A DNA stretch of 58,243 bases from positions 1 through 58,243 of the forward strand of contig NW_013546611.1 in NCBI RefSeq assembly GCF_000760515.2. The letters are read 5' to 3'. Positions 1 through 58,243 of the stretch are shown here, piece by piece. Position numbers and translations under genes: made by a program. The notes below the pieces were generated by a model. It made no database searches and was not told where the DNA came from. It saw only the letters and a list, made by a program, of their open reading frames with translations. Positions within the stretch are counted from its first letter, which is position 1, and every line of letters begins with the position of its first letter. The stretch is from Mitosporidium daphniae (Eukaryota > Microsporidia).

Positions 1-718
1 TTTGCCCCGTCACAAGTCGTTCGTCTACAACAACAAACGGGCTAAAAGGATGCGCCGATTCAAAGTGGGCTCCACATTCGCGAAGCCTATCTTCAATGAG
101 ATATGGGAGGCAATGGTCGATGTTTAGAATTTTTTCCTCTTCATTTGTGGGGCCAGTGCATCTTCTGCCTTTAAGAAAATTCTTACACAATGGGGAGGCT
201 TTTGGCTTGTCTTTTTCTTCTGACTGGCACGAAAACAAGGCACACACACCATGCCCAATGGTCCCTATGATACCGCGATTCTTGAAATAAACGGCATCGA
301 TAATCTTACAAAGAGTATCATTTGAAGCGAGATCCACCATGGTCGCATACTTTCCGGGTATAAGGACAATCGAATATTCTTCGGGATTAATGCTGCTGAG
401 CGGTTTAGTGTCATGGAATCTATCGAGCAGACTGGTATCTCTTAAGAACTCGCGGACATATGAGTCCTTTTCTGTTTCCTCTTTGGAACTTGGGTCAACA
501 GGTGCCATTCCACCATGTGGCGTAGCAAAGGTAATGGGAAGCTTCATTTTCTTACAAAGATTCAAGTATATGTAAGCAACTTCCTTGATGTCGAAGCCCG
601 AAACTGTTTTTTGCTCCGAGGAGGGAGTGGTGCAGCATTTATCACCGGGTGGGCATGATGAGGAAATCGTGTTTGAATTGGTTAGAACAACAAGTACAGA
701 TTTTGTGGATGAAGGCAT
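1..718 (-). CDS. Hsp31-like DJ-1/PfpI family protein, C-terminus cut off by window edge
   Basis: An open frame starts at the ATG at 718 and runs leftward off the window, about 239 codons. The protein shows the Hsp31-like class I glutamine-amidotransferase fold signature: an early strand VLVVLTNS, then FDIKEVAYIYL, ITFATPHGGMAPVDP, the acidic-elbow region VLIPGKYATMVDL, and a late block LIEDRLRECGAHFE followed by PFVVVDERLVTGQ. Family members are glyoxalase III/deglycase-type enzymes or chaperones. At the nucleophile elbow, where the family usually has A-V-C-H-G-P, this protein reads G-T-I-G-H-G-V-C. The catalytic cysteine is therefore replaced by glycine, and a cysteine appears three residues later. 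Another in-frame Cys-rich stretch near the start (SSSCPPGDKCC) is not typical. The family call is strong; activity is doubtful. It lies in tandem upstream of RRP43, about 180 bases away. Confidence 0.85.
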   Translation of the reverse strand, partial: MPSSTKSVLVVLTNSNTISSSCPPGDKCCTTPSSEQKTVSGFDIKEVAYIYLNLCKKMKLPITFATPHGGMAPVDPSSKEETEKDSYVREFLRDTSLLDRFHDTKPLSSINPEEYSIVLIPGKYATMVDLASNDTLCKIIDAVYFKNRGIIGTIGHGVCALFSCQSEEKDKPKASPLCKNFLKGRRCTGPTNEEEKILNIDHCLPYLIEDRLRECGAHFESAHPFSPFVVVDERLVTGQ

Positions 719-895
719 TTTTTGGGCTTGGAAATTTGCACGCCCATTTATAGTACAGAGAAAGTTAAGAGTTGAGTTTGATTTCTGACATAAAATAAAC
801 TTAAATTGATCAATCGCCTGTTTATTAGCAAATTGAGTTGTTGGAGACAAATTAACAGCCAACGGTTTGACAAACTGCCTCGGCAACAAATTATT

Positions 896-1714
896 TTATT
901 CAATTGAGGAGCGGATTAAATTCCAAGGCAACGATGGGCCATATCGTTTGGAAATATTGACGATTTTCTTGGAGCATTCTTGCGAGTTCGCAATGCTGTT
1001 TATCATGATATCGGACTTGTTGGGCAATAATTCTTCACATCGTGTTGGATCCACCAGGATAATTTTCTCTGGAAGGTCAGAGTTGATATCCATTTCTTTG
1101 GGTTGGCTTAAAGGTATAATGGCAATAGTTTTGGAGGATAAATTTATATTGGGAGCTATCAAAGGTATTTGAGACAGGCTTCCAGACTTGCTGACAATCA
1201 CCGATCCATCCTCCAGCTCGTCTATGGTCACTACAGGAAGGAAAAATGCCTTCAGCACGGCCACAGAGGCATCAAGGATTAGCTCAAAAATAGATCCGTC
1301 ATCAACAAGAACAAGCACCTCGAGATAAACGGCCCAAACGGCGCTGGAGCCTTCATTGATTGGAAAGGTAGAGTGCTGCAAAACCGGATAAAGGATCGAA
1401 TGCAACGCTTGGGAATATCTGATGTCCTTGTCTTTAGAAGGGTAGATTTCACTTGGGCTTGAATAAAATGAAACTTTGGTTGCAAGAAATCCACATCCAG
1501 ACACACTAGGCGTGGTAACCTGCGGAAAAATGTTTATGTAAATGACTGAATTTCCTTTCCTAACGATGTGTGATTGATACTCTGAAGATTCAGACAAAGA
1601 GGCCTTGGATATTGTAAAGTCTGGTCTGGCTTCGGAAAACGACCTCCCATCCGATCTAAGTCCCTCCGCGAAAAAGGCCTCATGATACTGCTCAGGGCAA
1701 ACGACGCTGAACAT
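896..1714 (-). CDS. RRP43: Exosome core subunit Rrp43/EXOSC8 (RNase PH fold)
   Basis: This is a 272-residue protein in one exon, starting at the ATG at 1714. The N-terminus PEQYHEAFFAEGLRSDGR matches the conserved opening of the Rrp43/EXOSC8 branch of RNase PH-like ring subunits (family pattern PxxYxRxFLxExxRPDGR). The middle carries the typical WAVYLEVLVLVDDGSIFEL strand-turn and the VLKAFFLPVVTIDE helix. In this family the ring subunits are catalytically inactive in eukaryotes and form the hexameric channel that feeds RNA to Rrp44/Rrp6 in nucleus and cytosol. Length agrees with EXOSC8. The gene is divergent from CLASP, with only 62 bases between the two start codons, so they probably share a promoter. 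Rrp42 or Rrp45 are less likely alternatives because of the N-terminal motif. Confidence 0.88.
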   Translation of the reverse strand: MFSVVCPEQYHEAFFAEGLRSDGRSFSEARPDFTISKASLSESSEYQSHIVRKGNSVIYINIFPQVTTPSVSGCGFLATKVSFYSSPSEIYPSKDKDIRYSQALHSILYPVLQHSTFPINEGSSAVWAVYLEVLVLVDDGSIFELILDASVAVLKAFFLPVVTIDELEDGSVIVSKSGSLSQIPLIAPNINLSSKTIAIIPLSQPKEMDINSDLPEKIILVDPTRCEELLPNKSDIMINSIANSQECSKKIVNISKRYGPSLPWNLIRSSIE

Positions 1715-1776
1715 GAATTTTTTTGTAATTTAAAATTGACATGTCCATTTGCGCCAAATTCAATTTTATTTTCCCA

Positions 1777-4664
1777 ATGGCAACAAATTTCTGCAATACT
1801 GTAGGAGAATGGCTTTGTTCCAATACTTTATTCTTAGGATGATACGTATGCAATCTTACAAGACATAAGCAAAATCACGGCATACTTTTCTCCCGGCTCT
1901 GCTTCTGCTAAGGAAGGCGAGCATACTTGGCAGCTACATGAAGATTGTTGGAAACGCATCGGTGAGATTTGCAATGCCGTTCTTGCATGCATTAAAATCC
2001 ATCCATCGGCAAACATCTGCTTGTCCGAAATTGAGCCTGTCTTTTTAAAATCGTTTTCATACAATTCGCCTCTTGCACAAGCTTTATCCACATCGGTAGC
2101 ATTATGTCCATTTGATAAGATAGATTGTTTCTGATAGAACAAAACTGTCCGGCAGCGCCACTGAGCTTGTTGCTAGAATCGCCGAAATTTATGTTTATTT
2201 TTCGAAACACTCTGTTGAAAGCTTTTCTTTTTTGGACAACGCGTCATCATGCAGCATGCTTACCAGCAATTCGAGCCAGTATTCCATTTTCGTTGCCTTG
2301 CTAAAACTGTGTGGACGTGCTAATCGCATTTTTGTTGTTCGTTCTATTTCGGCTGTTGAGGCTCTGATAAAAATGGGGCTTCCTGCCCCGTTACTAGTGC
2401 ATCGTGTCAATGAGATGATAGCATCTCAAAACAAATCGCTTAGACAATATGCATCTACGTTTGTGTTGAAATTTCTTGAACAAGGTTTCGTGTTGCTACT
2501 GACTTACTTTAGAGGGCATCGATCTGCAAGAAGAAGAAAATCTTTTGCTAGGAAAATTCCTTTTGGTGGCCATAGCCGATGCCTCACAAGAGGTCCGCTC
2601 AAATGCCGTTGCAGCGTTTAAAATATACCGGTCAAAGTTTCCGGATTTCGCTTCAAGGTTGGATTTTGTTTATAGCTTTGCTAGGTTTCTCGAAACTGCC
2701 TCACCGCATGCTCTTAAGGTTTTGCAAATCAAGGTCAATTTATCTGGAGGCACCACTCCTTCTGTTTTGAGAAGGACTGAACTTTTTCGAAGATCAGCGT
2801 CCGCCTCGACCTCTGCCCAGCATACCCAGTTGAATGAAAAAAACTACATTGTTGGCTCTAATTCAAAGCTTCAAGGATCAAATGCAGCTGACGACGTTAT
2901 CATTTTCTCTGCGCCATCAAATGCCAACCCAAGCGGCGGGGGAAGATTTGGTGCTTCCGTACGGATTTCTAAACCGCCATCGCCAGAGCCATGCTTGGTT
3001 AGCGGGTTTAGCACGATGCAACCACCCTCCTTTGAGGCTCATCACAATCTTAAAACGCCCGCCGTTGTTACTAAGACCAGGGTTTCATCTATTGAGTCTG
3101 GAGCGGCGAGAATTCCGCTTCCTAGACCATCCGGCTCGATATTTATTTCACCGCCATCAAGAGACCCTTGTATGCAAAGCTCAGCCAGCACTATGCCAAA
3201 GTTAAATGAGGAGGAAGATTTTCGGCCACCCGTCATTGATTCTTCGCTCCTTTTTCCGCTGAAAAGCGCAAAATGGGAAGTTAGGGCCAATGTGCTTGGC
3301 ACTCTTAAGCAGCTTTTCTCCAAACGTGGCCAAATTTGTTCGGTTGAAAAGCTGACTAAAATCATACCGCTTCTTGTCGATATCTGCCTTTATGATAAAC
3401 ATGCCAAAGTTGTATTTTTGGCTTTTGATGCTCTTGAAGCTATGCTTGCTCCTTTTGCATGCTGTCAGGCCCCTGGGGACTTGACGGCTATTCTCCATTC
3501 GATCAGTGGCCGATTGTGTGAATTAATTGTAAAAGGATTCCAAACTGCCTTGGCAAAAGGGGAGCGAATCAATAATATTTCCTATCCAGTGGCCCTCAAT
3601 TCGTCTTCCATTGTAAAGCTAATTTCGCTGCTGCTTCATTTGGATGTTACGGCTATGAATTGCCGCGCAGGGTTGTATTTAATCTCGGGCATTAAATGTA
3701 ATTCATTTGCTTCCTCGCAAAGCTTTAGATCTACTTTGCTTGGAACTGTGATCCCTGCTGTTATTGCTCTTCTTCCACTGGCGGTATGCAATTCAAGAGT
3801 GAAGAATATCCTAGATTGCCTGATCTCTTGTAATACCCTTTTTTCGGACAAGAGCTTACGTCCTCACATTGACAAATTACTCGCCTCTTTTTTGATTAAA
3901 TCCCATGCGGTAGTATTGGCGTCGTCAAATAGAGACCCCAGGCTTTCTATGATAATTAAAGGCCTTCCCTCTGCCCTTTTGCATGCTACACAAGAGATGC
4001 AGGAGAATATCCTACTCGAAGAAAGTCTGTCGTTGTCTGTTTCTGCAGCCGAAAATGAACCTCTGATTGAGGAATCTGTGCAATCGTACAGACCAACCAG
4101 CCATGAAGTGCCTTGCATTGCCACTTTTCATGCCGATTCACATAATCATACGAAGGAAAGTGCGGGTGTTCAGAAACTTGGGGATGAAATGGATACCAGC
4201 ACAAGCCCGAACGCAAATGTGGCAACTTCAGTTGAGAGTCCAATTGTAGCAAATGAAGTGCATATGGCTGCCTCAATTTTGCAAGACAACTTGGGCTCCA
4301 GTCAATCGCCACTCCACGCTATCGTTGGCAAAGAAGCTACCATGAACCATGATCAACCACATCCCAATCAGGACGCATTTGCAAACGAAGCTGCTCGGTA
4401 TGATATCACTAATGAATGCGATATCACTAATGGATGCGATATCACTAACGAATGCGATATCACAGATGGAGATGTGTTCATCAATGAAAACTTGGTAAGA
4501 CTTTGTTTGTTTGACGAATGTAGGAATTTGACATCGAATGGTATGACAAGACGGTTATTCTTGATCCCTCGCAGTTGGAAGGATTTTATGAACATATTGG
4601 CGAGTATTCTTTGCCACACCTTGACACTGCATTGGAGCCTTCCAACATACCGATTCACATGTAA
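1777..4664 (+). CDS. CLASP/Stu1-type microtubule-stabilising TOG protein
   Basis: I place five exons: 1777-1800, 1838-2095, 2124-2484, 2513-4494 and 4524-4664, giving 921 residues. The introns are 37, 28, 28 and 29 nt. Exon 1 encodes only eight residues from ATG. The first helical-repeat block contains VHRVNEMIASQNKSLRQYAS and, across intron 3, LLVAIADASQEVRSNAVAAF, which is the CLASP N-terminal/TOG pattern. A second HEAT/TOG-like block begins near LLFPLKSAKWEVRANVLGTL. A Ser/Pro-rich linker between them contains basic SxIP-like segments typical of EB1-binding CLASP linkers. CLASPs bind microtubule plus ends and kinetochores and promote rescue. Removing intron 3 (donor GTTTCG) fuses two otherwise separate frames. 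The acidic C-terminal part carries an 18-bp tandem repeat. Family call good, exact orthologue not settled. Confidence 0.82.
4402..4473 (+). repeat. 18-bp tandem repeat inside CLASP coding sequence
   Basis: Four head-to-tail copies of an 18-base unit (gatatcactaatgaatgc and variants) begin at 4402, 4420, 4438 and 4456; the last is diverged. Because 18 is a multiple of three the frame is kept, and the protein reads D-I-T-N-E/G-C repeated. The copies differ by one to few bases, which suggests recent slippage expansion in a low-constraint acidic tail. Confidence 0.9.
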
Positions 4665-4669
4665 ACTAC

Positions 4670-4822
4670 ATGCAATCGAAAAGACAACATACGAGACCGG
4701 ATCAGCGAGCGGACATCATCCAGTTTCATTATATAAAGCAGTGCATAGCATATCACATCTCCATTGTAGCCGCGATGGCGTTGGCATTTGTATTGATAAC
4801 TTGGTTGTGGATCTTTACTTAA
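4670..4822 (+). CDS. Possible small single-pass membrane protein (50 aa)
   Basis: An ATG five bases after the CLASP stop opens a 50-codon frame ending TAA. The first half is hydrophilic and basic (MQSKRQHTRPDQRAD). The second half, from about residue 28, is a convincing transmembrane helix (ISIVAAMALAFVLITWLWIF) ending two residues before the stop, a tail-anchored layout. I do not recognise the family. It lies in the convergent gap between CLASP and VPS45, so it could also be 3' untranslated sequence that happens to be open. Lack of room for its own 5' leader is against an independent gene, though such spacing occurs elsewhere in this window. Confidence 0.35.
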   Translation: MQSKRQHTRPDQRADIIQFHYIKQCIAYHISIVAAMALAFVLITWLWIFT

Positions 4823-4891
4823 GTTGTTTATTTACAAATAGACCTCATCAAGTCTGCCAGATAACTAAACGAAAGGGATGTCCAATAAATG

Positions 4892-6854
4892 CTACCTTGA
4901 TGAGTTTAGTATGCAAGTTCCTCCAATTAAAAGAGAAGATCCCAGTTCTTGGGCATTGTATAACGAAACAAGCCGCATCTCCTCAAAGGTAACTCCATTG
5001 ATAAGGAATATGATCGCTTCCTTGGGCCTAATCATGAGAATCGCAAAACAGTTAACTTTTCTTTGACGGGTTGGTCGAAAAAGGGAAACTGCTTGTCCGA
5101 TAACTTTCCTTTGATAAGAAGTTCGATCACTTGCTGAAGCTGCGGCTTGTGCCGTGTATAGACCAACTCCACGTCATCCTTTGATGGGAAATAAACCAAA
5201 TTAATGCACTACCTTGATCCCGGACGAAAATGCCTGGCGTGCACGGGTAAATATGGAGTCCTTAAATATGTTCATAGCAGAGGAGTTGGAGCCACTTGCG
5301 TCACACTCAATTTTTATGTCAAGAATGGAGAAGATGCGCCTGAGAGAATCCAGAAACTAAAAGTCTATTCAACACACCAAATACCTCGATTTGTTCGTTG
5401 GTGAGATCTGGAAACAGCTGCTTTATCTCGGAAAAAGTTCTCGATGAATAGATTCCCAGCTTCACGATCGACAACACGGCCAATTTAAACTTCATTGCAT
5501 CGTCGTGGATCAGCTTTTTGGACAGCAGAGACTTTAGTTGAGAAATGATGATTTCGGCCTCAGGATCTACAGAAGCATTGTTTTCAAGACCTAAATACAT
5601 GCCGCCGAAGCCTTTTTTTCCCGAGGCAGAGGAAAGCGTTGCCGACACCAAACTTTGCTCAAATTCGGAAATTTCGTACAAAGAAAGATGATCAACGACA
5701 TTGTGAAGTTTCTCCAAAAGCTTGACGTGTTTTTGGACATTTGCTTCGCGTTCAGAAAACTGCCCGTGTTGCTCGGTAAATCGCTTCATTTCGGAAAGAG
5801 ATTCAATTTTCAAGTGTTTTCCGCGCATGTCAAAAAACTCTTGAATGTACGTTTTAAGAGCAAGGCCAACATCCCCATAATATTTCAGCCTGTTTTCAGA
5901 AAAAAACGGATCTCGAGATTCTTGGAATGAAAGGGCTATGGGGCCGGTGTTCGTCGAAGCAGGCTGCTGATTTTCTTCATCTTGCTCGTCTAGCAGAATC
6001 CGATCGTCTTTAATGTTAAAAAACTCGTGTAGCATTGATTGGTATGACCACGGAATCAAAAGAGGGGTTATCGGGTCGATGCTTCGATCTAAAAGAAGTA
6101 AAATTGGCGCCGTGTCGCACACCCGCGGAAAAGAAAAGAGCTGCGGATCCTCCTTGAGCATATCCTATTTTTAGCAAAAGATGCGCCTACACTCAATGAT
6201 CTTGCCAACTGGTACGTCATTGGCGAGGATGCCATGTACCTAATCAGCGGTCTTTTCTGAAGCGTCAGGATCAATGCAGCCAGCGACTCTGTAGATCGGT
6301 ACAAGGCATCTTTATCCCAATGGCCAATCGACTCTGCAGGCATACAGTGTGGAATGCCAAGATAGAAGGAGCATTCGCTAGCCAGAAATACATCCAAGAA
6401 CAGTTCCTAAACTTAGAAAAAAAATCAACACTGATTTCAACGACTCGCTCTTGAAAGTCCTGCTTTGCAAGAAATTCGATCTGCGATGGCTTGACAAAAT
6501 TCGCAAAGTCTATGCATTAGTCATAGCGAGCGGCACATATGGAGTAAGAGGCGTATTTTGGCGCGGCAAGTTCGGCAGCAAGTGCAGAAATGATTGGCGG
6601 TGTAGGTCTGACAAACACAATGCAATTTAAACACCTCAAGCTGGAACGCAGCTCCACATTTTCAATAAGGTCGACCAGGTAGATCTCCTTGGTGAGCAGA
6701 TAGGAGAGGGGCACGATCAAACTCAAATATTTGATCTACATCATAATATGCAAGTTGCAGATACTGTCGTGGAATCCACAAGCATCACAGTGGGCCCACT
6801 CGCGGAGCGTGTAATAGCATCAATGTACCTCTGAAAGCTCTTCAGCAAATTCAT
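4892..6854 (-). CDS. VPS45: Vps45, Sec1/Munc18 protein of endosomal fusion
   Basis: Eight exons give 588 residues, close to the roughly 575 of the family. Introns lie at 6736-6764, 6510-6536, 6407-6429, 6165-6190, 5357-5384, 5179-5212 and 5028-5056, of 29, 27, 23, 26, 28, 34 and 29 nt. The protein starts MNLLKSFQRYIDAI and continues across intron 1 with the Sec1 block LTKEIYLVDLIEN, then KYASYSIYFANFVKPSQIE across intron 2. Later come PLIRYMASSPMTYQLA, ILLLLDRSIDPITPLLIPWS, the helical domain 3a, and a C-terminus KPKEAIIFLINGVTFEEM. Vps45 binds Tlg2/Pep12-type syntaxins and drives vesicle fusion at the trans-Golgi network and endosome. Every intron is required to keep the frame, and each splice restores conserved sequence. 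It is convergent with CLASP and divergent from HID1. Confidence 0.93.
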
Positions 6855-7050
6855 GGGTAAAATTGAAACCTGAAAATTGAAAATTGAATTGCATTTGGCA
6901 ATCACAATGCAAGTTTTGATTACTTGGAATGGGGTCGAACTTTTGGAAATTGGACTGGAATTTGGAAATTGGTTTACAATTTTGTTCAGTGTGGTTGGGG
7001 TTGCATTTTTTCACATTTAAAATCTAAGATTCCGCAGCATCGTATTCTTG

Positions 7051-9904
7051 ATGGGGGCCACGGAAAGCAAAATTAACATATGCGATGCCCTCAAGTCCAT
7101 CGCATACAAGGAAAAGATATCGGAGATTGTATTTTATTTTCTCTTTCTATTAGCCATTTCTTGAAGATGAGCATCCCTTCTGGTCCACTCTATGGCAAGA
7201 CCAAGGGCTGCCGCTTGAGGAGATACTTGAGAAAATCCCTCCAACAGTAATCAGAGAGGCACTCCATTCCAACCCAGAGGCGGTATTAATCATCCTCACA
7301 AAGGTAAGCCCTTTCGTCTCTCAAGCGCAGCTTGTTGCCGTGATCAAGGAGTTTCTCGCACCCACCTTTTCGGGCCAGTTTCCCAGTGTCCGACAATACG
7401 TGGCAGATTCGGCCACCATCCAAAAACTGCTACATGCAACGCGAATGCTATGCAGGATCCTTCCGATCATATTTGAAGATCAGAAGCTACGAATCCTTTT
7501 TGCTCAACAGCACTCTGTGCCTATAGGCAGTGCCGTTGACTCGACCGAAGAATGGGTACACGATTTGCTCTTTTTTTAGTGTGGACTGGCGCCAGCTGTT
7601 CTTGATTTGCTCTTTGTGCCTGGGTTTACCATCCCTCCCAATGCCACGGACGAAAATATCAAGGTTTTCTACTCGATCTGGGAGTCCGGAATTGGTTCTG
7701 AAAAGCAGGTAGAGTCGTTCCAACAAATCGACCTCAACCGCATGGAAATCATACGCCTCATTCTTGTGCTGTTTTCATGGCGCATGTTCCAGGAGCCATG
7801 TATTAATGTCCCTTCCTATTTGTAGCTTCGCGAGAGTTACCGCCATTTTCTTTTTTTATTGCGTGTACCCTGAAGGAGCCGCTCGTGCTCTCGCTTTTGT
7901 GTTCATTGCTCAACGTGATTCTTAAATTTGACCCGAATGGCTGGGGACTACCGTAAATCCATTCGCATAATCGTTCATAGGTATTCGCATCTTTTCTTTG
8001 CCGACGAGTATTGCGAACAATTTGCTTCTCTTTGCGTCCAATTACTAAACTTGCTGCTTGATTTTGACCCCGCCACATATCTACTGGATGCAACGCCTTG
8101 CCCATCTGAAGAACCGCGTGCAAATCACACTTTGAAGCCCGAATTGACTCCAGAGCCCCAGCCCGTTTCTATTCCGGAGTCGATATCCCCTGAACCCGTT
8201 TCAAACTGCTCCGTGACCGAATCGAGCCCAGAATTGGGGGTCGGTGACCTTTTCAAGTCCCCCATTCTAGATGATGTCAACCTTGCCAGCGCAAAAGCTG
8301 AAGATATCAAAGAAAATGATCCCCCCACCCATACGAATACACGCTCGTTGCTTGAAGATGTCCCTCTAGAAATTGATATCACTGGTCCGTCGCTCAGAGC
8401 AATCATATTTGGCCCCGAAACCTCGGGCGACATCAAGGTTAGTCTGCTTGTCTTATTTTTTTAGACGTTCGGCAATAGCTTCCGAAACTACTTGGGCAAG
8501 CTGTACCGCGAATCCGACTTCCGTCGGATTTATGCAGGCTTTTTGGCGTTGTTGACCAATCCCATTCGGGTAAGTAATTTCCCCACTTGCCATAGGCTTC
8601 TTCGGCAGTGCTCCCTGCATCTGTACATCAGATTTCGGTCTACCCTGAGATCATGATTCTACTGTGGAGGCTGATTGATCTCAATTCAGCCTTTTTCAAG
8701 TTCATCGTGTATGAGGAATCGATCCTGGACTTTGTCTCGGCATTGACATATTACGCCTCGGAGGCTGAACTCGATCAATGTAAGTGCGTTCTTTTAAATC
8801 CAGCTGCCGACGGGTTGGTACACCTATCCTGCTTTGTGCTGCTGCAGCTTAGCAGTGAGCGCGAACTGGCCATCAGGCTTAACACACCGTATACGGATTT
8901 TCGGGTCCACGGCCGACACTTGCCTGAATTTTCTGGCTCATATGGAGACTTTTTCGTGCTATCCATGGTTCGGATCCTTGGGGCCAGCAGCAATCGCCTG
9001 CTTACGATTGGTGAATGCCTGTTGACGGCAATTCTGAACATTTCGCCATACTTGAAGGTGCAAATACCCAAGTTTATCTTTTAGACTCTTTCTCCCGTCA
9101 CAACACATCGGCTTATTGCGTTGTTTGAACAACTTGCACGCCTTTCCGTTGACCGCTCATCGATACCGCATGCCAAGTGTGCCCACCTGCTTCTACGCAC
9201 GTTCACCACCATGATGCAATACCAATACGACGGCATGGTGTGTCTGATTGCTGGATTAATGCGTTCAAGAGCTTTCTTCGAGACACTTGCCAAGTGGCGG
9301 TATTCAGATTATGTCATGGGCGAAGGCATCGGGTCCATTTTCAAACGGGATCCGGAGATGCAAGCGGAGATCTCTAGTACGCATCGTTGGACCGAAGAAG
9401 AGGTAAATGTGGCAACTGATCCGTAGTTCATGGAAGCATTCAAGCTACTTGATTGTTCACTGCTAGTCAGTGTCTTTAAGTGCCTCGATCCTGATCTCAA
9501 GTTGCTACTCAAGTAAGTTTTGGTTCAGTGCTGATTTTTGCATTTCCCTGTTGAATGTTTCCCGCTTTTGTATCGATTTATTTAACAATAGAAGAGATGA
9601 TGCCGTCGTAGCTGAGGATGAAATGGTGCGGTTTCTGCGCAAACGCACGCTAGTGGGGTTGGTACCACTCAACTATCCTCTACAGGTGATCCGCTTTAGA
9701 ATGAGCCCAGAGATCCAATCGTGGCTCACCTCATATATGTATGGAATTGTTTGTCTGCATCAGGAGCAGGCCTCGATCTGGAACAATACGGCCATCAAGC
9801 TTTTTGTGGTACGCTACGAAGATTCGGAGCAAGGTATGGGCTTGGAAACATCTACCTCAGAATCTGAGTGCCATAACGACATAGTACTGCCTTTAATGCC
9901 TTAG
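7051..9904 (+). CDS. HID1: HID1-family Golgi protein, N-myristoylation signal
   Basis: Ten exons give about 855 residues. Introns are at 7129-7153, 7556-7579, 7800-7825, 7953-7980, 8438-8464, 8570-8595, 9058-9084, 9403-9426 and 9513-9591, the first eight 24-28 nt and the last 79 nt. The start MGATESKI matches the family's myristoylated MGxxxSKL. Conserved blocks follow: RILPIIFED, LNRMEIIRLILVLFS, LLCSLLNVILKFDPNGWGLP, LLLWRLIDLNSAF, ILNISPYLK, MMQYQYDG and, near the end, EMVRFLRKRTLVGLVPL. HID1/Ftp105 proteins sit on the trans-Golgi and help protein sorting; in fission yeast the homologue anchors a deubiquitinase. A stop-free GTAAGC..GCAG stretch of 27 bases at 7302-7328 is left as coding but could be another intron. 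Divergent from VPS45 across 196 bases. Confidence 0.92.
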
Positions 9905-10034
9905 GAAATTAATTTCTTTCAGCTCAATAAAAATTCACAAAAGAATTTGTTTCAATCCCCGGTTTGGTGGAAATTTAATTTAATTTAATTTGGTTTAATT
10001 TCAAGCCTAGCCAATAATTTTAAATTAATATTCA

Positions 10035-11426
10035 ATGAGCAGTGTCCTGGAGGAGGGCATGAAGCGCCTTGCCGTGTCCACAGCGACTGATGCGTTTGCG
10101 GCAAAGGAGCCCTTCTCTATTGTCTTTATTGGCCATGTAGACGCCGGTAAATCGACCCTTGGTGGCCACATCCTGTATGCAACGGGTCAGGTGGACCAGC
10201 GTACTTTAGAAAAATACGAGCGCGAGTCCAAAGAGCTTAATCGTGAATCGTGGTATTTATCGTGGGCACTGGACACAAACCAAGAAGAACGTTCAAAAGG
10301 CATCACCGTCGAGTGTGGAAAGGCATCTTTTGAGACGGCTCGTCGTCGCTTCACTATTCTCGATGCTCCAGGACACAAGAATTATGTGCCAAACATGATC
10401 AGTGGAGCTGCACAGGCAGATATTGCAATCTTGGTCATCTCGGCACGTAAGGGCGAGTTTGAGACGGGGTTTGAACGCGGGGGACAGACGCGCGAGCACG
10501 CAATGCTAGCCAAAACACTTGGCGTCCGCCGGATTGTTATCGTCGTCAACAAGATGGATGATTCCACCGTGCAATGGTCTGAGATTAGATACAAGGAAAT
10601 CGTTTCCAGACTGACAACATTTCTCAAGGGATGTGGCTTCAAGGAGCGAGATTGCGATTTTCTACCACTTTCCGGCTTCACAGGGGATAACCTCGTCGAG
10701 CGAATCAAAAAGAGCATTTGTGCTTGGTATGATGGGCCCTCATTGTTACAACTTCTTGACGAACTGCCCTCATGGGAGCGGAAAGTCGATGCACCCTTCA
10801 TGATGCCCATTTCTGAAAAGAGCAAGGATATGGGCACACTTCTTTCGGGGAAGATCGAATCGGGCTCGCTTGTTCGTGGGTCGCACCTTTTGGTGATGCC
10901 TAATAGGCGAGAGATTGAAGTGACCTCCATATTTTTTGAAGGTTCAGGTGAGGTTGAGGCTCAACGTGCGTCTTCTGGCGACATTGTTCGCATCAAAGTA
11001 AAAGGAATTGAGGAGGAAGACGTCTCGCCAGGATTTGTACTTTGTGATGTGGATCGTCCAATTTCCGTGGTTACTCGCTTCATGGCACAGATGATGATAG
11101 TCGAGCACAAGAATATCATATGTCCGGGATACACTGCTGTTATGCATGCCCACTCGCTAGTCGAAGAGGTTACCATTATCAAGTTTCTTTTCCTACTTGA
11201 TCCGAAGACTGGGGAGAAAACCCAAGCAAAACCAAAATTTGCAAAGCAAGGCCAGACGCTCATTGTCGATATCAAGTGTTCAGGCCCCGTCTGCTTAGAG
11301 ACGTTTGAAACGCACCAGCAACTGGGTCGCTTCAATCTCCGCGACGAGGGAAAGACCATTGCAATTGGCAGGATTCTGCGCTTAGCTTCCTCCTCTGCCC
11401 CTACTGACTTGCATGTCAGTCAATAA
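10035..11426 (+). CDS. SUP35: Translation termination factor eRF3 (GTPase), without N-terminal extension
   Basis: A single-exon protein of 463 residues starts at the ATG at 10035. The EF1A-like GTPase motifs are intact: P-loop GHVDAGKST (about residues 33-41), DAPGHKN and NKMD. Domains 2 and 3 follow, with the eRF3-specific PFMMPISEKSKDMGTLLSGK. The closing domain-3 stretch FNLRDEGKTIAIGRIL is typical. eRF3 works with eRF1 to release nascent peptides at stop codons. Most eRF3 proteins have a long N-terminal region carrying PAM2 or a prion domain; here only about 24 residues precede the GTPase domain, so poly(A)-binding-protein contact through PAM2 is unlikely. HBS1 is the main alternative, but the domain-2 signature favours eRF3. 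Confidence 0.93.
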   Translation: MSSVLEEGMKRLAVSTATDAFAAKEPFSIVFIGHVDAGKSTLGGHILYATGQVDQRTLEKYERESKELNRESWYLSWALDTNQEERSKGITVECGKASFETARRRFTILDAPGHKNYVPNMISGAAQADIAILVISARKGEFETGFERGGQTREHAMLAKTLGVRRIVIVVNKMDDSTVQWSEIRYKEIVSRLTTFLKGCGFKERDCDFLPLSGFTGDNLVERIKKSICAWYDGPSLLQLLDELPSWERKVDAPFMMPISEKSKDMGTLLSGKIESGSLVRGSHLLVMPNRREIEVTSIFFEGSGEVEAQRASSGDIVRIKVKGIEEEDVSPGFVLCDVDRPISVVTRFMAQMMIVEHKNIICPGYTAVMHAHSLVEEVTIIKFLFLLDPKTGEKTQAKPKFAKQGQTLIVDIKCSGPVCLETFETHQQLGRFNLRDEGKTIAIGRILRLASSSAPTDLHVSQ

Positions 11427-11679
11427 TAAACCTATTTGGAGCTGCACTGTTACCGACTTGAATCGTCGATGTGGCACTGTTACATTACGTGCTGGCAATG
11501 GCCCTAGTTTTGGATTCCGTATTTTCCAAGTTTGCGCCTACATTCTAACAAGCAGATGTGCCAATACTTATGACCACCTACATGCAAGTTGAATGCACAC
11601 ATTTTCCTGGTGCCCAAATGGGCCAAAACACTATTTATGTGTGATGCCAGCGGTTTATTGACGATAAATACTACAGCGT

Positions 11680-12095
11680 CTACTTGGCGGCAGCAGTGGC
11701 GATCTTACGGGCCCCAGAAGCTGCACCAGCCTACTGTAAAAAGTATATACCCTACCTTGTAATTGAAGCGGGGGACATGGCGAACGCGGCGTCCATCACG
11801 GGAACGTACTCTCACCACGCGCGAATGAATGGCGCATGAGACACAATATTGCATCTTGATGTAGAGCTTTGGAAGGGCATATTCGTCATAAACGGATGCT
11901 TCGGAGATGTCGCGCACAGCGGCGCTTTCAACGATGTTTCGGACAAGGAATCGTTTGACAGCCTTGTCTTTGGGTGTGCAGCGCCCACAATTGACACAAC
12001 GAATGGGGTTTACATGTCCGCGACCGTGCTTTGAACGTCCACAATTTCTACGTTTTTGGGTCTACAAAGAAAGATAAATTAGCATGATCTACCAT
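11680..12095 (-). CDS. RPS26: 40S ribosomal protein eS26
   Basis: Three exons encode about 119 residues. Exon 1 is only the ATG at 12095-12093, followed at once by a 31-nt intron (12062-12092). A second 25-nt intron lies at 11731-11755. The protein reads [20 protein letters not shown], then [39 protein letters not shown] and the second zinc pair CVSC, all diagnostic of eS26. eS26 sits at the mRNA exit channel of the small subunit. Splitting the start codon off on its own exon is common in ribosomal protein genes of fungi. It is convergent with eRF3. The C-terminal tail is a short Ala/Lys sequence rather than the Pro-rich tail of animals. Confidence 0.95.
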
Positions 12096-12200
12096 TTCCG
12101 GTGATGGATGTAATCAGAAATAAATCGACGAAATAATTGGAAATGTTCTCTTCGAAATTTATTACCAATTGGCAACTTAATTTTAATTTAGACTTTAATT

Positions 12201-14505
12201 TTAATAAAGTGTCTCATACTCGATGACAGAAGTTCTTCTTGCACCCTCCTCTATCATATCGAAGCCGAGCAGGGAGAGTAGCTCGCTTTGGTCTTTATAG
12301 ACTGTAAATGCAAAGTTTACCAGCATAGCCATCAGAAATACGACCACAAGAACGGATGGACCGACCAGGTCGTCATACGGGCCTGGATCTCGTTCCCGAA
12401 TTTTCTTTGCCCGCCAAAGATATGTATATAGCGCATAGAATGAGAACACTACCGAAACAAGGGTGAAAATATATCCCGAGATCTTTGCAGTCTTGTGCCC
12501 CAGTCCTACGAGTGCGGTAGAGACACCCCCCAAAAAAATGGAAAAATGGAGCCAAGAAAGAAATGTTCGCTCATTCGCAAAGAAGACCTTCGGCTCCACC
12601 CGTACAGGAACAGCTATTCGTTTATTAACGAGGGTATGGTTTCCACTTGTTGTCTGAATCCTGCTATTTATTCTGGGCGATCTTTTTGCAGGGGGTGTCA
12701 GTGTCCTGGTAGTTAGTGAATCCCTTCTTATGATTTGGGGTCTCACGGATGACCTTAAAAGCAATGGATGCTGCTGCTCTTCACTTTGGTTCTTGCTAGA
12801 TATATCTATGATTACGTGATTGTTATTGGGGTTCAATGAGGAGCCTTGTTTCTGCGAATGAGAACTAGCACTCGATGGTTGCAGTTGCGATCCCAAATCT
12901 GCCTGTTGTGAATTAGAAGATGCAACTAACAAGGGGGTGATTGATCCCGATTCAAACTCTAGAGCACTATCTGCAGACCGGAGCGGGCTTGAAATTGGCG
13001 TAAAGTTTCCCTTGTTTTGCCGGATATCGATATTCATTTGGGAAATCCAAAATGGAAATAGCTGCACTTGTTTCTCATAAAGGACAGCAATTCCATGCAC
13101 AAACTTTGAAAATTTTGGGACTTCCTCCATTAACTGGGACGAGATCAAGTCGGTAATCCATTTTGGCGGATCAGCACCGGTCTCTGTTTGCAGCTTGACT
13201 TCCAAAATGGCATAAGGAAATTTTACAATTTCCGACTCTGGAATCTCAGCGTATGGGTACTCTAGCGAGCTGATATCTTCTCTTTTCCAAGAATCTTCAG
13301 AGGCGGGATTCTCTTTAATCATCACCAGTTCTGTATCGAGGGAGATGCGAACTGAAGCATCTCCCGGGTATTGAAATGCCATTCGATTGTATCTTGTACG
13401 AACATATGGGCGGAGACGCCTTTTGGATATCGTTTCCTGCACTTCGGAAGAAAGCTTTGAGAGCTCGTCAATGGCAGCATCATCCTGCTGCTTCAATAAC
13501 CGCTTTTTCATTAGCGCCTTTTCGAGCGTATATTGTCCTGTCAGATAATCTTTGACATGTTTTTCCTTCAATTGGAATCGGCTTTTAAACGAAATTTCAC
13601 CGGTCCAGTCTTCCTTGTGGATTTTCCGCTCCACAAATACAAGTTCAGGATCATGGGACTTGCCATACCATCGAATTCGGATTGCCTCCGCACCTTCTGA
13701 TTTTTCTAGCCTTCCAAGATATAGTTCAAGTGCGTCATTATCCAAGTAGACAGATGAAATTGAAAAGTCGAGCGTTTGAGAGTAGGCTGAGGTCATCTGC
13801 TGCTTACTCGCACTATTGTATACGATGACGGGAAGATGTTTAAGGATTGCCAGCTTGACATCGGTGACATTGTCTGGATGGACCCAATATTTGGCCGTTT
13901 TTCTGATGAACGTCTCCGAGTTGGTGGAACCATTTGCAGATTGGCGATCTACAGATGCCTCTTGTGAGGAGGGGGAAGATAATCTATTATATAGATTGGA
14001 AAGTCTGAGCAAAAGAATATCCATGTTATGAATGTAGAGCGGGTTATTGCGAAAATGCAACAGAAACATCGGCTTCAGTTTGTAGTCGGTATGTTTGTCG
14101 TGTTTCTTTAAAATCTTCAAGATCCCCGTAAAGTTGAGACGTGTGTATCGACCAAGGGTACCTAGTTCAAAGCCAATGTTGCCGAGCTCCTGTTTAAAGT
14201 GTGCAACGGCATTTTCATTAAGCTTCGGAAGCGAGACTCGGCCAAACACATCTTCATAGTGTTGGATTTTTCGCTGCAACTCGTCAACTTTCATACTTCG
14301 AAAATTTTCAATCTATCGGGTAGGGGAATGGCAACGATACCTTTGAAACTTCCTTTTCCAAACGCTCCACAAACAACGCCTCGTCTTCTTCAGAAAAATT
14401 TTCGTCGCTCCGTTCTTTCAGCATTTCTTTGAGCTTGTCATATTCCAAGTAGTAAAATCTCCAATCCGAATAGACTTTGTTTGCAAGCTGCTTTCCAAAT
14501 TTCAT
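12201..14505 (-). CDS. VTC4: VTC4-type polyphosphate polymerase (SPX, TTM and membrane domains)
   Basis: Two exons (14341-14505 and 12201-14312, intron 28 nt) give 758 residues. Residues 1 to about 160 are an SPX domain: MKFGKQLANKVYSDWRFYYL at the start and KLNENAVAHFKQEL later, the inositol-pyrophosphate sensor. Next is the tunnel-fold catalytic domain: KYWVHPDN, IRIRWYG, VFVERKIHKEDWTG, YNRMAFQ, RISLDTEL, AILEVKLQT and PKFSKFVHG keep the Lys/Arg/Glu residues expected of the active Vtc4 subunit. A Ser/Gln-rich linker leads to a three-helix VTC membrane domain beginning VFFANERTFLSWLHFSIFLG. Vtc4 makes polyphosphate from ATP and moves it into vacuole or acidocalcisome-like organelles. The conserved catalytic residues separate it from the inactive Vtc2/3 types. 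Confidence 0.95.
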
Positions 14506-14669
14506 AATCCAAAAATATTCGACCCGAATATTGATGATCAATACGCCATAAGGTTTGAAACCTGCCGACCAATGAAAAAATAGGGTTAGCTTGAGATTCC
14601 CCTTGAAACTAGGATTGGCTATCTGAATGATCTGGCGTTTCAGGCCTTAAATTTGAATTTAATAAACTT

Positions 14670-15429
14670 TTACTGGAAATCACTGCCAACCGCCGCATGT
14701 TTGATCTTTTCCATTATCTTAAAATATGAGCCATCATACAGGGACACGATTGCCGATCGATCAAGAGCATATCCGGACAAAATCCACAGAAGTATCCATT
14801 CGAACTTTGAGGCAAACCTAACACAAACTATACGGTGCTTTTTGGACATACCATCCGAATGGATCCAGAAGATCCCTAAATGAGTTTGTCATGTTCCAGA
14901 TGTCTTCAAAAGAAAATATTTTGATCGGCGATTTTGCCGTGCTTTCGCTAGATCCAAAGAGCAAATCCAGCCGTTCGGAACTGACATTTCCTAGGATTAG
15001 GGGCGGATTTGGCCCTACCCCTGTGGTTGTACACCTCCGAGTCAGACCCGTGCTTGCATCTATGTATATTCTTAATGTAGATTGGGAACGTCGGATCTGG
15101 AATCCACGAATCCTGTGTTGGATACGACATGAAGCTGTGAATAACAATGGTGCCAAGAACGGAAACGATAACTCCAAACCTAATGGCACGTAGCCCCTCG
15201 TATGTCTCCATCAGGGTTATAACACCGTCGCCATTTCTACAAATCATCAGTAATTTTATCGAGACTACCTATCAAAGAAGGCAACATGGTTTTGCAGATT
15301 GGTCTCCCACATCTTTATGGACTCTGTAGGCTTTTCATATGTCTCAATGTGGCTGCCAGAGTTAGCGGCCGTCATTTGAGAAAGGCTTGGCCCCTTTGAA
15401 GAAACGAATTCACCGCTGGTAATCTTCAT
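14670..15429 (-). CDS. Caleosin, calcium-binding lipid-droplet protein
   Basis: Four exons with introns at 15237-15268 (32 nt), 14991-15018 (28 nt) and 14818-14851 (34 nt) give about 221 residues. The single EF-hand is split by intron 1 and restored by splicing: LQNHVAFFDRNGDGVITLME. A hydrophobic segment FGVIVSVLGTIVIHSF follows, then FPIYIKNIHRCKHGSDSEVY, carrying histidines conserved in caleosin peroxygenases. The C-terminal half keeps FEDIWNMTNSFRDLLDPFGW and FEWILLWIL, then VSLYDGSYF. Caleosins coat lipid droplets in plants, algae and fungi and some use haem to oxygenate fatty acids. The usual proline knot is weak here, with YPTQDSWIPDP in its place. The neighbouring VTC4 is also a storage-metabolism gene, but no functional link can be shown. 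Confidence 0.92.
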
Positions 15430-15676
15430 TGCTTTCGATGTGAACTTGAGTCCGCTCAATTTATAGGGAAGGGTTGGCTAATTGACAACCTGCCATTGAT
15501 CAATTAGTGTCATCTTTTAGTCTATTAAATTTCCATAAACAGAAAATTTTATTTCAATATCCGTTTGGCATTTTGCTGATGTGGGGGTTGGTTTGGGTTG
15601 GTTTGGTAATATGCTTCGCCCAAATTACATGTGTCAATCACGGGTGTGGTAGCTCATCCGGCTAGTCTTGATCAAG

Positions 15677-17491
15677 TTAAGTTTTGGGGTTTGAAATCAT
15701 TTTAGGCCTGCAATTTAAGGTTTTAAATAGAATCCTCTTTTGTTGATCCGCTTTAGCCTTAACAGATTCTTTGATAGAATTCAAAAATAGCGGATTTGGG
15801 CGCAAATAAGCTCCGACGCCCTCAGGGGTCCATACTCTAAGGAAGATGCCATCGTCGTTACCAGATACGGCATGGGAAATTGCAATCCAACCAATCCCTG
15901 ATAATGCAATTTCAATACCGGGGATTCTGATGGGTCCTTTAGGAATTTCCACTCCATCCAGGGCAACCTTTAGTTCAGGAATCTCCACATTCTTCAACTG
16001 CTTTTGGGTCAAGGGCGAAGTTTGCTCTTTTTTCAGCCTTTGATACTCCTTTTCGGCTTCCGCAAAAGTCCTATTAATATGAATGGGGAGCTTTCTCGTT
16101 GCAAAAATGACGAAATTAGTAAAGTGTTTGTGTCCATCTTGCTCCTTCTCAGCATGTGTATTTGAACAAAGATCAATCCTAACAAGGGGACCAATCCACA
16201 TTGATTGGCCTTTTAAAACCAAATATCTATTTGCTTTAAATGGAGAACTGCTAGAAAAGAGCTTTTCCAAACTTGAAAGGGTAAGGAATCTTGGGATCCA
16301 TCCAAAAGGAAATACTCCCGGTGTATCGATTAGCACACTTTTTTTTGAATTCTTCGCGAATGATCCGCTTTCTTGGGCAACTGTCTTTGTGAAATCATGA
16401 GCATAGTGCAAAGAAGCAGAAAAGAAGCCAACCGTCGTCCCTGGAGAAAGCGTTGAAATGCTAATTTTTGGTTCTGCCGTGTCACACTTATTTTCAAAGA
16501 ATCGCTTTGTATTGATGATTTTGGTCCATAGCTTTGATTTTCCGGAATTAGTGGGCCCTACAAGATAAATACTAGCCTTTGCAGAAGGAGGCTTTCCTCG
16601 CATCAGAATGGATGCGGCTTTTGTAAGGGAGGCAATCATATTGTGACAATTAAACCCCGATTTTGCGCTGACAGGAACCACGTCAAACACGGGTCTCTTA
16701 ATTAATTCAGTGGCGGCCCACTCCTTTACATGGTTTCGAAATTTAGCCAATTCTTTTTCATCGCCCGTGATGGACAAAGGAAGCAAATCGATCTTTGTCA
16801 GAGCAATGATTACTTGAATATCTTCCATCGATTGCAAGTGGGAAATTAATTTTCCAGGCTGATGACTCTGGTCGTGGAAAGTTGCCCATGAAGTAGGGAA
16901 ATCTGTAGAATCTACCAACAAGCAAAAAATGGCTCTTTTTGCGTTATAAGTTGCCAGGAATTTTTCCCACCACAAATTGGGGTTGACTATTGAAACATTC
17001 TTCGTTAAAGGAGTAATAACGGAGATGGAACTTCTTTCGTTTGAACCTGGGGATTCTTTTTTATTCAAAAGGTTATGGCATTTTTGGCAAATAGGAATTG
17101 CAGGCTTTTTTCTTTTGACGCTACCTTCACCTAGAGGCTGCTCAGGGAGCATCGAAGTGATAGGGCGATCATCAACACACGTTGTATTCAGACGATTTTC
17201 TATTCGTTCCATATCAAGCCGAGATAACTGCCTCCCTTTAAGGGCATTATTTCTTGGAGAAGAACGTCGCGCATGCTCCAGTTCTTGTAATATTTTGTCT
17301 CTCCTACTTGACAGATTAGGCAGATATCCAGGGCTACCAGGGAGTCCATTCTCGTGAAATTGCGCGCCGCATCCAGAGCACTCCTCTAGAAATTTTGTCA
17401 AGAGCGATGAAATAGACGAAAAAAACATGTGAGAAGAAAATCGATGCCAACATCCCGGGGGCCATGCATGGAGGGCTTTGGGAGAATTCAT
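15677..17491 (-). CDS. Circularly permuted mitochondrial GTPase (NOA1/GEP3/YqeH family)
   Basis: One exon encodes 604 residues from the ATG at 17491. An N-terminal zinc ribbon is present, CSGCG then CQKCHNLLNKK. The GTPase motifs come in permuted order: G4 TKIDLL and G5 VSAKSG come first, then G1 GPTNSGKSKL and G3 DTPGV. That order and the zinc ribbon define the YqeH/NOA1/GEP3 group, which assembles the mitochondrial small ribosomal subunit. The first 35 residues lack acidic residues and have Lys, Arg, His and Ser, compatible with a mitochondrial presequence. The C-terminal block RIPGIEIALSGIGWIAI is a family feature. Intron-free, unlike most neighbours. Which of NOA1 or GEP3 is the true counterpart I cannot decide. 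Confidence 0.88.
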   Translation of the reverse strand: MNSPKALHAWPPGCWHRFSSHMFFSSISSLLTKFLEECSGCGAQFHENGLPGSPGYLPNLSSRRDKILQELEHARRSSPRNNALKGRQLSRLDMERIENRLNTTCVDDRPITSMLPEQPLGEGSVKRKKPAIPICQKCHNLLNKKESPGSNERSSISVITPLTKNVSIVNPNLWWEKFLATYNAKRAIFCLLVDSTDFPTSWATFHDQSHQPGKLISHLQSMEDIQVIIALTKIDLLPLSITGDEKELAKFRNHVKEWAATELIKRPVFDVVPVSAKSGFNCHNMIASLTKAASILMRGKPPSAKASIYLVGPTNSGKSKLWTKIINTKRFFENKCDTAEPKISISTLSPGTTVGFFSASLHYAHDFTKTVAQESGSFAKNSKKSVLIDTPGVFPFGWIPRFLTLSSLEKLFSSSSPFKANRYLVLKGQSMWIGPLVRIDLCSNTHAEKEQDGHKHFTNFVIFATRKLPIHINRTFAEAEKEYQRLKKEQTSPLTQKQLKNVEIPELKVALDGVEIPKGPIRIPGIEIALSGIGWIAISHAVSGNDDGIFLRVWTPEGVGAYLRPNPLFLNSIKESVKAKADQQKRILFKTLNCRPKMISNPKT

Positions 17492-17641
17492 CAAAATTTA
17501 ATTTTAAAGTTTTTAATTATCGAAATAAAGCAATTTGGTGAGGTTCCACATTGTCACTTTCACTTTACGTCTGTTTGATAACGGACATCAAATCAACGTG
17601 TCTTGAAGACAAATCGAGGTTCCTAAAGTAAATTTGGAAAA

Positions 17642-19262
17642 TCAAACCCGAGGAATCCAGAATACTTTTTGCTCATAAAAATACAAAAATTGACAAGCAC
17701 GTAAAAGACGTGATTGTGTCCCTATAAAAAGTGAGGTCAAATCTCTTACATCAATTGACAAGTAGTGGGTGTCATCCAGCAGGGATACAAGCAGGAAATT
17801 GGAGCTAGAAGGGCTTGAGCGCACGATTTGAAGAGGAAATTGCCGAATCATAGACTGGTAGGACTCAAGCGGTCGCTTATAGCCCCCGAAAGAGCTGTAT
17901 TCACTCCCACTAGAAGAGGACAGGCCCATTCCATATCCAAACAAATCAAGCGCATATTTAGAGAAGGTGGAAATGGACTCATCGAAATAGGGTGACATCA
18001 AAAGGTCCATCTTGATGGCGAAGATCCCAAGTAATAGCTAAGAAAAGAGCAAAAGTAAATACCATACCTCAACGTCGGAAAAACAAGAATCCTTTATATC
18101 GGCGTCCACAATAAACGGGGATGTTGAATCCATGGCCCCAATGGGGCCCCTGAAAGCGGAAAGATTATCCAGCATGGAAAGGTCTAAGAAGGGTTAAAAG
18201 CACACACAACCTTTGATTCGATGATAAATGAAAGAGCGAATATGGTCATTGTTTTTGAGCTCCAAATGCGAGTGCGAAGAGGATGAAGAAAAAAGTAAAT
18301 GCGGGGAAAGAAACAGCTCCAACTGAAGTCTTCTGAGCCACAATTCCGCCTAAAAATTTGGTTGGAGATCCACATCAAACCTTTCCGGCGGACAAAAAGA
18401 TAGCATAGTCATTTGCAAGAACGGTGCAAGAAACCTGTTTTAGAGACAAATCGGCAACACTTGGCCAGTGCACTAGGCCATGAAAATGAACACCAAGTAC
18501 GATGAAAGATTTTACTTAGGCAGCCATACTGAGGCAATGTGGCTTCTTTTAACAGAGTGTCAACTTTGATCATTTCCGAATACAAAGGGCGCAGCAGCTT
18601 TGATACCAGCCACTAACATTCATTTGATATACAGAATGCATTACCTGTTTTAGATTTTTTATGGAGACTGCGTAAAACTTATCATCAATGTCAAACTGAT
18701 GGGCAAACGACAGAAGACGCGGCTTGGTAATCGAAGACTTTACAGTGGACTCATTCATTTCCTCCCTCCCAGGGAGAAGAGTAACTCCGGTGCAGTATGG
18801 GCGCGTCTGTGGCAGAACAAGAGGTAGCTTTAATCTTTGCTCTATTTTCTCATCAAAAGGAAGATCTGATAGATGATGGTCTTTAATTGGAACTCTGTCA
18901 GATATACCGAACGAATCTGCGATTGGAGTCCGAATGGGAACACGGTCAACAAGCAATTTGGACAAATCTGATTTCGCTTTTACAGGCAAGGGCTGCCTTG
19001 AGATTGTTTTAACAGGGTATTGGAAAATCAGTGTGATAAGGTTGAAAAAAAGCAGAACCAAAATGATCCTATATGCCTTATCAAAAATACTATCTGCATA
19101 AACCCCCAATCCTTCGGAGACAGGAAAGCCTTGAAACAATGGGATATGTTGCAGAAAATAATACCATATAAAAGAAAAAAGATTCTTTCCGCTTATAAAC
19201 AATAAGAGTATTATTGTGAATGAAACCACGTTTAGGAAGATCAGAGAAGACTTGGCTTCCAT
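17642..19262 (-). CDS. TMEM209-like nuclear-envelope protein
   Basis: Six exons with introns at 18613-18644, 18473-18515, 18350-18380, 18184-18210 and 18038-18067 (32, 43, 31, 27 and 30 nt) give 485 residues, and the summed frame closes. Two transmembrane helices lie near the N-terminus (SLIFLNVVSFTIILLLFISG and IILVLLFFNLITLIF). A soluble part follows, with WLVSKLLRPLYSEMIKVDTL and, across a splice, FIYHRIKDLSMLDNLSAFRG. Then comes VELLLGIFAIKMDLLMSP, and the end is LLRACQFLYFYEQKVFWI. This order matches the TMEM209 (cytochrome b561 N-terminal domain) family, whose human member binds Nup205 at the nuclear envelope. Exon 2/3 is the weakest part of the model because its 43-nt intron was chosen by frame alone. 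The start ATG lies just downstream of a 24-bp repeat cluster. Confidence 0.72.
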
Positions 19263-19271
19263 TAACAAATT

Positions 19272-19367
19272 TAATTTACAATTGGAAGGGCACACTAATT
19301 TACAATTGGAGGGGCACACTAATTTACAATTGGAGGGGCACACTAATTTACAATTGGAAGGGTACAA
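19272..19367. repeat. Four 24-bp tandem copies upstream of the TMEM209-like gene
   Basis: Four exact-length copies of a 24-base unit (taatttacaattggaaggg plus cacac) run from 19272, 19296, 19320 and 19344; the copies differ only at one a/g position and at the end of the last one. The cluster lies nine bases upstream of the start codon at 19262, so it occupies the leader or core promoter. On the gene's strand the unit reads with a CCAATTGTAAATTA core, which contains a CCAAT box in each copy. Confidence 0.95.
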
Positions 19368-19903
19368 TTAAAAGTCATCCCTTCATTAAAGAAACTTGGT
19401 TGTATTAACACACACTAACCCTAAATTGATCTGCTAAATTTGGGGTTACAAGCTTATCGATGAGGAGCACAGAAATTATGACCGATTCTTGCGGTTCCGA
19501 GCAAATTTTAGCGCGAAATAGCTATTTTAAGCGACCTTCTAAAGTAGCAATAAATCTAGCGATGCGAATATTTGGCTATCAATAGGGCTGATTGTTGATA
19601 AGCCTAAAAAGTTGTGCTCAAAGAAGCCAAAATCACATCAAGGCGCTTGAAGTTTGCGTTTCAAGGCAGTTAAAGGAGTAGGGTGAGGGGCATGGGCATT
19701 GAAATTTGCAAAAATCATACCAAACAAACATGCGCAAAAAAATATAAAAAGAGGCCATGTTCCGAGGGACACAATCTACAAAACAGCCGCGTACTTTGAG
19801 ATCCAAAAACGACATGCAAACTTTCCACTAACCGTGTATGTTACGACCGGCCCACAACTGATCATGTTTCACTTCCTTTACTTATATGGTACAGATTGTC
19901 GTG
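19368..19903. other. Gap without a supportable gene
   Basis: This is the longest non-coding stretch in the window. No frame shows family resemblance or paired tiny introns, and no tRNA cloverleaf was seen. A ccctaaat at about 19420 is a single occurrence, not a telomeric array. It lies between the TMEM209-like start and the NOT3/5 stop, so it should hold the TMEM209-side promoter and the NOT3/5 3' end. A structured RNA cannot be excluded by eye. Confidence 0.6.
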
Positions 19904-21643
19904 CTACACAAGCTCAGCGTCCTCCAGAAACCGGTACTCGAAGGTGAACTCGGACTTTTTCCGCTGTGACCACGAGGCTTCATAGTCAAAGTAAATGTAT
20001 GTACCCTGTTCAAAGTCCTCTGTTACGATTTTGGGCTCTTCATGCCGCTGGAACCAAGTAAGGTATTTCTTGTGATATCTCCACGACTGTTTTTTGAGCT
20101 CCCTTGCAGCGAGATACTGCGCGTAGGTGTTTGGCAAAAAATAAAAGACGGCAAACAGGCACTCGACATCCATCCGCTCAAAGAGTGAACTACGCCATAC
20201 TGTCGCGTGTGGAGAAAGCCGTGGAAAGTTGAACCGCTCCCATGGCGCTGCTGAGTGTGTGTTTGGATCGATTGCGGACATTTCAGGCCTGAAAAAGGCA
20301 TCCTCCATATTGGCAACGAGCTGTTCCAGCCCCTGTACCTTTGGAAACCCCTGCTCCACAGCTTGTAGATGTTCATTGCTGACCAAATCGAGATGGGAGT
20401 TAAGACAGCTACTTGCAGAGAACATGAACCACGGCACTGCAGAGATCGGGGGTTCCCGTTCCTCGCTGACGCCGGTACCGGCTGTTCTCTTCGCAGAGGA
20501 CGGATTCTCTGGCGAGATAATTGACTTTGGTACATTCGACCACACCTTGATCGGTGTCGAAGATACAGGAATGTTTCCCGTTGATGTGATGGGTGGAATA
20601 GAGACATTGGAAGCGACTTCAGCGACTAGCCAATAAAAACATCAAACAAACCTTTAGAAGAGACGAACGTTGACTTTCTATGATGATGCTGATGCTGATG
20701 ATGATGATTGTGTCCACTTTGCGGAGGGGCCAGAGGAGGTGAAGCCGAAAGAAGCTTGGGATGTGGAAGCTCTGATTCCCCCAGCACGTCATGGGGCCTC
20801 TCATCTTCGTCATCAGAATTGGCTGCGCTAAGGGTGGACATGCTCGGCTTGAGCAATACCTCTGCCTCCAATGCCGAAAAGTCAAAATCGCTGTAGATGG
20901 AATCGTCCTCGAGATAATCCGGATTCTACCGCCATTGAAAACTATTTCCTACCTCTCCATTCTCAAGATAATCGTCCATAAAGTCGCGCAGGGAGCCGAC
21001 CTCCTCTGAGAGAATGTGTTCATTCTCGATCATTCGCAACACAAGTTCCAGCTTCAAGATGTGGTGATTGTGTCGCGCTACATGCGCCTCTAGCTCACGC
21101 TGGCGCGGCGACTTCCCCGCCATCTTTGCGGAGGCTGCCCGGCGACTGCCAGCCCCTAGGGCCGTGTTGCAGATGGCCTCCAGCTCTGCTTCGTTTGAGT
21201 CTATCAACGTTTTGAGATGGTCCATGGACGTGGAAATCCATGCCACTACTTCTGCCTTTTCCTTTTCTTTGGGATCGACTTTTGAGATGGCCGAGAGCCC
21301 TTCCTTGGAGTATGCTTTAATTTTGATTTCCTTTTCAAGCACCTTAAACCGCTCCATGAGCACCTCTATCCTCCGCCGTGTCTCGTTTAGGGGTTCCTTG
21401 TTTTTTATCTCGTTCGACGTCTGCCACACCTTGATTTGGTCGCGGAGACGCTGGAGGCGTTTGACCTCCTTCTTCATTTCTCCTTCCCAACGCTCCTTCT
21501 GGGCGGCAGTGGTGGACGCATTTAGCTTTGCGAGGTATTCTTCGAATTGTTCAATGCCCTCATCGACCTTTTTGATGGTGCGCTCGATCTCAGCTACAAT
21601 CGTTAGCATGATCATTCCTACTCTGCAACTTGCGGTTGCTCAT
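19904..21643 (-). CDS. NOT5: CCR4-NOT subunit NOT3/NOT5
   Basis: Four exons with introns at 21594-21621, 20926-20952 and 20626-20651 (28, 27 and 26 nt) give 552 residues. Exon 1 is 22 bases from the ATG at 21643; splicing restores [20 protein letters not shown], the classic Not3/5 start, which a naive reading from 21615 misses. The N-terminal coiled coil continues with [10 protein letters not shown]-like heptads and [18 protein letters not shown]. An acidic, His-rich linker contains a run of histidines around 20690. The C-terminus is the NOT2/3/5 box: [36 protein letters not shown] and [13 protein letters not shown], ending [12 protein letters not shown]. The complex shortens poly(A) tails, and Not5 senses slow codons at the ribosomal E site. 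Confidence 0.94.
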
Positions 21644-21803
21644 AAAATAAAATTAGAAATAAATAAATAAATTGGAACAATTTTAATTCTCGCCATTGAT
21701 ATTTTCCACTTTATTTTTGGATGTTTGATCCGATTCGCGAGTTTAGGGCGATCATGCCACACTTGACCCCGGTCACGGGGTCCGGATGCTGCGGATCTAC
21801 AGG

Positions 21804-24800
21804 CTATATTTGTTCGCGGTGCTTGCTCAGATCGTAAGCATGGCGCGAGATAAATGGTCGAGGCCCGAGGATGCGCTCCAAATCCTCTCTATGAAGAGAT
21901 TCCCGCAAAAGCAGCTCTTGCGCCAGTGCTTCCAGAGCTTTTTGACGGCTAGAGATCAGCTCCAGGGCACGTTGATAGCATTCGTCTATCATAATCTTGA
22001 CTCTGGCGTCGATAAGCCGAGCGGTCTCGTCAGAGTATGGCGGTGGGGCCCCAAATCTTCTCTCTGTGTTTGGAAATGAGAGGAGCCCAATGCGATCATC
22101 CATGCCCAGTACGCTTACGGCATCATATGCCATTTCGGTCACCTGAAAAGTTAAAACCCGAAATATTGGCTACGCGAGAACAACAAAAGTAAAGCGGAAA
22201 TCAAAAGACACCATCATCGAACAGGGGAAGCAGTAAAAATAAGAAAGCATAAAATAAGCACGAAAACAAACCTTTTGAAGATCATTTTGTGCTCCAGAGG
22301 TGATCGATGCACGTCCAAGGATCACCTCTTCCGCTATGCGGCCTCCAAGAGCCACGCAGATGCGATCCATCAGCTGGGCTTTGCTGAGGAGCAGCCCGTC
22401 AGAAGGCAATGTGCGGGCAAAGCCAAGAGCACCAGAAGACCGAGGAATAATGGTTACCTTCATCACCGGATCCGCATGTTCTAAGAACCAGGCAACAAGT
22501 GCATGTCCAGACTCATGATGGGCCACAATCGACCTCTCCTCTGTGGCAAGCACACGCGATCGACGCTCGCTTCCAGCAATGACGCGTTCCACGGCCGCCT
22601 CAAAATGTTCTCCTTTCACATATGTTTGGGAGAGCCTGGCCGCAAGTAGAGCTGCTTCGTTGCAAACATTTGCAATATCGGCACCAACAAATCCAGGTGT
22701 CATGTATGCTAAACGAGCAGATATTTCTCCTTTCTCCAATTTTGGATCAAGCTTGAGCGGCTCCAGATGTAGAAGATAAATTTGTTTCCGTCCATTGGCG
22801 TCGGGCCGCTCAATCGAAATATGGCGATCAAATCGTCCAGGGCGCAACAGTGCCGGGTCAAGTACATCTGGTCGATTGGTGCCAGCTATTATCACCACGG
22901 GTGCTTCTTGAGATGATGAAAAGCCATCCATTTCCACAAGCAGCTGATTTAGCGTCGATTCCCGCTCATCATTTCCCCCGCCTCCAATGGGCGAGGAGCG
23001 GCCCCTAGCCCTTCCAATTGCATCGATCTCATCAATAAACACAATACAAGGTGCTATTTTTCGCGCTTCTTCAAATAGATCACGGACACGAGAAGCACCG
23101 ACACCAACAAACATTTCCACAAATTCGGCCCCCGAAATGGAAAGAAATGGAACCTCGGCCTCCCCGGCCATCGCCTTGGCGAGAAGGGTCTTTCCGGTTC
23201 CAGGGGGTCCACTCAATATGGCGCCTTTTGGGATGCGTGCTCCAAGCTCTGCATATACTTGTGGCTCTCGAAGAAATTTTACAAACTCCGAAATTTCGAG
23301 TTTGGTTTCATCCATTCCAGCCACATCTTTAAAGCGAACTTTTTGGGCAGTTTGCGCATTATAAAGCTTTGCCTTTGATTTTCCGGCATTGAAAACCCTG
23401 GCCAAAGGGTTTCCGGAACCAGATCCGGAACCAAGCCCACCCTTTTGCGATAATGAGTACCCCTTCCACATGACATATCCTATAAACGCCAGCGGAAGGA
23501 CAGATATCAGAATTTCAAAAAAGATCAGGCCATTGGTTAATAGCGATGAAGGACCGAGATTCTGCCGACCAGACTCATTGGGCCATGTTTGATTTACTTC
23601 CCAAACAACGGGAACCATCGAGATTGAACGCGATTGAAACGCCTCTGAAAGGCGCTTTTCAAAATTTTCCATAGATCCGATGGTAAACATGAGAGATGGG
23701 AACAATTTTTTTCTATATGTGTGAATCTCTTCGTTTGCTGTCTGACGTGCTTGCTCATCCATCGATGCGTCCTTTTCTTCATCTTTAAGAAAAACATAGA
23801 CGCGTGTTTTATCTGAAGCCACTAGTAGCTTTGACACGAGGCCTTCTTTCAAATAGGAGGATAGAAGAAATTCTTCAAAAGAAATTTCTTGAATTGGAGG
23901 GCGATCTAATGCCAGCGAAGAAGAAAGATCAAAGAGCTTACTAGAGAAATAGTACAACGAAGTAGCAAGGACTAAAAATGCAATTTCCGGGCGTTTCCAA
24001 AACGGATTATCCTTTGCATTGCTTGCCTTCTCTCCTTTTGCATTGTTTTTTCCAGCCTGTTTTTGTTGCTGTTTGCCATTGTCATTTTCGCCTTGCTTGC
24101 GATCCGCATCATGATCCCGCGGAGTAAAATTGATTCCATTACGTGCTTGATTTTCATTTAGTTCGAGCTTCACGGTATTTTTGTCAAAAGACAAAAAGAT
24201 GTTCTCATCAGGAGCAAGGAAAACCACTTTGGGAGGTGCGTTTTCCTGAAAACTAGGTTCTTGAATAAGAATGCGCGCATCTTTACACTTTAAACGCTGG
24301 AAAAACGGAATGAAATCATCGGGAGATTTTCTCAGGAAAAGGGCGGCCAGGATTGGAAAATCCTTCCATGAAGGACCTTCATTCCAAAGCGAATCCTTGA
24401 GCCCGAGGGCTAGAGAATATCGAGTCAAATCAAAAGGCTCGTTTGGATGTTTGTCCAGAATGGCTCCGGGATGATCATTCAGGAAACTAAGTTCTACTTT
24501 TGAGATTGAATTCAGGGATGGATGGCGTTTTATGGCGAACTTTCTTACAGCGAAAACGGAAAAGATCCTGTATTCGATTCGAGAAACTTTTGTCTTGACA
24601 AGAAGTTCCTGCATGCGAGTCTTTAAAATAAGGGAGTTGTATTTTTCAAGAAAGGATTCCCGGATCTCCTTCTCCACTTCAAGGGTTATTTTGCCAAGTG
24701 CGTCCCGCGGCAACTTGGAAATGTCAATAATATAGGTGGATGTGTCGATCTCATTTTGCGATTCATGCCGAGTGGAAAAAAGACGGTTGATTTGCAATAA

Positions 24801-24890
24801 ATAAGCAGTGCATCGCAGTTTATGGACATGTTTTGTTGGCTGATATCTGCACAACAACGGCCAATAATTGGCACGTCCACTGGGGAACAT
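21804..24890 (-). CDS. AFG3: Mitochondrial m-AAA protease AFG3/YTA12 (FtsH family)
   Basis: Two exons (22272-24890 and 21804-22142) give 985 residues, with a 129-nt intron that is the longest I found here. The first 50 residues are basic and hydroxylated, a plausible presequence. Two membrane helices flank an intermembrane-space domain (the second is [19 protein letters not shown]). The AAA module has Walker A GPPGTGKT, Walker [14 protein letters not shown], an arginine-finger SRH and the pore loop [14 protein letters not shown]. The metalloprotease zinc site is [11 protein letters not shown]. Splicing at 22271/22143 joins SGAQNDLQK to VTEMAYDAV, a conserved continuity. The protease degrades unassembled inner-membrane proteins and matures bL32m. 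It is longer than yeast AFG3/YTA12 because of an N-terminal region of about 300 residues that also includes a Gln/Lys/Asn-rich linker. Confidence 0.95.
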
Positions 24891-25251
24891 CAGGAGATTT
24901 TATTGAATTTGAAAACTGCAATTTAATTTACATTAAACTTGCTCTGCAGGAGATGCAAATTTCTGGATAATTGGATATTTATTTGGGTCATTTTGGTTAA
25001 ATAATAAACACAAATTATTCCCAGTGAGAAGCAGAAGGAGACGCATTATCCTCAAACGTACCAATGTGGATGTAGAGCCAACCCTAACTCTAAGCAGTAC
25101 TACGGAAGGAGTAGGTATCGGAATAGCATGGTAAAATAAATAATACAAATCTTCAAACTTTCAAAATTAATAGATATAGCGGAGGAGGGAGATATGTAAA
25201 ATGGTACTTATGAACCAGCCAATGACGAAGGTTGCAACACATGGGCTCTTT
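24891..25251. other. Gap between AFG3 and GPCR 1, with a doubtful 58-codon reading on the minus strand
   Basis: No recognised gene. On the minus strand an ATG at 25129 with a possible 20-nt intron (25084-25103) gives a 58-residue reading. It has a hydrophobic Arg/Leu-rich stretch and ends in PNKYPIIQKFASPAEQV, with the stop at 24933. I do not recognise it, the intron is at the short limit, and the reading could be chance. The rest holds the AFG3 promoter and the GPCR 3' end. Confidence 0.3.
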
Positions 25252-27921
25252 TCAGTCGTCCCAAAAGTCAAATGAAATAAAAGTAAGCTCAAAATCTCCA
25301 TTCAAAGTTTCTGTATTCTTATCCTCATCACTGCTCGAATCAATGTCATCTTCGCCAGCATGCTTGGGGGAAACTTCGGTGAGCCTTGAAGAGGCAATTG
25401 AACGGGAATCGGTATTATCGCCCGTCAGAACATCCCCTCTAGACACGCGTGGACAAAAGAAATCCGATATGGATGGAGAAAAAATTTCAGACTCAATCGA
25501 TCTATTGGCCTTATTTTCTCTCCATAAAGCCAAAAATTTTGGATAAAATATAGCTGCAAGAGTAACCGCCATCATGACAAGTAGGCTGATATTAACTTCG
25601 TAATACTTGGCACTGATTGGGTCAGTCAATGCCCCCGATATGATGTACAGGGGTGTTGCGATCACCAAAACCAAAACATATGTGTACACAGTAATTGCAA
25701 TATGAAAAGACTCGTTAAATTGGGAATCGACCTTTCTTACTAAGAAGGCAAGAACAGCCAACAAAAGAACAAGAAAAAGAATAAACACCAGGAAAATCAA
25801 CAAAAAGATATTTGCCACGTTGGAGAGCTCCACGTTGGCCTGAGAACATATCACAAATGAGAAATATGGAGACCGGGGCGACGAAACAACTTTGGGCTCA
25901 AATGCCAGCTTTGTAAATGTAAATAAGCACAGAACTATCACATTGATTAGCAAAAGAGATCCAGTAAAGATAAACAGATGGCTATTTTTAGTGACCAAGG
26001 TCGATGGACGATGCACAGAAAAGATCTTGAAAATGCGATATGTCTTTGCAAGCATATTGGCAATCACAAGACTAAAGCCAATAACGAGCGACCAAAGCTT
26101 AAAGCTACAAACCAGATAAGATGGCCGAACGCTGTTGAGAATTACCGAGATATTGCACAAAACAACGCCAACCAGAATAAATTCGCAGAAAATGGGCGAC
26201 GCCACTTTGATGGGCTTTCTTTCTCGAAATTTCCACACAATCACAATCAAGGCGAATGAAAGTAATACCAGAAAGACCGCGCAAGCACAAAGCAATATGC
26301 CCCCAGCAGAGTCAAAAGAATTTTCGAGCGGAACTACTCGAGAAATTGGGATTTTATTGACCAGGTAAAAATAAGTTTTCGAAAAATCAATATTAACGGC
26401 GCCGTTTTGGTAATCGCCGATGATTGTTGTTGCATTTTTACTAATGGCTTGAAGGAAAGAATATTTTGAGTCTATTGGGTTGGCTTCTTTAAACCCTACA
26501 GGCCCATAAACCCCCTCAACTATCTCCCTTTTCATCTCATCGATAATATCTTTTCCACTAATTTCGCTGCATGAAGTCAAGGGCTTTTGACATTTTTCAA
26601 TTAATCTGTTTAAGGCTCCTGCGACCGACTTGACTGCATTGACCACAAAGAGGGAGTATGACTAGACAATAAAATTACAATAAATTACCGTAATCACCGT
26701 AGGACTCAGAATCTCTTCCCCAGTACACCTGCAATTGAAAGGAAATTTCCGATGTGCGACATCTAGATCGCAAACCGGAATTTTTTTTGCAAAATCTGGA
26801 ATCGGTTCATCAGGATTAAAATAGAAACATTTGAATGTATCTTCCCACATTCTTGTATATTGGCGGTAATTTTCACTCTCTCTGCCTATTGCAATATAAG
26901 ATCTAAGGGCTTCATAGGGCGTAATATATGGACTGATGCTTATCGAACCTAGAGTGGAAATATGGAAATCGAACGTACCTAAAATATATTTGTAAGGAAA
27001 AAAATCTATCGAAATTCTAGAGGGTTGATAAAGTATTTCAGAGGAAGCCTCNGAGAAGATAAAAGTGATGCCCTTGATTTTTTCTTTGTAGAAGATTTTA
27101 ATAACCGCCATTGCCAGAAGCGGATTCATGTAGAGTAACACGACGCTTAAATTTGGGATGGATTTAATACAAGAAATGAGATTCAATATTGAGCGCTCAT
27201 TCACATTTCGGGCTCTACTCAGCATCCCTGTTTTTATCATCGTAATGCACGGGAAGCGAATTTCATGTGAACCGGCAAGGTTATCAATTGCATGCCTCCC
27301 GGAGAGGCCATAAATGTCGGTGCTGAAAACCGGAGTAACAAGAGTCCAATTAAAGACACCAAGAAGGGAGACAAGAGCACGGATCTCCTCGCGAGCGGGA
27401 GGGATTGTTCTCAAAAAATTGACCGAATATTCGGGCAATTCAAAAGTTGCAGAGTAGGTTACGATGCCCACATCATATTGGTTTAAAAAAAAGCCGAGAG
27501 TAAGAGCCTGGAATGAAGTTGGGGGTCCTGGAGATTAGAAAACAAACCTACCGATTATCATCGTTATATTGTTTTCCAGAATTTCTATGGCAGAAGTGAA
27601 GCAATTCCTGGTAGAAAATCCGACATCTCTAATCTGGTAAACCACCGTCACATTTGGAAGAACAGAATCATCAGAGTTGACCATTTCCACGGCATATTTA
27701 AAGGCCAATGCTTCTTGCAAAGCAGGAGACGCGGTCATTGAAAAATCATCTGAAGAAAGTGGGAAAAACCCGGCTAAATTAAAAAATGGGTTCCCAACCC
27801 GATATAAGGGAATTTTTATATTCGGAAGTATATTTGTGGTGGTGAGGTTCATATAAGCATGGCAGAGAAGAGACGCATGCGCCCCAAAAAGGAAAAAAAT
27901 GCAATATAAATAGAAACCCAT
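25252..27921 (-). CDS. Class C (GABA-B-like) GPCR with Venus-flytrap domain, paralogue 1
   Basis: Three exons with introns at 27528-27551 (24 nt) and 26662-26688 (27 nt) give 872 residues. The N-terminus is a signal peptide (FYLYCIFFLFGAHASLLCHA). Residues to about 490 form a bilobed periplasmic-binding-like ligand domain: ALAFKYAVEMVNSDDSVLPN, then LTLGFFLNQYDVGIVTYSAT restored by splice 1, and LVSLLGVFNWTLVTPV. Seven membrane helices follow, with the class C marker LAKTYRIFKIFS after helix 3, FNESFHIAITVYTYV, and TPLYIISG in helix 6. The cytosolic tail is acidic and serine-rich. GABA-B and Grl-type receptors use this architecture to signal through G proteins. One undetermined base (27052) falls in exon 2. 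The ligand is unknown. The gene is divergent from AsnRS and resembles the receptor at 54-57 kb. Confidence 0.93.
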
Positions 27922-28307
27922 CGGCGTATTTCAAAATCGTCCTTGGAAAAAGGATGAAAGTAATATTATGTTCTGATAAATTTTTATCAGCTGACGGGGG
28001 TGATCCAATCAACAGATAATCTTAATCATGATATGAAAAATTAAAACACGGGTACCCTCGGGACTCATTGCTGAGTCAGAAGCATCAGCCAACACGTTGC
28101 TCTCGGCAATCTTTCATTTTTTGTCATGTTGCCGCATGACGTGCAGCATGAGGATGAATAACAGGCTGCTAGGGTTACATGACAGTTCGATAGGCTCTGT
28201 ACATTAAATTAAATTTCAACGGGGTTTCAGTGTAAACGGTTAGGGTTACATTAAAAACGGGGGGCACCGATGAGTAAAATGAATCATCAATTGCAGCCAA
28301 TTTTTTA
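27922..28307. other. Divergent promoter region between GPCR 1 and AsnRS
   Basis: These 386 bases separate two start codons that face away from each other. No protein-coding frame is convincing apart from a short upstream ORF for AsnRS. A small hairpin-forming sequence, tgataaatttttatca, lies at about 27974, and a single tgctgagtca (AP-1/Gcn4-like core) lies near 28070. A Gcn4-type site in front of an aminoacyl-tRNA synthetase would make sense for amino-acid control, but one match is weak evidence. Confidence 0.45.
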
Positions 28308-28308
28308 A
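28270..28308 (+). promoter_or_regulatory. Short upstream ORF overlapping the AsnRS start codon (TAATG)
   Basis: An ATG at 28270 opens a 12-codon frame whose stop TAA (28306-28308) shares its last base with the AsnRS start ATG (28308-28310). It lies in a different frame from the main ORF. Such TAATG overlap can allow termination-reinitiation. This is what the sequence shows; regulation is inference, and an AsnRS transcript starting downstream of 28270 would make it irrelevant. Confidence 0.4.
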
Positions 28309-29993
28309 TGCTATCTACATCCCAAATATTCATTTGCTCTAAAACTGGATCGGACGTTGCCACATCAGAGTCCGGCTCTTTGGAACACCCTTGGGCTACC
28401 TTGAATTCTGCATTCTCTTCAAACAAGCAGGAGAATGTTCTCTTTATGATCCGCGATGACTCGGCTGAACCTTACGCACCGGTCTCAAAGTCTGCTTTAA
28501 AGAAGGCAAAGCAGTTCAATGAGATTACCGAGAAAAAAATGTCCAAGCTTTCCATAAGCACTCCGAAGGCCTCTGTTCCTACAACCACTTCTGAGGATCT
28601 CCCGCTTGTACAAGATCCTTCTCTCCCAGAGCCGGCCCATATTAAGATAAGGGATGCCGTGCCTGCAAGAGAACAGAAAAAAAGAGTCAAGATCGATGGA
28701 TGGGTTCACCGCTTAAGACGCCAAGGAAAGTCTATCATGTTCGTAGTGCTGAGAGACGGAACAGGCTATCTCCAGTGCTTTTTCGACTCAAAAATGGTAC
28801 TTTTGCAATTTTGACAAGAAATTTAGGTCAGCAATGCGCATGCAAAAGGGCTTTCCGTCGAGTCTACAATTTCGGTATATGGAACATTGGTCGCCGTTCC
28901 TGAAGGCCAAGTAGCACCGGATGGTCATGAGTTACAGGTCGATTTTTGGGAGGTTATTCGGATGGCTCCTGCTGGCGAAGATTCTTTCGAATGTTGCCTT
29001 AATCAGGAGGCATCTGTGGATGTTCTTTTGAATCAAAGACATCTTGTGCATCGAGGAGAAACCGCTACAAAGATCCTCAAGTTAAGGTCTTGGCTTCTGG
29101 GCGCCTTCAGGGGACACTTTGAAAAGTCGGGCTATTTTGAGATCACACCGCCTTGTATTCTGCAGACGCAAGTTGAAGGTGGCTCTACTCTCTTTTCTTT
29201 CGATTACTTTGGAGAAAAGGCCTACCTTACTCAATCGTCGCAGCTTTATTTGGAGACTGTTTGTCCTTCTCTGGGAGACGTATACTGCATCCAAGAGTCT
29301 TTCCGTGCCGAAAAGTCCAAAACCCGCAGGCACCTTTCTGAATTCACTCACATTGAGGCCGAGTTTAGCTTTATCAAGTTTGATGATCTTTTGTGCCGTA
29401 TTGAAGAAATGGTGTGCGATGTTGTTGCCCGCATGCTGAAGCATCCGATTGCAGCAGCATATTTGAAAGATTTGCATCCGGAATTTGTTGCCCCAAAGCG
29501 CCCGTTCAAACGCATGGATTATTCAGAAGCAATTGCCTGGCTCCAGGCTCACAGCGTGATGAAAGAAGAGGATGGCATGCCTTTTCAGTTTGGAGACGAC
29601 ATTCCTGAAAAGCCGGAGCGATTCATGACCGACACCATTGGGGAGCCGATTTTCTTGTGCAGGTTTCCCGTTGAAATCAAGTCGTTTTACATGATGAAAG
29701 ATGCTTCCGATCCTCGCGTGACCGAGTCTTGTGATCTGCTTATGCCAAATGTTGGAGAGATTGTCGGTGGATCTATGCGTATCTTTGATGAAGAGGAGCT
29801 CATGGCAGGCTTCAAAAGAGAAGGCCTGGACCCGGCCCCTTATTATTGGTTTATCGACCTCAGAAAGTATGGATCGTTTCCGCACGGTGGATTCGGGCTC
29901 GGCTTTGAGAGATTCATGGCTTGGCTTCTTAAAAGAGACCACGTGCGTGACGTATGCCTGTACCCGAGATACATAGGCCGCTGCCTCCCCTAA
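28308..29993 (+). CDS. NARS1: Cytosolic asparaginyl-tRNA synthetase
   Basis: Two exons (28308-28796 and 28827-29993, intron 30 nt) give 551 residues. The N-terminal appendage, IFICSKTGSDVATSESGSLE followed by SKSALKKAKQF, is the eukaryote-specific AsnRS domain. The OB-fold anticodon domain begins KIDGWVHRLRRQGK. Class II motif 2 is SFRAEKSKTRRHLSEFTHIE and motif 3 is GGFGLGFERFMAWLL. The signature LMPNVGEIVGGSMR distinguishes AsnRS from AspRS. The enzyme charges tRNA-Asn in the cytosol; no presequence is evident. Splicing at 28797 joins DSKM to VSNAHAKG across an in-frame stop. It is convergent with SerRS, 190 bases away, so two synthetase genes end face to face. The start overlaps a small upstream ORF. 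Confidence 0.96.
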
Positions 29994-30183
29994 TCAATAA
30001 ATCACCGACCTGACAGCATTCGATACTGTGCGCTATGGCAATGATTGCCTTTTTTAATATTTTGGCCGTATGCAGACGTTTGTTCGCTGCTAATCATAGC
30101 AAAAGGGCACGTGGCTCCAAATACACGCACCATTGGACGCATTTTGGCGATTGCAACCGTTACACATTTATTAGGAGCCGGAA

Positions 30184-31639
30184 TTATTTGCGAATCCGAA
30201 TTGGAGCGGTATATGGGATAAATTCGGCACCTCCAAGATATGGGCGAAGCGCTTCAGGCACGGCCAGCCCTTCTGGAGTCTGATAGTTCTCCATTATGCA
30301 GCAAAGAGTTCGCTCTGTTGCCGTCAAGGTCGAATTGAGGAGATGCACGTACACTTTTTCTCGGTCACCAAGCTTTTTGATTCCACATCGGATCTCAAGA
30401 GAGCGGCTTTGGTAATCGGTACAGTTCGAGCAGGAAACAAGCTCCTTGTACTCGCCAAAATAGGGAAACCACGCTTCAAGGTCGTACTTCTTTGCAGCAG
30501 CATTGTTCAGCGCCCCAGAAACAATGCTCACAATGCGGTAGGGAAGGTTGAGGGATTGGTAAAAGGCTTCAGAGGTGCCGATCATCTCCTCAAACATGGC
30601 CCACGAGTGCTGGGGCTCCGTTAGCACAAATTGCTCGATCTTTTCAAATTGGTGAATGCGAAAGATGCCCCATGTATCTTTTCCGTGGGCGCCGGCTTCT
30701 TTCCTAAAGCAAGAAGAAAGGCCACCATATCGAAGCGGAAGGGTTTCCGAAGGCTTTTCAAACCATTCGTTGGCATGGAAACCAGATATGGGCTGCTCTG
30801 AGGTAGCAATCAAATACTTGTCTTCGCCCGATTCGTCCACTATCTATTGAGGGTTAGTGTGCTTTCAACAAACACGCACCTTGAAAAGCTGGTCGTCAAA
30901 ATCGCTCAATTGGGCCGTACGCATCATCATGTCTCTTTTCATCATAAAAGGGGTTTNCAAAAGAGTGTAGTTTCGCTTTGAAAGGAAATCCAATCCGTAT
31001 TGAATAAGCGCCAAATTGAGACGAACACCCCAATTTTTTAGGAAATAGCCACGATGCCCGGCAACTTTTGCGCCTCTCTCTGGGTCAAACCCATCAATGC
31101 GAGTCAGGACTTGGTCGTGTGACATGATGTTTTCTTTCTTGCAAGGAGCCTTTGCATCTGAGCCATGGCCATGCCACGATCTCACGATGCCATTGTTTGC
31201 CTAGTAATGGAGCTCCAACAAAAGGCTGCATACCTCGTCATTAGAAACAGGGACACTTTCATGCACAATATTTCCGATCGAATCCAACAGCTTCTCCAAA
31301 TGGGCCATCTTGGCATCCATATTTGACTCGATGCACTTTCGCTCCTCTTCAAGCGCAGATTTTTCCGTCAAATGGCCCTCTGCTGCGGCGCGGTCATTTG
31401 TTTTTATGAGGTCGGAAATTTGTTTTTGGACGACCTTGATTTTTCTGTTTAGCTCATCCACTTCAAACCTCACTAAATGCAGATTAAAAACGCCACTCAG
31501 AATTACATTTGACCCATTCCTTATCGATTGTAACTATCTCATCGACAACTTCAACAGAGGCGTTGCGCTTGCGTTGCGACACTCGTATAAGCTCGGGATT
31601 TCCTCCTCTTTCAACACGGAATAAATTAATGTCAATCAT
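30184..31639 (-). CDS. SARS1: Cytosolic seryl-tRNA synthetase
   Basis: Four exons with introns at 31473-31506, 31201-31233 and 30844-30879 (34, 33 and 36 nt) give 450 residues. The start [20 protein letters not shown] and [18 protein letters not shown] match the eukaryotic SerRS opening. Intron 1 falls in the tRNA-binding coiled coil, and splicing restores [17 protein letters not shown]. Class II motif 2 is [20 protein letters not shown], and the C-terminal block has [15 protein letters not shown], with motif 3 near [20 protein letters not shown]. The enzyme charges tRNA-Ser and tRNA-Sec isoacceptors. There is one undetermined base at 30957, within a codon for a residue before [10 protein letters not shown]; it does not disturb the frame. 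Confidence 0.95.
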
Positions 31640-31877
31640 GCTGGTAAATGGCCTGACGAATCTTTTTATCAGTCTCGGAAAAATTAGTGATGCGATTGAT
31701 GACGAACATTCTAATATTGGTGCTGATACCTTAATTACTTGCAAGGTGTAAACTTAAATTTTAATTATAATTTTAAATTCTGTAAGTACAATTTGACGAC
31801 ACGTGGTAAAGCGTCAGATTTTCAAAAAGACACGCCACTCATCAGAGCAGATCGATAGCATTGCCAATGGGCACAAA

Positions 31878-33760
31878 TCACTCTGAGGGAGACGAAACAG
31901 ACAGCTTTAGCTTTACTATAGGAACTTTTTTTGCGAGATTCTCATCCTCTGAAGAGCTGCGACGCTTTTGGGGGACAACGGTACCGGCAGCGTCATGAGC
32001 ACTCTCCTCTTGGCCCTCCAGCTTTATTTCCACATCTCTTGGTGGGCGGGAAGCTGTGGTTGCCTCAGAGGTCTCGGAAAAGTCCAAGGTCGAATAGTCC
32101 GAAGCGATGGCTTCTTCTTCCATGTTTGGCTCGCTTGGCGAAGATGTACCACTCTTGTCGGGCCTCGGCTTAATCCAGCCAGCGCCAATAAAAAAGTCGT
32201 AAATGCGAGATGTTTTGTTCACGTCTATCTTGATAAGGCTCCTTGCTTGGGCTCTTTTACAATGTCCGTATTTAGCGTTTGCCGCAATAAGGGTCTCCTT
32301 GATGGTTAAATACAGCCTTGGCAATATTCGAAGTATAGAACACAGGTTCTTTTCGTTAGTGGACAGCAACTCGATGCCATCGGCATCTGAAATATCCAAT
32401 GGTACCCCTATTGATGAACGCATGTTTCAATACCCATCCCCCGACGGACTTGTGGGCCGGGAGTGCCGCCTGGTTTTGTCATTGTATTTGCTAGCTCCTA
32501 AGAGGGTAGTAATGCATCCAAAGGGCTACCTTGGGCGTAATCTTGATCGATATATTGGCGGCTGATTTTATTTGGTCCTAGGATGAAAAAAGAACATCTT
32601 ACATTGATGGCGGTGGCCTTTGAATTATAATTGAGCGCATGCTCAATGGTACGGAAACCTTTTTTCCTTAGCGTTTGTAAATGATGGATATATTTCTTCA
32701 AGTAAAACTCGTCGATAAAGTCGGCTGTCAGCAGGGCAAAATCTTCTTTGCTCATAAATCGAGCAAATGGGATCAATGTTTGATGGATGTCCTTCTCCTC
32801 CTTTGCCCGATCCTTATCAATGGTGGTTAGCTATAGAAAAGACAACAAAGACTACTTTCTTATACTCTACAAGGTTGTGTTCAAAAATGGTTCTCTTCCT
32901 TTCCTCTCTTTTTTCAAGCGCATCACAATATGTGAAGAGAATTGCGAACTTCAATTCTGAGATAAAAAACCAAAGAAACCTCTCACCTCTTTCAAATTCA
33001 TTGTCCGTATCCAAAAAACAGATGTCCTTTACAAGATGTTCGGCATCATTTTCAAACTCGGTCTCAAATTCTTCTCGCTTTGGCATGTATCCAACCAGCT
33101 CGTGATCAGAGGGAGAGGACGAAATAGAATTAGCAGGTGGCTCTTGAATTGGTGCCTTGATCTAAAGCTAAGATAAAATGCTACCCACCTTGCACAAAGG
33201 AAGCTTGAATCTTCCAGGCACCATCTGGCTCTGATGAGGGACCAGTGTGTTTTTGTTGCTCAAATAGACATCCCTATAGTGGGATTCACATTCTTCCGGT
33301 GTCTTCGAGCCAAGGTAAAACGAAATGTCAATCCAGTTTCCAATCCCAACCTTTTCCAATGCTTCAAGCAGATATATTTCTTCATCAGCCCTCCATTTTG
33401 GATCGAAAATAGGAAAATCCAGCGGCTCCTAAATTTAGAATGGCAAGATAGGCGCTACCTTTACATAGTAAGCATGGGTTGCTTTGTGCTGAGGGGGCGG
33501 GGAGGCGTTTTGATTTTGTGGAAGCTTTTCCGTAAAAGAGGGAGCTGGAGTTGAGCCGGAAGAAAAACAAGAAATGCAGAGATCAACATTGGAACATTCG
33601 GCACAATTGATATAAATTGTATTGGAAATGTCGAGATGGCAAACGTCACACATACATTTTGCACCAACTTCTACACAAATGGGAGGGATCAAAGGATAAT
33701 GACAATACCATTAGCATCGATGGAGGACGCATAGATTCGATTGGGATATGTTACGGTCAT
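31878..33760 (-). CDS. ADA2: Transcriptional adaptor ADA2 (ZZ, SANT, SWIRM) of SAGA
   Basis: Nine exons, with introns at 33671-33708, 33429-33458, 33162-33188, 32957-32986, 32831-32855, 32578-32602, 32498-32529 and 32408-32433 (38, 30, 27, 30, 25, 25, 32 and 26 nt), give 549 residues with a closed frame. The ZZ zinc finger reads CMCDVCHLDISN, then INCAECSNVDLCISCF. The SANT domain is WRADEEIYLLEALEKVGIGN and TPEECESHYRDVYL. The central block FEREELKFAI is restored to FERELKFAILFTYCDALEKR by removing intron 4. The C-terminal SWIRM reads VPLDISDADGIELLSTNEKN then LYLTIKETLIA. Ada2 binds Gcn5 and stimulates its histone acetylation. The gene lies 54 bases downstream of the SET1 stop region in tandem orientation. 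It has one of the highest intron densities in the window. Confidence 0.94.
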
Positions 33761-33814
33761 TGAAAAATAAAAAGTTATCAAGTTTATTTACAACAAAATT
33801 TCTCGATTTTGCAA

Positions 33815-35339
33815 TTAATTCAGATAGCCCCTACAAGTAGGGGCCCTGCAATGGCAAATGAGCTTATCAAACTCTTCTATGGGAAATTTGTAGTCATAAG
33901 TTATTTCCTGCCAAGGGTCAATGTGTTTTTTGGCATAAATTCCGATTTTTATGCCACCTGATGTATCATTGATTATCACGGCATAGGAGTTTGGATCGCA
34001 GGAATGGTTCATAAACCTTGCTATGTTGCCTTTGGCAGTCGCATCGACGACATAGTTGTCATCGCATCTAAACAAATAGGAGGATCCGATGCCTAGCGAT
34101 CAATGACGAGCAATTACCATTTTTGGTGTAATACTGTTCCCTCAAAAAGGCAACTCTGCTGGAAATGAGCTCCCCTTGGTAATAAACGATCAGGTCATTT
34201 GGTTCAATTTGATACGAAGTAAATAGCCCCCAAAAATGAATACAAGACCTTGTGACGAAAAGAAATCTTTTTGGAACATCACATGCCACGGCATCGCTGA
34301 AATCAGGCTCACAAAGTAATAAAAACGAACGGGCCCAGTTCATGTCTTTGGCATCATTTTCGCGGCTCCACAGCTTATTTTTTATGTGCGATAAATACCC
34401 ATCGATGCGAGCACATCCATTGTCGGATGGCGTAACCTTTGACACGGCCTTTGAGGCCTTGCTTTTTTTAAATGGGGAATCTATCGGCAATTTGGTGGAA
34501 TTGGCAAATTGGACCCATTCGGCCTCTGACCATAATTGTGGCAACTGCTCATTCATAATGTGCTTTACATATTTGCTTGCTTTTGGATTTATATCCAAAG
34601 ATTTTGAAGGTTTTTTGGGGGGTTTTCTGGTCTTTGTTTCATCGGAGCTTGGCTAAGGACAAAATATTGCAACCGCACTTACCTTGTTGCAATGGAGAAT
34701 GCTGCTCTCTTTTTCCACGTGTGGAGTGATGCTATTTTTCTCAACTTTCATAAACACCAGCGGCAAATTCAATTTTGAGAGCTCCATATGATCGGCATTG
34801 GTTAGCTTTGAAGCCTTTGTTTGGAGTTGACCGCTGCCATTGCCAGCTTCAATAAGACTGGAGCTGGGTGTGCCGCCAGATGCGGTCTGATCGATAATCG
34901 GAGCAGCAGGATATGTCAATGCAAGCAAAGTCGGCTTTTCAATATGTTTGTATCTCTTTTGAAAACAAAATGGCTTCAATGCAAGCAAAGAGGTCCCCCC
35001 ATCAAGAAGGCCTTTGGGATCAGTACAAAGCGAAGCAAAACTCAAGCTTTGCTCATTTTTGAGCAATGAATTTTTCAAGTATGCATTTAATGGGGCTTGA
35101 GGGGCCACCATTGAGATGGTTTCGTGAAAAATGTCTTTGTAACCACAGGTCTGAGGAATCAGGAAGATTTTTTCAAACTCTTCGAGATCCATTCTTTTTG
35201 ATTCAGGAGTTTGATGTCCCCTCAGCTGAACATGATACAATGCTTTAATGGCGTTGAATTCCGCCTGGTTTTCGAAATCTGCATACCGGATCTTATGGGA
35301 ATCACGCTCCACGCGCTCATTAATGCAATCAAAAACCAT
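33815..35339 (-). CDS. SET1: SET1-type histone H3K4 methyltransferase (COMPASS)
   Basis: Three exons (34683-35339, 34118-34652 and 33815-34092; introns 30 and 25 nt) give 489 residues. The C-terminal SET domain begins RSCIHFWGLFTSYQIEPND. Splice 2 restores KNGIGSSYLFRCDDN, and DATAKGNIARFMNHSCDPNS is the S-adenosylmethionine and catalytic core. The domain ends EITYDYKFPIEEFDKLICHC and the post-SET cysteines CRAPTCRGYLN. Upstream, NGCARIDGYL matches the Win motif that docks to WDR5/Swd3 in COMPASS. The protein is short for Set1 (often above 1000 residues) and shows no RRM, so RNA-binding N-terminal modules appear lost. A Trithorax/MLL label is possible, but the Win-to-SET spacing and post-SET favour Set1. 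It is divergent from MSH5, about 80 bases apart. Confidence 0.9.
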
Positions 35340-35420
35340 TTGGGATATTTAAAAACCCGAATTTGCATTATTCATGCATTTTCATGCATTTGCAATATTT
35401 CACGAGTGTTGTTAACATGC

Positions 35421-38162
35421 ATGAGGTGCAAAACGGGCATTTTGGTGTCTCAACGGATGGTTAACGCCAACGTAGGAAGGCTAACGTTTAAAATAGGAAT
35501 CGATCTCCTCCTTTCACAGCAAAGGCTCCATATTTTCGCTTGCCCTGTTTGACGTCGATGCAGATACCTTGTTTATCACAAGAAACATCGACCTCTCCCT
35601 TATAAGCTACATCAGCCAACGTCAGACGGTTATTGCTGATGTGTAGATTTGCAAATAATTAACTCCGATGTTTGTTTGCACTCGATCAATCTCAACACCA
35701 ATGCAATGTCATCTTTGATTGAAATTGGTTTTCTCAGCAATGCCAAGCTAACTTTTAGTTGAAAGCATTAATGCCCAGCGTAATGAACCTCTAACGCTGG
35801 AGCCCGTCGAGATATCTTGGTTCAAAAGCAACAGAAACATACTGCTATCTACTTCTGAGGCTGCACTAAGGAAAATCAATCTTCAAGAATACAACCTATC
35901 GGTAGCGGCTCTTTTTGATTTCTAAGATCAGCTGTGCTAATGCTATTTTGAAATACTACCGAGCGGCTTTCCATTCTACGCCGACCGAAATCTTTTCAAA
36001 GGTCAAAATCTTCTCCATGTATGCGCACACATCCATTAAATGATAGCGATGACTTTATGCTGATTGATATCACTTCTCTTAGGTTGCCCGAGATGCTTAT
36101 TTTTAGATCGATGTCCGTCTTTCTTGATCCGTCAATTAGCCAGGTCTGTTCAAATGCCAATGCCTCGTTGTTTGGTACAATTGTGGGCATTTATTTAGAC
36201 TTGTTTGACACGACAATTACGGCGGGCGGATCAAAAATGTTGAAAAACTGGTTCAGATTCCCCCTATCCCATGTTACTCTTATTGAGCGGCGCTTGGATT
36301 TGATCGACAACATTCGATGTTTAAGCAAATGTGATTTTGCAAGTCTATGCTCCCTACTTTCGCATATTAAAATGCCACAAGTACTTTGTATTTGGTGACG
36401 TTGCTAGTTTAGAGACATTTCGCTGTATGATGTTGAGGAGCTCACAAAGTACTATCTTTTGGCTTCTTCTGCCTTGAACATTGGCAACATTTTAAAGAGC
36501 GTTTCTAACGCAGATGCTTTTAAGCAGCTTTTCAACATGAACGACTTTTTGGTTTGCTCTGTGGAAGCATTTGAAGGTATCTTTATTACAAACCCGATCG
36601 GTCAAAGTGGCGCCACCTCAAGTGACAATATGTTAATCATCAAGCCGGAATACTCCAGCGATTTGGACTACTACCAAGACATCTACTCCAACATATCTAG
36701 TTTGTTGAATCAGGAAGCCATGATTTTTTGCCAAGATTTGGCAAAAAATAACCTTTCCGAAAGGCACGATTACATCATGTCGCTGGTCGACAATTTCTGC
36801 ATCACGTGCGTGTACTTTCCTCATCTTGGATTTCTGCTTAATATCAAAAGCAATGGTGAAACGAACATCTCTTTTTGTGAGGACTCTTTAGATCTGATTG
36901 CCTCTTTTCTTGAGTTGGATATCGTTTTCATATCCATCAATAGCGGCGTCTTTTGCAAAAGCCTGCGTATGAAGCATCTGGATGACGTGTATGGGGATAT
37001 TCATTCAAAAATCAAAGACATCGAGCTTGATATTTGCCATCATTTTATCACACACCATCTTACCATGAAGGAACGGCGCATCTTTTACAGGATTTGGTGC
37101 GACTTGTCGGAAATAGATGCCATAATTTCCCTTTGCATTTCGATCGACAAATTCAACCTAACAAGGCCAACGTTAACTCTGGACACAACCGTCCACGTCG
37201 AGGGCGGCAGGTTTGCATTCCATTTTCATGATCAAGGAATCTCGTTGTTGAAAACATGTCCACCCCAACTTTCATCAGCAATAATATCCAAAGCAATTCG
37301 GAACGTGGCCTGCTTACTCTTATCACCGGCCCTAATGCCTCGGGAAAATCGGTATATCTAAAACAGGTTTTCCCTCAAAGCTTATTATCATCCCAGGTTG
37401 GCCAAATCATCCTTTTGGCACACATTGGCTCCTATGTTCCTGCGAACGAGGGCTTCACAATTGGCATTGTAAAGGAGCTTTTTTGCATGGCCAATGACGG
37501 AAATTCTGTCATCGCAAATAGAAAGTTTGTTCAAAATCTCGCAGCAATCGATTCCATCTTGTCACTTTATTCATCACGGTCTCTCATTCTGATCGATGAA
37601 TTTGGTCCCGGATCCGACACAATCGATGGGCTTTCTTTATTCATCTCTTTGGTGTTGTATTTTCTAAAGCTGGAGGATTGTCCACGAATTTTCCTGATCT
37701 CTCACTACTTTGAGCATATAAGAACTCTCATCGACCAGTCGTGTTTGCAAAAAATCCGGTTTTTAAAAACCGAGGTTTGCGATTCCGAAAATATCACCAC
37801 CTTTTTATACAAGTTAGATTTGCCTTTAACTTTAGAATCATCGAGGGGTTCAGCACCAACAGCTTGAGCATACATTGTGCAAAATTGGCCGGGTTCAGTG
37901 ATGCATTGGTCGCTAGAGGTACAGCGCGCAACAGTTAACTTTGCCCAAATTAGCGGTCAAGATTTACCATGAGCTTTTGAGCAATCAACCCCTGGAGCTT
38001 TTTCTGGAGGCCAATACGGAGGACATCCTCAAAAATGAACTTCCCGTTACCCATTTCCCGGCAAAATCAATCTTGAGCACATTTAGATGCTGGAATGCTT
38101 CGGTTGATTCCATTGACTGTTTGAAGAATCACATTGCCTCATTATTGAGCGGTACAAAATGA
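35421..38162 (+). CDS. MSH5: Meiotic MutS homologue MSH5
   Basis: Twelve exons with eleven introns (35472-35496, 35621-35646, 35728-35758, 35902-35926, 36019-36046, 36175-36198, 36381-36407, 37211-37236, 37367-37396, 37813-37835 and 37919-37953; 23-35 nt) give 813 residues, or 801 if the ATG at 35457 is used. The core reads SIFSLALFDVDADTLFI, then the lever clamp NASLFDLFDTTITAGGSKML and YFPHLGFLLNI. The ATPase reads TLITGPNASGKSVYLKQVGQ, then Walker B LILIDEFGPGSDTIDG and the C-terminal EGFSTNSLSIHCAKLAGFSD. The arrangement fits MSH5 rather than MSH2/3/6, which carry N-terminal mismatch domains absent here. With MSH4 it forms MutSgamma, which stabilises crossover intermediates in meiosis. 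Two introns are stop-free multiples of three and were placed by conservation. Confidence 0.93.
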
Positions 38163-38172
38163 AATAAATCGT

Positions 38173-38682
38173 TTATAAGAAATCATGCGGGGTCTCTGGC
38201 TTTTTCAGCTCAGGGAACCACAGCCCAATTTCATACTCTGCACTTTTGAGCGAATCAGAGCCATGGATAACATTTGAATCCGTTTCAATCGCAAAATCCC
38301 CGCGGATCGTTCCAGGCGCCGATGTTGCTGGGTTGGTTTGCCCCATCATAGCCCTAGTGACACTTACAACAGACGTTCCTTGTAAAACCAACGCCATGAC
38401 TGGCCCACTCTTCATAAATCTGGCAAGCCCAGGGTAAAAAGACTTTGAAGTATGTTCATGATAGTGTTTTTCAAGCAGTTCGTCAGTCGCAACCATCAGC
38501 TTAGCAGCAGCAATCTTGAAGCCTCTTTGCTCAAACCTTTGAAGAATGCAGCCGATTAGTCCGCGCTTAACCGCGTCAGGCTTGAGGATGACCAATGTGT
38601 GTTCGCATCCAGAAGAAGCCATGGAGATATGAAAAAGCGTGAAAAGTGATGTGATTAAAAGGAGCAGAGATTTATTGATCAT
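38173..38682 (-). CDS. Nucleoside diphosphate kinase with hydrophobic N-terminal extension
   Basis: One exon, 169 residues from the ATG at 38682. The kinase core starts HTLVILKPDAVKRGLIG and includes the phosphohistidine motif SNVIHGSDSLKSAEYEI, so it should be active in moving gamma-phosphate between NTPs and NDPs. A normal cytosolic enzyme is about 150 residues. Here about 20 extra residues (MINKSLLLLITSLFTLFHIS) form a strongly hydrophobic leader before an internal Met at the usual start, MASSGCEHTL. The leader looks like a signal peptide or anchor. Use of the internal ATG would instead make a cytosolic form. The gene is convergent with MSH5, ten bases from stop to stop. Confidence 0.94.
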   Translation of the reverse strand: MINKSLLLLITSLFTLFHISMASSGCEHTLVILKPDAVKRGLIGCILQRFEQRGFKIAAAKLMVATDELLEKHYHEHTSKSFYPGLARFMKSGPVMALVLQGTSVVSVTRAMMGQTNPATSAPGTIRGDFAIETDSNVIHGSDSLKSAEYEIGLWFPELKKPETPHDFL

Positions 38683-38726
38683 GCAAAAAATAAATTTGTA
38701 ATAATTCCTTAAATTCCAAATTTAAA

Positions 38727-38809
38727 GGCAAGATGGTCGAGTGGTCTAAGACGACAGGTTTAGGCCCTGTTCTACATTGTAGGCGTGGGTTCAAATCCCA
38801 CTCTTGTCA
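38727..38809 (+). tRNA. trnL-UAG: tRNA-Leu (anticodon UAG)
   Basis: A full cloverleaf can be folded. The acceptor stem is ggcaaga with tcttgtc, discriminator a. The D arm is gtc..gac. The anticodon stem acagg/cctgt closes a seven-base loop tttaggc, with anticodon tag. The long variable arm (ctac..gtag) is typical of class II tRNAs such as Leu. The T arm is gtggg ttcaaat cccac. The A box (tggtcgagtgg) and B box (ggttcaaatccc) pol III promoters are intact. It has no intron and no encoded CCA. It reads CTA and, by wobble, other CTN leucine codons. Confidence 0.97.
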
Positions 38810-38815
38810 TTTTTT
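38810..38815 (+). terminator. RNA polymerase III oligo-T terminator of tRNA-Leu
   Basis: Six T residues begin directly after the discriminator base of the tRNA. A run of at least four Ts on the coding strand terminates RNA polymerase III in fungi, so the primary transcript should end here with almost no trailer. Confidence 0.85.
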
Positions 38816-38963
38816 GGCCAATAAAATTTTAAATCCAATTGATCTGCGTCCGATCTGTGTGGTATGTTGGCAACCGATGATGATATCCATTCATCTATAA
38901 ATTTGTTGATCATGTGTACGACACGACCAACAATATTTTGAGGACCGATCTATTTTCTTAAAA

Positions 38964-39455
38964 ATGGCATCTCCATTCGAATTTCTTAATAAAAACGGGT
39001 ATCACCATCATTTTTGCGCCTGTCTGTTTTCGCCGCTTGAATGTCTTTTGGCTTTTTTTATTCCTTGGTAAAATTTGGGCGTAGTTAACCCTCTAGTATT
39101 CTTACTGCAAAAGTAAAGGCCACGTTGGACAAAAAGGATTTTGACTTTCCATCATGTTTTTGCTGGCCCTTTGCCGTTTTAAGAAATAGGCTTATGATTC
39201 AAGATCTTCATAAGGACGAATTAAAGGAAGATTCAAACAGGTTTGGTGTTTCCTTTTTATTGTCAAAGCTCAATCTTTGCGGTCGCCCTCTTTCCATTCT
39301 GTGCATTGGTCCAGGATGCACACGAAACAATGTACAGAAAGAAAAATCAAACACTCGTGTTTTCGGCAGCTGCATCGGGGTCCAGAAATAGTATACGTGC
39401 ACCAGAACCAATCGAGCCTCCAAGTGAGAAACGCGCTCGCGACGAGAGTGTATGA
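38964..39455 (+). CDS. PLAC8-domain cysteine-rich protein
   Basis: Three exons with introns at 39068-39096 (29 nt) and 39241-39268 (28 nt) give about 144 residues. The PLAC8 pattern is visible in order: HHHFCACLFSPLECLLAF, then IPCILTAKVKATLDKKD across splice 1, SCFCWPFAVLRNRLMI, and FAVALFPFCALVQDAHETMY across splice 2. The family motif is an early Cys-rich W/FCPC block and a late C-P-x-C-A-L-V-Q-E; here one Cys of the late block is Phe (F-P-F-C-A-L-V-Q-D). PLAC8 proteins in plants and fungi include cadmium-resistance and cell-size regulators that sit in membranes. The function here is unknown. The C-terminus is hydrophilic, ending in a basic PPSEKRARDESV. It is convergent with RQC2, 15 bases apart. 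Confidence 0.82.
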
Positions 39456-39470
39456 AAAATAAAAATAAAT

Positions 39471-42368
39471 TTATTTTTTCGACCCAGGTTGTCTTTCCTT
39501 GGCTTTCTGTTTAATAGACTTTTTCTGAGCTTTCTGGATTTTTTGCAGGACTTGAGTTGGGCCGGCAACTTTACAATTTTGGATCATGATATTGATCATG
39601 GTCTCTTCCTTTATCTTTTTGATAAGCGAGTACATCCTTTTGGCCAGATCCTTATCTTTTTCATGAGAAGTCTGTGAAAGACAAATGGAGGTCGCTGTTT
39701 TTACGGCCTTGCCTTTTTTCAAGTTACCAGGGGTCAATTTGACACTGCAAGCAAGGTTTTGAATTGAGGACCAGGGTCCACAAACTGCAATTGAATAGCT
39801 AAGGACATCCTCGGGCCGTGGGTTTCCCGTAAAAGATTCGATAATGGAGGTAGATATGATCTCATCGGAGTAGGACTCTTCATCAGAATGCACGTCCAAT
39901 CCATCGTCGACACCTGCATAGGTGTCTCTCGGAACCTCTTCATCTTCACAAAGTCTAATCACTTGGTCCTGCATGTTAATAGACTTGGTCGTCTCATGCG
40001 GGTCTGCTGCCTCTGTAGATAGGGATGCACCGATGACAGATGTATCGTCAACAACATCAGCACTGATGTTGGTATTTTTAACAGGAAACCTTCGCTGAAG
40101 ATGTCTTTCTGCATCTTGAGTGCCAAGAATTTCCATCCGGGCAAGTGCCTCCTCAATGTCCTGCTGTTGGTATTTCTTTTTAATCTTTTTCAACTTTCCT
40201 CGAGTTCCTCGAACAGAATGCAAAGGAACCACCACATCCTTTTTTGAGTCCACTTTAGAAGATTTGGTCTCATTTTGATTGGTACTTTTTTTCTTCGATT
40301 CCTTTTTTTGGGTAGTCTTGGGCGTGGTTTTATTCAGACCGCGTTCCTCGATCACCTTTGAAACACGAGCAATTCTGATTTCTTCATTTTTCAAAAATTC
40401 GGGGTCAAGAATAGCATCGGCAGAATAGCAGCGGGTAGATGGCAGCTCTTGTTGAGCAGCATCTTTAGCCAAAGTTATTTGTCGATGCCTTTCTATAGAT
40501 TCAGAGTCGCCCAGTTTGAACAAGAACCCGAACCCATAAACCAATTGAGAAGGTGCTATGAAGTTTTTTTTTCCATATATCATAAATGAACCAGGTGTCA
40601 AATATAGCCCTGTGGGTGGGCTCTTTGAGACTTGGCTTGAATAAACCCAATATGCGCTGGTCACGATATTGCAAGTCCAAGCGGAGGATAAACACACGGC
40701 CATGGATGCTGCTTGTGAAAGCGTGGCTGGCGGTGCATTCCATTGATCTTCTGCCTCACCAACGGGACATTTTATCAGCACTGAGGGTGAGCCCTGTAAT
40801 TCTGCGTGAAGGTAAATGTCTCGCGAGCCCATGTATTTTTTGACAACAAGCTCGTTTTGCGAAGAATTTGTACCAGCTACCACAAGGATGTTATCTGAAG
40901 AGATGAACCAAGAAAATTTTTCAAACCACATGATCTTCCTCATCGGGGTCTTGTCGATGGAGTTAGGTAGCTTTGATAGCGCCTCTTTCAAGTCAAAGTC
41001 GATTTTGCGCAAAGAAGAGGCAATTGCCTTCGATTGCGCCTCGACGGTTTTTTCGCACTTTGAGGCAATTGCTCTCCGTTCATTATACCACCATTGAGCA
41101 TTGGCTCTTGCGGAAAGAGAGAGCTCAAGAGAAATAGTGAGCATCAAAGAAGAGCTTGAGGATGAAGAGCAAGGAAGAAGGACTTTCATTGAATTTCTAT
41201 AAAAGTCAAGCGAGTCTATAATGCAGGCCACCGAGTTTCCCTTCTCCTTCTCTTTTTTAACAAGTATGAAAACTTCATCCCACGACATTCCGGTGGCAAG
41301 CGCAGATTGGATGGCCCAAAGCGCAGCATTAACCAGATCTTCATTTTCTTCAATAGCCAGAGCCTTTTCAAAGGCATCTGCTTCAGAAGATTTCAGCTCG
41401 ACGATTCTCATATCCAGCGTTTCCCTAACTGCCGCCTTCCTTTGTTCTGCAGTAGCTTTCAAGTTTCTTTCCCTTTCAGCAGCAAGCTCTGATTCGATGG
41501 TTGCATAAAAAAAGTCCACACACGCTGCAAAAGAAGGATGCTTATCGACTACAAAGGACCCTTCCATCAACGGGAAAGGGACAGGAGAATATTCCTGCAA
41601 AGACCCTGAATCTGATCTCAGGATGTGGCCGGAAAAAGAATCTTCGTAAGACGAGATTTTTGCAATAACAGACTTAATATCGCGATTGCCACTCGTATAT
41701 AGCGATATGGCCTCTTGTGCAAGGATCGTAGATCCCTTGAAAAATGGAGAAAGAGACACCAGTTTTTTTGGATTAGAGCATGAAGCTAAAGCCTTTGCGA
41801 GCGATGCTTCCACATCGGAGTCTTGCAAGTGCGAAGCATATTGACGATACGCCATATTTACGTTGATACTGAGTTTCTCGGTTTCAACTATTCGCAGCAG
41901 CGCCAAAATCCGATCGCCGGCATCGGTAATAATGACATTGCCCGAGGAGTACAATTCAAAGTAAATTTTAAACTCGTACTCTTCCCCAACGCCAAATATC
42001 ATCCTGATAACCCGATCATTGCCTAATTGTTCCAAAGATGTCATTCTTTTTCCCTTTATATATTGTCGAAGCTTGACTAGAAATGCAGATGGAGCAAGTG
42101 CGCTGGACAGCGATTTGAATGAAATATCATATACGGTGGGGTGGAATCTAATTCCCGACTCTAGTAAGAGGAAAACCTTTGGCGGGTGCAACTTGTCGTC
42201 CAACGAGGAAATGGCATCCGATCTGGTCAGCTTCAGTACAAAGGCCTTTTGGGACAGCTGGTATACATTTTGCACGCGATATGGCGAACTAGAGCATGGG
42301 AAAAGAGTGTATTTAAGCTCTTTGCTCATTGCGTGAACATCGAGAGTGGTGAATCGTTGCTTGACCAT
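39471..42368 (-). CDS. RQC2: Ribosome quality control factor Rqc2/Tae2/NEMF
   Basis: One exon encodes 965 residues. The NFACT-N domain begins MVKQRFTTLDVHAMSKEL, and the D-R pair needed for tRNA handling is present in QLGNDRVIRMIFG. The following helices are a long coiled coil (about residues 270-480) with ELAAERERNLKATAEQRKA. NFACT-R (DUF814) carries VVKKYMGSRDIYLHAELQGS and ends near GLYLTPGSFMIYGKKNFI. A basic low-complexity linker and an acidic block lead to NFACT-C (SYSIAVCGPWSSIQNLACSV with LTPGNLKKGKA) and a Lys-rich tail. Rqc2 binds obstructed 60S subunits, recruits Ltn1 and directs C-terminal Ala/Thr tailing. The length fits the family. It is divergent from AlaRS across 99 bases, and CAT tails are rich in alanine, a neat but probably accidental pairing. 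Confidence 0.96.
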   Translation of the reverse strand: MVKQRFTTLDVHAMSKELKYTLFPCSSSPYRVQNVYQLSQKAFVLKLTRSDAISSLDDKLHPPKVFLLLESGIRFHPTVYDISFKSLSSALAPSAFLVKLRQYIKGKRMTSLEQLGNDRVIRMIFGVGEEYEFKIYFELYSSGNVIITDAGDRILALLRIVETEKLSINVNMAYRQYASHLQDSDVEASLAKALASCSNPKKLVSLSPFFKGSTILAQEAISLYTSGNRDIKSVIAKISSYEDSFSGHILRSDSGSLQEYSPVPFPLMEGSFVVDKHPSFAACVDFFYATIESELAAERERNLKATAEQRKAAVRETLDMRIVELKSSEADAFEKALAIEENEDLVNAALWAIQSALATGMSWDEVFILVKKEKEKGNSVACIIDSLDFYRNSMKVLLPCSSSSSSSLMLTISLELSLSARANAQWWYNERRAIASKCEKTVEAQSKAIASSLRKIDFDLKEALSKLPNSIDKTPMRKIMWFEKFSWFISSDNILVVAGTNSSQNELVVKKYMGSRDIYLHAELQGSPSVLIKCPVGEAEDQWNAPPATLSQAASMAVCLSSAWTCNIVTSAYWVYSSQVSKSPPTGLYLTPGSFMIYGKKNFIAPSQLVYGFGFLFKLGDSESIERHRQITLAKDAAQQELPSTRCYSADAILDPEFLKNEEIRIARVSKVIEERGLNKTTPKTTQKKESKKKSTNQNETKSSKVDSKKDVVVPLHSVRGTRGKLKKIKKKYQQQDIEEALARMEILGTQDAERHLQRRFPVKNTNISADVVDDTSVIGASLSTEAADPHETTKSINMQDQVIRLCEDEEVPRDTYAGVDDGLDVHSDEESYSDEIISTSIIESFTGNPRPEDVLSYSIAVCGPWSSIQNLACSVKLTPGNLKKGKAVKTATSICLSQTSHEKDKDLAKRMYSLIKKIKEETMINIMIQNCKVAGPTQVLQKIQKAQKKSIKQKAKERQPGSKK

Positions 42369-42467
42369 TAGTAAAATTTAGGCACATTTAAAATGAGCGT
42401 AAATTGACAACTTTTTAGTCATTCAATAGGACGTTTACGTAGTTTTTTTTCCCTGTATTCCGTGGTA

Positions 42468-45461
42468 ATGCATTCCTCCACCTCCACCTGTGCTTCTGCC
42501 TCCACCTGTGCTTCTGCTTCGACCTGTGCTTCTGCATCCACCTCTTCACCAGCATCAAGCCTTACTTGGACAGCCTCAAAGGTCCGTAAGGAATTCATCG
42601 ACTTTTTCGTTCAAGGAAATTCCCATACATTCGTTGCCTCCTCTCCTACCATTCCCTTTGAAGACCAGACTCTGCTTTTCGCCAATTCTGGGATGACCCA
42701 GTTCAAGCCCATCTTTCAAGGCACTGTTGATCCAAGTTCGCCATTCGCCAAACTTCGTCGTGCTGCAAATACGCAAAAGTGCATTCGTGCCGGCGGAAAG
42801 CATAATGACTTGGATGATGTTGGAAAGGACACGTATCATCACACCTTTTTTGAGATGCTTGGAAATTGGTCTTTCGGAGACTATTTCAAACGCGAAGCAA
42901 TTGAAATGGCCTGGAAGCTGCTAACTACCGTTTACAAGTTGGATCCGGCCCGTATATATGTCACATACTTTGAGGGAAATCCGGCGCTCGGAATTCCAGA
43001 AGACATCGAAGCAAAGGAGCTTTGGATATCTCAAGGAATCTCCCCCGCCCATCTTCTTCCATTTGGAATGAAAGAAAACTTTTGGGAAATGGGAGAATCC
43101 GGTCCGTGCGGCCCATGTTCCGAAATCCATTATGATCGGATTGGCGGCGGCCGAGATGCATCTCATTTGGTAAATCGCGACGACCCCATGGTTCTTGAGA
43201 TATGGAACCTGGTTTTTATGCAGTTTAATAGAGAAGCAGACGGATCGCTTCGTTTGCTTCCAAACCAGCATGTCGATACAGGGATGGGATTTGAGCGCCT
43301 TGTTTCCGTTTTACAAGAAAAGCCATCAAATTATGATACCGATGTTTTCGAGGGGCTTTTTGAGGCGATCAGAGAAAAGTGTAATGTCCGCCCATACTCC
43401 GGACTTGTTGGGAACGAAGACTTTTGCTCTGGGGGCGGTGGAATCGACACTGCATATCGAGTCATTGCCGATCATATCCGGACGCTTTCCGTAGCGATTT
43501 CGGATGGAGGTTCCCCATCAAACGAAGGAAGAGGGTATGTGTTAAGACGCATTCTTAGACGAGCCATAAGATATGCCCATGAAAAACTGCACGCTGCCCC
43601 TGGATTCTTGTCCTCTCTTGTCCCAGTGGCTGTTGGATCAACAATTGGGGATGCATTCCCAGAGCTCTTTTCCTCGATTCCTCGTATCCAGTCAATTATT
43701 AGCGAAGAGGAGGCCCAATTCAGGAATACGCTTGACAAGGGGATTTTGCAGTTTTCCAAGTTTGTTGAAATGGCCAAAGAGTCATCCCTCTCGACGTTGG
43801 ATGGCGCTTTCGCTTGGAAATTGTACGACACTTATGGCTTTCCGTTCGATCTGACTCTTCTTATGGCTGAGGAGCGGGGACTAACCGTTGACAAGCAAGG
43901 CTATTTGGAAGCCCAGGCATTAGCCAAGGAAATCTCAAAAGGAACATTTGCTTCGTCTTTGCCAAGTTCAAATGATGATCCGCTTTCGGAACAACGACTT
44001 TCTCAATTTGTGCTTGATGTTCACAAACTGGAAGAATTGTCGAGGCTTAAAATACCGCCCACAAATGATGAATCCAAGTATTCTACAGTCTCCGAAAAGC
44101 TAACATCGACGCTGCTGGCAATTTTCAATACCCTTACCAGCGAGCATAATGATAAGCCGTTGGAAAGCCTTTCTGCTTCGACAGAACCGATTCCCTGTGC
44201 TTTGGTCTTTTCCCGCACCAATATGTATGCTGAGGCTGGAGGACAAATCGGAGACTCTGGCTCGATTACTCAGCAAAATACCCTTTTCGTTGACATTAAA
44301 GATGTCCGCCGATTTGGCTCATATGTGGTCCACTTGGGCTTTTTGGCGCCTGGCTCGTCGATTTTTACAAATTCAGAGTACGATCTTTGTTACGATTCGC
44401 AGAAAAGAGCTGCTCTGAGAAGAAACCATACTGGAACTCATCTTTTGAATTGGGCAATTTCATCCACAATTTCTGGCTCTTCTCGAATGGACAAGGTAAC
44501 CGACCAAAAGGGATCGCTCGTGGCTGCAGATCGTTTGCGCTTTGACTATGGAGCACCTAACCCTCCATTGTCAATTGAGGAATTTGTTGAAATTGAACAC
44601 AAAATCAACGCCATCATCCGGACAAATGCCCCTGTGATAACAAAAGTCGTTCCGCTGGCAGAGGCTCGATCAATCCCAAATCTAAGAGCCGTTTTTGGTG
44701 AAATATACCCCGATCCCGTTCGTGTTGTCATGGCAGGAGATGAAGCTTCTGTAGAATTGTGCGGTGGCACCCATGTGTCGTTTTGCGGCGATATTTCCGA
44801 CTTTGTCATTACCCAGGATAATTTGATTGCAAAGGGAATCCGAAGAATCGTGTCTTTGACTGGACCCCAGGCTGCAGAATCAAGATCTGCTGCCAAATCC
44901 ATTAGAGCCGAGTTGGATAGACTCGACCTCAGCGATTCGAAAAATGGCAGCTCTCTTTCCACTTTAAAGTATCTCGCCAAAAAGATTGACGATACCGACC
45001 TTCCGATTTATGAAAAGGCTTCCCTGCGTCAATTGTTAGCTACCGCTAGGAAGCAATGGGACGATGGTGATAAAACCCGCAAAGCAGCCATCCTTCAAAA
45101 CATGATGAAGGAATTTGAGGAAGCACTCTCGATCTCTGAGAAGCCAATCGTTAAGGTTGTTGAGGGAGCCGATGGAAAAATACTTTCATCTGCCTTGGTT
45201 CCCTTTAAAGCCAAGAAAATCCCTGCGCTTTTATTGTCGCACGATGTTGAGAGCGGCGCTATTTGTTTGATTGCATATATCCCCTGTTCGCTTGGAGTTA
45301 CCCCTATTTCTTGGCTTGATGCGATCAATCATTTGATCTCTGCAAGGTACGGCGCTGGTAAGGGAGAAGTTGCACACGGCACCGCAGTTGTTGGCGACGT
45401 TTGCACGGTTAACGAGGCCGTTCGTGAAGCGCGTATGTTTGCCGACAAATATTTCAATTAA
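42468..45461 (+). CDS. ALA1: Alanyl-tRNA synthetase
   Basis: One exon, 997 residues from the ATG at 42468 (upstream GTG/GTA codons are not starts). After a Ser/Thr/Ala-rich leader the class II core begins RKEFIDFFVQGNSHTFVASS. It then shows FANSGMTQFKPIF, KHNDLDDVGKDTYHHTFFEM and the motif 3 helix GRGYVLRRILRRAIRYAHEK. The editing domain has zinc-binding HTGTHLLNWA and ELCGGTHVSFCGD, so mischarged Ser/Gly should be cleared. The C-Ala domain closes the protein. Length agrees with eukaryotic AlaRS plus a 35-residue leader. The leader is Ser/Thr-rich and lacks Arg/Lys, so it is not a clear mitochondrial presequence; dual targeting cannot be judged. Confidence 0.97.
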   Translation: MHSSTSTCASASTCASASTCASASTSSPASSLTWTASKVRKEFIDFFVQGNSHTFVASSPTIPFEDQTLLFANSGMTQFKPIFQGTVDPSSPFAKLRRAANTQKCIRAGGKHNDLDDVGKDTYHHTFFEMLGNWSFGDYFKREAIEMAWKLLTTVYKLDPARIYVTYFEGNPALGIPEDIEAKELWISQGISPAHLLPFGMKENFWEMGESGPCGPCSEIHYDRIGGGRDASHLVNRDDPMVLEIWNLVFMQFNREADGSLRLLPNQHVDTGMGFERLVSVLQEKPSNYDTDVFEGLFEAIREKCNVRPYSGLVGNEDFCSGGGGIDTAYRVIADHIRTLSVAISDGGSPSNEGRGYVLRRILRRAIRYAHEKLHAAPGFLSSLVPVAVGSTIGDAFPELFSSIPRIQSIISEEEAQFRNTLDKGILQFSKFVEMAKESSLSTLDGAFAWKLYDTYGFPFDLTLLMAEERGLTVDKQGYLEAQALAKEISKGTFASSLPSSNDDPLSEQRLSQFVLDVHKLEELSRLKIPPTNDESKYSTVSEKLTSTLLAIFNTLTSEHNDKPLESLSASTEPIPCALVFSRTNMYAEAGGQIGDSGSITQQNTLFVDIKDVRRFGSYVVHLGFLAPGSSIFTNSEYDLCYDSQKRAALRRNHTGTHLLNWAISSTISGSSRMDKVTDQKGSLVAADRLRFDYGAPNPPLSIEEFVEIEHKINAIIRTNAPVITKVVPLAEARSIPNLRAVFGEIYPDPVRVVMAGDEASVELCGGTHVSFCGDISDFVITQDNLIAKGIRRIVSLTGPQAAESRSAAKSIRAELDRLDLSDSKNGSSLSTLKYLAKKIDDTDLPIYEKASLRQLLATARKQWDDGDKTRKAAILQNMMKEFEEALSISEKPIVKVVEGADGKILSSALVPFKAKKIPALLLSHDVESGAICLIAYIPCSLGVTPISWLDAINHLISARYGAGKGEVAHGTAVVGDVCTVNEAVREARMFADKYFN
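42483..42536 (+). repeat. Three 18-bp tandem copies encoding TCASAS in the AlaRS leader
   Basis: Copies start at 42483, 42501 and 42519, of the type tccacctgtgcttctgcc with single-base changes, followed by a degenerate fourth. Each unit adds S-T-C-A-S-A to the protein. The array lies wholly before the conserved catalytic core, so copy number can change without harming the enzyme. Confidence 0.93.
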
Positions 45462-45508
45462 AATAAGCCACTTTAACGAAATGTTTATTGCCAAACAAAC
45501 TAGACCCT

Positions 45509-45935
45509 CTATTGAGGGTCAACCAAAAGTTCTTTAGGCGGTTCTAGGTTCCCCGGAAAGCGGTTCTCCTCAACATACGAATCCCATTTAGAAATCTACA
45601 AATCAGAAAACCATGAGCGTCCCTACCCAGAGAGGCGGACACATGATTTTATAGATCCATCTGAAATGTTCACAAGGCTTGTAATGGTCGCCCTTAGCGC
45701 GAATGCACTTTTGATAATCTACGTAATTTTGCCAGCAATGTTTGGTTTGATTCTGGTGTGGAAATCTAGCATCATATGGAGCGGTCTCCAGTTTGAGTTG
45801 CATTTGATCAAACAAGAGTGCATTTGCCTTTCCCCGCAGGTCCTCTAATTGAGCAAGTTGAGCCTCGGCCTCTAAATCGGCCTCCGACTTGAACGGCTGG
45901 TCGATGAGCTCCTCATTTTCTGGGATGATAATCAT
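45509..45935 (-). CDS. COX12: Cytochrome c oxidase subunit COX12/COX6B
   Basis: Two exons (45627-45935 and 45509-45595, intron 31 nt) give about 131 residues. The core LETAPYDARFPHQNQTKHCW is the family signature. The twin-Cys scaffold is present: CWQNYVDYQKC and CEHFRWIYKIMC. Splicing at 45626 removes an in-frame stop and joins CPPLWV-type sequence to WISKWDSYVEENRFPGN. COX12 sits on the intermembrane-space face of complex IV. Its presence implies a working respiratory chain, which canonical microsporidia lack. The acidic N-terminal extension of about 45 residues is longer than in yeast. It is convergent with AlaRS, 47 bases apart, and tandem with MSH4. Confidence 0.95.
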
Positions 45936-45977
45936 TTTATAAATGGCACAAAAATTGCCTGTAAAATGGTGGGCGTT

Positions 45978-48763
45978 TTAATTGTAATTTTCAAACATAG
46001 TCATCTCCAGCTTGGTTTGCAAAAACACCAAATATTTTTTTAGTGAATTCTCATCCAGAGAGGTGGATTCAAGTATGTTCAGCAGGGCCTTTGCCTGCTA
46101 ATGCACATTTATCATACAAAGGCATACCATTTTTTGTGCCTTTTCGTTTTGCAGGTGCTTGATCCTGCCATCTGCCTTTTGTTTTGTGCTATTGACGCTC
46201 GCTCTTATCGTGGAAGATATGTCGTACGCTGTAGATATGATTGCCTGATTGGAGATGTAGTTTCTTGCAATTTTTAGCCCTTCAATGATTATGACAGCCA
46301 CGGCATACCGTATTGATGGTCATTTTTGTAGCCGCTAATTAGTTTATACGAATGAATTATCTGGTCCGTGGCTAGTTGGGATAGCTGCGAAATAAAGAGC
46401 CTGCTCACTTACACTTGATTGCATATGAAAACAGGCGACATTGGGATGGTACGACAGGGCTCTGATGATCTCGGGAAACGAGCTGATGGTAAATGTCGTG
46501 GCCTAAACGTACAAGGAGATGATGTGGACTACCTCTGTGTTTGCCAAGTGCTCAAAGATGGTGAATAAAAGTGCAATGCCTTCGTTTGGTGCAGTACTTT
46601 GGCAGATTTCGTCAATCAAGATCAGGGAAGAATTAGGGGCATCTTCAAAGGCCTCCAGTGAATAAAAAGTTCTTTCCACAAAAACAAGCTCATTAAACAG
46701 CGAAGACGAATTGTTGATCGAGGAAATAAGGTTTGGCATCACCGTTTGAATATTTGTGATTATCTTTAACGAGCAGTACTGTGCTGGAACAAAGATCCCA
46801 ATTTGTGCCATAATTTGGAAGCATAAAATTTGCTGCAAAATGCTGGACTTGCCGCTCTACCATTAAAGCGATCACGGGGGGAAACACGGTACTTGGTTGA
46901 GACCGGAAATCAATATCAGATTTACCCCATTTCCAGAATACACCGAGTTTTCTATGACCGACCCAGAAAATTGGTCCGAGCTTTTCCCAAGAAGAATGGG
47001 ATTTCGGCCTCGTTTAATGGCCATCACGTTAGAAAATACAGGCTTCACTGACGAATTATGCAATGCAAACCACGCACCGGTGTCATTCAGCAGCGAATAC
47101 GTGGCGTTTGAAAAGAGCACATCCAAAAGAGAAATGCCCTCCATGATATTATGAAACAAATAGAGCTTTGTCTGTAAACTATTGCACAGGCCCACCAGGA
47201 GTCTATACATCAGGGAACGTACAACTTGTGCGATAGCAATAGGATTTCCGACTTTGCCTCGCTTAATCTCCCGTTAAGTTTGACCTATGGCCGTTAGCGA
47301 AACACGCAAACAAGGTCAAGGGTAGCATAAAGAAACTTTTCGTTTTCCTCCTTGACAAGTATGAATTGGGGAGGAGGACAAGCGGAACGAGCGGCGTTAT
47401 CAATGTTTTCGTCCTTTGAGTATGAAAATAGAAACCCGTATTTTTTTGACGAAACCAAGTTGATGTCCGGATATTGCTCTACTCAAAAGCAATGCAACAA
47501 AATACTTGCAACAAAAAAATAGTATTCCAAAATATCGTCACACAGTTCAAGATAAATTCTCCTTGCTAAAATGGCGATAATCATCGTAACGATACCAATT
47601 GACAACAGGGTATTGTGTTGCGACCTGACCTGAAAAAGCTTATAGTGCAATCTTTTCTGGGAGTTGGTCAGTTTTTTGATGTCCACAAAAATCTTGGGCG
47701 CATCAACCTCAATAAATGAGGCCAGTTCTTCTTCCAAACTTTCGAAACTATTCTCAAGTAGGATCTAAAGCAAAAAAAAGCGTTGGAAAACCTTTTTGAC
47801 TGCACCGAATATTGGGGAGCCGAGGCTACTTAATATGCTCAAAATATTCTTTAATTCTCCAAGTGCCGACGTCAGGTCGATCAGCGATTGGATGCTGAAT
47901 TCAATATCAGAAAGCCGCTTGAAGTTAGTAAGAGAAGTGCATCTTCTCAGCACTTCAACGCCAAATTTAGACAGTTTGGCGAGAGAATTTCCCAATCGGT
48001 AATATTGCTCCTGATTGGACACCAGCTCTTCAACGCCATTTAATCTCTGCAGTATTTCCTCTTTGTCTATCAATGGCTGCAAAATGTGCTGTCTAAGCAA
48101 CATTGCTCCCAAGTTTGTTTTTGTATGGTTGAGACGATGGAAAAGCGTGTTTGTTTTGTTCATCGGATCTGAGCTTGTGTCCAACGAATATTTATAAGAG
48201 GTTTTTGCATCAATAAAGAGCCTCTTTTGATGCTGCCAGACGGCAAACGTAATCGGATCGATAAGAAAATTTAAAAAGTGCAGCTGCAAGTACTTAAATA
48301 GTCCTGAAATTGCGGATCTACAATAGCTCTTATCCATCAGATAATTCTTTATGCTTGCAGGCTCAAGAAAATACCGGTCCACAAGCACATGCACTTCTTC
48401 TGCCCGAAATAATTGCCTCGCAGCGGCTTCAATTGAAAACTTTTTGGCAAATAAATCGTGGCAAAGATCTTCTAAAATGGATTTCAATTTGACGCATTGA
48501 TGGTCAGGTATTACGATGATGCCTGGCTCATTTGCAACAATGCAATTCGAAACCAGCGAGTAGTGACTGGTATCTTGGAACTTTGAGGAAAACGAACGTC
48601 AAACCAATACCTCTGCCAGCATTATGCTCTTCGACTTGCTATCAAATATTGAGATTCCAAGCTTTGCTTTTGCGGCTTTCGATTCGAAAATGACGAGTAT
48701 CGTTTTGGATACGCTGGCACCGGAATCCTCATTGTCGTCCACTGCATCGTCCAAATATTCCAT
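45978..48763 (-). CDS. MSH4: Meiotic MutS homologue MSH4 with diverged ATPase motifs
   Basis: Twelve exons with introns at 48581-48610, 47765-47791, 47566-47595, 47479-47505, 47285-47311, 47203-47222 (or to 47225), 46857-46892, 46503-46532, 46385-46412, 46280-46308 and 46098-46127 give about 823 residues with a closed frame. Conserved parts: TLFHRLNHTKTNLGAMLLRQ, LLSIARRIYLELCDDILEY across splice 3, ISLLDVLFSNATYS and the P-loop region LILISGLNQSGKSSILQQIL across splice 7. Then come IMAQIGIFVPAQYCSLKI and YGLKIARNYISNQAIIS across splice 10. MSH4 pairs with MSH5 in MutSgamma. The usual GPNMSGKST is GLNQSGKSS here, and the Walker B tail DELGRGT is DEICQST, so ATP hydrolysis may be weakened while D-E remains. 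Confidence 0.9.
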
Positions 48764-49145
48764 TGCAAAAAGATTTTGCAAAGCCAATGAAAAGGATCGT
48801 CGTATGTACACTCATGCAATAGCCGAAAACAGAAATCAACGTAAAATATTTACAGCGATGCCCCCCCCCCGCCCAAGACAACTAATTTATCGCTGCTCAA
48901 ATTGGAATCGGATTTTGGCCAATTGTGGTGGAAATTGTGTTGAATTCAAGAAAACGGCGTGGATTTCAGAGTTCCACGGCCACCATTTCACACAGGCAGC
49001 CTCAACGTAACAGTTTATAGGCGAATGAAAAAGATGCGCCGCTGATGTGAAAATGTCCTCTTTCCGTATCTGTTCCAAGCAATATGTTGCCCTTTAAAAC
49101 CTGCCTCTCGACACTTTTATTTCATACACATATTTAGATGGTGCG
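48764..49145. other. Gap between MSH4 start and protease stop; possible extra protease exon
   Basis: A poly-C run of ten bases lies at about 48860. On the minus strand, from about 49111 to the stop at 49002, an open stretch reads VERQVLKGNILLGTDTERGH then FHISGASFSFAYKLLR. It looks protein-like and could be a final exon of the protease if a 56-nt intron (GTATGT donor) is spliced. No tRNA or recognised RNA gene was seen. The remainder should contain the MSH4 promoter. Confidence 0.4.
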
Positions 49146-50992
49146 TCAATGGTGGCGTTTTTTTACATACTGTCTTCTAATATCACTTAAATACGCACCC
49201 TTCAGATCTAGTGACTTTGAATCTCCTGGGTCAAGCCAGAATTTTAAACTATTTGAACGCGAGGATTTCGTATGCATTGACGCAAAAATTGAGCCAAAGA
49301 TATCAAATCCGGTTGGGTTTTTACAAGATGAGGCACCGCCATGCAGCTGCCCGACAATCAATCCATCCTCGTTGAAAAGCGGAGCGCCAGAGGAGCCAGG
49401 CTCGGTAACGCCTTTACTCCATCTGCTGACCTTCCAGTGGTAGTTTAGTGGACATTCGTTCCAGCAACTCAAATAAATTTTATCAGGTTGACCGGAATCA
49501 GGTGTCACTATGGAGATTTTTTTCACATCTCCGGAAGGATGGTGGATACAAGCGGCGGATTTGGGAGCGATTTGAGAGGCCGACCATCCTGCCAGGAACA
49601 CGCGATATTTTGAGGGGATGCGCTCTTGAACCTCGAAAAGTGCAAAATCGGACTCTTTGGAACGAGCTAATGGGGGTCAAAATGTAGCCACTTACCTAGC
49701 AGCTTTAGCCCTTGTACGGTCTGCGTTAGGGGCCAATCCCTTGGCGTGTTCACACACACTTTGGATTGGTAGTTAAACCCAAGAATATTGTAGCGAAAGT
49801 CCGAATTAAACTCGTTCACACAATGGTCTGCGGTCAGAAAAAGCTGCCGACCATCGAGATTCCGATTGTTGATCATGGATCCACTGCAAAATTTCTGCCC
49901 ATTTGAGGTCATCACGATGGCTACCGACTTTGCTTGGTCAAGAAGCTTGCTGCACTCTGAGCAAGCTGGAGCATTAACGTTACAAATGCCTGCCCTTGTG
50001 CCGTTTAAATTATCGGCTAGCTGCTCTTGAAATGATTCGTTATTTTCTTCATTAGAAAATTGGGAAGAAATGGCCTCGCATTGGGCCTCGAATTCTGGCC
50101 GATCGTCCAAATAGGTGGAAATTGAGCGAAATCCATGCACGACGGAGAAAATGTGCAAAATTGGGTCTTCCTTGACAAACTCTGGAGAATAATACTCGAT
50201 GAGCAAGAAGGATCCCGGAAGCGGAGTGGTGGCGAATTTCATGTGTTCCTTGTTGTTTACAGCGGCCGTGTATGCACCCAGCATTGCGGTTTTTCCGTGG
50301 ATGTAAAGCTCGCTTCCCTCTGGAAGCCAGAAACGGTCAAAAAGAAGATTCAGCGAAAGCGCCGTTGGCGACTTGATACCGAGCTTGAGAATGCGCCCCA
50401 GCCCATTCTTCAATGTGTACCACGTGCCTTTTGCAACAATGTCAATGTCCACCGTGATGCCTCTTCCAAAGGCAAACGAGCCGGAGTGGATGGCCAATTG
50501 TCCCATCAATGCAGCATTAAGAGTTCCCGCTGATGCGTCTGCGTCTTCGGGACGTTTCTCGCCCTCATTGAACATGCTGGTGATGTTTTTTACCAAAGCA
50601 TCCTCAGGCATTTCTGGCGGCTTGAACGCGCCATATGCATTCGCAAGCTCTACATCGTCGTTGCGAGATTCATTATTTGGCAAATATTTATCTTCTTGAT
50701 CTCCAGAATGTTGCCCTTCATTTTCGCCATTAGGAGGATGATAATTGATGGGATCAAAGCCGGCATAAAAAAATTTGCTTCGGCTGTTTTCCTGCAGAAG
50801 AGTCTGCAACATCAACGCGCAATTATCAAGCTTTGGAAGCTGAATAATCGAAAGTAGTTGATTATCGATGTCTACGTGCTGCGAATCCCTTAGCGATTTT
50901 TTTAGAACTTGTAGCCTTCCCGGCCGCTGCGCTTGTCCATTTGCAATCGATGCTGCGACAAAGAAAAGCAAAACGTACGAAAGAAGAAGCAT
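49146..50992 (-). CDS. Secreted lysyl-endopeptidase-like serine protease (S1, bacterial type)
   Basis: Two exons (49696-50992 and 49146-49666, intron 29 nt) give 605 residues. A clear signal peptide starts the protein (MLLLSYVLLFFVAASIANGQ), followed by a pro-region of about 290 residues. The catalytic domain has all triad residues: His in LFLTADHCVNEF, Asp in RSKESDFALFEV (made by the splice) and Ser in VTEPGSSGAPLF. Between them lie IHHPSGDVKKIS and GQLHGGASSC, hallmarks of Achromobacter protease I/lysyl endopeptidase-like enzymes known mainly from bacteria. Paired cysteines near GICNVNAPACSEC fit a disulfide-rich secreted enzyme. It probably came by horizontal transfer and then gained a native-type tiny intron. 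The C-terminus may continue past 49146 through another exon. Confidence 0.9.
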
Positions 50993-51155
50993 CCGGAAAT
51001 GCTATATGGCGCATCTGAAGACCTTATATTAATGGTTTTTTTTTTGTTGTTAAAATCATAATTTGCGATCACGTAAATATTATTGACATTGATGATTTTC
51101 ATGTTGTGTGGAACAGAAAATAAATTCCCAGATTTGCAATTCACCAGAGAGGTCT

Positions 51156-52107
51156 TTATTTTGGCTGGGATAATATAAATTCAATTGCTGCCTCCACGTG
51201 ACCACCGGTAGCCAAAAGTGCTCGTATATTCATTGATGCATCGTGGAATCCCATATCAGCAAGCTGGGCGAGCTGCACTTGGAATCGCTCTTCGGGAGGA
51301 GGAAGTGCCGGCGAAGAGAGCATTGGGGCGGCGAACGCCGGGCTCCCGGCGCTTTGGGCAGTGGATGGGACACCACCTATGTCATCATAAAATCGCATCA
51401 ATACGGCTACCAGCGGGGTTCGAAAATGCTGACATCATTTGCTGCATCAGGGCCGGGTCGCTAAAGGCTTGCATTGCTGCCTGCATGGCCGCTGGGTTTT
51501 GTAAAAACGCGTTATTTCCTAAACATGATGATGATGATCAGGGGAATACACCATCTTACCCGGTTGTTGGCCTCGCATTGCCATGTTCAGGAGATCCGGG
51601 TTAGATGCAAGTAGCTGGGTTGTTTGGCGCAGAAGCTCTGGATTGGATAGCATTGCTTGCATTATTGCAGGATTCAACGAAGAGGCTGCAGATGAAAAGT
51701 CTCCTGCTCCGCCCATAAATTCGGATCCAAACATTCCAGGAAAGGATGGGGCTCCAGGATTTGGAGCTACTACGTAACAATTACTACCATAAAAGGTTAC
51801 CGGAAGGCTCACTTGCCAAAGAAGTTGGTTGTGAGGAAGCTGGAATCTGCGCAGCTGTTTGAGACGACGTAGAAGCACCTGATGTAGGGATACTTTTTAC
51901 AAGGTGAATGGTGGCATCCTCGGCTACGCCAATCGAACCAAGAGTGTCTGAATCTTTCAATACTCTTCCGGAGAATATAAGACGCTGAGAGGAAGCGGGG
52001 ATCTTCATTTGCTCGTCAATCTTGGCTTTGAGCTCGCAAACACTGGTCGACGCTTCGACTACAAATGCTCGTTTAGCTTCAGAGGAAGACTTTATGAAGA
52101 TTTGCAT
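51156..52107 (-). CDS. DSK2: Ubiquilin/Dsk2 shuttle factor (UBL-STI1-UBA)
   Basis: Four exons with introns at 51767-51800, 51519-51559 and 51377-51410 (34, 41 and 34 nt) give 280 residues. The N-terminus is a ubiquitin-like domain, MQIFIKSSSEAKRAFVVEAS to IHLVKSIP. The middle has STI1-type Met/Asn/Gln-rich repeats such as LSNPELLRQTTQLLASNPDL and FSDPALMQQMMSAFSNPA. The C-terminus is a UBA domain, QLAQLADMGFHDASMNIRAL and HVEAAIEFILSQPK. Dsk2 carries ubiquitinated clients to the proteasome. It is shorter than yeast Dsk2 (373 residues). Intron 2 contains a gat/atc triplet run. It is divergent from the Mak5/DDX24 helicase, 62 bases apart. Confidence 0.95.
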
Positions 52108-52169
52108 ATTAGCAATTAAAATTAAAATTTATCTTTGGGGTTTATATTTTTTCCATACATTTATTAAAA

Positions 52170-53979
52170 ATGCCGCCTCGTCATCAGGACGAGCGAGTGG
52201 TTTCCCTCGATGACGAGCTAATTTCCATGATGGAATCGGAGGCTCCCCAACTCGAAAAAAAACGGGTTCAGCAAAAAAGACCAAACAAAAAAAGCAAAGT
52301 CGTCAACAAACCAGACGAAATTAAGATTCCTCTGCATCCAAAGCAAGTCCCAGAAAACCTGCCTGAACAATGGACATGTTACAATCTCAATCGTGCCTTG
52401 TTATTGTCTTTAGAGGCCCTTGGTCTTGGCTTTCCAACTCAAATCCAAAAGCTTGTTCTGACGGAAAGTTCCCGATGCCAAGTTGGCACTCTTCCGGACG
52501 TAATCGCTTCGGCGCCTACTGGCTCCGGAAAAACTCTTGCTTTTCTTTTGCCATTACTGAATGCTATTTTATCTCCCATTGGGTCGCGATCTTCGCAAAC
52601 GTCGCCTTCTGAATTGTACATGTCTACCTGTGCTTCAGATTTGGAGGGCTCTGAAGGGCCTAACTCTGGCCTCTTGAAAAACAATGTAGAGCCCATCTCT
52701 GCATTAATCTTGGTACCAACAAGAGAGCTTGCATTTCAAATACATTCCGTTGCATTGGACTTGGTTAAGGGCTCAAATATCAGGGTACCAATTTCTTGTC
52801 GTTCATATTCATCATTAGGTAGCCCTTCTGACGGGCGGGATTTCCGTTCAAAAGCAACATCGAATTTTATCTAAAAAAGTAGATGTGCTTATTTCTACCT
52901 CCGGTCGCCTTTGGAGTCACGCTAATGATGAAGAGCACGTCTCTCTTAAAATAAAAGAGCGACTTTCGGCGCTATCGTTTCTTGTCATTGATGAGATTGA
53001 TCGGATGACTGAGGGTTGCGGTCGGTTTAAAGAATTGGAGTCAATTTTAGCACTTCTTAACCCTATTGCAACGATGGTTTTCTCCGCAACTTTCGATAAC
53101 TTGAAAAGTTCCGCCTTGTTTAGCAAAATCCCCTTTCCCTCAAAGGCACCGCTTTTTTTGTCCACATCCACCGCGGAGATGAAAAAAACCCCGCTCTCCG
53201 GTCTAGCTTCCAATGTTTCGGTGCTCAAGCTTCGATGCTGTATCCGCGATAAAGACGCCTGTCTGGTTGCCCTGCTAGAGAAGCCACCTGTTGTCCCAAC
53301 AATTGTGTTTGTCAATTCAATTGCAATGATAAGGCGTTTATGCTCACTTTTGCGCCTTTTGGGGATCAATGCATTGCCGCTACATAGCCAAATGCCTCAA
53401 AGGCAACGTTTGAAAAACATCGATCGCATCAAGTCCGCACTCAATGCCGACAAAAGCCCAATCCTGCTTGCAACGGATGCTGTTGGTCGAGGCATTGACA
53501 TTCCTCATGTTTCGAGAATTATCCATTTCCAGGTCCCTCCAACCCTTAGCCAATTTATCCATCGGAGCGGTCGAACAGGAAGAGCTGATGCATGTGGTGT
53601 ATCCTACCTCTTGATTGCACCAGATGATCATCAAGCATCGGCATCTCTTTTGAAGGCTGCAAAAGCCCTCATTAAAGAGGATCCGCAGTTAGAAAATCTT
53701 TTATGGGATCCAAATGTTTTATCCAAAATCAAGGAGCGTCTTGAAATTGCTACACTCGTTGATTCTTTTGAACATAAAAACAGGAAAGTCCAATCCGATA
53801 AGACATCAGCCTTATTCCTTGATGAAGACGAGTCTTCAGTACAGCATAGCGCGAACAAGAGACAAAATCTTCAAGGAGCCATGCCGTATGATGAAGATGC
53901 TGTCGTTGAGCAGCAGATCGCCTTGTCGAAATTGTCGAAAATGAAAAAATTGCTTGTTAAATTAAATGCTAAACACTAA
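52170..53979 (+). CDS. DEAD-box helicase of the Mak5/DDX24 type
   Basis: Two exons (52170-52784 and 52819-53979, intron 34 nt) give 591 residues. The Q-motif region reads LSLEALGLGFPTQIQKLVL. Walker A is SAPTGSGKTLAFLLPLL, motif Ia PTRELAFQIH, motif Ib ISTSGRLW and motif III SAT in MVFSATFDN. Motif II is D-E-I-D (VIDEIDRM) instead of D-E-A-D. The second RecA domain has IVFVNSI, LLATDAVGRGIDIP and HRSGRTGRA. Splicing at 52785 restores RVALLTGGISVQKQHRILSK, which is how Mak5/DDX24 reads (GGxxxxKQxRIL). These helicases act in 60S ribosome assembly. The specific subfamily assignment is less certain than DEAD-box status. Confidence 0.88.
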
Positions 53980-54180
53980 CGCGCCATATTTGAAGTATTA
54001 AGATTTCTTTTCACGTGTATAGGAAACTAGATCCCAAAAAAATCCAACCTTAGCCTTATTTGATTTCAAAGCCATCTGTCGCAGGATCGATATGCAATGG
54101 GTATCTTTTTGAAGGTTCTTTGCACATTTATTGGGCAGATTTATTTGTTAAAAATCATTTTCTAAATGGTAAAATTTACA

Positions 54181-56783
54181 CTAAAGGTCTTGATCCATCC
54201 ATAGGGACCTGGTAATAAACAGAGAGTCATATTCCTCCCATTCCCGCCCATTGTTACTTTCAGAATCTGATTCAACATCCGTAATTAAAGAATCAAAGGA
54301 GGCATTCATTTGATCTATGATCGCCGTACGCGTGTTATTAAGTTTGGCCAGCTCGATATCCTTATAAATGATGTAGAACTTTGGGAGAAATAGAGCACAT
54401 AGGGTGACAAGCATAGCCACTAGGTTGCTGATTGTAAGCTCAAAATATCGAGCACGCTCCGAATATTTGTAATCGCCAGACACAGCATAAAGGGGCAGCG
54501 AAATGATAAGAAGAGCCATGTAGGTGTATATCGTGATCGCAATATATATACTCTCGTTAAAGGCCGAGTCTACATTTCTTGTCAAATAAGCTATGACTCC
54601 GAGAGATATCAAAAGTATCCCCATACACACGAAAGATAGAGCGAGACAAACAGTTACAAGGGTATTATCTTTTGCTGAACACACACGGAAAGATATAAGG
54701 GAATCGGTTTTTGAAGTTATTATACGTGAGATGTTTTCGCTCGAAAAGGTAATGATCAAAAGAAAAATCGACAACACAAGGATGAGCGTACCTGAAAAAA
54801 CCAAAAGATCTCTATCCTGGATTACGGGGGTAGATAACCTGGCGTTGGAAAAGATCTTGAAAATCCTGTACGTTTTTGCAAGGATGTTCCCTAAGATGAG
54901 GCCAAAGCCGAGAAGAAAAAACCAAAGCATCATGATGCAAGTAAACCTTGTCGATTGAATACTTCGAAATATATTTCCGCCTAAGCAAAGTATTACGCCA
55001 ATCAAGATTAGGATACAAAACAGCGGAGAAGATTTTTTAATCGGAGGCTTTTCTCTATAATAGCAAATCAAGCCAATAAAGATCAGGCTAATAATGATAA
55101 AAAAGATCGAAATTGAGGTTATAACTATCCCGCCAACGTAATCGAGAGTGATAACTTCTGGAATGATCGCGGACACGGGAATGGCTTTGCCACCGCGAAA
55201 GTTCAAGGCGCTATAATTAATTGTGGCAATTCCGTCTTTATATAGACCTATCTGAGTTTCCTCTGGTAAACCAACAAATTGGAGATAGGATATTGATGGA
55301 TTTACAGGGCTGTTGTTGGGAATCGAAATCGAGCCCAGGGCTCTTTCAATTGTCAACTTTCTGATTTCATCCAAGATGTTTACTCCAGTAATTGCGGAGC
55401 AATCAAATGAAGTCTCAATTCCAGAATCGCAATCACGAATCATACCATCCAATGCAAGAGCAATCGCATAAATAGAGTCAAGAATTAGACTTGATACGGC
55501 CTATTTTGTGGTTAATTAACTGATTTAGCAATCCTACTGATGCTGGGGTTTCAAAAAACGTTTCGTTTCCAATGCAGGCGCATTGGGCAGGAAACACTCT
55601 GCTGGGAGGTGCGTCTAAACATATGGTAATTCCTTTAGTATCGGAAGAGCCTTGAAGCCCAGTATAGATGCATCTAAAGGCTAGTTCAAAATAAGTGGAC
55701 AATAGCTTAGAATATGAAGGCTCCTTAGACAATGTCTCATAACAAGCTTCGATAAATTTAGTTTCAGCAATTTTTGGAGATATGCTAATGGATCCTATAA
55801 TTAATAGCTAAATCTACCAAGCATATAAGATTGTGGAAACGACATCAGCGAGTATGGCAATAGACTGAAAACGTTGACGAAAGATGTCGAAGCCAGCACA
55901 AAAGTCACGTCCCTAAGCGGTGGATATTCGTAAAATAGCTCGAAAACGGTCACCGTTGTCGAGGTAGAGGTAAATAATATAATTATCTTTACATCGGCAG
56001 GAATTGCAAGAAGACATTCGGCAATTCTTTTGATGATTGGCCTCGAGCTATTATAGTCAGAGGGCCTGAAATCCAAGGGCAAAATTTGCGAACAAACAAC
56101 TCTGATGTCGTTGCTTGCAGCCAGCTTGGAAAATATGCCTTTGACCTCATTGCCATACAAATAATCTCCGTAAAGAGCCGAAACTAGGGTCCAATTCATA
56201 GCCTTTAAAAGCTGGACAACAGAGTTTGCAACATCAAATCCATCTGGATTAAATCGAATGTAATTGGGCGAAGTGGTTGCAGAGCTCGGGGAAGTAAAGT
56301 CGATGTACCCAATCTTATAGTTTTGCAAGAACACTAAGCTTAATGCAGATTGGAATGCAGATCCAGTGCCTTAAAATAAACTGTCATTGGATTACCTAAA
56401 ACGAGCGTCACATCCTTCTTTAGAATGTAGGAGATGCATGATGTTATAGCCCCAGTGTCGGAAAAGATGGGATCAATATCTTCATAGATAAGCGTCAAGT
56501 TTGGAATTATGGAAATGTTTCTGTTGATGTAATTGACACCGCAAACGAACGCAATTGTCTCTTGAATGCCTTCTGAAGAAAAGAAATCAGACACATCCAA
56601 GCTTTGCGGGAACATACCCCCAATTTTAAAGATCTTGTCCTTTTTCGCGTTGAAGATTGCAGGTTTTGAGAAATAGGAAGAATCACCATACGAATTTGTG
56701 GCCATCGCTGAAGCTTGCCAAATGTGGCACAGTAAGAGTGCTAACGGCCACAGTGAATGGAGCATAGCTGGTAAAATGACCAT
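54181..56783 (-). CDS. Class C (GABA-B-like) GPCR with Venus-flytrap domain, paralogue 2
   Basis: Four exons with introns at 56370-56395, 55795-55817 and 55501-55537 (26, 23 and 37 nt) give 838 residues from the ATG at 56783. A signal peptide MLHSLWPLALLLCHIWQASA begins at the second Met. The ligand domain includes FVCGVNYINRNISIIPN, SAFQSALSLVFLQNYKIGYI restored by splice 1, LLKAMNWTLVSALYGDYLYG and a cysteine-rich junction RVFPAQCACIGNETFFETPA. Seven membrane helices begin near YVGGIVITSISIFFIIISLI. They share LAKTYRIFKIFSNARLSTPV and FNESIYIAITIYTYMALLI with the receptor at 25-28 kb, so the two are paralogues. The acidic C-terminal tail differs. Splice 1 uses an unusual ..TTTTAAG acceptor. 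The ligand is unknown. Confidence 0.92.
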
Positions 56784-56889
56784 ATGATGAAAGAGCAGTT
56801 TTTTAATACGTGTAAACCTTAGCGCGCCAAAACATTTATTAGCCCTACACTTGACACTTTTCTGAGTTGAAACCAAAATTACGGGTCAT

Positions 56890-58230
56890 TTAAATATTAG
56901 CACCCAATTGGGAACTCCAAACGTCTTCCAGGTACCTTTTCTCCCCAATTAACGATTCAAACCTTGCCGTTGCATCCTGCTTTTGCAGTTTAAAATGTGT
57001 TTGCAACATCTGGATCCATGTTTCGGCCACGGCTTTGCTCATTCTTTCAGCATCCCCACTCACCAGAATATGGGCGTTTTTCTCTAGCAAGGGTAACACC
57101 ATTTCCGATTCCTTGAGCAGTCTATCCTGAACATACTCTTTGGGAATTTTTTGAGAAAAACAAGGAAAAAACGACGTTATCGTTCCATTGCAAACATACG
57201 AATTTAAAAGGGACAAATATGGCGCTTCATCCTCTGACCTGCATCCATAAAAAAGCAGCACCTCGCCAACGGCACCACTATTGACCGGCTTTGTTCTTCT
57301 GGCATTCTTTCTAAACTCACGCTCTTTTAAAAATCCAATAAACGGAGCAATCCCAGAACCATTCGCTATAAGTATCAGCGGAGTGGCTTGATCTCTCGGT
57401 GGTTTGAATGAAGACCGATGAATAAAAATGCGAATTCTATCACCGACATGACACTCATTCGCTTTCAATAAAAAAGCTATAAAGAATTACCCAAATAAGA
57501 AGATGTCATCCCGGAGACTTCCTTTCCACAGGCAGCAGTATAGCTCAGATAAGAAAGGAGCAGCTGAATTTCATTGTTTTCGATCTATGCTGGTTAATGG
57601 AGCCAAAAAACCAATGGACATGAGGCAATAGAATAAAACCGGTAGGAAATTTTTTGGAAAACCTCCGGTATGACTTCGATGCTTAATTCAATTGATGGGA
57701 ATTTCTTTATAAGCTCAAGAACGGTCACGCGGCTGGCCTTAATTTGACTCAGATATGTTTCCTGCAAAAAGAAGGGCATAACATACCTTTGACAATGAAA
57801 TTTCCTTCAAGGCTTTTTTTTCCTCGCCATCGCTTGCAAGCTGTGAAAAAATTTTAATTGAATATATGCAAGCAGCTGCAGAGAGGTCAAAATAGGAGGT
57901 AAATAAATTTCTAGGAGTGCCTTTAATGGCCTTATTTCCAGAGGAACACAGAAAGGATAAAACAACAGATTCCGCCGTTTCTTTGAGATTAAATATTGAC
58001 AGAGCCTCTTGTACCTGACTGGGCTTATTTTCAGGAAATATGCCAACATGGTCTCCCGGTCGATAATGTATGTTTGAATCGCCCAATCCTAGCGTCAAAG
58101 AATAATATTTGGATATTTGGGTCTTCTGAAGCAAAGCGGCATTAAATGGGGTTTCTGCAGTGTATTTTTTAGTAGGAGATGATGGCACGGTAGTTTTGAT
58201 GGCCCCACTATGCATGGTAGAAGACGTCAT
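56890..58230 (-). CDS. FAD/NADPH-binding reductase module (P450 reductase/CPR family), possibly 5'-truncated
   Basis: Four exons with introns at 57762-57786, 57585-57611 and 57462-57490 (25, 27 and 29 nt) give 419 residues from the ATG at 58230, which is 13 bases from the window end. The FAD domain shows YTAETPFNAALLQKTQ, then IHYRPGDHVGIFPENKPSQV and the FAD-binding RFYSIASCPLIENNE, restored by splice 2. The NADPH part has PLILIANGSGIAPFIGFLKE, LLFYGCRSEDEAPYL and AHILVSGDAERMSKAV, ending YLEDVWSSQL. This is the ferredoxin-reductase half of diflavin reductases. A flavodoxin/FMN half may lie beyond the window, or the gene may lack it, which would be unusual. The frame upstream stays open to the edge. 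Confidence 0.87.
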
Positions 58231-58243
58231 TGTAAAGAAATAA

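Follow-up and report, generated by a model that had tools for sequence, protein, structure and literature searches.

Predicted introns in the analysed window

We analysed a 58,243-nt stretch of DNA (the window) from Mitosporidium daphniae, a microsporidian parasite of water fleas. The final gene-finder model of the window contained 91 introns in 26 gene models, after one antisense model (51236-51777, with 2 introns) was dropped and left out of the count. Ninety of these introns were 23-41 nt long and the remaining one was 129 nt; 86 fell within 23-36 nt and 64 within 24-30 nt. Two extra introns placed by hand merged a pair of MutS models into a single MSH4-like gene, giving 93 predicted introns in 25 genes (Table 1). 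These counts confirmed the ultra-short introns of the preliminary description, which had about 87 of them spread over 23 genes, with two exceeding 43 nt and most at 24-30 nt. The eRF3 gene, with no introns, served as an internal contrast.

Table 1. Genes and predicted introns in the window. Rows named "gene model" are based on the gene finder; weak, retention of the intron leaves the reading frame unshortened; by hand, placed manually.
Gene	Position	Strand	Introns	Intron positions
Gene model	1777-4664	+	4	1801-1837, 2096-2123, 2485-2512, 4495-4523 (weak)
VPS45 (Sec1/Munc18)	4828-6854	-	8	6736-6764, 6510-6536, 6407-6429, 6165-6190, 5357-5384, 5179-5212, 5028-5056, 4865-4895
Hid1/Dymeclin-like	7051-9904	+	9	7129-7153, 7556-7579, 7800-7825, 7953-7980, 8438-8464, 8570-8595, 9058-9084, 9403-9426, 9501-9528
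eRF3	10035-11426	+	0	
Gene model	11680-12095	-	2	12062-12092, 11731-11755 (weak)
Gene model	12201-14505	-	1	14313-14340
Caleosin	14670-15429	-	3	15237-15268, 14991-15018, 14818-14851
Gene model	15781-17491	-	1	15837-15861 (weak)
CytochromB561_N match	17565-19262	-	7	18613-18644, 18473-18500, 18350-18380, 18184-18210, 18038-18067, 17722-17749 (weak), 17623-17647
Gene model	19904-21615	-	2	20926-20952, 20626-20651
Gene model	21804-24890	-	1	22143-22271 (129 nt, the sole long intron)
Class C receptor-like (Pfam 7tm_3, ANF_receptor)	25252-28068	-	5	28021-28055, 27774-27798, 27528-27551, 26949-26978 (weak), 26662-26688
Gene model	28308-30000	+	2	28797-28826, 29952-29976 (weak)
Gene model	30184-31639	-	3	31473-31506, 31201-31233, 30844-30879
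ADA2	31878-33760	-	7	33671-33708, 33429-33458, 33162-33188, 32831-32855, 32578-32602, 32498-32529, 32408-32433
SET-domain gene	33815-35339	-	2	34653-34682, 34093-34117
MutS family, called MSH5	35421-38162	+	11	35472-35496, 35621-35646, 35728-35758, 35902-35926, 36019-36046, 36083-36106 (weak), 36175-36198 (weak), 36381-36407, 37211-37236, 37813-37835, 37919-37953
Gene model	38964-39455	+	2	39068-39096, 39241-39268
Gene model	42468-45461	+	1	43535-43558 (weak)
Gene model	45509-45935	-	1	45596-45626
MutS family, called MSH4	45978-48763	-	10	48581-48610, 47765-47791, 47479-47505, 47285-47311 (by hand), 47203-47225 (by hand), 46857-46892, 46503-46532, 46385-46412, 46280-46308, 46098-46127
Gene model	49146-50992	-	1	49667-49695
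Presumably ubiquilin-like	51156-52107	-	3	51767-51800, 51519-51559, 51377-51410
Gene model	52170-53979	+	1	52785-52818
Gene model	54181-56705	-	3	56370-56395, 55795-55817, 55501-55537
Gene model	56890-58230	-	3	57762-57786, 57585-57611, 57462-57490

When introns were retained one at a time, the reading frame was shortened for 82 of the 91. The nine others, marked weak in Table 1, are supported by their signals and model fit, and the two in the MSH5-called gene additionally by 9-12 bits of homology.

Predicted splicing gave continuous proteins in the genes tested by homology. The VPS45 profile score was 442.2 bits for the spliced product (599 aa) compared with 9.0 bits for the unspliced sequence. 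The deposited M. daphniae VPS45 protein, a match at 100% identity, agreed with four of the eight predicted junctions and reached 475 aa and 302.9 bits, indicating that gene models overlook such introns. The MSH5-called gene, whose MSH4/MSH5 type follows the naming in the preliminary description, scored 213.6 bits spliced against a profile of 34 MutS relatives and gave no match unspliced; it carries Pfam MutS_III and MutS_V. With the hand-placed introns, the MSH4-called gene covered positions 15-194 of the 194 in MutS_III, up from 15-173, and its score rose from 70.0 to 77.4 bits. The spliced caleosin product matched Pfam Caleosin at 183.5 bits (profile positions 3-168 of 170), and its unspliced frame ended after 54 of 221 aa. 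Matches were also obtained for the Hid1/Dymeclin-like product (Pfam Hid1, 345 bits; Dymeclin, 218 bits), for ADA2 (Pfam ZZ_ADA2, Myb, SWIRM and TADA2A-like domains) and for CytochromB561_N (35 bits, limited to residues 421-495). Two calls of an earlier model were replaced: a 14-nt intron at 6378-6391 in VPS45 by 6407-6429, and 9513-9591 in the Hid1/Dymeclin-like gene by 9501-9528.

Size distribution and splice signals across the genome sample

In a 282-kb sample (6% of the assembly), 382 of 393 introns were 41 nt or shorter, and ultra-short introns occurred in 19 of the 20 sampled stretches that were 7 kb or longer, the sole exception being a 10-kb stretch (L013) in which no intron was called. 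The earlier view of a genome-wide population of ultra-short introns, which are probably spliceosomal, was supported. The set of 381 introns of 22-41 nt, which omits any intron sharing more than 5 bases with coding sequence predicted on the opposite strand, amounts to 1.58 per coding kb, a density unlike that of the intron-poor microsporidia, which have almost no introns. Under this filter the window contributed 81 introns, compared with 91 in its gene list; a set of 380 further omits one intron containing N. Among 42 new introns called with a learned length prior in loci not used for training, 39 measured 22-32 nt.

The size peak was also recovered by a signal-free gene finder given only GT...AG and a uniform length prior of 15-200 nt: 167 of its 294 introns fell at 22-40 nt, compared with 42-72 for ten decoy end-pairs, and GT-AG achieved the best total score, ahead of the decoys by 178-482 nats. 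Lengths were spread across the three frame classes (125, 137 and 119 of 381). Among the 125 introns of 3n length, 23 lacked a stop; because the gene finder is biased against stop-free 3n introns, a test based on them was abandoned.

The 167 uniform-prior calls carried signals that the search had not used, with G at -1 in 58%, A at +3 in 71% and T at -3 in 78%. The preferred donor was AAG/GTA, and mean agreement with the U1-complementary 9-mer was 5.01 of 9 positions, compared with 4.30 for calls longer than 60 nt; the last exon base was G in 237 of 381 introns. The earlier characterization of the donors as loosely GT overstated their looseness. Putative branch sites were weak and lay about 7 nt upstream of the acceptor; the predicted donor-to-branch-site distance is about 18 nt. 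CTRAY was enriched 6-8 nt before the last G, and its A stood 7 nt before that G in 18 cases compared with 1.6 expected. The CTRAY-like site cited as an example in the preliminary description, gactaatgcatag, does fall inside the 27-nt intron 6510-6536 on the minus strand, but the statement that such sites often lie near the acceptor was too generous, because only 51 of 380 introns carry CTRAY.

Spliceosome components and alternative readings

Genes for U1, U2, U4, U5 and U6 were each represented by one match above the curated cut-off, so that the genome encodes all five major snRNAs; together with the GT-AG ends and the U1-complementary donor context, this fits introns of the U2 type. The recognition sequences of U1, U2, U5 and U6 looked canonical, as did U2AF35, which scores 286.9 bits against S. 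pombe chain 4yh8 and whose gene itself carries a 27-nt intron. The U2AF35 intron lies between EKDK and VNCSF, a position that may be shared with human U2AF1. In exon-by-exon profile searches run without a eukaryotic control, SF1 was not identified with PF16275 or PF22675, U2AF65 was not identified with TIGR01642 (34 matches, none above the cut-off) and RED was not found with RED_N. The single above-cut-off match to PF22675 combines two KH domains with an arginine-rich N-terminal start and resembles KHDC4 rather than SF1. Four sub-cut-off TIGR01642 models (C120, C136, C78 and C64) did not resemble U2AF65; we take C78 to be RBM39-like and C120 CstF64-like. One study reports that a gene for a CLK kinase was not found in this species (PMC12795684). 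The earlier suggestion of a spliceosome pressed and adapted to a near-minimal intron was not borne out: the U1, U2, U5 and U6 recognition sequences and U2AF35 look canonical, and introns of 15-17 nt are reported in the cited passages for Stentor and mikrocytids (PMC9505925, PMC10245619).

Built on the observed positions, sizes, signals, reading frames, protein continuity in the tested genes, and on the presence of U2AF35 and all five major snRNA genes, the reading we favor, with a probability of about 0.94, is that the segments are U2-type spliceosomal introns shrunk to about 23-38 nt. They would be excised from the RNA after U1 pairs with the AAG/GTA-type donor and U2 recognizes an adenosine some 7 nt upstream of the TAG acceptor, with U2AF35 available as the acceptor reader. 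For most introns, donor context and spacing would mark the intron more than the branch sequence does. Sequencing or assembly frameshifts, or gene decay, skipped by the gene finder through chance GT...AG pairs would account for the finding that decoy end-pairs also outscored an intron-free model (gains of 1177-1481 nats, compared with 1659 for GT-AG), because they skip the same interruptions. However, the far weaker size peak of the decoys, the non-random donor, acceptor and branch context, and the interruption of a conserved protein by all eight VPS45 segments make this explanation very improbable. Even less credible is elimination of the segments from the DNA ahead of transcription, or ribosomal bypassing of them during translation. 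The internal eliminated sequences of ciliates and the byps of yeast mitochondria are of similar length, but the GT-AG ends, the fit to the 5' end of U1, the position of the branch adenosine and the snRNA genes all speak against this view.

Within the spliceosomal reading, introns of different length were compared for their branch sites. YTAAY occurred within the last 22 nt of 11 of 13 longer introns, compared with 81 of 380 short ones (P = 3.6e-6), and CTAAY was found in 4 of 110 upstream 20-nt windows of the longer introns, which speaks against a single rule for all introns. However, the contrast was spotted only after the list of 13 had been viewed, and it was not repeated in loci outside the training set (1 of 3 longer versus 10 of 39 short introns, P = 1). 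We lean towards one branch-site rule, with the stronger sites seen in the longer introns being a small-number accident. A tentative and rather doubtful proposal, its odds lowered by that failure to repeat, is that one canonical-looking spliceosome follows two rules: about 97% of introns (23-38 nt) would be recognized through their donor context and a fixed spacing, with little branch sequence beyond an adenosine some 7 nt ahead of TAG, and the few longer ones would need YTAAY. If so, introns in this lineage may have shrunk before they were lost, and length would already have been part of the splice signal before other microsporidia purged their introns and tightened their motifs.

Relation to other intron systems

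The open-licence passages on Mitosporidium that we examined contain no description of this intron population, and the word "intron" is absent from the main text of the Paramicrosporidium genome paper. The cited passage of one survey describes the M. daphniae caleosin gene as intronless (PMC6309107), compared with three introns predicted here. Dense tiny introns in M. daphniae stand against their near-absence in other microsporidia, with a mean of 0.01 introns per coding kb given for 15 species (PMC8476143). Of the microsporidian species sequenced, M. daphniae is reported to be among the two that diverged earliest (PMC7017984); this position, the low mean elsewhere, and dense tiny introns alongside canonical-looking U1, U2, U5 and U6 together suggest that intron shrinkage preceded intron loss in microsporidia.

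Ultra-short introns have been described before in some ciliates and parasites, and M. daphniae is a further case. According to the cited parts of these reports, Encephalitozoon cuniculi, of the same phylum, has smallest introns of comparable size (22-76 nt), but only 34-37 introns in total, relatively strict donor and branch motifs where those of M. daphniae are looser, and no identified U1, whereas M. daphniae has a U1 with a canonical 5' end (PMC3629993). The parasite Mikrocytos mackini likewise carries many tiny introns (224, of 16-17 nt), which are conserved in sequence, unlike the looser ones here; U2, U4 and U6 alone were identified there, compared with U1 and U5 as well in M. daphniae (PMC10245619). 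Stentor coeruleus shares a branch consensus that is not strong and a branch position fixed near the acceptor, but its introns are shorter and nearly uniform (15-16 nt), and its last exon base differs from the G usual in mammals and prevalent here (PMC9505925). In human extract about 50 nt are needed between donor and branch site (PMC6692369), far more than the distance inferred for M. daphniae. The introns of the ciliate Paramecium (median 24-25 nt; in P. bursaria median 24, range 15-100) are, as in M. daphniae, mostly below 40 nt, GT-AG and U2-type (PMC12862383), with those of M. daphniae mostly at 23-38 nt and a floor near 23 nt.

Size class and distribution of the predicted introns

Introns in the window (C60 in an assembly of 4.66 Mb and 147 contigs from M. 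daphniae, which is placed taxonomically in the Microsporidia) were predicted with a two-strand gene finder written for this analysis, which combined a 3-periodic coding model, an antisense state and free-length introns and was applied to the window and other stretches of the assembly (29 sequences, 282,150 bases). With GT and AG as the sole requirements and a uniform prior over 15–200 nt, 167 of 294 introns fell at 22–40 nt, and the remainder were distributed as 9 at 15–21, 24 at 41–60 and 94 at 61–200 nt. Ten decoy end-pairs yielded 42–72 introns at 22–40 nt, compared to 167 for GT/AG, and totals 178–482 nats below that of GT/AG; the decoys also beat a no-intron model, because they bypass the same interruptions as GT/AG. 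Positions −1, +3 and −3 played no part in this search; among the 167 short introns, 58% had G at −1, 71% had A at +3 and 78% had T at −3, the last figure dropping to 36% in calls longer than 60 nt.

A second run, with splice-site matrices and a uniform length prior of 12–300 nt, placed 253 of 323 introns at 22–40 nt, one at 18–21 nt and four at 12–17 nt, which puts the lower size limit at about 23 nt. With a learned length prior, and with introns under opposite-strand coding calls excluded from the count, the final model gave 393 introns in the 282,150 bases, 382 of them ≤41 nt. The 381 short introns not at sequence ends averaged 28.3 nt (median 28, SD 3.4), their lengths modulo 3 divided 125/137/119, and their acceptors were TAG (313), CAG (40) and AAG (28). 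Intron density in the sampled stretches was 1.58 per coding kb, and 100 of 143 complete gene models of at least 100 aa contained introns. Of the 20 stretches that were 7 kb or longer, 19 contained tiny introns, in line with the genome-wide spread proposed in the preliminary description; the one exception was a 10-kb stretch (L013) with zero introns from the gene finder. L013 has a GC content of 0.38 and is largely one frame of 2,221 aa. Additional stretches (L031–L047), which overlap partly with one another and with the first set, contributed 42 introns when only new ones were counted, 39 of 22–32 nt and 3 of 60–201 nt.

Reading frames and homology of spliced products in the window

The window contained 91 introns in 26 gene models in the final model, a count leaving out one antisense model with two introns, compared with the ~87 introns in 23 genes initially proposed. 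Retention of single introns shortened the reading frame for 82 of the 91. Two more introns, placed by hand at 47285–47311 and 47203–47225, merged two MutS models into a single 832-aa gene, raising both the MutS_III coverage and its score (70.0 to 77.4 bits) and slightly lowering the MutS_V score (96.6 to 94.2 bits).

Homology tests covered part of the gene models. Scored with a profile of 36 relatives from which the M. daphniae entry was excluded, spliced VPS45 reached 442.2 bits and the unspliced form 9.0. Retaining any one of the eight introns on its own likewise gave less than the spliced score (9.0 to 435.7 bits). The spliced protein was 100% identical across 74% of its length to a deposited M. 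daphniae Sec1/Munc18-like protein, which scored 302.9 bits with the same profile and whose annotation already has four of the eight junctions; its alternative last exon gave 437.3 bits versus 442.2 for the present model. The deposited protein begins inside the gene, at residue 145 of our model, and the coding sequence of its differing last exon lies around 4814 (minus strand). The MutS-family gene at 35421 was scored with a profile built from 34 relatives (where named, MutS or MSH2/MSH3): its spliced product reached 213.6 bits and its unspliced form gave no match; three of its 11 introns cost only 5.6–12.4 bits, and we are less sure of these three.

The caleosin gene carries three predicted tiny introns, and its unspliced frame stops after 54 of 221 residues. 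The copy in this window is thus predicted to differ from the published description (PMC6309107), in which the caleosin gene of M. daphniae has no introns. For eRF3, the best among the matches listed was a 92% relative (P0001, from ena), whose longest contig measures 70,433 bases; it may be a close relative of M. daphniae in a metagenome.

Coordinates of gene models in the window and domain matches of their products
Feature	Position	Strand	Match
VPS45	4828-6854	-	
Hid1/Dymeclin-like gene	7051..9904	+	Pfam Dymeclin, spliced product, 1-641 of 673; near full-length
eRF3	10035-11423	+	
Caleosin	14670-15429	-	Pfam, spliced product, 3-168 of 170; near full-length
Class C receptor architecture	25252-28068	-	Pfam 7tm_3 and ANF_receptor
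ADA2	31878..33760	-	Spliced product shows expected ADA2 domains
SET-domain gene	33815..35339	-	Pfam SET, spliced product, 2-105 of 105; near full-length
MutS-family gene at 35421	35421..38162	+	
Merged MutS gene	45978..48763	-	
Second receptor-like gene	54181-56705	-	Resembles 25252-28068 (-) by eye

Predicted splicing signals, machinery and known tiny-intron systems

Single matches above the curated cut-off were found for each of U1, U2, U4, U5 and U6. ACUUACCUG lies close to the 5′ end of U1, GUAGUA is present in U2 and ACAGAGA in U6; the recognition sequences of U1, U2, U5 and U6 look canonical. The U2AF35 gene, in stretch L046, has a predicted 27-nt intron (606–632, between EKDK and VNCSF), and after removal of this intron residues 1–187 of its product matched S. 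pombe U2AF23 with a score of 286.9 bits. SF1, U2AF65 and RED were not identified in exon-by-exon profile searches, which had no eukaryotic control and may miss genes. Mean agreement with U1 was 5.36 of 9 positions at introns versus 3.61 at exonic GT, a difference that is partly circular as the donor matrix belongs to the final model; G at +5 was found in 74 of 144 donors when −1 was not G versus 90 of 237 when it was (P = 0.014). Within the window, 2,094 GT...AG segments of 23–41 nt lie inside spliced coding sequence, indicating that ends and spacing alone are insufficient and that donor context must contribute to intron recognition.

In 380 introns, CTRAY occurred 51 times versus 30.9 expected from shuffles; with its A 6–8 nt before the final G, the counts were 30 versus 5.3, and for YTRAY at the same distance 68 versus 15.6. 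A width-7 motif search reached log-likelihoods of 84–90 from eight starts, versus 6–13 in shuffled introns. Where CTRAY stood close to the end of the intron (47 introns), length variation was chiefly donor-side (correlation 0.88; acceptor-side 0.36). The gene models include 13 longer introns, 11 of which have YTAAY in the last 22 nt, versus 81 of 380 short ones (P = 3.6e-6), a contrast spotted only after the list of 13 had been inspected and not repeated in loci outside the training set (1 of 3 long versus 10 of 39 short, P = 1); a stronger branch site in longer introns remains a lead.

The donor-to-A distance inferred for M. daphniae, with a median of 18 nt in 107 introns with YTRAY, differs from the ~50 nt between donor and branch site required in human extract (PMC6692369). 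Tiny introns are already known from Paramecium (PMC12862383), Stentor (PMC9505925), mikrocytids (PMC10245619) and E. cuniculi (PMC3629993). Judged against the open-licence papers examined, what is new here is that an early microsporidian combines this intron density with loose motifs and with snRNAs that look canonical.
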